25,804 bases of DNA from a virus. Positions 1 to 25,804 of the stretch are shown here, one piece after another. The position numbers and the translations under genes are program-made. Position 1 is the first letter of the stretch; every line of letters starts with the position of its first letter. A model generated the notes under the pieces. It saw nothing but the letters and a program-made list of their open reading frames with translations. It was not told where the DNA came from and did not search any database. Location: positions 1 to 25,804 of the IMG/VR virus record IMGVR_UViG_3300032286_001159; one strand, given 5' to 3'.

Positions 1-534
1 GGGGACAAAATTTTACACTTAGTGGATAGTGGCGTGTTTGTTACAATAAACCAAGTTATGGTACCCGAACATTTTACAGAACTATATGAAAGGTGTAATA
101 GATTTCACGGACGAGGTATTAATGTTACTTTAAAGCCACAGTCAAATGCACAGGCAAATAAAGTTGTAGATGGTTACACTACACACATGATTGAGATCAT
201 GCGGAACGGGTTTCCCCAGCATGTAGCAGAAGAACAGTTGCTACAGGTTAAACTAATAGATGATACGCAAAAAGTATGGTGGTTAGACCAAGCAGAACGG
301 TTTAATAGTTTTGAATTTAACCAGTTTAACGGCTGGACATGTAACAGCGGATATCAAGGTATAGTTATTAGAGAAAATGAAGTTAAACGCAGTTATAGTT
401 GTATCGACACTGTATTAGGGACCTTAACAGACGGATTTAAAATATTTGATTCACCCAAAATCTGTATTACAAAAATTTGTGTAAGTAGTGCAGATAGTAA
501 ATTACCAAAAAGCAAAATGAGAGAATTTAAATGA
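1..534 (+). CDS. Radical SAM protein, C-terminal fragment (5' end outside window)
   Basis: The frame is open from base 1, so this is the 3' part of a longer gene; the GTG at 22 is not a convincing start. The visible part lacks the CxxxCxxC cluster but keeps the C-terminal Cys-rich tail: a W-x-C-x-x-G-Y motif, then an S-Y-S-C segment about 20 residues on, then a CxxxxC pair followed by S-S-A-D. The same layout (WHC..., a beta strand ending in C, then a closing Cys cluster) ends the radical SAM proteins at 3572 and 4566, and probably binds an auxiliary Fe-S cluster. Its stop overlaps the next ATG by 4 nt (ATGA), so it heads or continues the plus-strand operon that runs to 4576. Calling it radical SAM is inference from the tail alone. 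Confidence 0.55.
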   Translation, partial: GDKILHLVDSGVFVTINQVMVPEHFTELYERCNRFHGRGINVTLKPQSNAQANKVVDGYTTHMIEIMRNGFPQHVAEEQLLQVKLIDDTQKVWWLDQAERFNSFEFNQFNGWTCNSGYQGIVIRENEVKRSYSCIDTVLGTLTDGFKIFDSPKICITKICVSSADSKLPKSKMREFK

Positions 535-1202
535 GATTAATAGCATTTGGATGTTCACTGACATACGGGCATGGGTTGTCCGATTGTATAATTCCACCAT
601 ATTCTCCAGGGCCAAGTCCTAGCAAACTAGCATGGCCTGCAATTATTGCATCTGAACTAAAAATAGAACTAATTAATCTTTCTACTCTCGGGTCGAGTAA
701 TAAAAGAATTTGGCATAATATTATTAATTTTAATTTTAAAACAGATGACATCGTGTTTATTATGTGGAGTTATCCTGAAAGGGACTGTATTTTAAAATCG
801 ACTAATAGTTACACAGACATAGGCAGATGGATCGACAACTGTAAAATATATTATAATAATTACTATTCCAAATATGACTCAGACACAATGACCAAATTAT
901 ATATAAATCATGCTAATCAATATCTAAATGACAAAAAAATTACAACATATAATTTAACAGTGAATAAAGAATTTAAACATATGTTTTTTTCATTTAATAA
1001 AAAAATACCATACATACCGGTGTGCATAGACAAACAATGTAATAAATTTGAATTAGGGTTAGACAATCTTCACCCCAATGAGGCTTGTCATAAAGAAGTT
1101 GCAAGACTAATAATGAATCAACTTAATATGGATAATAATATCCCGAAACAAAAAATATCTAAATTAAGATGGATAAAGTCTTTAATTAAATTTAAAATAT
1201 AA
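531..1202 (+). CDS. SGNH/GDSL-family hydrolase-like protein
   Basis: This 223-aa protein begins with a hydrophobic strand and the block I motif G-C-S-L (residues 7-10, nucleophile candidate Ser9), a common variant of GDSL. Near the C terminus D178-N-L-H181 gives the block V D-x-x-H pair. Gly54 in L-G-S-S-N fits block II. Block III (GxND) is not canonical; W-S-Y-P occupies its place at about 79-82, so the oxyanion hole may differ. Family members are esterases or acyl (de)transferases acting on lipids or glycan O-acetyl groups. There is no signal peptide, so it is cytoplasmic. It overlaps the preceding radical SAM gene by 4 nt and lies 1 nt before a GT8-like glycosyltransferase, which suggests work on a glycan or activated sugar. 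The C-terminal 20 residues are Lys-rich. Confidence 0.65.
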   Translation: MRLIAFGCSLTYGHGLSDCIIPPYSPGPSPSKLAWPAIIASELKIELINLSTLGSSNKRIWHNIINFNFKTDDIVFIMWSYPERDCILKSTNSYTDIGRWIDNCKIYYNNYYSKYDSDTMTKLYINHANQYLNDKKITTYNLTVNKEFKHMFFSFNKKIPYIPVCIDKQCNKFELGLDNLHPNEACHKEVARLIMNQLNMDNNIPKQKISKLRWIKSLIKFKI

Positions 1203-1203
1203 T

Positions 1204-1884
1204 ATGAGCATATTAAAAATTTATATAGGCTATGATAGCAGAGAAGAAGATGCATTTAAAGTGTGTCAACATTCTATTAAAAAACACACCTCTATTCCTG
1301 TAGAAATAATACCACTTAAACAGAAAGATTTACGGGCCTCGGGAATATATACAAGAAAGAGTGATTCCCTATCATCAACTGAATTTTCTTTTACTAGATT
1401 TTTAACACCTTATCTATCAAATTATTCAGGGGTTTCTATTTTTTGTGATTGTGATTTTATATGGACTACTGATATATCAGAGTTATTACATTGTTATGAT
1501 TCAAAATTTGCTGTTCAAGTAGTAAAAAGTATACATGTTCCCAACAATACTTTAAAAATGAATGATAGTGTACAAACATATTATGATAGAAAAAATTGGT
1601 CTAGTATGATATTATGGAATTGTGGGCACAAATCAAACCTATCATTGACTCCTAAAATTGTAAATAACGAATCGGGATTATATCTTCATCAATTTAAATG
1701 GTTAGATGACAATGACATTGGTAGTCTTGACAAATCATGGAATCATTTAGTAGATGTATATGAGCCGATTCATTTACCAAAAGCAATTCATTACACGAAC
1801 GGCGGTCCGTGGTTTGAAAATTATAAAAATTGTGGTTATGCCGATGTTTGGGTATCATATTATAATGAAATGATAAGTATTTAA
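1204..1884 (+). CDS. GT8-like glycosyltransferase
   Basis: This 226-aa protein has a GT-A-type layout. It starts with a beta strand and an I-G-Y-D-S-R-E motif (7-13) typical of the nucleotide-sugar pocket. A DxD metal-binding motif follows in F-C-D-C-D-F (D82, D84), and it ends with H-Y-T-N-G-G-P-W-F (H196 to F204), the His/GGPW element seen in GT8-type retaining transferases. Asp/Asn-rich segments around 168-184 (L-D-D-N-D and D-K-S-W-N) fit the sugar-binding end. Donor and acceptor cannot be told. The gene sits between an SGNH hydrolase and a methyltransferase with 0-1 nt gaps, so all are probably translated from one transcript. No membrane segment is visible. Confidence 0.7.
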   Translation: MSILKIYIGYDSREEDAFKVCQHSIKKHTSIPVEIIPLKQKDLRASGIYTRKSDSLSSTEFSFTRFLTPYLSNYSGVSIFCDCDFIWTTDISELLHCYDSKFAVQVVKSIHVPNNTLKMNDSVQTYYDRKNWSSMILWNCGHKSNLSLTPKIVNNESGLYLHQFKWLDDNDIGSLDKSWNHLVDVYEPIHLPKAIHYTNGGPWFENYKNCGYADVWVSYYNEMISI

Positions 1885-2478
1885 ATGAAAATAGATACCG
1901 AACACCTTCACTATTGGATGCAGGCGATTCGCAAAAGTAATGATCCCATGAGGACTATGGACGCATTTTGGTCAGGTCAAATTAAATCAAAAGAATGGTT
2001 AATATTAACACTAGAAAATTTAATACCGACTATAGTTAATATAGATATTTATGGAGGATGGGTAGGTGTTCTAGCTAGTATGTTATTTCAAAGCAAACTT
2101 ACCGTTAATACTATTAGAAGCATTGATGTTGATCCACAATGTGAGCCTATAGCAAATATAATGAATAACATAGAATTAAATAAGGGAAAGTTTAAAGCAA
2201 TCACCGCTAATATGATTAATGTCACTAGTACCGCAAATGTCGTTATAAATACAAGCTGTGAACATATATCACAAAACGAGTATAATGATTGGCTTAAAAA
2301 AATATCCGATGATAGTTTGTTAGTTTTACAATCAAATAACTATAAAATTTCAGAACACATCAGAGTTGCTAACACTGTAGAAGAATTTGTAGATCAATCC
2401 AACTTAAAAAAAGTATTGTTTAAAGAAGGATTATCCTTACCATTGTATAATAGATATATGATTATAGGATACAAATAA
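1885..2478 (+). CDS. Class I SAM-dependent methyltransferase-like protein
   Basis: This 197-aa protein fits a Rossmann methyltransferase. A helical N terminus with several Trp/Met precedes motif I D-I-Y-G-G-W-V-G (54-61). The acidic loop at the end of strand 2 follows as I-D-V-D-P (80-84). A later N-T-S-C-E-H segment after a V-V-I strand matches the motif IV position. It starts immediately after the glycosyltransferase stop, and its own stop overlaps the next ATG by one base (TAATG), so translation is probably coupled. The target (sugar, small molecule or protein) is unknown. Related small methyltransferases occur in large marine phages; this assignment is from memory of the family, not a search. 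Confidence 0.6.
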   Translation: MKIDTEHLHYWMQAIRKSNDPMRTMDAFWSGQIKSKEWLILTLENLIPTIVNIDIYGGWVGVLASMLFQSKLTVNTIRSIDVDPQCEPIANIMNNIELNKGKFKAITANMINVTSTANVVINTSCEHISQNEYNDWLKKISDDSLLVLQSNNYKISEHIRVANTVEEFVDQSNLKKVLFKEGLSLPLYNRYMIIGYK

Positions 2479-3563
2479 TGTTTAATTTTAACGAATTAAA
2501 TGATATTCATTTAGAAATTTCTAATAATTGTCAGGCTAGCTGCCCAATGTGTAATAGAAATATTAGAGGAGGACCTGATAACCCCTTACTATCCACATCT
2601 GATTGGACTTTAGAAGAATTCAAACAAATATTAAATGAAGAGGTCTTGAGACAACTACGCGGGTTTTATTTTTGCGGCAATTTTGGCGATCCGATGATGA
2701 ATGATGATGTGTTAGACATGATTGACTACAGTGTCAATATTAATAATAATCTCCACATAAGATTTCACACCAATGGTGGTGCAAGAAAAATTGAGTGGTG
2801 GCAAAATTTGGCAAAAGTACTACCTAAAAATCATCGAGTAATATTTGCCATTGATGGTTTAGAAGATACACATAATTTATACAGAATTGGAACCAATTAT
2901 GAAATAGTATTACGCAATGCCAAAGCTTTTATTAATGCAGGTGGCATTGCTGAATGGTGCTTTATTCGTTTCAAACACAATGAACATCAATTAGAAGAAG
3001 CACAACGCAGGGCAAAAGAATTTAAATTTGCTCAATTCACCTTTAAAAATAGTTCTAGATTTTTACTAGAACCAAAAATACAAGTAATCAATAAAAAGGG
3101 TGAGAATATTCATATCATTGAGCCAGCTTCTGATACTCCTATCAAATTCATTGATAAAAAAGTAATAGATAATATCAATGACTATATGGTCAATAGTACA
3201 ATCGATTGTCAAGTATTACACACCAAAGAAATATATATAGATGCATATAAAACAGTAATGCCATGCTGTTGGATAGCTCATATACCTTACACATACATTG
3301 AAAATGATGCTGTGGCCTCGATACGACAGACCATGGTCAACCAATATTATTCCATGATGGATAAGTTAGGTGGCGTAAAAAATATGAATGCTATACACCG
3401 TAGCATCAAAGATATTTTAAATAGCGAGAAATATCATACTATTTGGGATAATTATTGGAATCATGATAAACTTATTACATGCACACGAACATGCGGTAGG
3501 GGCAAGGCAGATGAATTTAGTAAATCTATAGATCAACAATCAGCTATTATAAAATTGGATTAA
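2478..3563 (+). CDS. Radical SAM protein with C-terminal Cys cluster (SPASM/twitch-like)
   Basis: This 361-aa protein has the radical SAM 4Fe-4S motif CxxxCxxC at C18, C22 and C25, preceded by an L-E-I-S-N-N strand. The usual G-G-E-P is replaced by G-N-F-G-D-P (67-72), a known variant. A second Cys set lies at C244, C263-C264, C335 and C339, matching a SPASM/twitch auxiliary cluster domain. Such enzymes cleave SAM to a 5'-deoxyadenosyl radical, and SPASM members often modify peptides or proteins. The start overlaps the methyltransferase stop by 1 nt; the next radical SAM gene starts 8 nt after the stop. The substrate is unknown. Confidence 0.85.
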   Translation: MFNFNELNDIHLEISNNCQASCPMCNRNIRGGPDNPLLSTSDWTLEEFKQILNEEVLRQLRGFYFCGNFGDPMMNDDVLDMIDYSVNINNNLHIRFHTNGGARKIEWWQNLAKVLPKNHRVIFAIDGLEDTHNLYRIGTNYEIVLRNAKAFINAGGIAEWCFIRFKHNEHQLEEAQRRAKEFKFAQFTFKNSSRFLLEPKIQVINKKGENIHIIEPASDTPIKFIDKKVIDNINDYMVNSTIDCQVLHTKEIYIDAYKTVMPCCWIAHIPYTYIENDAVASIRQTMVNQYYSMMDKLGGVKNMNAIHRSIKDILNSEKYHTIWDNYWNHDKLITCTRTCGRGKADEFSKSIDQQSAIIKLD

Positions 3564-3571
3564 TATAAAAA

Positions 3572-4576
3572 ATGTCACAAATTTTCCCAATACGAATTGT
3601 CTCAACACAGGAATCAAACACATTGCATGTCAGGTTTTTTCCAACCGATATTTGCAATTTTAGTTGTTCATACTGTTTTCCCGGTAGTGGTAATATAGGG
3701 AAATATCGATATCCTAAAAATGTTGGCACAGTAATTAAAAATTTTAAGATACTATTTGATATGTACATTAATAATTTGAATAAAAATAAATTCGATTTAT
3801 TTTTAGCCGGTGGAGGTGAACCCACAATGTGGCCCGGTATTGAAGAATTCTGTAGGGGAATAAAAGAAAAACATGATGTATATACAACTATCATAACAAA
3901 TGGAAGTAGAACCTTACGATGGTGGGAAGAAAATTGTGAATTTTTTGACGGTGTCACTCTCAGTTGCCATCATGAATTTGTTGATATTGATCATTATATT
4001 CAAGTTGCCGATCTACTATATAGCAGAGGAGTTAAGGTAAACGGGTTAATGTTAATGGATGCACAACATTGGGACAAGTGTGTTTCATATGTAGAAAAAA
4101 TGAAGAACAGTCAATATCCTTGGTTTATTCAAACTAAAGAAATTGTAGATTCTCCGGGTAAAGGAATGGATGCTTATACACCAGAGCAGATTGCATATAT
4201 TAATAATAGTTTAAAGCGGTTACCTGACAGTGACTGGTTATTAAAACATTTAGATATTTTGCGAGCACACGAAAGCCTAGCATTATTAAATGACGGGACC
4301 GCTTTTCCAGCAATGTCTCAATCAATCGTCGTAAATAAATGGAATAATTTCAAGGGGTGGCATTGCAATGTTGCGTTAGAAAGTTTAATGATTAATTACG
4401 ACGGGTCAGTGACTGGCAGTTGTCAAGAACCTATATTCAAAGATATTAATGTAAATTTATTTTCAGAAACATTTGAACAAGATTTTCAACCATTGATTGA
4501 TTTTAAATCAATAAGCTGCTCCCGTGACTGGTGCACATGTCAACCTGAAACGCATATTACCAAATTTAAACCTTAA
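3572..4576 (+). CDS. Radical SAM protein, WHC-type C-terminal Cys domain
   Basis: This 334-aa protein carries CxxxCxxC at C28, C32 and C35 and a G-G-G-E-P SAM-binding motif at about 80-84. The C-terminal domain has W-H-C (C265), then I-N-Y-D-G and C284, then C316, C321 and C323 (CTC), which are probable ligands of one or two auxiliary clusters. The same tail occurs in the convergent gene 4566-5453 and in the partial gene at the left edge, so these three form a subfamily. It is the last gene of the plus-strand operon. Its 3' end overlaps the end of the opposite-strand gene by 11 nt, with no terminator visible between them. Confidence 0.88.
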   Translation: MSQIFPIRIVSTQESNTLHVRFFPTDICNFSCSYCFPGSGNIGKYRYPKNVGTVIKNFKILFDMYINNLNKNKFDLFLAGGGEPTMWPGIEEFCRGIKEKHDVYTTIITNGSRTLRWWEENCEFFDGVTLSCHHEFVDIDHYIQVADLLYSRGVKVNGLMLMDAQHWDKCVSYVEKMKNSQYPWFIQTKEIVDSPGKGMDAYTPEQIAYINNSLKRLPDSDWLLKHLDILRAHESLALLNDGTAFPAMSQSIVVNKWNNFKGWHCNVALESLMINYDGSVTGSCQEPIFKDINVNLFSETFEQDFQPLIDFKSISCSRDWCTCQPETHITKFKP

Positions 4577-5453
4577 CTTTTGTTAAAGGTATGTCAGAGG
4601 CACAGGTACAAAAACTTCTAGTACAAACTACATTGTCAATGGGTTTGATAAAAGTACCGTTGTATATATTTCCCATACTACCGCCAACTCTACATGTTGC
4701 TCGGTATACTTCACCGTCATAATTAATCATTAAACTTTCTAATCCTGCGCTACAATGCCAATTCTTATACTGATTTAAATGTAATTTGATAATGTCATTA
4801 CTATGATATAATAAATTTTCATCAATGATGCAATTAGGTTGAACTGTTGCTATATTATTTAAAATATATTGAAGATCATTTTCAGCATATTTATTATCAT
4901 CAAATTTATCATGATCGTCCTCCGTCCATCTTATTCTTCTAATGACAAATGGCACTTTGTTTTCTTTTAATTTTTCTACGACAAATTTACATTCTTTCAT
5001 TTGTTCATGATGGGCCATAACATTGGTCATGACTGTTTTATCACTTTTATTATGCACTTCAATGATTGTATATAGTACTCTTTCCCAATCATATTCAAAA
5101 TGAAGACTATAGACATAATGATCACAATTAAGAGAACAATAATATTTTGGTTTTCGTGTACCGTTGGTAGTGACATTGATCCATACAATGCCCATTTCTT
5201 TACAATAATTTAATAGTTTGTCAAATTCAGGATGTGTCGTAGGCTCGCCGCCCGTTAAACTAAGTCTAATAGGTTTTTCTAGTGTTACTAGATTGTCTAC
5301 TGCCTGTCTTAGAGTTAATAAATCAGTGTGAGGACTGGTATTGTCATGAATTACAGAGGGGCAATAACTACAGTCATAGTTACAACGCTTACCCAAATTC
5401 CATTCAACTTTTATAGTGTCCTGATGTCCCCATCGGCTCTCTACTTTAAACAT
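4566..5453 (-). CDS. Radical SAM protein, WHC-type C-terminal Cys domain
   Basis: I place the start at the ATG at 5453 (M-F-K-V-E-S); the longer frame from 5483 would need a TTG and would overlap the upstream gene more. The 295-aa product has CxxxCxxC at C24, C28 and C31, T-G-G-E-P at 67-71, and a C-terminal set C234 (N-W-H-C), C254, C277, C282 and C284 (CTC). It is a paralogue of the product of 3572-4576. Its start overlaps the stop of the twitch-type radical SAM gene by 8 nt, making it third in a minus-strand operon: QueC-like, twitch radical SAM, then this gene. No clear Shine-Dalgarno is seen, so translational coupling is likely. Confidence 0.87.
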   Translation of the reverse strand: MFKVESRWGHQDTIKVEWNLGKRCNYDCSYCPSVIHDNTSPHTDLLTLRQAVDNLVTLEKPIRLSLTGGEPTTHPEFDKLLNYCKEMGIVWINVTTNGTRKPKYYCSLNCDHYVYSLHFEYDWERVLYTIIEVHNKSDKTVMTNVMAHHEQMKECKFVVEKLKENKVPFVIRRIRWTEDDHDKFDDNKYAENDLQYILNNIATVQPNCIIDENLLYHSNDIIKLHLNQYKNWHCSAGLESLMINYDGEVYRATCRVGGSMGNIYNGTFIKPIDNVVCTRSFCTCASDIPLTKVKV

Positions 5454-6705
5454 AGGTATTAAATTCAGGGGTGACCTTAACAAACGATTGATTTCTAGTT
5501 AGGTCTAATCGTTTATTAAATTCAATAGTATCGTCCCATAGGTTACTGAGATCCTTTGCCCAAATAAAATTAATATTATATTCTAATTGATTTCGTGTAT
5601 ATATCAAAAGTTCTGGATGTTGTTTTACCATTTTAAAATCTTTTACTTTCTCACTAACTTTGCGTAATCTATTAGTAACCTCATGTTTCAACTCCGTAGG
5701 CAATGTTTGAATACTTAGCAGATTAGGATAACTGACTCTATGAGTATGGAATATTATGCCCAAATCATCTAGAAAATACTCTACCAATTTGTCCATGTCC
5801 ATAATATTACTTACTTGCACAGTCATCGCGCCCACTATTCTACTTATATTAGGGATCTTTTGAACCGCTTTAATGTTTTTTATCAATGTATCCCAACTGG
5901 CATTGCCCCTTACATATTCATAACTATCCTTATACCCATCGATACTAACGTTAACCGCAATGCTACGAAATTTAGGCCAATATTCATATATATTTCTGTC
6001 TCCCTTGCCCAAAATACTCAAATTTGTAGCATATTTAATTTCTATTTGATTACCGTAGGGAGCTAACATATCTAGTATTCTATAGTGTTGCGGGTCCATT
6101 AATGGCTCCCCGCCGGCAAATTCAACTCGACGAAAATACGGCAATAATATTTTTAAGCTGTTCCACCAATTTGGGTTATCATGAAATTTATCTAAGAAAG
6201 GTTTACGCTCTAAGTTATGTTCTTCCACTAAATCAAAAATAATATTATTTTCTTTTTTGTAGAATTCTTTAATTTCTCCCCAATCATTCCAGCTAGTACT
6301 ATCGCCGGGGTGACACATACGACACTTTAAATTGCATAAATTATTTAATTTTAATTCTATAGTAGGAATCTCAAATGGCATTGAATAATCTTCCCGTAAT
6401 TTAGTCATGGTATCAGGATATAGAGTTACTCTAGATTCAGGTATTCGTTGCTCAATATGCCTAACTCTAAGACTTTCTACTCCTTGATCTTCTAAACTAA
6501 AGCATGGTTCGCACTCAGGTGGCCTCTCGTTATTTAGCAACTGTTTACGAATTCGTTTCATTGAATCATTATTCCATATTTCTTCTATTGAGTGTTTGTC
6601 AATGAATCCTACTGGATGACTGCGACAACAGGCTTTTAAGGCACCGTCTTCTCTTGTTGCCAATCCTGTAAATGGATGCATACAGAATGTTTTACTTTGA
6701 TTCAT
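5446..6705 (-). CDS. Radical SAM protein with N-terminal twitch/SPASM-like Cys region
   Basis: This 419-aa protein has an inverted layout. An N-terminal Cys region comes first (C8 in F-C-M-H-P-F, C26-C27, then C65 and C68), followed by the radical SAM core with C124, C128 and C131 and A-G-G-E-P at 197-201. The N-terminal motif 'FC..P...LATR.DG....CC' also opens the 7496 protein, so the two are paralogues on opposite sides of a divergent promoter. I recall such 'twitch domain-containing radical SAM' proteins from marine T4-like phages, where their substrate is not known. The start overlaps the QueC-like stop by 14 nt. Confidence 0.87.
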   Translation of the reverse strand: MNQSKTFCMHPFTGLATREDGALKACCRSHPVGFIDKHSIEEIWNNDSMKRIRKQLLNNERPPECEPCFSLEDQGVESLRVRHIEQRIPESRVTLYPDTMTKLREDYSMPFEIPTIELKLNNLCNLKCRMCHPGDSTSWNDWGEIKEFYKKENNIIFDLVEEHNLERKPFLDKFHDNPNWWNSLKILLPYFRRVEFAGGEPLMDPQHYRILDMLAPYGNQIEIKYATNLSILGKGDRNIYEYWPKFRSIAVNVSIDGYKDSYEYVRGNASWDTLIKNIKAVQKIPNISRIVGAMTVQVSNIMDMDKLVEYFLDDLGIIFHTHRVSYPNLLSIQTLPTELKHEVTNRLRKVSEKVKDFKMVKQHPELLIYTRNQLEYNINFIWAKDLSNLWDDTIEFNKRLDLTRNQSFVKVTPEFNTYV

Positions 6706-7426
6706 TAATTGCCCATGCTCTTTCTAAACACCAAAAACATTTATTACATATGGGCACATATTGATTTGGTTTGTAAGTGAGATAATTGATTCCTGCAAAC
6801 TCACCTTCGCAACTTCGAGTTTTTTCAAATAAATCCATAATATTATAATTGCGATATTGTTCTACCACCCAAGACTTATCAGTAAATCTAAAAGGATGAC
6901 TCACGACCGTACGCATATGCTGCATTAATTCCATATGTTTATTAGAATCATTTTTACTAATGTCCCGTTCAGACATACTGCCCTGAAGTTTAACTCTAGG
7001 ATTTTTAGTAACTGCGTTATAAAAGCAATCTATATTATTTATATGACAGATATATTCACTGTATGCTCTCTGCTGAATATTATCCCCACTAACCATTTTA
7101 CCATATTCATCTTTAATTGTTGGTCCTATATTTCCGTATTCCAAATCAGGAGCAATTAAATTAGTATATCTGATTATTAATATATCAAATTTAGATTTTA
7201 TTTCATCGAATACTCTTAAACTGTCATATTGCTGCCATGGTTTAGATTTCCACATTCTAGTATGACTAATACAATGAATTTTTATGTTTAACTTTCTTTC
7301 TTCGATTATAGTACAAAGCATATACAATAAAAGAGCAGAGTCTGCGCCACCGGATAATGCCACAGCAATGTTACTCCAAGTATTGTCAAAAGGTAATTCA
7401 ACCCCATGTATATTAATAACTTCCAT
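6692..7426 (-). CDS. QueC-like PP-loop ATP pyrophosphatase
   Basis: This 244-aa protein has the PP-loop S-G-G-A-D-S at 25-30 and a C-terminal four-Cys zinc-site pattern: T-R-S-C206, then C227-x-x-C230-x-x-C233 followed by L-E-R. A K-x8-N-Y-N-I-x9-T-R-S-C run before it matches the QueC order (K...G...T.SC...CxxC..R). QueC converts 7-carboxy-7-deazaguanine to preQ0 with ATP and ammonia. No QueD, QueE or FolE gene is visible here, and the following genes are radical SAM enzymes unlike small QueE. It may adenylate and amidate another carboxylate. It is the first gene of the minus operon, starting 29 nt after the predicted start point of a TAAATA-type promoter. Confidence 0.7.
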   Translation of the reverse strand: MEVINIHGVELPFDNTWSNIAVALSGGADSALLLYMLCTIIEERKLNIKIHCISHTRMWKSKPWQQYDSLRVFDEIKSKFDILIIRYTNLIAPDLEYGNIGPTIKDEYGKMVSGDNIQQRAYSEYICHINNIDCFYNAVTKNPRVKLQGSMSERDISKNDSNKHMELMQHMRTVVSHPFRFTDKSWVVEQYRNYNIMDLFEKTRSCEGEFAGINYLTYKPNQYVPICNKCFWCLERAWAINESK

Positions 7427-7460
7427 AATTTAAATTATAGACATAATATGTCCATTGAAA

Positions 7461-7467
7461 TATTTAT
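7461..7467 (-). promoter_or_regulatory. T4-type late promoter box (ATAAATA) for the QueC-like operon
   Basis: The minus strand reads AATAAATA. With T4 late spacing (box at about -13 to -6), transcription would start near 7455, giving a 29-nt leader to the ATG at 7426. There is no -35 element. Confidence 0.5.
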
Positions 7468-7483
7468 TAATCTCTGAAATAGA

Positions 7484-7490
7484 TTAAATA
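7484..7490 (+). promoter_or_regulatory. T4-type late promoter box (TTAAATA), leaderless geometry
   Basis: GATTAAATA is followed by exactly 5 nt and then the ATG at 7496, so T4 late spacing puts the start point on the A of ATG. No Shine-Dalgarno sequence precedes this gene. Confidence 0.5.
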
Positions 7491-7495
7491 TTTCA

Positions 7496-8914
7496 ATGAC
7501 TAATAAAGTATTTTGGATAAAGTCCGCCGAGACCCAATTAGGCCAATGGCAAGAACAAATTAAGAAAGAATCCGGTAGTTCTAGTTTTTGTGTATTACCG
7601 TGGATACATTTAGCAACTAGACCCAATGGTGATATGCGTATATGCTGTGTCGCAAATGCCAGTGGTGCGAGTAGCGGCGATTACACTGTTGGTTTAGTGA
7701 AAAAAAATAACGGTCGACCTGCAAATTTTGGTCACGATCGGCCTACTGAGGCATTCAATAATGAATACATGAAATCTGTACGGAAAACAATGCTTGAAGG
7801 CGGTGTTCCTGCAAGTTGTGTAAAATGCTACAAGGAAGAAGAAGAAGGGGTATCTAGCAAAAGAATATGGGAAACATGTACGTGGCACCATAACGGGGTT
7901 GATATTCCCAAACTTGTTAAAGAAACTGATAAAGATGGATCTGTTCCCTATAAGTTACAATATCTTGATTTAAGATTAGGGCACACGTGTAATTTAAAAT
8001 GTATTATGTGCAGTCCACATGACAGTAGCCTATGGGTATCTGAATTTAAAAAAGTATTTCCAATATATAAAAGTCCATTAATAAAAAAACAAATGGATTG
8101 GAACCCCGAGAGTTTCGATAATAACTGGCACGAGAACCCAAAATTTTGGAGTGAGATATATGATCAAATCCCCAATATTAAAGAATTGTATTTTGCAGGA
8201 GGTGAACCGCTCTTAATAAAAGAACATAAACAATTCTTATTAGAAATAATAAATAGGAATTATGCGAGTAATATAGGATTGCGATATAATACAAACGGAT
8301 TATTAATCAATGACGAAATGATTGAAATATGGGAGCACTTTAAAAAGGTTAAAGTGGGAATCAGCGTAGATGGAATGAGCAATAGATTAGATTATATTCG
8401 TTACCCAACTGATTGGGATATCATTAAACAGAATCTATGGCGTTTAGAAAAAACAAGCGATAAGATACAATTTAATATTGCATTAACTGCACAAATATTA
8501 AATATTAAGCACGTTCCTGATATTATTAAATGGAAAGTGACCTCAGGATTTAAAAAATTGAATTTTGAAAAAAATGTTGTAGGACAAACAAACGGCGGCG
8601 GATTAATTGGTGTTCACTTATTATGGATTCCAACTTGGCTAAGTTTAAGAGTTCTTCCCAAAGAAGATAAACAAGAAGTCAGAGAATTGTTTAATGAACT
8701 AAAAGAATGGTTATGGAATTATTATTCCCAAGATGATGAATTTTGGATTGACAACTCGTATGGTTGGAAAAGATGGGAGGCAATATTAGATTGGATGGAT
8801 GCCGAAGATCATACTAATCTATTACCGGATTTTAGAGAATATATTAATGTTATGGATGCACAAAGAAACACAGATTTCAAAGGAACATTCCCGGAGTTAG
8901 CACACCTACTATGA
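7496..8914 (+). CDS. Radical SAM protein with N-terminal twitch/SPASM-like Cys region
   Basis: This 472-aa protein has N-terminal Cys at C32 (S-F-C-V-L-P-W), C50-C51, C108 and C111, then the radical SAM core C165, C169 and C172 and A-G-G-E-P at 234-238. A C-terminal helical part rich in Trp and acidic residues (about 380-450) is unassigned. It is a paralogue of the 5446 product, with the same N-terminal motif order but a longer insert between the first and second Cys pairs. It leads a plus-strand unit followed by an AspH-like oxygenase (4-nt ATGA overlap) and a kinase-like protein. This order suggests the three act on one substrate. Confidence 0.88.
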   Translation: MTNKVFWIKSAETQLGQWQEQIKKESGSSSFCVLPWIHLATRPNGDMRICCVANASGASSGDYTVGLVKKNNGRPANFGHDRPTEAFNNEYMKSVRKTMLEGGVPASCVKCYKEEEEGVSSKRIWETCTWHHNGVDIPKLVKETDKDGSVPYKLQYLDLRLGHTCNLKCIMCSPHDSSLWVSEFKKVFPIYKSPLIKKQMDWNPESFDNNWHENPKFWSEIYDQIPNIKELYFAGGEPLLIKEHKQFLLEIINRNYASNIGLRYNTNGLLINDEMIEIWEHFKKVKVGISVDGMSNRLDYIRYPTDWDIIKQNLWRLEKTSDKIQFNIALTAQILNIKHVPDIIKWKVTSGFKKLNFEKNVVGQTNGGGLIGVHLLWIPTWLSLRVLPKEDKQEVRELFNELKEWLWNYYSQDDEFWIDNSYGWKRWEAILDWMDAEDHTNLLPDFREYINVMDAQRNTDFKGTFPELAHLL

Positions 8915-9594
8915 TTGAAAAAACAAAATATAGTATTGATACAAAATTGCTGCATGAAGCAATAAATCAATTGCCCGACATTGATTTTAAGTTAACTATA
9001 AATCAGCCGCGCGGCCGTTTCTTTTACGACCCGTGGGAAATAAAACCAAATTTTAAAAATACTATATGGGATATTATATTACAATCTTTACCAAACGAAA
9101 TAGGAGAAGCTAGACTTATTAAACTAATGCCCGGTGTTTGTTACTGGTCACATGCAGATATTGACGATAGATACCATTTACAGATACTAGGTGATAAATC
9201 ATTTTTAGTAGATATTGATTCAGAAACTTTATATAATACAAATGATTTGGGTAGGTGGTATGATATGAATGCCGGGCAGAGACATAGTGCAGTTAATTTC
9301 GGAGAAATACCTAGAATTCAATTTGTTGTTCGTAAACTATTGAAAAAAAATTCATTCCTTGACGGAGTTTTTATTTCTATAGAAGAAAATGATAATATCT
9401 CTGAAAAAAATAGTAGGTATGTATTTGATCATATACTTAGCCCATGGCTTAATACAAGTTGTAAGCAAGGTCATATAAAAGATGTAAATTTAATTGGAAC
9501 TAAAATGACATTTGTCTTAGATAATACACAATTAATAACTTTCAAGAATCTAATACATTCAACAAAATTAATAGTGACATATGAATACTGCTAA
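8911..9594 (+). CDS. Aspartyl/asparaginyl beta-hydroxylase-like 2OG-Fe(II) oxygenase
   Basis: Of 227 aa, about 65-142 form a double-stranded beta-helix signature like the AspH family: G-E-A-R-L-I-K-L-M-P-G leads to H81-A-D83 (metal HxD), R87-Y-H89, then the distal metal His H125 in G-Q-R-H-S-A-V-N and R135 (2-oxoglutarate carboxylate). This is a complete 2-His-1-Asp triad. Residues 150-227 are an extra domain I do not recognise. The ATG overlaps the radical SAM stop (ATGA), and its stop overlaps the next gene by 14 nt. It would hydroxylate a protein side chain or small molecule; the target is unknown. Confidence 0.7.
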   Translation: MIEKTKYSIDTKLLHEAINQLPDIDFKLTINQPRGRFFYDPWEIKPNFKNTIWDIILQSLPNEIGEARLIKLMPGVCYWSHADIDDRYHLQILGDKSFLVDIDSETLYNTNDLGRWYDMNAGQRHSAVNFGEIPRIQFVVRKLLKKNSFLDGVFISIEENDNISEKNSRYVFDHILSPWLNTSCKQGHIKDVNLIGTKMTFVLDNTQLITFKNLIHSTKLIVTYEYC

Positions 9595-10273
9595 TTGGAA
9601 CTTAGTATTCAAAGTAAATTATAATGACAAAAAAGTTGTAGAAACAAATTTAGTTTATACACCGATGACGAATGACGATAACAGTATCTACTGTATGAAT
9701 TTTGATCACTCTCATCCATATCAAAATGAAATGGTGGCGAGTTTTATGCCCGAAAGACCGTATTACACTAAAGAAACAGTACAAAATTTCTTTAATAGAG
9801 AAATATATTACTTAGAAAAATTTAAAGATTTCAAATGGCGTCCCAACTATATAAAAATAGACAATATTAATAATAAAATATTCTTTGAGTGGCCAGGTGA
9901 ATCGTGTAATAAAATAGTAACTGATGGTGGTAACTTAGAAATATATTGCCCGAATTGGGAACAACAGTTGATTAATATTATAATGGATATATATAATCAT
10001 GGATTTTATAAAGTAACATTGTATCCTCATTGCTTTTTTGTACAAAACGGAATCTTAAAAACTTTTGATTTTTATGGTTGTGCCAATATTGAAGACCCAT
10101 ATGTACCTTTATCTATAGCTAAAGGAGTCTTGGGAGTTGCTAGTAAAGAAAGATTTATAGAAGTTATTAAAGACGAAAAACTAAATTTTAAAGTATTATT
10201 CAAACAAGCCTTAGAAGGTTATTCTTGTTGGCCTACTGAAAAATTAAAAGAACTTATTGGGAAAATCTTCTAA
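9581..10273 (+). CDS. Kinase-like (possibly pseudokinase) protein, copy 1
   Basis: I do not recognise this 230-aa protein with certainty. Residues 139-167 (N-H-G-F-Y-K-V-T-L-Y-P-H, then F-V-Q-N-G, then F-D-F-Y-G) recall the catalytic loop and DFG of kinase-fold proteins (H.D..P.N......DFG), but the catalytic Asp is replaced and the metal loop is altered. An E residue in R-E-I-Y-Y-L-E (73-79) could be the helix-C Glu. The protein at 12242 is clearly related: both have R-E-x-x-Y near 61-77, P-N-W-(E/Q)-x-Q, and (G)-(F/L)-Y-K-x-(T/S)-L-x-P. Both follow an AspH-like oxygenase gene. It overlaps its upstream gene by 14 nt and the convergent SDR gene by 30 nt. Confidence 0.45.
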   Translation: MNTANWNLVFKVNYNDKKVVETNLVYTPMTNDDNSIYCMNFDHSHPYQNEMVASFMPERPYYTKETVQNFFNREIYYLEKFKDFKWRPNYIKIDNINNKIFFEWPGESCNKIVTDGGNLEIYCPNWEQQLINIIMDIYNHGFYKVTLYPHCFFVQNGILKTFDFYGCANIEDPYVPLSIAKGVLGVASKERFIEVIKDEKLNFKVLFKQALEGYSCWPTEKLKELIGKIF

Positions 10274-10822
10274 TTTAATTAGAAATTTTGATTCAATGAT
10301 GTCAATATTAGTTTGAGATAATTTAACACCAAAATCAATTTGATTAATTGTCGGTGTTTTGAGCCAAAACAGGCACCCATTAAATATATCTTCATAGGTA
10401 CAACCCGGATCTGTACTAGTATTTTCTGTTGTTCCTACATTTATTAACAATAAATTACTTTTTGAGTTATAAGATAATCGTTTATTCAACTGCATTAAGT
10501 TATTTTTATCCACTGAATAACCTTGTTTTTTACTAGGAATATCATAAAAATATGCTGCAACTGAACCCATAGTAATAATATTTTTAACATTATTATTTAA
10601 ATCGCTTAGTAATTTATATTGATAGCCCGCTTGCCCATATGCGTTATTAATAACTAAATCATAACCTAAAGCTTTTTGCAATATATCATCGTAGTTCTTA
10701 GTAAGGTCATACCCATTAGACCTAGATGCCCCGTCTACTACAAACCCTAGTTCTATAAATTTGTTATAAAAATATTGACCAATTCCACTAGTATGACCAG
10801 TAATTAAACACTTCAACTTCAT
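10244..10822 (-). CDS. Short-chain dehydrogenase/reductase
   Basis: This 192-aa protein has the SDR cofactor motif T-G-H-T-S-G-I-G at 8-15, N-N-A-Y-G (59-63, the NNAG position), a catalytic Ser at S87 in M-G-S-V-A-A-Y, and Y102-S-V-D-K106 (YxxxK). It is shorter than the usual 240-250 aa and the C-terminal substrate loop is reduced. The S-R-S-N loop after strand 2 (33-36) favours NADP(H). It follows the 10824 oxygenase gene after 1 nt on the same strand. It probably oxidises or reduces a sugar or an alcohol made by its neighbours. Confidence 0.8.
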   Translation of the reverse strand: MKLKCLITGHTSGIGQYFYNKFIELGFVVDGASRSNGYDLTKNYDDILQKALGYDLVINNAYGQAGYQYKLLSDLNNNVKNIITMGSVAAYFYDIPSKKQGYSVDKNNLMQLNKRLSYNSKSNLLLINVGTTENTSTDPGCTYEDIFNGCLFWLKTPTINQIDFGVKLSQTNIDIIESKFLIKLEDFPNKFF

Positions 10823-10823
10823 A

Positions 10824-11624
10824 TTAATATGTCTCTAAATGACTTATACCCAATGTCTTGCGAAACTCTTCTGTAAACTTTCCGTCAATACGTAGTCCAT
10901 AGCTTTGTTCCATAATCTTCTCACCGCCGTGCCAATCAACATCATTCCACCATGCGGCTCTTGTATTTAGATATACTTTGTTTTTCTTTTCAGGATCCCA
11001 CACGTAAAAAGCTTTCTTTGTATTAGGGCGTATATGTATAAATTCATTGCGATGTGGTTTTACCACATCAACTCCATTTTTAGCATCTAAGTCTCTATGT
11101 TCAAAAGGTATGCCATCCGCTTCGCAATGAAAGAATATTACACGGCCAATATGTTCGAACACAGTACCTTGTAATTGTTCGACCCATTTAACTACATTAG
11201 GAAAATATGCGGCCTCGTCAGTAAGTTTGCGTGGTGCAGTTCTATCATCCCATGATCCTTCTTCCCACAAGAAATAATAAATATACGGATCATATGCTCC
11301 CATAGCCATTTTTAAATAACGTGTAAATTTATTACGTTGTTTGTAATTATTAAAGTCTTTAAACAGATCAATACCGCCCAAGTATATAGGGTCTTCTTTT
11401 GGCAAAGACATAAACTCGTCCATAGCTTGATATATAGGCTTCCAACTAAGTTTATAGCTCATATTGTCAAAAGTATACCCAGGTTTCATCCAAGTACCCT
11501 CTTTGGCAAATTCTCTTGCCTCAGCAAAGCCTCTATAAATTTCAGGCTGCAAGTTATCAAACTCAATCATATTTAGATATGGTTCCATATCGATATACGG
11601 TTGATTATTAATCCCCTTAATCAT
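10824..11624 (-). CDS. Putative 2OG-Fe(II) oxygenase (AspH-like fold), 266 aa
   Basis: I use the ATG at 11624 (M-I-K-G), which has an AAAGG Shine-Dalgarno 7 nt upstream; the longer frame from 11639 needs a TTG. The metal site reads as H176-R-D178 after I-F-F-H-C-E-A-D, with H232 in D-W-H-G-G and R245 in Y-G-L-R-I-D. An H-R-N-E-F-I-H-I-R stretch (191-199) fits a core beta strand. The N-terminal 150 residues are helical and aromatic-rich and are not seen in the shorter oxygenases here. It leads a two-gene minus operon with the SDR. A hydroxylation followed by NAD(P)-dependent oxidation is a plausible pair of steps. Confidence 0.55.
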   Translation of the reverse strand: MIKGINNQPYIDMEPYLNMIEFDNLQPEIYRGFAEAREFAKEGTWMKPGYTFDNMSYKLSWKPIYQAMDEFMSLPKEDPIYLGGIDLFKDFNNYKQRNKFTRYLKMAMGAYDPYIYYFLWEEGSWDDRTAPRKLTDEAAYFPNVVKWVEQLQGTVFEHIGRVIFFHCEADGIPFEHRDLDAKNGVDVVKPHRNEFIHIRPNTKKAFYVWDPEKKNKVYLNTRAAWWNDVDWHGGEKIMEQSYGLRIDGKFTEEFRKTLGISHLETY

Positions 11625-11640
11625 ATTATTACCTTTCAAA

Positions 11641-11647
11641 TATTTAT
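11641..11647 (-). promoter_or_regulatory. T4-type late promoter box (ATAAATA)
   Basis: The minus strand reads CGATAAATA. Predicted initiation at about 11635 leaves an 11-nt leader that begins with the AAGG Shine-Dalgarno of the 11624 gene. Confidence 0.5.
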
Positions 11648-11664
11648 CGTAACTAGCAGTGACA

Positions 11665-11671
11665 CTAAATA
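11665..11671 (+). promoter_or_regulatory. T4-type late promoter box (CTAAATA) in a 12-bp palindrome
   Basis: CTAAATATTTAG (11665-11676) is a perfect palindrome. Predicted initiation near 11677 gives a 16-nt leader with GAAAGG before the ATG at 11693. It is divergent from the minus box 18 nt away. Confidence 0.5.
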
Positions 11672-11692
11672 TTTAGAGTGAAAGGACATTAA

Positions 11693-12238
11693 ATGTTACA
11701 GCATATAGGAATATGTGATATTATCGATTGGGATGAACTTATTAGTTCAATCGAAGATCAGACACCTGCATACATAGGACCTAGACACCGAAAAGGTGAT
11801 GTTAAAGCTATCGGGATAGATGATGTTGCTATTAAATGGGAGGAAGCCGGTCATGTAACATGGGATAAGGGTGGCAATGCCAAATGGGATATGTTTTTAC
11901 CTGATATTAATTTTGATAGATCTATAGCTGAAATGTTTGCTGAGTGGGTAGGTTTATCAGGATATACTAATGTATGGATAAGCAGAGTGACTCCGGGTAA
12001 TATCGCTCCATTACATTGGGATGTGACTGATGATGAGTTAACATTAGAAAAGACTGAACACCAAAGATTTCATTGCCATATAAGCAGACCTACGCCCGGA
12101 CATGTGTTCATAGTCGAAGATATATGTTTGTATAATCAACCACATGGTTCAGTATATAAGTGGACTAGTAGAAAATCTTGGCACGCCGGAGGGAATTTAG
12201 GGTTTACACCTAAATATTTACTTAACATGTGGCATTGA
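11693..12238 (+). CDS. Putative 2OG-Fe(II) oxygenase (AspH-like), 181 aa
   Basis: This compact 181-aa protein has V-W-I-S-R-V-T-P-G-N leading to H108-W-D110 (metal HxD), R125-F-H127-C-H, and a distal W-H164-A-G-G-N before F-T-P-K. The order matches the aspartyl/asparaginyl hydroxylase type also seen at 8911. The N-terminal 90 residues are acidic and Trp-rich. GAAAGG gives a good ribosome site. The following gene (3 nt later) encodes the second kinase-like protein, reproducing the oxygenase plus kinase-like pair at 8911-10273. The basic residue for 2-oxoglutarate is less clear here (K174 is a candidate). Confidence 0.6.
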   Translation: MLQHIGICDIIDWDELISSIEDQTPAYIGPRHRKGDVKAIGIDDVAIKWEEAGHVTWDKGGNAKWDMFLPDINFDRSIAEMFAEWVGLSGYTNVWISRVTPGNIAPLHWDVTDDELTLEKTEHQRFHCHISRPTPGHVFIVEDICLYNQPHGSVYKWTSRKSWHAGGNLGFTPKYLLNMWH

Positions 12239-12241
12239 ATT

Positions 12242-12919
12242 ATGAATTACTATTACAATAATGTACCCGATATTGGACTATGTAGGAATAATCTCATTTA
12301 TACTAGTTTAATATCGGATGACAAAAAAACATTTGTACAATGGTATTACAATGATACAGATTATCATAAAGGGATGAATCAAGTGATTGATCCAAATAAA
12401 ATGGAAGAAAAATGGCAGCGAGAAGTAAAATATATTTCATTAATGAGTGAGCATTATCCAGAACATGTTCCTGAAATTTTAGATATAGATCAGAAAGAAA
12501 GAAAAATATATTTAAAAGTAGATGGTAATGATTTTTGGGAGAGAGCAAATTGCATGACCAATAATTACGATATTGTATTACCAAATTGGCAAGAACAAAT
12601 GATAGAAATTGTTAAAGCTCATAAAAGTTTAGGCTTATATAAATACAGTTTGCACCCATCTAGTTATTTTATTGTGAATGAAAAATTAAAATCGATTAAT
12701 TATTTCTTTACATATCATGAAGACGAACCAAATTTTAGCTTCAAAGATGTAGAAAGTCACATATATGTAACGCGGCAAAACGAGTTAAAAAAGCATATGA
12801 GTAAGTTTGGTGTCGTGTATGAAGAGCCACAGCCATTTGAAACTTTCATGAAACTAGCATGGACTAGTTTTAAAACCAACTACCCTGATGAGTTCATTAA
12901 TAATGTCATCGGTATCTAA
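12242..12919 (+). CDS. Kinase-like (possibly pseudokinase) protein, copy 2
   Basis: This 225-aa protein is related to the product of 9581. Shared landmarks in the same order are W-Q-R-E-V-K-Y (58-64), K-I-Y-L-K-V-D-G (88-95, against K-I-F-F-E-W-P-G), L-P-N-W-Q-E-Q-M (113-120), and G-L-Y-K-Y-S-L-H-P-S (131-140) followed by Y-F-I-V-N-E-K-L-K and N-Y-F-F. In a kinase fold these would be the hinge, catalytic loop and metal loop, but the catalytic Asp and DFG Asp are both absent, more degraded than in copy 1. It may be a pseudokinase or a binding subunit. Its 3' end overlaps the convergent gene by 4 nt. Confidence 0.42.
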   Translation: MNYYYNNVPDIGLCRNNLIYTSLISDDKKTFVQWYYNDTDYHKGMNQVIDPNKMEEKWQREVKYISLMSEHYPEHVPEILDIDQKERKIYLKVDGNDFWERANCMTNNYDIVLPNWQEQMIEIVKAHKSLGLYKYSLHPSSYFIVNEKLKSINYFFTYHEDEPNFSFKDVESHIYVTRQNELKKHMSKFGVVYEEPQPFETFMKLAWTSFKTNYPDEFINNVIGI

Positions 12920-13176
12920 ACGTTATAATAAATCCATTTGTGGTGATCTTCTTCAGATATTCCCTTTGCTCTTATTGTTTCGTAATACATTCTAGGACTG
13001 TGAACTAAGAGCACTAATTCTCCGTTCTGATAAATTCTAGTGCCATCTGCATCGCATTGAATTACCGCCATAACTAATCCTTGAATAAAAAATGACGGTA
13101 AGGATCCTTGTTCAAGGATCATATCCCCTTTAAAGATTTCGTAGTCTACTAACTGAATTCCCTCAAGTTTTTCCAT
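12916..13176 (-). CDS. Small protein of unknown function (86 aa)
   Basis: I do not recognise this protein. It is mostly beta-strand-like (V-M-A-V-I-Q-C, G-E-L-V-L-L-V-H) with a G-D-M-I-L segment and an acidic/His-rich end (E-E-D-H-H-K-W). No membrane segment or signal peptide is seen. A GGAGA Shine-Dalgarno at 13181-13185, inside the upstream gene, supports the ATG at 13176; it overlaps that gene by 28 nt and is probably translated from the same message. Confidence 0.6.
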   Translation of the reverse strand: MEKLEGIQLVDYEIFKGDMILEQGSLPSFFIQGLVMAVIQCDADGTRIYQNGELVLLVHSPRMYYETIRAKGISEEDHHKWIYYNV

Positions 13177-13862
13177 TTGTTCTCCGCAACATTCATTATT
13201 TGTTTAACATCAATATCGATATTGATGTTAAAATTTTCATAGTTTATGCTAGCGGCTGTTGCTAGCATATATAAAGTCCGTATTTTCTTTGCATAAAATC
13301 TAGGCAATGTACAATCCCATACTTTAAAATCTCCCCAGCAGTACTGCCCGAGTTGATTTCTGTATCTTTTATAAGGGCTTAGAACTTCGCCTGAAAAACC
13401 AACATTATGTTTTTTAACCACAGGATACATAATATCAAAACTAGCAGTAACACCATCAATATATTCTAAAAATGTATCAGTAGTTACTTCATGATTAGCT
13501 ATATCTTGTATCAGTTCTATACCCAAATCGTTTGGTCTAGATACTACATAATAGTACATTTTTATATTGTTTATAATAATGTGTTCAAAATGAAGTGGTT
13601 GTTCAATTGTATAATTAGGTAAATTAGCTAAATTAAAAGCGTCATACATGTCACAATGTATATCCCATTCTTTTTCATCAATGACATTATGAACTTTATG
13701 TACTTCACCATTAGGGGTAAAAACAAACCCTTTCTTTTTAATCGTATGCCGTAATATTACACCATAATCCTGCATTTCAGTGACATATAGACCACATGCC
13801 GCAAGGCCTTCTTTTTCATTTTGAAAAACTTTGTCAATTAATAATTGTTTATAATCTTGCAT
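13149..13862 (-). CDS. Unknown protein, tentatively kinase-like (237 aa)
   Basis: I do not recognise this protein. A strand with T-P-N-G-E-V-H-K-V could be a glycine loop plus Lys. Y-Y-Y-V-V-S-R-P-N-D resembles a hinge. K-K-H-N-V-G-F-S-G-E-V-L-S-P-Y followed about 15 residues later by C-W-G-D-F-K-V-W-D resembles a catalytic loop and a metal-binding DF motif. The similarity is weak and may be chance. The ATG at 13862 lies exactly 5 nt from an ATAAATA box and has no Shine-Dalgarno, so a leaderless message is possible. It overlaps the small downstream gene by 28 nt. Confidence 0.5.
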   Translation of the reverse strand: MQDYKQLLIDKVFQNEKEGLAACGLYVTEMQDYGVILRHTIKKKGFVFTPNGEVHKVHNVIDEKEWDIHCDMYDAFNLANLPNYTIEQPLHFEHIIINNIKMYYYVVSRPNDLGIELIQDIANHEVTTDTFLEYIDGVTASFDIMYPVVKKHNVGFSGEVLSPYKRYRNQLGQYCWGDFKVWDCTLPRFYAKKIRTLYMLATAASINYENFNINIDIDVKQIMNVAENKWKNLREFS

Positions 13863-13867
13863 ATAAG

Positions 13868-13874
13868 TATTTAT
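13868..13874 (-). promoter_or_regulatory. T4-type late promoter box (ATAAATA), leaderless geometry
   Basis: The minus strand reads GCATAAATA, then 5 nt, then the ATG at 13862. T4 spacing puts the start point on the A of that ATG. Confidence 0.5.
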
Positions 13875-13906
13875 GCCTATGATTTTAAATATGAATATCT
13901 ACAGTA

Positions 13907-13914
13907 TATAAATA
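13907..13914 (+). promoter_or_regulatory. T4 late promoter consensus TATAAATA
   Basis: An exact TATAAATA lies 6 nt before the ATG at 13921. Predicted initiation is 0-1 nt ahead of the start codon. It is divergent from the minus box at 13868. Confidence 0.55.
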
Positions 13915-13920
13915 TTATTA

Positions 13921-14837
13921 TGAAATATGAACCAAATTTGCGTCCTGATTGGAAGGAACCTGTAAATTGTAAGAAATTTAATTTGTCAAATAATATTTGC
14001 ATTGACTCGGAGATTAATTTATCAATTGATATTAGTTCAATGAATCAATATGCAGACGCTTTTACAGCTTACCACGCCGTTGGTAGTTATTATAAGGTAA
14101 AGATAGAACATATGGCAATAGGTTTCGGGATAGGTGAATTGTTTCCCAGAATGCTGTTGCACGGAAATCTAGGATCTATAACAATAGTAGAGCCAACTTG
14201 GCCCATGCCTAAAGTATACTTAACCCTAAATAACATACCTTACCATAGTATTTCTTATAGAGATTTTACTAATATATCGCATGATGAATTAAAACAAGGA
14301 AAAACTGATACATTGTATATTGCTAATCCTAATGGAATTAATGGTACGGTTTTAACAAAAGAAAATTTAATTCAAATATTACCTTATTACAAATTTGTGA
14401 TATGTGATGAAGCATATATGGATTTTAGTAATCATAGTATGATTGAGTTTTATGAAAAATATCCAAATTTGATTATACTTAAAACATTTAGTAAGTCGAT
14501 TGCAATGCCCGGACTAAGATTTGGATTTTGCATTTCTAGTAATAAAGAATTAATTAACCATCTGCAAATGAATCGTCCTAGTTCAGTAATGACCGGCGTT
14601 ACAGCTTCACTGGTACCAAAGCTAGTAGAGATGATTCCTGAACATGTAGCTAGAATGAAAATTACAAAAAACAAGATAGAATCAATTTATGATTGTGTTA
14701 GCAGTGAAGGCAACTATGTATTACTTAAAAAAAATTCCATGATAAACTATGACACTGCTCAAATTAAAGAAGTTAATCAGGGAATTTACAGAATGGCATT
14801 GTTTAATATGAATTTATATAATGAGATTATTAAATAA
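13921..14837 (+). CDS. HisC-like PLP-dependent aminotransferase (fold type I)
   Basis: I use the ATG at 13921 (M-K-Y-E-P-N-L-R-P); the longer frame from 13845 runs through both promoter boxes. The 305-aa product has N-P-N-G-I-N-G (136-142, the NPNxPTG position), D163-E-A-Y (PLP pyridine Asp and Tyr), T-F-S-K192-S (Schiff-base Lys), and R200 in G-L-R-F-G-F. These are marks of histidinol-phosphate aminotransferase and the CobD-like threonine-phosphate decarboxylases. It is shorter than the usual 350 aa and has a short N-terminal arm. No other his or cobalamin gene is nearby. It starts a three-gene operon with a radical SAM/SPASM gene (1-nt overlap) and a GNAT-like gene. Confidence 0.8.
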
Positions 14838-15721
14838 TGGATAAAGACGAATTCTTAAAGTACAGAGTTAAACAAGAGAATTTAATATACAGTAAAAGAA
14901 ATATTAGCGATCCGTTAACAAGCTTAGTATCAGTACAATTAAATACAACTGAATTGTGTAACAGAGCATGTACATTCTGCCCTAGAGTCGATTCAGACGC
15001 TTATCCTAATAGAAACTTGCACATGTCTATTGATACTGTTTATAAAATTACCAAAGATTTGAATAGTATTAATTATGTGGGCAGAGTATCGTTAAGTGGT
15101 TTTGGAGAACCTTTACTAGCAAAGAACTTTATTAACATTGTTAAAACAATCAGAAATAATTTACCAAACTGTAGTATAGATACCAATACCAACGGTGATC
15201 ACCTTAGTATAGAAACAGTCAATGAATTATATAGTGCAGGCATTGACATATTATATGTCAACTTGTATGATGGTCCAAATCAAGTAGATTATTTTACTAA
15301 ATTATTTGAAAATATAAGTACGGACAAATATATTTTTAGACCACATTGGAAAAATCAAAATACATATAACCTAATTATAAACAATAGGGCAGGCGCCATA
15401 CAAAGTACAGTAACCGGGATCATTCATCAACCATTAAAACAACAATGTTACCTTCCTTTTAGTCATGCAATGATTGATTATAACGGCAATTTAATTTTGT
15501 GCTCTAATGATTGGTCAAGAAATTATATAGTGGGATCATTGTTAGAAAGTCATATTGGAGACTTATGGATGAGTAATAGAATGAAAGATATTAGGTTAAA
15601 GTTGGCGAACTATAACCGTAATACTCACCCTTGCAGTATGTGCAATACCAACGGAACGCTGACAGGCAAATTAAGTTATAATATATTAATGAAATATTAT
15701 GAAAATACAAACCAACTTTAA
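14837..15721 (+). CDS. Radical SAM/SPASM protein
   Basis: This 294-aa protein has CxxxCxxC at C41, C45 and C48, S-G-F-G-E-P at 87-92 (GGEP position), and a C-terminal SPASM-like set: C204, C222 (I-D-Y-N-G-N-L-I-L-C), C266 and C269. A G-D-L-W segment (241-244) before the last Cys pair is typical of SPASM proteins. SPASM enzymes modify peptides, proteins or aminoglycosides such as 2-deoxystreptamine precursors. The start overlaps the aminotransferase stop by one base; the next gene begins 23 nt before this stop. An amino-sugar or amino-acid-derived substrate is possible given the aminotransferase. Confidence 0.87.
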   Translation: MDKDEFLKYRVKQENLIYSKRNISDPLTSLVSVQLNTTELCNRACTFCPRVDSDAYPNRNLHMSIDTVYKITKDLNSINYVGRVSLSGFGEPLLAKNFINIVKTIRNNLPNCSIDTNTNGDHLSIETVNELYSAGIDILYVNLYDGPNQVDYFTKLFENISTDKYIFRPHWKNQNTYNLIINNRAGAIQSTVTGIIHQPLKQQCYLPFSHAMIDYNGNLILCSNDWSRNYIVGSLLESHIGDLWMSNRMKDIRLKLANYNRNTHPCSMCNTNGTLTGKLSYNILMKYYENTNQL

Positions 15722-16283
15722 ACTAGTAGAATTCAATCATAATTTAGAACTAAATGAATTCTATGATGATGCACTGCAAAGAGGATATATAAATAATTCT
15801 AGCCAATCAAAAATGATTGATTGTTTTAAGCATGAACGTGCTTGGAAAGTTTGGATATTATATGAAAATCAAACTCCTTGCGGCTCAGTGGGATGCCATT
15901 CCTTAGATATAATGGGCCCGAATGCATATAGAATATGTGCAAGAACATGCTTTTTCCCTGAATATAATTTAAACAAAGGATTAATAGCTAAGAAAAATGA
16001 AATATGTCAACACCAACATGTTGTACCACAATTTTATATGATTGCGGGTATTGAATGGGCTGGATTAGATAAAGACTTTTATATAACAACAAACAACAGT
16101 AAAGAAGCATCTAATCGTAAAGTACACACTGTTTGGGCCCCAATATTAGCAGAAATGGGTATACTAGAGAAAATGATTGAACAAAATTATAGAGGACATA
16201 TGCAAACTTTTTGGAAACTTAATACAAATGTTTTTCTAGAATCAATTAATAGTAATCATAGATGGTTACTTCGACCATCGTAA
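15699..16283 (+). CDS. GNAT-like acyltransferase candidate
   Basis: This 194-aa protein is not recognised firmly. A W-K-V-W-I-L-Y-E-N-Q-T-P-C-G-S-V-G strand-turn-strand (49-65) followed by a Cys-rich strand (R-I-C-A-R-T-C-F-F-P) resembles the N-terminal part of a GNAT fold. The segment Y-I-T-T-N-N-S-K-E-A-S-N-R-K with a following L-A-E-M-G-I resembles the region where GNATs place Asn and a G-F loop. A clear acetyl-CoA loop (Q/RxxGxG/A) is not evident. It overlaps the upstream radical SAM gene by 23 nt and ends the operon just before a strong palindrome. Confidence 0.4.
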   Translation: MKIQTNFKLVEFNHNLELNEFYDDALQRGYINNSSQSKMIDCFKHERAWKVWILYENQTPCGSVGCHSLDIMGPNAYRICARTCFFPEYNLNKGLIAKKNEICQHQHVVPQFYMIAGIEWAGLDKDFYITTNNSKEASNRKVHTVWAPILAEMGILEKMIEQNYRGHMQTFWKLNTNVFLESINSNHRWLLRPS

Positions 16284-16301
16284 ACTGTTTAGTTAATAAA
16301 A

Positions 16302-16319
16302 TAGGGCTTTAAAGCCCTA
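16302..16319. terminator. Palindromic terminator between convergent genes
   Basis: TAGGGCTTTAAAGCCCTA is a perfect 18-nt palindrome lying between the ends of the 15699 (+) and 16347 (-) genes. On the minus strand it is followed by TTTTATTAA; on the plus strand the tail is A-rich, so it should work better for the minus gene. Confidence 0.6.
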
Positions 16320-16346
16320 AAATAAATTTAATAGGTGCAAATTTAA

Positions 16347-16979
16347 TTAAAGATTATTTAACATATACGAATAGTCACCTGTATTGTCTTTATTCCCAAC
16401 TAAAAAAATTCTTATTGATTGTTGGTTTTCAACACTATGAATTGAATCAAACTTCAGCCAATACCAAGAATTTTCTTCAAGGCAATTTTCATCTACTTTG
16501 TAGATTTTACTGTAAGGTATACAACTATAATCGATTATGGGCAGGTCTTTAAACTCGTCTTTGGGTTCCCACCAAACTGTAGTAACATTGTCTCCTCCTG
16601 ATTTTAATAAAAGTTGAAATCCGTTTTTGCGTCTAGAAATATCATCGATATGAGGCGCACAATAGGGACCCCCTTCTACAAATAATAACCCATAGTAATC
16701 AAAAATATTTATTAAATTAGTTTGTTTAAAAAATTGTTTAACTCTGTTATCTAAATAAGGAGACATATGCAAATAAGACACTCCCCCTGATTGGTTATAA
16801 AAATTCATATCCTCATCCTTGAGATAGTTTAAACTATTTTGATTTTCTAATTCAAACCGTCTATGGTGTAATACTCTATTATTCTGTTCGCGTTCAAAAA
16901 TTATTATAGCTTCTTCAACTAAATCTTTTTTCAAATCTTCAGGAAGAACCGGCATTTCTGTCATATGTTTAAAGTACAT
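16347..16979 (-). CDS. Putative 2OG-Fe(II) oxygenase, 210 aa
   Basis: In this protein E-G-G-P-Y-C-A-P leads to H110-I-D112 (metal HxD), then a basic pair R116-R117, strand residues F-Q-L-L-L, and later S-I-H181-S-V-E-N with R190 in S-I-R-I-F-L. This gives a full 2-His-1-Asp triad plus a candidate 2-oxoglutarate Arg. The segment G-L-L-F-V-E-G-G is the strand before the metal site. The first 90 residues are helical and charged. Shine-Dalgarno AGGAA precedes the ATG. It stands alone between two hairpins, and no TAAATA box is visible upstream, unlike most leading genes here. Confidence 0.55.
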   Translation of the reverse strand: MYFKHMTEMPVLPEDLKKDLVEEAIIIFEREQNNRVLHHRRFELENQNSLNYLKDEDMNFYNQSGGVSYLHMSPYLDNRVKQFFKQTNLINIFDYYGLLFVEGGPYCAPHIDDISRRKNGFQLLLKSGGDNVTTVWWEPKDEFKDLPIIDYSCIPYSKIYKVDENCLEENSWYWLKFDSIHSVENQQSIRIFLVGNKDNTGDYSYMLNNL

Positions 16980-17008
16980 ATTAATTCCTGTAATAAGCTA
17001 AAGCTAAA

Positions 17009-17032
17009 AAAGGGGCCTATATAGACCCCTTT
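17009..17032 (-). terminator. Rho-independent terminator for the beta-barrel gene
   Basis: On the minus strand, AAGGGGTC, a TATATA loop and GGCCCCTT form an 8-9 bp stem ending in TTTTTT. It lies about 20 nt after the stop at 17051. Confidence 0.75.
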
Positions 17033-17054
17033 AATTTAATAAAAATTAAATTAA
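17031..17054. repeat. AT-only inverted repeat at the 3' end of the beta-barrel gene
   Basis: TTAATTTAAT and ATTAAATTAA are exact 10-bp reverse complements around an AAAA spacer. The right arm includes the stop codon at 17051. It is adjacent to the GC-rich terminator, giving two hairpins in tandem. Confidence 0.5.
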
Positions 17055-17605
17055 AATGAACGAGTGTATGCAAAGTTAACACTGTGGTTAAAACTATCAC
17101 CACGAACTTGGTCATAACGAACACCAACTGTGTCATTTTTGGTAACTGCATAGCTAACACCGGCACGAGCAGTATGAGTTGTGTCAAGATTACCATTGTC
17201 ACCAAATCCATTGCGGAAACGATAACCTACTTTACCACTTAGTTTGTTAGTAAAATTGTATACAACGCCCGGCTCAACGCTATAGTACGCAAAGTCAGAA
17301 CCATTGGTGAATTTTTCACCAACAGCAGCACGAGTATAAAGATTAACTGGACCAACTGGAACAGTACCAGTAATACCAGCTTCAAGCCTGTTGCTTAGTG
17401 ATTTGGTGCCATCTTGTTGATACGCAGTAAAGCCGAGATCAGCGGTAAAAGTCTTGTTGATAGACTCTTTAACACTTAGCGCATAGTTGTCACTGTCACG
17501 GGCGCCACGATGTCCTTGTTGAAACTGCCCTTCAACAGTAACACTAGCAGCATTAACAAACGTAGAGGCTGCTAATAGCGCAGCGGTGATAAAAACTTTC
17601 TTCAT
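17051..17605 (-). CDS. Small outer-membrane beta-barrel protein
   Basis: This 184-aa protein starts with a clear signal peptide (M-K-K-V-F-I-T-A-A-L-L-A-A-S-T-F-V-N-A, cleavage after about residue 19). The mature part is made of alternating polar/nonpolar strands joined by Gly/Asn/Asp turns (for example T-A-D-L-G-F-T-A-Y, Y-S-V-E-P-G-V-V-Y, K-V-G-Y-R-F-R), enough for about 8 strands. It ends in T-R-S-F; a terminal Phe is the usual BAM recognition signal. The best Shine-Dalgarno in the window (AAAGGAGATA, 17611-17620) precedes it. On a phage such a protein could alter host permeability or block superinfection; that role is inference. Confidence 0.75.
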   Translation of the reverse strand: MKKVFITAALLAASTFVNAASVTVEGQFQQGHRGARDSDNYALSVKESINKTFTADLGFTAYQQDGTKSLSNRLEAGITGTVPVGPVNLYTRAAVGEKFTNGSDFAYYSVEPGVVYNFTNKLSGKVGYRFRNGFGDNGNLDTTHTARAGVSYAVTKNDTVGVRYDQVRGDSFNHSVNFAYTRSF

Positions 17606-17639
17606 ATGAATATCTCCTTTAAAAGTTTCATAGAGTATA

Positions 17640-17646
17640 TATTTAT
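17640..17646 (-). promoter_or_regulatory. T4-type late promoter box (ATAAATA)
   Basis: The minus strand reads GAATAAATA. Predicted initiation near 17634 leaves a 29-nt leader with AAAGGAG before the beta-barrel ATG. Confidence 0.55.
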
Positions 17647-17687
17647 TCTAGAGTGGTGTCAATATAATTTTTACCCAATATACAATG

Positions 17688-17695
17688 TATAAATA
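17688..17695 (+). promoter_or_regulatory. T4 late promoter consensus TATAAATA
   Basis: This is an exact consensus match, 17 nt before the ATG at 17713. Predicted initiation at 17701 falls on the first A of the AAAGGG Shine-Dalgarno, leaving a 12-nt leader. Confidence 0.6.
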
Positions 17696-17712
17696 TAACA
17701 AAAGGGCAACAT

Positions 17713-18339
17713 ATGAGCGAAATTGCTGTAACTTCGATCCGTGAAACACTTCGTATTCAACGTTGGGATGACCATAGATACTACCATCATAGTAGAATAA
17801 ACCAATTCCTACACTTGATTTCAGCTACCAGCTTTTTGGTTGCATATGTTTATTTGTTTATTAATCCTGTGATCAGTTCATACATTGCTTGGTTTGTTGC
17901 CATGACCACACGACAAATTGGGCATTTCTTTTTTGAACCCGACGGCTATGATGAATATAATAAAGCTACCTTTGAATACAAAGAAAAAATCAAAGTGGGC
18001 TTCAATCTCAAGCGTAAAAGAGTGTTATTAGCATGTTGGGCAGCGGTGCCTATTTTAGCCTATTTTGATTCTGAACTGTTTAATTTTATCATGCCTGCGG
18101 GTACCCCCGATACGCTGTTCAACATGGTTGGGTGGGGCTGGTTATGGTTAGGTGTAGCAGGTGTAGTGTTTAGAATGATTCAACTTACTGCTATTGAAAG
18201 TCGCCGCACTGCTGTCACTTGGTGTATTAAGATCATTACAGATCCATTTCACGATGTGATTATCTATCGTAACAGTTGGTTATATTTGTTGCGGGGCCAG
18301 TTAATTGACCCCGACTTGCGTCAAGACTACGAAGATTAA
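17713..18339 (+). CDS. Mpo1/DUF962-like integral membrane protein
   Basis: This 208-aa protein is multi-pass, with hydrophobic segments at about 34-50, 52-65, 105-118 and 138-153. Conserved-looking His motifs flank them: H25-H26-S-R-I-N-Q-F-L-H34, then R-Q-I-G-H71-F-F-F-E-P, and D-P-F-H-D near 177-181. The H-x(n)-N-x-x-x-H plus GHxxFE pattern resembles the Mpo1/DUF962 family, whose yeast member is an Fe-dependent dioxygenase acting on 2-hydroxy fatty acids. If right, it would act on membrane lipids. It is the only plus-strand gene in the 16.3-25.8 kb part of the window. Its 3' end overlaps the convergent gene by 4 nt. Confidence 0.5.
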   Translation: MSEIAVTSIRETLRIQRWDDHRYYHHSRINQFLHLISATSFLVAYVYLFINPVISSYIAWFVAMTTRQIGHFFFEPDGYDEYNKATFEYKEKIKVGFNLKRKRVLLACWAAVPILAYFDSELFNFIMPAGTPDTLFNMVGWGWLWLGVAGVVFRMIQLTAIESRRTAVTWCIKIITDPFHDVIIYRNSWLYLLRGQLIDPDLRQDYED

Positions 18340-18683
18340 TTTTTAGACATTGACCCAATTTTATTAGGCATATTCATTCTGTCTTCAATGACGGCAATAT
18401 GCTGACGATTTTCAGCAATCATGTCACGATTCTTTTGAATCTCTTTCTCTAAGTCTTGTCTTAGTTTCTCTCTCGCTAACTCTGCACCCGAGTTGGTTGC
18501 TTGTTTATTATCACTAGTAACCACTAAAGAAATCTTACCATTTAATATAGTAACATCGTGACTGAGATTTTGTAGTGCGCTCATTAGGTACACTACGCAG
18601 GAAAATAACAACGGCAATAATGCAAAACTAATCTTTTCAATTAGTTGGCTTTTGGCATGTGCTTGGTCAATTTTTTCCTGCAT
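18336..18683 (-). CDS. Single-TM coiled-coil protein
   Basis: I use the ATG at 18683 with GGAG 9 nt upstream; the longer frame from 18698 needs a TTG and would include the Shine-Dalgarno itself. The 115-aa product has one membrane segment at about 18-38 (I-S-F-A-L-L-P-L-L-F-S-C-V-V), then a charged helix from about 65 to 100 (E-L-A-R-E-K-L-R, E-I-Q-K-N-R) likely to form a coiled coil. There is no cleavable signal. It resembles the size and topology of phage accessory membrane proteins (spanin-like or virion-anchoring), but no family is recognised. It has its own TAAATA box. Confidence 0.6.
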   Translation of the reverse strand: MQEKIDQAHAKSQLIEKISFALLPLLFSCVVYLMSALQNLSHDVTILNGKISLVVTSDNKQATNSGAELAREKLRQDLEKEIQKNRDMIAENRQHIAVIEDRMNMPNKIGSMSKN

Positions 18684-18705
18684 ATCTATAATCTCCAATT
18701 TTAAC

Positions 18706-18712
18706 TATTTAT
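18706..18712 (-). promoter_or_regulatory. T4-type late promoter box (ATAAATA)
   Basis: The minus strand reads TAATAAATA in the 41-nt gap before the 18683 gene. Predicted initiation near 18700 leaves about 17 nt with GGAG. Confidence 0.5.
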
Positions 18713-18724
18713 TATAATATACTT

Positions 18725-19345
18725 TTATTTTCCAGCCAGTGGGTTGTCCATGGCTTTTTGAATCTTACTGTCAACTTCACGCTTTAGTGCTTCTACTTCA
18801 CGGTTGATTTCTCTGCGAGCAGTGGTAAACTCTGAGTTGATCTCTTTGCGAGTTTGTTCCATATCCTTGCGTATGGTGGCAGCCTCACTACGGGCTCTTT
18901 CTAAATCTTCACGCACTGCTTTACGCATATCACGCATTTCTTGTTCAGTTTCACGCTGTGCTTGTTTAACGCTGCGTTCTACCTGTTCTGTAACACTTTC
19001 ATTGCGACGGATATCATTCTTTAAATCGTTTTTAATATCGCGGGTATAGTCACTAGTCTTTCCTGAATTTTCTTCAATCACAGCCAACCGTTTATCAAAG
19101 CCTGACAGATCAGGGGCAGTATATTCGGCAATCTTTTTCTTCATGCTTTGATAGTCTTTGTATACCTCAAAACAGCCATATAATCCACCCAATGTACTAC
19201 TAACAATAGTAAATGCTACCATTAGTTTGGCTGGTGTGAATTCATAGCCACCAATACTAATTACAGTATCTTTGCTAGCATATTTTTTTGCCGCTGCTTC
19301 CAGTTCGTCAACTTTAGCGTCTACGCTTTTAATTTCTTCAGTCAT
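18725..19345 (-). CDS. TM protein with long coiled coil (206 aa)
   Basis: The N-terminal 25 residues form an acidic/basic helix, then a hydrophobic segment at about 40-62 (L-M-V-A-F-T-I-V-S-S-T-L-G-G-L) follows. From about 90 to the end there is a very regular charged helix (Q-R-E-T-E-Q-E-M-R-D-M-R-K-A, E-I-N-R-E-V-E-A-L) with heptad-like spacing, a long coiled coil. AGGAG lies 5 nt before the ATG, inside the end of the upstream gene. Topology parallels that of the following 115-aa protein, so the two may interact. Function is unknown. Confidence 0.65.
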   Translation of the reverse strand: MTEEIKSVDAKVDELEAAAKKYASKDTVISIGGYEFTPAKLMVAFTIVSSTLGGLYGCFEVYKDYQSMKKKIAEYTAPDLSGFDKRLAVIEENSGKTSDYTRDIKNDLKNDIRRNESVTEQVERSVKQAQRETEQEMRDMRKAVREDLERARSEAATIRKDMEQTRKEINSEFTTARREINREVEALKREVDSKIQKAMDNPLAGK

Positions 19346-19346
19346 A

Positions 19347-21176
19347 TTATCTCCTATACTGTTGTTCTATCATCTGTTGATGTAAACGGTCTGTTGATAA
19401 CTGCCTTAATGCTCTAGCATTATCAACTGGTACTTGATTCTTATAGATTTCTTTTGGTTCGTACAATTTCCCATCTTTAAGCATCAAATTAGTGTAGTTA
19501 CTATAGCCAACTGGTGTAGTAGCCATCTTATTAATATCTATACTACCTGCTAGTTCGTTTGATGTGACATTAGTTTTTACTTTTTGATTTGACTCTATAG
19601 TGTTAGCAGCAGTTACTATGGGTTTTGATTCTACTACTTCATTCAGAGGATCTGTGCGATTAGTCATAAAGCCTGCTGTACTACTAACCTGTTCTACTTC
19701 TGCTTGTCTAGTAATACTTGCAGGTTGAATAATGGATTGTTGGGGCTGCTCAACAGGTGCTACTGACATAGAATAAAACATTGTGTTTTGTGGTTGTATA
19801 TAAGCAGTAACAATGTTAGCCTGTGGTTGATTATCCGTAGACTGCTGCGAGAATATAGAGGTACTTGAAATTGTAGCTATAGGTTGAGTTGATGCTACAG
19901 TTTTAGAATTATTATTTGGTGGTTGTAGAGGAATAGAGCTTATTGATTCCTGAACTGGCTGTGTTGTTGTAGTTTGTGTTTTAAAGTAAGATTGTAGTGT
20001 AGATATTAATGTCTGTTGAGTATCTACATTAGCGACATTAGTAGTAACCGATGCACTAGAGGTAGCTGAGGGGGTAACTCTAGGGGCAGTAATACTTGGT
20101 GTAATAGATATAGTAGACCTAGTATCATTATTAGATATAGTGCTAGTAGACATTGACGCATTAACAGGTTGTTGACTCATTGTAGTTAAACTATTAGCAA
20201 CCGCCATAGCTTGTTGTTGAGCATTATCCGCAGTCATAGCTGCTTCTGCTATAGCTGTTTGTGCTGTTGCATTTTCTAATACCCGTGTTTGTTGTTGATT
20301 TTTAGCAATTAGACTCAGTGCCATAGATACATTTTTGGACTGCGGTCTAACAAGGGTGCTATCTATTTGTGATTTTGATGCTGTACTAGTCATGGTTGGC
20401 GCAGTGTTAACTGTAACCGTCTCTACAACAGGAGTACTATCTATTGGAACTGGTAATGTGTTTTTTGCGCTCATAGCTGAAGGAAATTTAGGACAAGCAG
20501 GGCTGCTAGTAGGATCTGTAGCACAAGGATCAACACGATATTTTAGATTGAAATTGACACCTTGAATTTCTGGACCATATGGACCAGCTAAATTATTTGT
20601 ATCTTTTCCGATGAATCCAAACTGGGCTGCTGCATAACTTGCTGCCCAGCTAGGATTGCGAAATGTTTCACTAAAATTAAAAGTCCTCCAATTATATTGT
20701 GCATTAGTATATTGTGTATAATCATAGTTAGCAGCCAAACTACCGTTGGACTTGTAAAATTTCACATAGGCCGACAAGTAGTCTTGTTGACCATTGTCCC
20801 AACCATTGCCATTTTTAGCCATAAAACCAAAATTAAATCCAGTGAGCTGTAGATTGCTACCTGCTGCTTTTAAGGCTTCACCTATATTGACTACTTGATA
20901 TAGATCCACTGCCCCATAGGAAAAGTTAATAAGGTTATAATTTCTATATACATTGGGGTTAGGACCGCAGTTACCAGGATCTCCAGCTTGCCAACAGGTT
21001 AAACTAGTAACATACACACCGTTGACCCAATTGCCAGTAGTGGCTGTAGGCGTACCAGTGAGGTTTAATAGATTGCCAGTAGTAGGATCTAGATTTGCAG
21101 CATTAATGGAAACCGAATAGCTTGAAAGCAACCATGCCCAACAAACTACCCAACCCAATTTTCTTAATAGTGTCAT
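19347..21176 (-). CDS. Exported virion-associated-type protein with Thr/Ser-rich linker (609 aa)
   Basis: A signal peptide (about 26 aa, T-L-L-R-K-L-G then a Trp/Leu-rich core, ending S-I-N-A) starts inside the previous gene; no later Met would give one. The N-terminal domain (about 27-220) is Gly/Asn/aromatic-rich beta structure with a C-W-Q-A-G-D-P-G-N-C pair, ending in V-D-P-C-A-T-D-P-T-S-S-P-A-C-P, a motif I recall from phage proteins. Residues about 230-540 are Thr/Ser/Gln/Val low complexity. The C terminus (V-P-V-D-N-A-R-A-L-R-Q-L-S) looks conserved-type and helical. The function is unknown; a secreted fibre or surface component is likely. It overlaps the upstream gene by 74 nt. Confidence 0.65.
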   Translation of the reverse strand: MTLLRKLGWVVCWAWLLSSYSVSINAANLDPTTGNLLNLTGTPTATTGNWVNGVYVTSLTCWQAGDPGNCGPNPNVYRNYNLINFSYGAVDLYQVVNIGEALKAAGSNLQLTGFNFGFMAKNGNGWDNGQQDYLSAYVKFYKSNGSLAANYDYTQYTNAQYNWRTFNFSETFRNPSWAASYAAAQFGFIGKDTNNLAGPYGPEIQGVNFNLKYRVDPCATDPTSSPACPKFPSAMSAKNTLPVPIDSTPVVETVTVNTAPTMTSTASKSQIDSTLVRPQSKNVSMALSLIAKNQQQTRVLENATAQTAIAEAAMTADNAQQQAMAVANSLTTMSQQPVNASMSTSTISNNDTRSTISITPSITAPRVTPSATSSASVTTNVANVDTQQTLISTLQSYFKTQTTTTQPVQESISSIPLQPPNNNSKTVASTQPIATISSTSIFSQQSTDNQPQANIVTAYIQPQNTMFYSMSVAPVEQPQQSIIQPASITRQAEVEQVSSTAGFMTNRTDPLNEVVESKPIVTAANTIESNQKVKTNVTSNELAGSIDINKMATTPVGYSNYTNLMLKDGKLYEPKEIYKNQVPVDNARALRQLSTDRLHQQMIEQQYRR

Positions 21177-22539
21177 CTTCTTTTACCTCTATTGCTACGG
21201 GCATTTTTTCAGGATTAGATTCCCATGCTGTTTTGGCTGCTTCGCCAATCTTACCTTCATATGGACAAGGTGTACCCGCACTCCACATAGCATCAAATAC
21301 TCTGCGGTCTTGACACATTGTAGCAACTGCTGCCACTTTCATACCCATATCATACAGTGTTTTGGCTAGCTTCAATCTTTCGCAATTGACATCTCTTACA
21401 GTTGAACCACTACTAACGCCAAAGATTTGTGTTTGAACACCCCCGCTTACACCAGTTGTACATAAATCAGCATTACCACCACTCATCATAGTAGGAGCAA
21501 TAGCTGTGGGCGGGGGTTGTATAACTCGTTGTGTAATTTCTGATGAATTTATATTGCGATTAGTTAAGTCACCGCTTTGTATGTTTTGATTAACATTGTT
21601 GCTGCTGTTTGTATTATTGCTGGTACTAGAACTTAAACTGGTGTTTACATTGTTGTTATTGTTAGTCATTGTACCAGAGTTGATATTGTTATTGGTATTA
21701 ACATTGTTATTAGTACTGGTATTAATATTTCTATTAGTCATGCTACCACTAGTAATATTATTGTTAGTATTAACACTGGCACTTGTGCTAGTATTGTTAT
21801 TATTGTATGTCATTGTACCAGTATTAACATTTATGTTTTTATTGGTATTATTACTGGTGCTAGTATTGATATTATTGTTGGTCATCGTACCATAATTGTA
21901 ATTGGTACTGGTACTGGTATTAATGTTTTTGTTCACATTGTTACTGGTACTGGTATTAATGTTTTTATTAATATTATTACTGGTACTAGCATTGTTATTG
22001 TTGTATGTTATTGTTCCACTATTAATATTATTATTAGTGTTAACATTGTTACTAGTACTTGTACTAGCATTGTTATTGTTGTATGTCATTGTGCCACTAT
22101 TGACATTATTATTAGTGTTGACATTATTACTAGTACTATTGCTGGTAGAAACATTGTTATTATTGTTATTGTTGGTTACTGTTCCACTTTGAATATTGTT
22201 ATTATTGTAAGTAACAGTACCGCTATTAACGTTATTGTTATTATTGTTGTAGGTTACTGTGCCGCTATTGACATTATTATTGGTAACAGTACCACTTTGA
22301 ACGTTATTGTTGGTATTAACACTAGTGTTATTGCTGGTACTGTTTACTGTGGACAAACTGGTACTATTGCTGTTGCTAGTACTGTTATTTGTAGTATTGA
22401 CATTACTGGTACTGTTACTGGTACTATTAGTGTCTACTAATGTCTTAGAGTCATAGCCGCCTTGATTAATTAGCGTTTGAGAATAGACCGTACTTGTGGC
22501 AAACAATATACTGGTGTACACCAATATTTTTTTAAGCAT
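21103..22539 (-). CDS. Exported Asn/Thr/Ser repeat protein (478 aa)
   Basis: A signal peptide (M-L-K-K-I-L-V-Y-T-S-I-L-F-A-T-S-T-V-Y-S) is followed by a repeat region (about 35-330) built from N-V-N-T-N-N-N, S-G-T-(M/V/I)-T-Y-N-N-N-N and S-T-S-N-N units. A Cys-bearing C-terminal domain (about 350-450) has N-C-E-R-L-K-L-A-K, M-C-Q-D-R-R-V-F and G-T-P-C-P-Y-E-G-K-I-G, and a short hydrophobic end (G-L-G-S-L-L-G-M-V). I recall similar C-terminal domains in tailed-phage proteins without known function. The repeat may form a beta-solenoid or an adhesive fibre. AGGAG precedes the ATG. It starts a minus-strand run of exported/TM proteins. Confidence 0.7.
   Translation of the reverse strand: MLKKILVYTSILFATSTVYSQTLINQGGYDSKTLVDTNSTSNSTSNVNTTNNSTSNSNSTSLSTVNSTSNNTSVNTNNNVQSGTVTNNNVNSGTVTYNNNNNNVNSGTVTYNNNNIQSGTVTNNNNNNNVSTSNSTSNNVNTNNNVNSGTMTYNNNNASTSTSNNVNTNNNINSGTITYNNNNASTSNNINKNINTSTSNNVNKNINTSTSTNYNYGTMTNNNINTSTSNNTNKNINVNTGTMTYNNNNTSTSASVNTNNNITSGSMTNRNINTSTNNNVNTNNNINSGTMTNNNNNVNTSLSSSTSNNTNSSNNVNQNIQSGDLTNRNINSSEITQRVIQPPPTAIAPTMMSGGNADLCTTGVSGGVQTQIFGVSSGSTVRDVNCERLKLAKTLYDMGMKVAAVATMCQDRRVFDAMWSAGTPCPYEGKIGEAAKTAWESNPEKMPVAIEVKEDDTIKKIGLGSLLGMVAFKLFGFH
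21550..22440 (-). repeat. Degenerate coding repeat, AAT/ACT-rich
   Basis: On the plus strand the DNA is a series of near-repeats of ATTGTTATTG, TTAGTATTAACA and ACTGGTACT-type words encoding the Asn/Thr/Ser tract. Units are about 25-30 residues with variable numbers of Asn. Such a tract can vary in length by slippage or recombination. Confidence 0.7.
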
Positions 22540-22575
22540 ATACTTTTCTCCTATTGTTAGAGAAGTTACTTTAAT

Positions 22576-22582
22576 TATTTAC
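22576..22582 (-). promoter_or_regulatory. T4-type late promoter box (GTAAATA)
   Basis: The minus strand reads GAGTAAATA. Predicted initiation near 22570 leaves a 31-nt leader containing AGGAG before the ATG at 22539. Confidence 0.45.
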
Positions 22583-22592
22583 TCGGTTACCA

Positions 22593-23594
22593 TTAACATT
22601 TATCTACTAAGTTATCTCTGAATATACGCCAACACTCTTCCCAACTCCATCGTAGACTAGCTTCTTCAACCCGAACACGATCTAACCTCAAACATTGATC
22701 AATAGCAGTCTTTAAATCCTCATCCATATAACCTGTTATTCCCTGATCAATAACATCTTTGGGTCCAGTTACTGGATATGCTGCTACAGGTGTACCACAA
22801 GCCATTGCTTCAATCATTACTATGCCAAATGTATCCCAACAGCTGGGAAATACAAAAACATCAGCATCAGCATAGTATTGGGCCAGTTCTAGTCCACGTT
22901 TTATGCCAACAAATTCAACATTAGGATATTCACGCTCCATACGGCGTCTACAGGGGCCATTACCGACTACAATTTTAGTAGCACCGGGATACTCTAATCT
23001 ACAAAACACATCCAAATTCTTTTCTTTGCTAACACGACCTACACTTAATAGTATGGGCTGTGACCGTTCCGTAGCGGTTCTTGTACTGCTGCCAAATATG
23101 TTGCGGTCAACACCGCGTGTCCACGGCTTAATGTCAGTTCTAAACCCACGGCTGGATAGATCATCCACCATGCTCTGTGTGGTAGTTAATACACGACCAC
23201 TGTGTTTATGAAACCATCGTAGATAACGATAACTCCATTCAGCGGGTATGCCGACAATTTTGTTTATAGCTTCGGGAAACCGAGTATGGTAGCTGGTATT
23301 ATATCGCCATCCCCAATAGTCCATCCAACACCGAGCAGCGAATCCTACTGGCCCTTCGGTAGCAATATGTATGTAGTCAGGGTTTACTTTTTCAATAATC
23401 CTGCCAATTCCCCAAGTCCAACTAAGTTTGATCTCATTATAGCCAGGACAGGGAATATTAATAAACTGCCTGGGATCAAGATAAACAAAATCGTACCCAT
23501 CAGACTCAGCCAAAACTTCCAAGTTATGAAAGGTAGTAACAACACCATTAACCTGTGTTGGTTCATTGTCGGTTATTATCAGTACTGTCTTCAT
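22593..23594 (-). CDS. GT4-family glycosyltransferase
   Basis: I use the ATG at 23594, which has AGAGG 9 nt upstream; the GTG at 23600 lies too close to it. The 333-aa GT-B protein has V-N-G-V-V-T-T at 15-21 (acceptor/nucleotide loop), S-V-G-R-V-S-K-E-K-N at 184-193, and D254-T-F-G-I-V-M-I-E262 (the E-x7-E motif with Asp in the first place) followed by A-C-G-T-P-V-A. Members use nucleotide sugars to glycosylate lipids or sugars, often mannosyl or glucosyl transfers. It overlaps the metallophosphoesterase gene by 32 nt. I recall this GT4/phosphoesterase pairing from alphaproteobacterial chromosomes, so host origin is plausible. A role in modifying host envelope lipid is inference. Confidence 0.8.
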   Translation of the reverse strand: MKTVLIITDNEPTQVNGVVTTFHNLEVLAESDGYDFVYLDPRQFINIPCPGYNEIKLSWTWGIGRIIEKVNPDYIHIATEGPVGFAARCWMDYWGWRYNTSYHTRFPEAINKIVGIPAEWSYRYLRWFHKHSGRVLTTTQSMVDDLSSRGFRTDIKPWTRGVDRNIFGSSTRTATERSQPILLSVGRVSKEKNLDVFCRLEYPGATKIVVGNGPCRRRMEREYPNVEFVGIKRGLELAQYYADADVFVFPSCWDTFGIVMIEAMACGTPVAAYPVTGPKDVIDQGITGYMDEDLKTAIDQCLRLDRVRVEEASLRWSWEECWRIFRDNLVDKC

Positions 23595-24348
23595 TTTCAC
23601 GCACCTCTGACCAAGTTATGATTTCCCAACGACCATCCCAATGTTCAACCAGTGCCGTGCAACTTTCACACCAGTCGCCGTCATTCATGTAGGTTACGCC
23701 GTTAATATCTTTAATTTCAGCCTTATGTATATGACCACATATTACGCCATCATAGCCTTTCTTTTTACAATAACCAGCTAGATTTTGCTCAAATTGAAAC
23801 ATAAAGTCTACCGCTTTTTTGACCCGGTGCTTAAGGTACAAGCTAAGGCTCCAGTAGCCAAAACCCAAACGATGGCGAATCCAATTGAGTTTAGTATTGA
23901 TATTGAGTACGCAGTCATATGCTTTATCTCCTAACATACTGAGCCACGGTGCTAATCTAGTAATACCGTCAAATAAGTCGCCATGTACTACAAGATATCT
24001 CTTTCCATCTAATCCAATATGTTCTGCTTGATTACAGATTTTAATACGACCAAAACTAACACCGTAAGGTATTAGTGGTCTCAAAAATTCATCATGATTG
24101 CCTGCTATATAAACAACCTGTGTTCCTCGTTTGGCATGTCCCAATACACGGCGGATCACATTAGTGTGGCTTTGATGCCACTTTAGTGTGTTCTGTTTCA
24201 TTTTCCATGCATCTATGATATCGCCCACTAGATATAACGTTTCACAACTATTATGTTTTAAAAAGTTGTTTAGATAGTCTGCTTTACAGGCTTTAGTACC
24301 GAGGTGTACATCACTAATAGATATTGTCCGATAAGTTTGTTGTACCAT
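23563..24348 (-). CDS. LpxH-like metallophosphoesterase (UDP-2,3-diacylglucosamine hydrolase family)
   Basis: The start is the ATG at 24348 (M-V-Q-Q-T-Y); the frame from 24363 would need a TTG overlapping the promoter box. The 261-aa product has all calcineurin-type motifs: D13-x-H15 in I-S-D-V-H-L-G, G-D43, G-N84-H85-D, V-H122-G-D, and G-H206-I-H208. D-V-H-L-G, D-I-I-D-A-W and the Arg-rich R-H-R segment resemble LpxH-type UDP-2,3-diacylglucosamine diphosphatases, but similar enzymes hydrolyse other pyrophosphates. No Shine-Dalgarno is seen and TAAATA lies exactly 5 nt before the ATG. It is the first gene of a two-gene unit with the GT4 gene. Confidence 0.8.
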   Translation of the reverse strand: MVQQTYRTISISDVHLGTKACKADYLNNFLKHNSCETLYLVGDIIDAWKMKQNTLKWHQSHTNVIRRVLGHAKRGTQVVYIAGNHDEFLRPLIPYGVSFGRIKICNQAEHIGLDGKRYLVVHGDLFDGITRLAPWLSMLGDKAYDCVLNINTKLNWIRHRLGFGYWSLSLYLKHRVKKAVDFMFQFEQNLAGYCKKKGYDGVICGHIHKAEIKDINGVTYMNDGDWCESCTALVEHWDGRWEIITWSEVRENEDSTDNNRQ

Positions 24349-24353
24349 AATAA

Positions 24354-24360
24354 TATTTAA
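24354..24360 (-). promoter_or_regulatory. T4-type late promoter box (TTAAATA), leaderless geometry
   Basis: The minus strand reads TGTTAAATA, then TTATT, then the ATG at 24348. T4 late spacing puts initiation on the A of ATG. Confidence 0.5.
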
Positions 24361-24392
24361 CAATAGTTATGTTACAACTCTATTACATCCAT

Positions 24393-24415
24393 AAAAAAAG
24401 AGCCATATGGCCCTT
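24393..24415 (-). terminator. Rho-independent terminator
   Basis: On the minus strand AGGGCC, an ATAT loop and GGCTCT (one G-T pair) form a 6-bp stem followed by seven T. It ends the transcript of the Ala-rich coiled-coil gene at 24500. Confidence 0.75.
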
Positions 24416-24419
24416 TAGT

Positions 24420-24496
24420 GCTGGTTACGAGCATCCAGCGATCCCTCTATCTTGGGCCCGTTTTAAACAAAGTACTAAACCAGCGTTGTATGCTGG
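24420..24496 (-). other. Structured 3' untranslated region or small RNA candidate
   Basis: This lies between the stop at 24500 and the terminator. The minus strand holds CCAGC-7 nt-GCTGG (24496-24480) and GCTGG-10 nt-CCAGC (24439-24420). Because the same 5-base words recur in both, the arms could also pair across (first CCAGC with the third element, second with the fourth), giving alternative folds. A GGGCCC palindrome lies between. No tRNA cloverleaf or T-loop was found. Confidence 0.35.
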
Positions 24497-24499
24497 TAA

Positions 24500-25144
24500 T
24501 TACTTTCCCAATAAACTGTCAACCTTTGCTTCAACTGCATCTAACCGATGTTCAATTTCATCTAGTGCAGGATCTGCTGGTGCAGAAACTGCATCAAGAA
24601 TTTGTTGATGAACTTCAGAATGAACTTCTTCACCTGTAGCTGCTGCAACAATGTTAGCAACTGCTTCGGCTGCTTGTTCCGCTGCTTCTGCTGTTGGAGC
24701 AGGCATATCAGCTACAGCTTGTACAATGGCTTCGGTGATTGCAACTGCATCAACTACCACATGTGGTTCTGCTTTAACGACTGCTATTACTGCGGCTGAA
24801 ATAATATCAGCAACTTCGGAATGATGAATCGGTTCTGCATCGAATTGTGCTGTAACAATCTCAGCAACAATGTCAGCAGCTTCTGCATGATCAGCACTTG
24901 GAGATAATGCAACTACCTCTTCAACTTCAACTGGTGCAGCACCTGCCGGTGCAGAAACGATAGCATCAATGTGAACTTGAGTTTGAACGGCAATCAAATG
25001 ATCAACATGCGCTTCAACTACGGATAATCTGGAGTCTAGTTCTTCAATGCTTGCGGCATTCTCTGTATTAACGGTTGTACCAGTTAGTGTTGCTAACTTA
25101 GCTTCTACTGCTACTAATCTTGCAGCTAAATCTTGTAATCTCAT
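24500..25144 (-). CDS. Ala/Val/Glu-rich coiled-coil protein (214 aa)
   Basis: The start is the ATG at 25144 with AAAGGAG 7 nt upstream; the longer frame from 25183 needs a GTG inside a hairpin. The product opens with a heptad helix (L-Q-D-L-A-A-R-L-V-A-V-E-A-K-L) and closes with a matching one (I-E-H-R-L-D-A-V-E-A-K-V-D-S-L-L-G-K), both of the R-L-x-x-V-E-A type. A third copy is near 36-48 (L-D-S-R-L-S-V-V-E-A-H-V-D). Between them is an Ala/Val/His/Glu-rich stretch (E-A-A-D-I-V-A-E-I-V-T-A). There is no signal peptide. The 5' and 3' flanks are both structured, suggesting a stable, abundant message. Function is unknown. Confidence 0.65.
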   Translation of the reverse strand: MRLQDLAARLVAVEAKLATLTGTTVNTENAASIEELDSRLSVVEAHVDHLIAVQTQVHIDAIVSAPAGAAPVEVEEVVALSPSADHAEAADIVAEIVTAQFDAEPIHHSEVADIISAAVIAVVKAEPHVVVDAVAITEAIVQAVADMPAPTAEAAEQAAEAVANIVAAATGEEVHSEVHQQILDAVSAPADPALDEIEHRLDAVEAKVDSLLGK

Positions 25145-25163
25145 GGGTTTCTCCTTTAGGTTA

Positions 25164-25188
25164 GGTGAGTGAATCGTGTTCACTCACC
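25164..25188 (-). promoter_or_regulatory. 5' leader hairpin before the coiled-coil gene
   Basis: On the minus strand GGTGAGTGAA and TTCACTCACC (10 bp, perfect) flank the 5-nt loop CACGA. It sits immediately after a TAAATA box and 6 nt before the Shine-Dalgarno AAAGGAG. The predicted start point (about 25185) would place the stem at the very 5' end of the RNA. Confidence 0.6.
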
Positions 25189-25190
25189 CG

Positions 25191-25197
25191 TATTTAA
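25191..25197 (-). promoter_or_regulatory. T4-type late promoter box (TTAAATA)
   Basis: The minus strand reads AGTTAAATA. Predicted initiation near 25185 gives a 41-nt leader made of the hairpin and AAAGGAG. Confidence 0.5.
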
Positions 25198-25229
25198 CTA
25201 CTACTATATTAAAGTAATATTACAAACTA

Positions 25230-25804
25230 TCAGAAACTCAATAATAGCAACTGTCCACCTTCAACTAATTCAGCAGCATTTGTACCAGTGGCTGCTTTAT
25301 GATTTTGATCAACTAACAAGAAGTAACGCTTGCCATCTGTACGACCTAAGATCGTAGTGATTTCAATGATACCGCTGGTTTCTTCGTCATTGGTCTCAGT
25401 TCCAACTACACCAGTGTAATAGTCACCAAAAAGTTTCTCATCATGTTGAGCAAGTAGTGTTAACTTCTTAGCAACTGGATCATATTTCCAAATCTTACCA
25501 TTGTGATTGTTACCACCCACATCCTCTTGTAGGATAATTGTACCATCGCTAGCAACAGTCATGTTGTCAAACATCTGTGTGCCATGAATACGACCGGCAA
25601 CGGTAACTGTTTCAGTACCATCTAGAATCATTTCAAGGATACCACCCTGTTCAGGTTTAGTCAAATCAGTAAATGTCATGCTCCAAAGGCGTGTGCGACC
25701 AACTTGAGCAGTATTGGTAATGCTGGTGTTGATCTTACCACCTGTGTTGTCTTTGGCAGCATCTGGTTGATTAGTTGTTACAAAGTAATAACGATTCTTG
25801 TTAA
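25230..25804 (-). CDS. PhoX/DUF839-like protein, C-terminal part (5' end outside window)
   Basis: The frame stays open to the right edge, so the gene starts beyond 25804; the Met at 25679 (L-W-S-M-T-F) is internal. The visible 190 aa are beta-propeller-like strands with motifs of PhoX-type proteins: R-Y-Y-F-V-T-T, G-R-T-R-L-W, F-D-N-M-T-V-A-S-D-G, I-L-Q-E-D-V-G-G-N-N-H-N-G, and I-W-K-Y-D-P. PhoX alkaline phosphatases are Fe/Ca enzymes releasing phosphate from esters. The family also includes proteins of unknown role, and the metal-site half is mostly outside the window. Phosphate acquisition genes are known in marine phages. The next gene starts 86 nt downstream with its own promoter. Confidence 0.55.
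   Translation of the reverse strand, partial: NKNRYYFVTTNQPDAAKDNTGGKINTSITNTAQVGRTRLWSMTFTDLTKPEQGGILEMILDGTETVTVAGRIHGTQMFDNMTVASDGTIILQEDVGGNNHNGKIWKYDPVAKKLTLLAQHDEKLFGDYYTGVVGTETNDEETSGIIEITTILGRTDGKRYFLLVDQNHKAATGTNAAELVEGGQLLLLSF

Follow-up and report, generated by a model that had tools for sequence, protein, structure and literature searches.

A conserved core of radical SAM and 2OG-Fe(II) oxygenase genes in T4-like jumbo phages, a new variant of radical-SAM-rich exchangeable modules

Introduction

Do the many radical SAM and oxygenase genes crowded into one phage locus form a single system, and what might such a system modify? The question was raised by a 25.8-kb IMG/VR phage fragment, referred to here as the window, in which bases 1–16,979 (the gene block) code for six full-length radical SAM enzymes, the C-terminal part of one more, several 2OG-Fe(II) oxygenases and a PP-loop enzyme of QueC-like type. 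Radical SAM enzymes catalyze oxygen-independent C–H chemistry, and 2OG-Fe(II) oxygenases catalyze oxygen-dependent C–H chemistry. A sequence-only reading of the block had proposed one dedicated biosynthetic or modification system. In this study, the enzyme assignments, the recurrence of the block in other phages and the possible functions were investigated.

Enzyme families of the block

The features of the block are listed in Table 1.

Table 1. Features encoded in bases 1–16,979 of the window.
Feature	Position	Strand	Class	Evidence
rS0, radical SAM, C-terminal part with W-C / C-x-C tail	1..534	+		gene truncated by contig end
SGNH/GDSL hydrolase	531..1202	+	accessory	PF00657 E=7.7e-6, over cut-off; 16 loci
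putative glycosyltransferase	1204..1884	+	accessory	DxD-type motif only
MT, methyltransferase-like (putative)	1885..2478	+	core	44/52 loci; no profile match
rS1, radical SAM	2478..3563	+	core	PF04055 5.5e-8; 50/52 loci
rS2, radical SAM with W-C tail	3572..4576	+	core	PF04055 1.1e-10
rS3, radical SAM with W-C tail	4566..5483 (start 5453 or 5483)	-	core	PF04055 1.3e-11
rS4, N-terminal-twitch radical SAM	5446..6705	-	core	NF033640 1.5e-100
PPl, QueC-superfamily PP-loop enzyme	6692..7426	-	core	SGGxDS + C(x)20CxxCxxC; 40/52 loci
rS5, N-terminal-twitch radical SAM	7496..8914	+	core	NF033640 1.3e-118; 59 viral loci
OG1, 2OG-Fe(II) oxygenase-like	8911..9594	+	core	HxD...H, profile match; 49/52 loci
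KinA, divergent kinase-fold protein	9581..10273	+	core	KinB paralogue
SDR-like oxidoreductase	10244..10822	-	accessory	weak: NCBIfam E=0.003, PHROG E=0.005
OG2, 2OG-Fe(II) oxygenase	10824..11639	-	core	AlphaFold model and fold comparison
OG3, 2OG-Fe(II) oxygenase-like	11693..12238	+	core	HxD...H in 52 relatives
KinB, pseudokinase-like protein	12242..12919	+	core	AlphaFold model, kinase fold
86-aa protein	12916..13176	-	accessory	no profile match; 0/168 loci
237-aa protein	13149..13862	-	accessory	no profile match; 0/168 loci
HisC-like class I/II aminotransferase	13845..14837 (start perhaps 13920)	+		PF00155 2.2e-21; PDB HisC 4e-16
rS6, radical SAM with C-terminal SPASM domain	14837..15721	+	accessory	PF04055 2.6e-12, PF13186 1.2e-10
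conserved cassette protein ("GNAT-like", putative)	15699..16283	+		21/52 loci; KinB often adjacent
OG4, putative 2OG-Fe(II) oxygenase	16347..16979	-	accessory	HxD and distal H by eye

The seven radical SAM proteins counted in the sequence-only reading were confirmed: six complete ORFs exceeded the PF04055 cut-off, and the seventh, rS0, is a C-terminal fragment. The contig end cuts rS0, and its radical SAM motif was judged through complete relatives; the fragment shows up to 74% identity to a family with CX3CX2C in 52 of 53 complete members, and it was found in 39 of the 52 deduplicated loci. Across nine radical SAM families, CX3CX2C was kept in 534 of 545 complete members. The SPASM and N-terminal twitch architectures were also borne out, with PF13186 in rS6 and full-length NCBIfam matches to NF033640 in rS4 (337 bits) and rS5 (397 bits), both above the cut-off of 170. 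The hhalign comparison placed rS2 in one clade with rS0 and rS3. Prokaryotic viperin (pVip) was rejected for rS2 and rS3, since scores were 43–47 bits against an NCBIfam cut-off of 180 and the match covered the radical SAM core only.

Four oxygenases had been proposed, and three of them (OG1, OG2, and OG3) were well supported. The AlphaFold model of OG2 (pLDDT 89) has a 2OG-Fe(II) fold, with a Z of ~11 to 2OG oxygenases by Foldseek and VIA-align. OG2 shows both the double-stranded beta-helix fold and the HxD/E...H triad, and OG1 and OG3 show the triad only. In OG1, HxD...H was kept in 54 relatives, and a profile-to-profile match to PF05118-type families was found. By motif count across relatives, HxD was present in seven of eight oxygenase families. 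The fourth call, OG4, rests on its motif; profile searches gave no match, and two weak relatives were found among the 168 loci compared. A PDB sequence search found no relative of OG2 or PPl.

KinA and KinB, overlooked in the sequence-only reading, are paralogues (hhalign 99.9%) with a protein-kinase fold. The KinB model (pLDDT 95.7) matched kinases at Z ~12.5–12.9, with an rmsd of 3.3 over 185 residues. In the KinB family, K-x-S stands at HRD, the DFG Asp is mostly N, and no VAIK Lys is conserved; KinA has K-x-[S/T/A] in place of HRD and partly retains a DF/DY-type Asp. An active protein kinase was rejected: KinB has the fold, but the catalytic Lys, HRD Asp, and DFG Asp do not hold. The comparison showed a kinase fold without catalytic residues.

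The sugar and amine calls fared unevenly. The Pfam matches of the HisC-like aminotransferase (PF00155, 2e-21) and the SGNH hydrolase (GDSL family, over cut-off) upheld both assignments, and in related cassettes a different PLP-type enzyme replaces the HisC-like aminotransferase. The SDR call kept its weak NCBIfam and PHROG matches and nothing stronger. The proposed GT8-like transferase had no Pfam match, its one hit being phrog_28018 (function not assigned, 7e-55), and no profile supported the methyltransferase or GNAT-like calls.

Co-expression in blocks had been read from gene overlaps. Nine same-strand overlaps of 1–28 bases agree with this, but the strand switches seven times within the block; there are therefore eight transcription blocks rather than one operon. 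Scanning the window for Rfam families and tRNAs gave no hits.

Recurrence of the block and known relatives

Independent assortment of the genes in relatives was not seen: thirteen window families each occurred in 30–52 of the 52 deduplicated loci, and the next best neighbouring family outside this core reached 17 of 52. The core consists of rS0–rS5, the PP-loop enzyme, the methyltransferase-like protein, three or four oxygenases, both pseudokinases, and a PLP enzyme. The order of the genes is scrambled, with 113 different adjacencies across the 52 loci. Conserved pairs were nevertheless found: rS3–rS4 in 38 places, PPl–rS4 in 34, and also KinA–OG3 and KinB–OG2. The window's glycosyltransferase-like and HisC-like genes and the ORFs at 12916–13176 and 13149–13862 had no match among the 168 loci compared, and rS6 had 14 matches at ~30% identity. 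The block thus comprises a core and accessories, with OG4 and rS6 also peripheral.

The genes of the block have not come together by chance. A looser grouping, in which hypervariable cargo near fibre genes would serve unrelated roles (Fe-S metabolism, cofactors, nutrition), is consistent with the shuffled order, the widely varying accessories and the many 2OG paralogues possible in one record, and phage hyperplastic regions do gather unrelated genes (PMC2984593). We consider it unlikely, given the conserved pairs and a core whose genes recur together, in dozens of divergent loci, far more often than other neighbouring families do.

The carriers, uncultured jumbo phages of the T4-like kind, have T4-type gp23/terminase and 7–14 radical SAM genes each; IscU is encoded in 10 of 44 records, the four largest among them. 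The nearest relative of the window (G043) has a different radical SAM/2OG/methyltransferase-type set at the same OMP–Mpo1-like junction, which is swapping at one site of the CP220 type. In searches of cultured phages, OG2, PPl, KinB and rS0 all went unmatched.

The combination had been described as one that could not be named. No account of this cassette was found in the open-licence literature, but relatives exist. Campylobacter phages CP220/CPt10 carry an exchangeable module of five radical SAM genes, in whose place an unrelated set of equivalent function can stand; the genome has 11–12 radical SAM genes (Timms et al. 2010, PMC2853527). In CP220, radical SAM genes, an amidinotransferase and two nucleotide-sugar-transferase-domain proteins adjoin baseplate genes. 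Distant rS1- and rS3-like members (~24% identity) were detectable there, but the searched part of CP220 yielded no 2OG, QueC-like, kinase-fold, MT or N-twitch radical SAM family. TARA_ERS488813_N000010, a 183-kb T4-like genome, has an A-type carrier gene and 12 radical SAM genes (Nishimura et al. 2017, PMC5332604), and by that published description it resembles the present carriers with their IscU and 7–14 radical SAM genes. The passages of the article on which this comparison rests treat the radical SAM proteins as Fe-S proteins and describe no cassette, oxygenases or fibre-locus position. Vibrio phage K566/K567 has five rS4/rS5-type radical SAM genes interleaved with GT-like genes, including Pfam GT8, but identity was 25% and the remaining core was not found there. 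The LPS/glycan clusters of T4-like genomes, such as the 24 LPS genes of cyanophage P-SSM2, share phage-borne sugar and surface chemistry (PMC2984593); in the present block, unlike these, radical SAM and 2OG enzymes dominate and the window holds no complete sugar pathway. The conserved core is a new variant of radical-SAM-rich exchangeable modules.

Possible substrates and functions

In at least 24 records, a tail-fibre gene with an Mtd_N-type start lies 0–5 kb from the cassette, by plain count. The count is based on a sequence pattern; of three proteins checked with Pfam, two were over cut-off. On the opposite side of the cassette, T4_gp9/10-type or other fibre-like ORFs were found. Several records have NDP-sugar genes between the fibre genes and the block, and UDP-sugar dehydrogenase, epimerase, C-methyltransferase and KDO8P/DAHP-synthase-type genes occur at the same locus. 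Glycosyltransferase identity of the DxD-containing ORFs at the fibre–cassette junction was unsupported by Pfam or hhalign. The window has no recognised fibre gene. Hypervariable cargo could simply accumulate at fibre genes.

We tentatively read the block as an exchangeable island of tailoring enzymes that would make a variable product to decorate the adhesin of the phage or the surface of its host. The core enzymes and the two kinase-fold proteins, as adaptors, would modify one substrate class; the QueC-superfamily member may act as an ATP-dependent ligase or amidase, and phage-specific accessory enzymes would vary the final structure. Since the island sits at tail-fibre genes, the substrate would most likely be a decoration (glycan or side-chain) that the phage adhesin carries; the host cell surface is the alternative. 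The phage may benefit by varying its adsorption, or by being masked from host defences or rival phages. The single-system proposal is supported by the co-occurrence of the core; we infer a common substrate for all core enzymes, one shared pathway, attachment to the virion or surface, and the benefit.

Against glycan decoration, sugar-nucleotide and glycosyltransferase genes are absent from the window's core, and no profile backs the glycosyltransferase call. Proteins are the substrates of AspH- and PHD2-like oxygenase folds, and radical SAM/SPASM enzymes frequently modify peptides; the target therefore need not be purely glycan. As a post-translational modification factory, the island might use its radical SAM and 2OG enzymes, under the guidance of the pseudokinase pair and the QueC-type ligase, to install new C–H-derived changes directly on tail-fibre proteins, which we regard as an improbable variant. 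If it were true, cassette swaps would alter adhesin chemistry with the adhesin sequence unchanged.

It is similarly doubtful that the product, as an unusual sugar, lipid head group or soluble metabolite, stays off the virion and instead alters the infected cell through superinfection exclusion, masking or metabolic support. The nearby KDO8P/DAHP-type synthase, UDP-sugar dehydrogenase and epimerase, the desaturase-like ORFs of some cassettes, and the PlcP- and Agt-like genes of the same phages point in this direction, as do the LPS genes of P-SSM2 (n=24, PMC2984593) and the metabolic benefit proposed by the CP220 authors (PMC2853527). However, fibre-gene adjacency was seen in very many records, and no complete sugar-nucleotide or lipid pathway is present.

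The QueC-like enzyme

The call of a QueC-like ATPase held. SGGxDS and all four zinc-type cysteines (C206/C227/C230/C233) were invariant in 23 relatives, and a QueC-like PHROG matched at E=2e-5. QueC, QatC, Cap9 and PPl share the SGGxDS P-loop and a C(x)nCxxCxxC zinc-type motif (PMC13329287, PMC13279940), but the spacing is C(x)8CxxCxxC in canonical QueC (PMC13329287), C(x)19 in QatC and 20 in PPl. Canonical QueC was rejected on this spacing and on a consensus without conserved YxQxHxxE, VPxRN or YPDC. The VPxRN position reads VSGDN by eye, so the essential Arg is missing. PPl scored 15.2 bits against the PF06508 cut-off of 22; one relative reached 24.6, with neighbouring stretches included. 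A QatC/Cap9 defence system was likewise rejected (no PADLOC match to PPl at E 0.001), and no defence system was found for the block. Among the matches listed in a GTDB contig scan with the PPl alignment, there were only unrelated PP-loop stretches of 36–56 residues. A 314-aa SGGxxS protein of G043 was discarded as a PPl relative, the alignment covering the loop only.

PPl with QueE-like radical SAM proteins might supply DNA or RNA with a 7-deazaguanine-type base, or, by analogy with the proposal for QatC and Cap9, conjugate one to a protein. The QueC motif set of PPl, the PTPS/QueD-like genes (10 of 19 records), a single stretch with FolE (G021) and the lack of canonical QueC in most records are compatible with this. 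The idea is nonetheless quite unlikely: PPl and PTPS do not track each other, with G042 (335 kb) having PTPS and neither PPl nor QueC; the Arg and a PADLOC match are missing; and preQ0 synthesis has no place for the twelve other core families. In these fragmentary records canonical QueC was clear in none, and no complete preQ0 pathway (FolE, QueD, QueE, QueC) was found.

Maturation of a small phage-encoded peptide by the radical SAM, oxygenase and PP-loop enzymes, as in RiPP pathways, is very unlikely: SPASM and twitch radical SAMs are typical peptide maturases, but the search for a co-conserved short precursor, suggested earlier, found no ORF of 35–110 aa recurrent and confined to the cassette, and the only small families detected, one AbrB-like and one with a signal peptide, lie mostly elsewhere.

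Conclusions

In the window the core comprises 13 enzyme families, most of them undescribed; it is compact and includes conserved partnerships and a pseudokinase pair, which makes the question testable at the bench. If the tailoring island decorates adhesins or host surfaces, phages would have a second route to varied attachment, by chemistry instead of sequence. This would also account for T4-like phages with a dozen radical SAM genes and their own Fe-S scaffold, an oddity on record since 2010.

Gene content and layout of the window

The window is a linear virus record of 25,804 bases. Coding sequence fills 99% of its first 17 kb, where the strand switches seven times and genes on the same strand overlap in nine places, by 1–28 bases. 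Profile searches identified six complete radical SAM proteins; two of them, rS4 and rS5, scored 337 and 397 bits for NF033640, the N-terminal-twitch family (cut-off 170 bits). The ORF truncated by the left end is the C-terminus of a seventh radical SAM protein, whose complete relatives carry CX3CX2C; the sequence-only reading also proposed seven. Comparison by hhalign grouped rS0, rS2 and rS3 with a further family, rS32, in one clade and joined rS4 to rS5 in a second. Database matches also confirmed the GDSL hydrolase, the HisC-like aminotransferase and the SPASM protein of that reading; its GT8, methyltransferase and GNAT labels found no support in profile searches of the window proteins.

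The right-hand part of the window encodes a metallophosphoesterase and a GT4 glycosyltransferase that resemble the PlcP/Agt pair, by which marine bacteria replace phospholipids with glycolipids under phosphate limitation. Two large phage records, G042 and G043, contain the pair as well, and G010 has similar genes. The PDB matches of the metallophosphoesterase were to LpxH and weak. The PhoX-like reading of the ORF at the right end, if true, would be consistent with a phosphate theme.

Coordinates of features in the window and in related phage records
Record	Position (strand)	Feature	Remark
Window	1–534	Radical SAM C-terminus	Truncated by left end
Window	6692–7426 (−)	PPl, QueC-superfamily PP-loop enzyme	
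Window	10824–11639	OG2, oxygenase	
Window	12242–12919	KinB, kinase-fold protein	
Window	17713–18339 (+)	Mpo1-like (2-hydroxy-fatty-acid dioxygenase family)	Slightly under Pfam cut-off; 92–94% identity among related jumbo phages
Window	21103–22539 (−)	478 aa, signal peptide, very long Asn/Ser/Thr-rich low-complexity stretch	Kept in related phages
Window	22593–24363 (−)	Metallophosphoesterase (LpxH/PlcP-like) adjoining GT4 glycosyltransferase	
Window	25230–25804 (−)	C-terminal part, PhoX-type-phosphatase-like	Truncated by end; upstream of PlcP-like gene; no Pfam match
G043	121008–127319	Five tandem N-twitch radical SAM genes	By fiber-type ORFs
G042 (L193)	34033–40347	Five tandem N-twitch radical SAM genes	By fiber-type ORFs
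L202	13295–14134	KDO8P/DAHP-synthase-type	DAHP_synth_1, 4e-72; near fiber genes
L207	12983–13813	KDO8P/DAHP-synthase-type	Near fiber genes
L192	9673–10200	PTPS/QueD-like or FolE	
L202	14157–14642	PTPS/QueD-like or FolE	
L196	10904–11491	PTPS/QueD-like or FolE	
L200	16932–17618	PTPS/QueD-like or FolE	
L191	2980–3198	IF-1-like small protein (translation initiation factor)	Family in 18 loci, close to cassette
L208	19242–19886	TSGTT-type adenylation motif (acyl-adenylate-forming enzyme-like)	Cassette edge
L211	6942–7589	TSGTT-type adenylation motif (acyl-adenylate-forming enzyme-like)	Cassette edge

Conservation and shuffling of the core

IMG/VR was searched with rS5 and PPl, and genes were called and clustered in each of the 87 loci obtained. 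Near-duplicates were removed by rS3 similarity, leaving 52 loci. All family counts are lower bounds because the loci were at most about 21 kb long and many were cut short, and those of rS5, PPl and rS3 are favored by the locus selection. The radical SAM families rS4, rS5, rS1, rS0 and rS2 were found in at least 52, 51, 50, 39 and 33 loci, and the oxygenases OG1, OG2, OG3 and another oxygenase in at least 49, 36, 35 and 32. The methyltransferase-like MT (44), PPl (40), the kinase-fold paralogs KinA (32) and KinB (30) and the GNAT-like protein (21) also recurred, as did a PLP-type enzyme that is not in the window (33), again as minimum counts. The best non-cassette family reached 17 of the 52 loci.

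Gene order was scrambled, with 113 distinct adjacencies among 576. A few neighbor pairs were preferred: rS3–rS4 (38), PPl–rS4 (34), rS2–rS3 (25), KinA–OG3 (20) and KinB–OG2 (16). Descent of one fixed cluster is therefore not enough alone to account for the joint recurrence, which selection keeping the set together can explain. Other cassettes carried B12-binding radical SAM proteins, TrsS/HMPTM-like ones and additional oxygenases, some AspH-type by Pfam. The cassette of one locus (L206) showed an extreme local expansion, packing about ten 2OG-oxygenase-family genes into roughly 14 kb.

Properties of PPl, OG2 and the kinase-fold pair

In PPl, the SGGADS motif was invariant across 23 relatives, as were four cysteines (C206 and C227-x2-C230-x2-C233). 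The signatures published for QueC are SGGxDS, C(x)8CxxCxxC, YxQxHxxE, VPxRN and YPDC (PMC13329287). SGGxDS is shared, whereas the cysteine spacing differs and the last three signatures are absent from PPl. Judged from these motifs, PPl is read as a divergent member of the QueC superfamily rather than QueC itself, and it probably adenylates a carboxylate.

OG2 had no match in a Pfam search. Its AlphaFold model (pLDDT 89) adopts the fold of 2OG-Fe(II) oxygenases; VIA alignments to AspH, PHD2, ALKBH5 and proline hydroxylases gave Z of about 11. The KinB model (pLDDT 95.7) showed a protein-kinase fold, with a best Z of 12.9 (rmsd 3.3, 185 residues). The KinB family lacks the catalytic set: the HRD position is K-x-S, the DFG Asp is mostly replaced by N, and the VAIK position has no conserved Lys. 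KinA is a paralog of KinB by hhalign. The missing kinase residues suggest that the pair may serve as a scaffold or catalyze a different nucleotidyl reaction.

Carrier phages

Genes for T4-type gp23 and terminase were found in the largest records. Carrier gp23 is about 70–72% identical to that of Sinorhizobium phage Phosso, Vibrio phage 2.275.O and Pseudomonas phage PA5oct, which by sequence identifies the carriers as jumbo T4-like phages. Of eight records scanned (102–335 kb), seven had 7–14 radical SAM matches each; the remaining one, without the cassette, had zero. Ten of 44 records, the four largest among them, encode IscU, which likewise occurs in the Tara T4-like genomes of Nishimura et al. 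(PMC5332604). The PTPS/QueD-like and FolE genes of carriers suggest pterin or deazaguanine chemistry apart from the cassette.

Position beside tail-fiber genes and exchange at the site

Long records were extended outward from the cassette to read its flanks. By raw count, the cassette end lay 0–5 kb from a gene with the Mtd_N tail-fiber pattern at its start in at least 24 records. On checking with Pfam, two of three such proteins exceeded the Mtd_N cut-off and the third was slightly under it. The opposite flank held fiber-like ORFs, the longest about 2,570 aa, and the single one tested matched T4_gp9_10_N. Between fiber gene and cassette, several records encode a UDP-sugar dehydrogenase, an epimerase, a C-methyltransferase, a class-III aminotransferase and a KDO8P/DAHP-type synthase.

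Several proteins of the right half of the window are 92–95% identical to those of G042 and G043. Past the shared Mpo1 and OMP genes, G043 carries not the block of the window but a different set: an N-twitch radical SAM protein, a B12 radical SAM protein, an OG1-like oxygenase, methyltransferase-type ORFs and an SGGxxS-loop protein. G042 and G043 each also carry an unusual array of five tandem radical SAM paralogs.

Campylobacter phages CP220 and CPt10 behave in the same way, with swapped sets of radical SAM genes. Each cluster contains five such genes and an amidinotransferase; the sequences are unrelated and the function equivalent, and the authors termed the cluster an interchangeable module (PMC2853527). 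In CP220, genes for baseplate lysozyme and PAAR proteins adjoin the cluster, which also encodes two proteins with nucleotide-sugar-transferase domains. Vibrio phage K566 has rS4-like genes in alternation with GT-like ones, of which one is Pfam GT8.

Exchangeable modules rich in radical SAM genes are already known in T4-like phages. Within the open-licence literature searched, a conserved core that combines oxygenases with a QueC-superfamily enzyme and two paired pseudokinases appears to be new, as do its spread over dozens of uncultured jumbo phages and its location at the fiber locus. By analogy, the fast swapping of functionally equivalent sets of enzymes next to adhesin genes, where sugar enzymes are also at hand, is reminiscent of loci that encode variable surface structures. 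The mechanism judged most likely, and proposed tentatively, is the tailoring of a decoration placed on the phage adhesin or on the host surface, in which the core enzymes would perform C–H functionalization and ligation and the accessory enzymes would determine which variant results.
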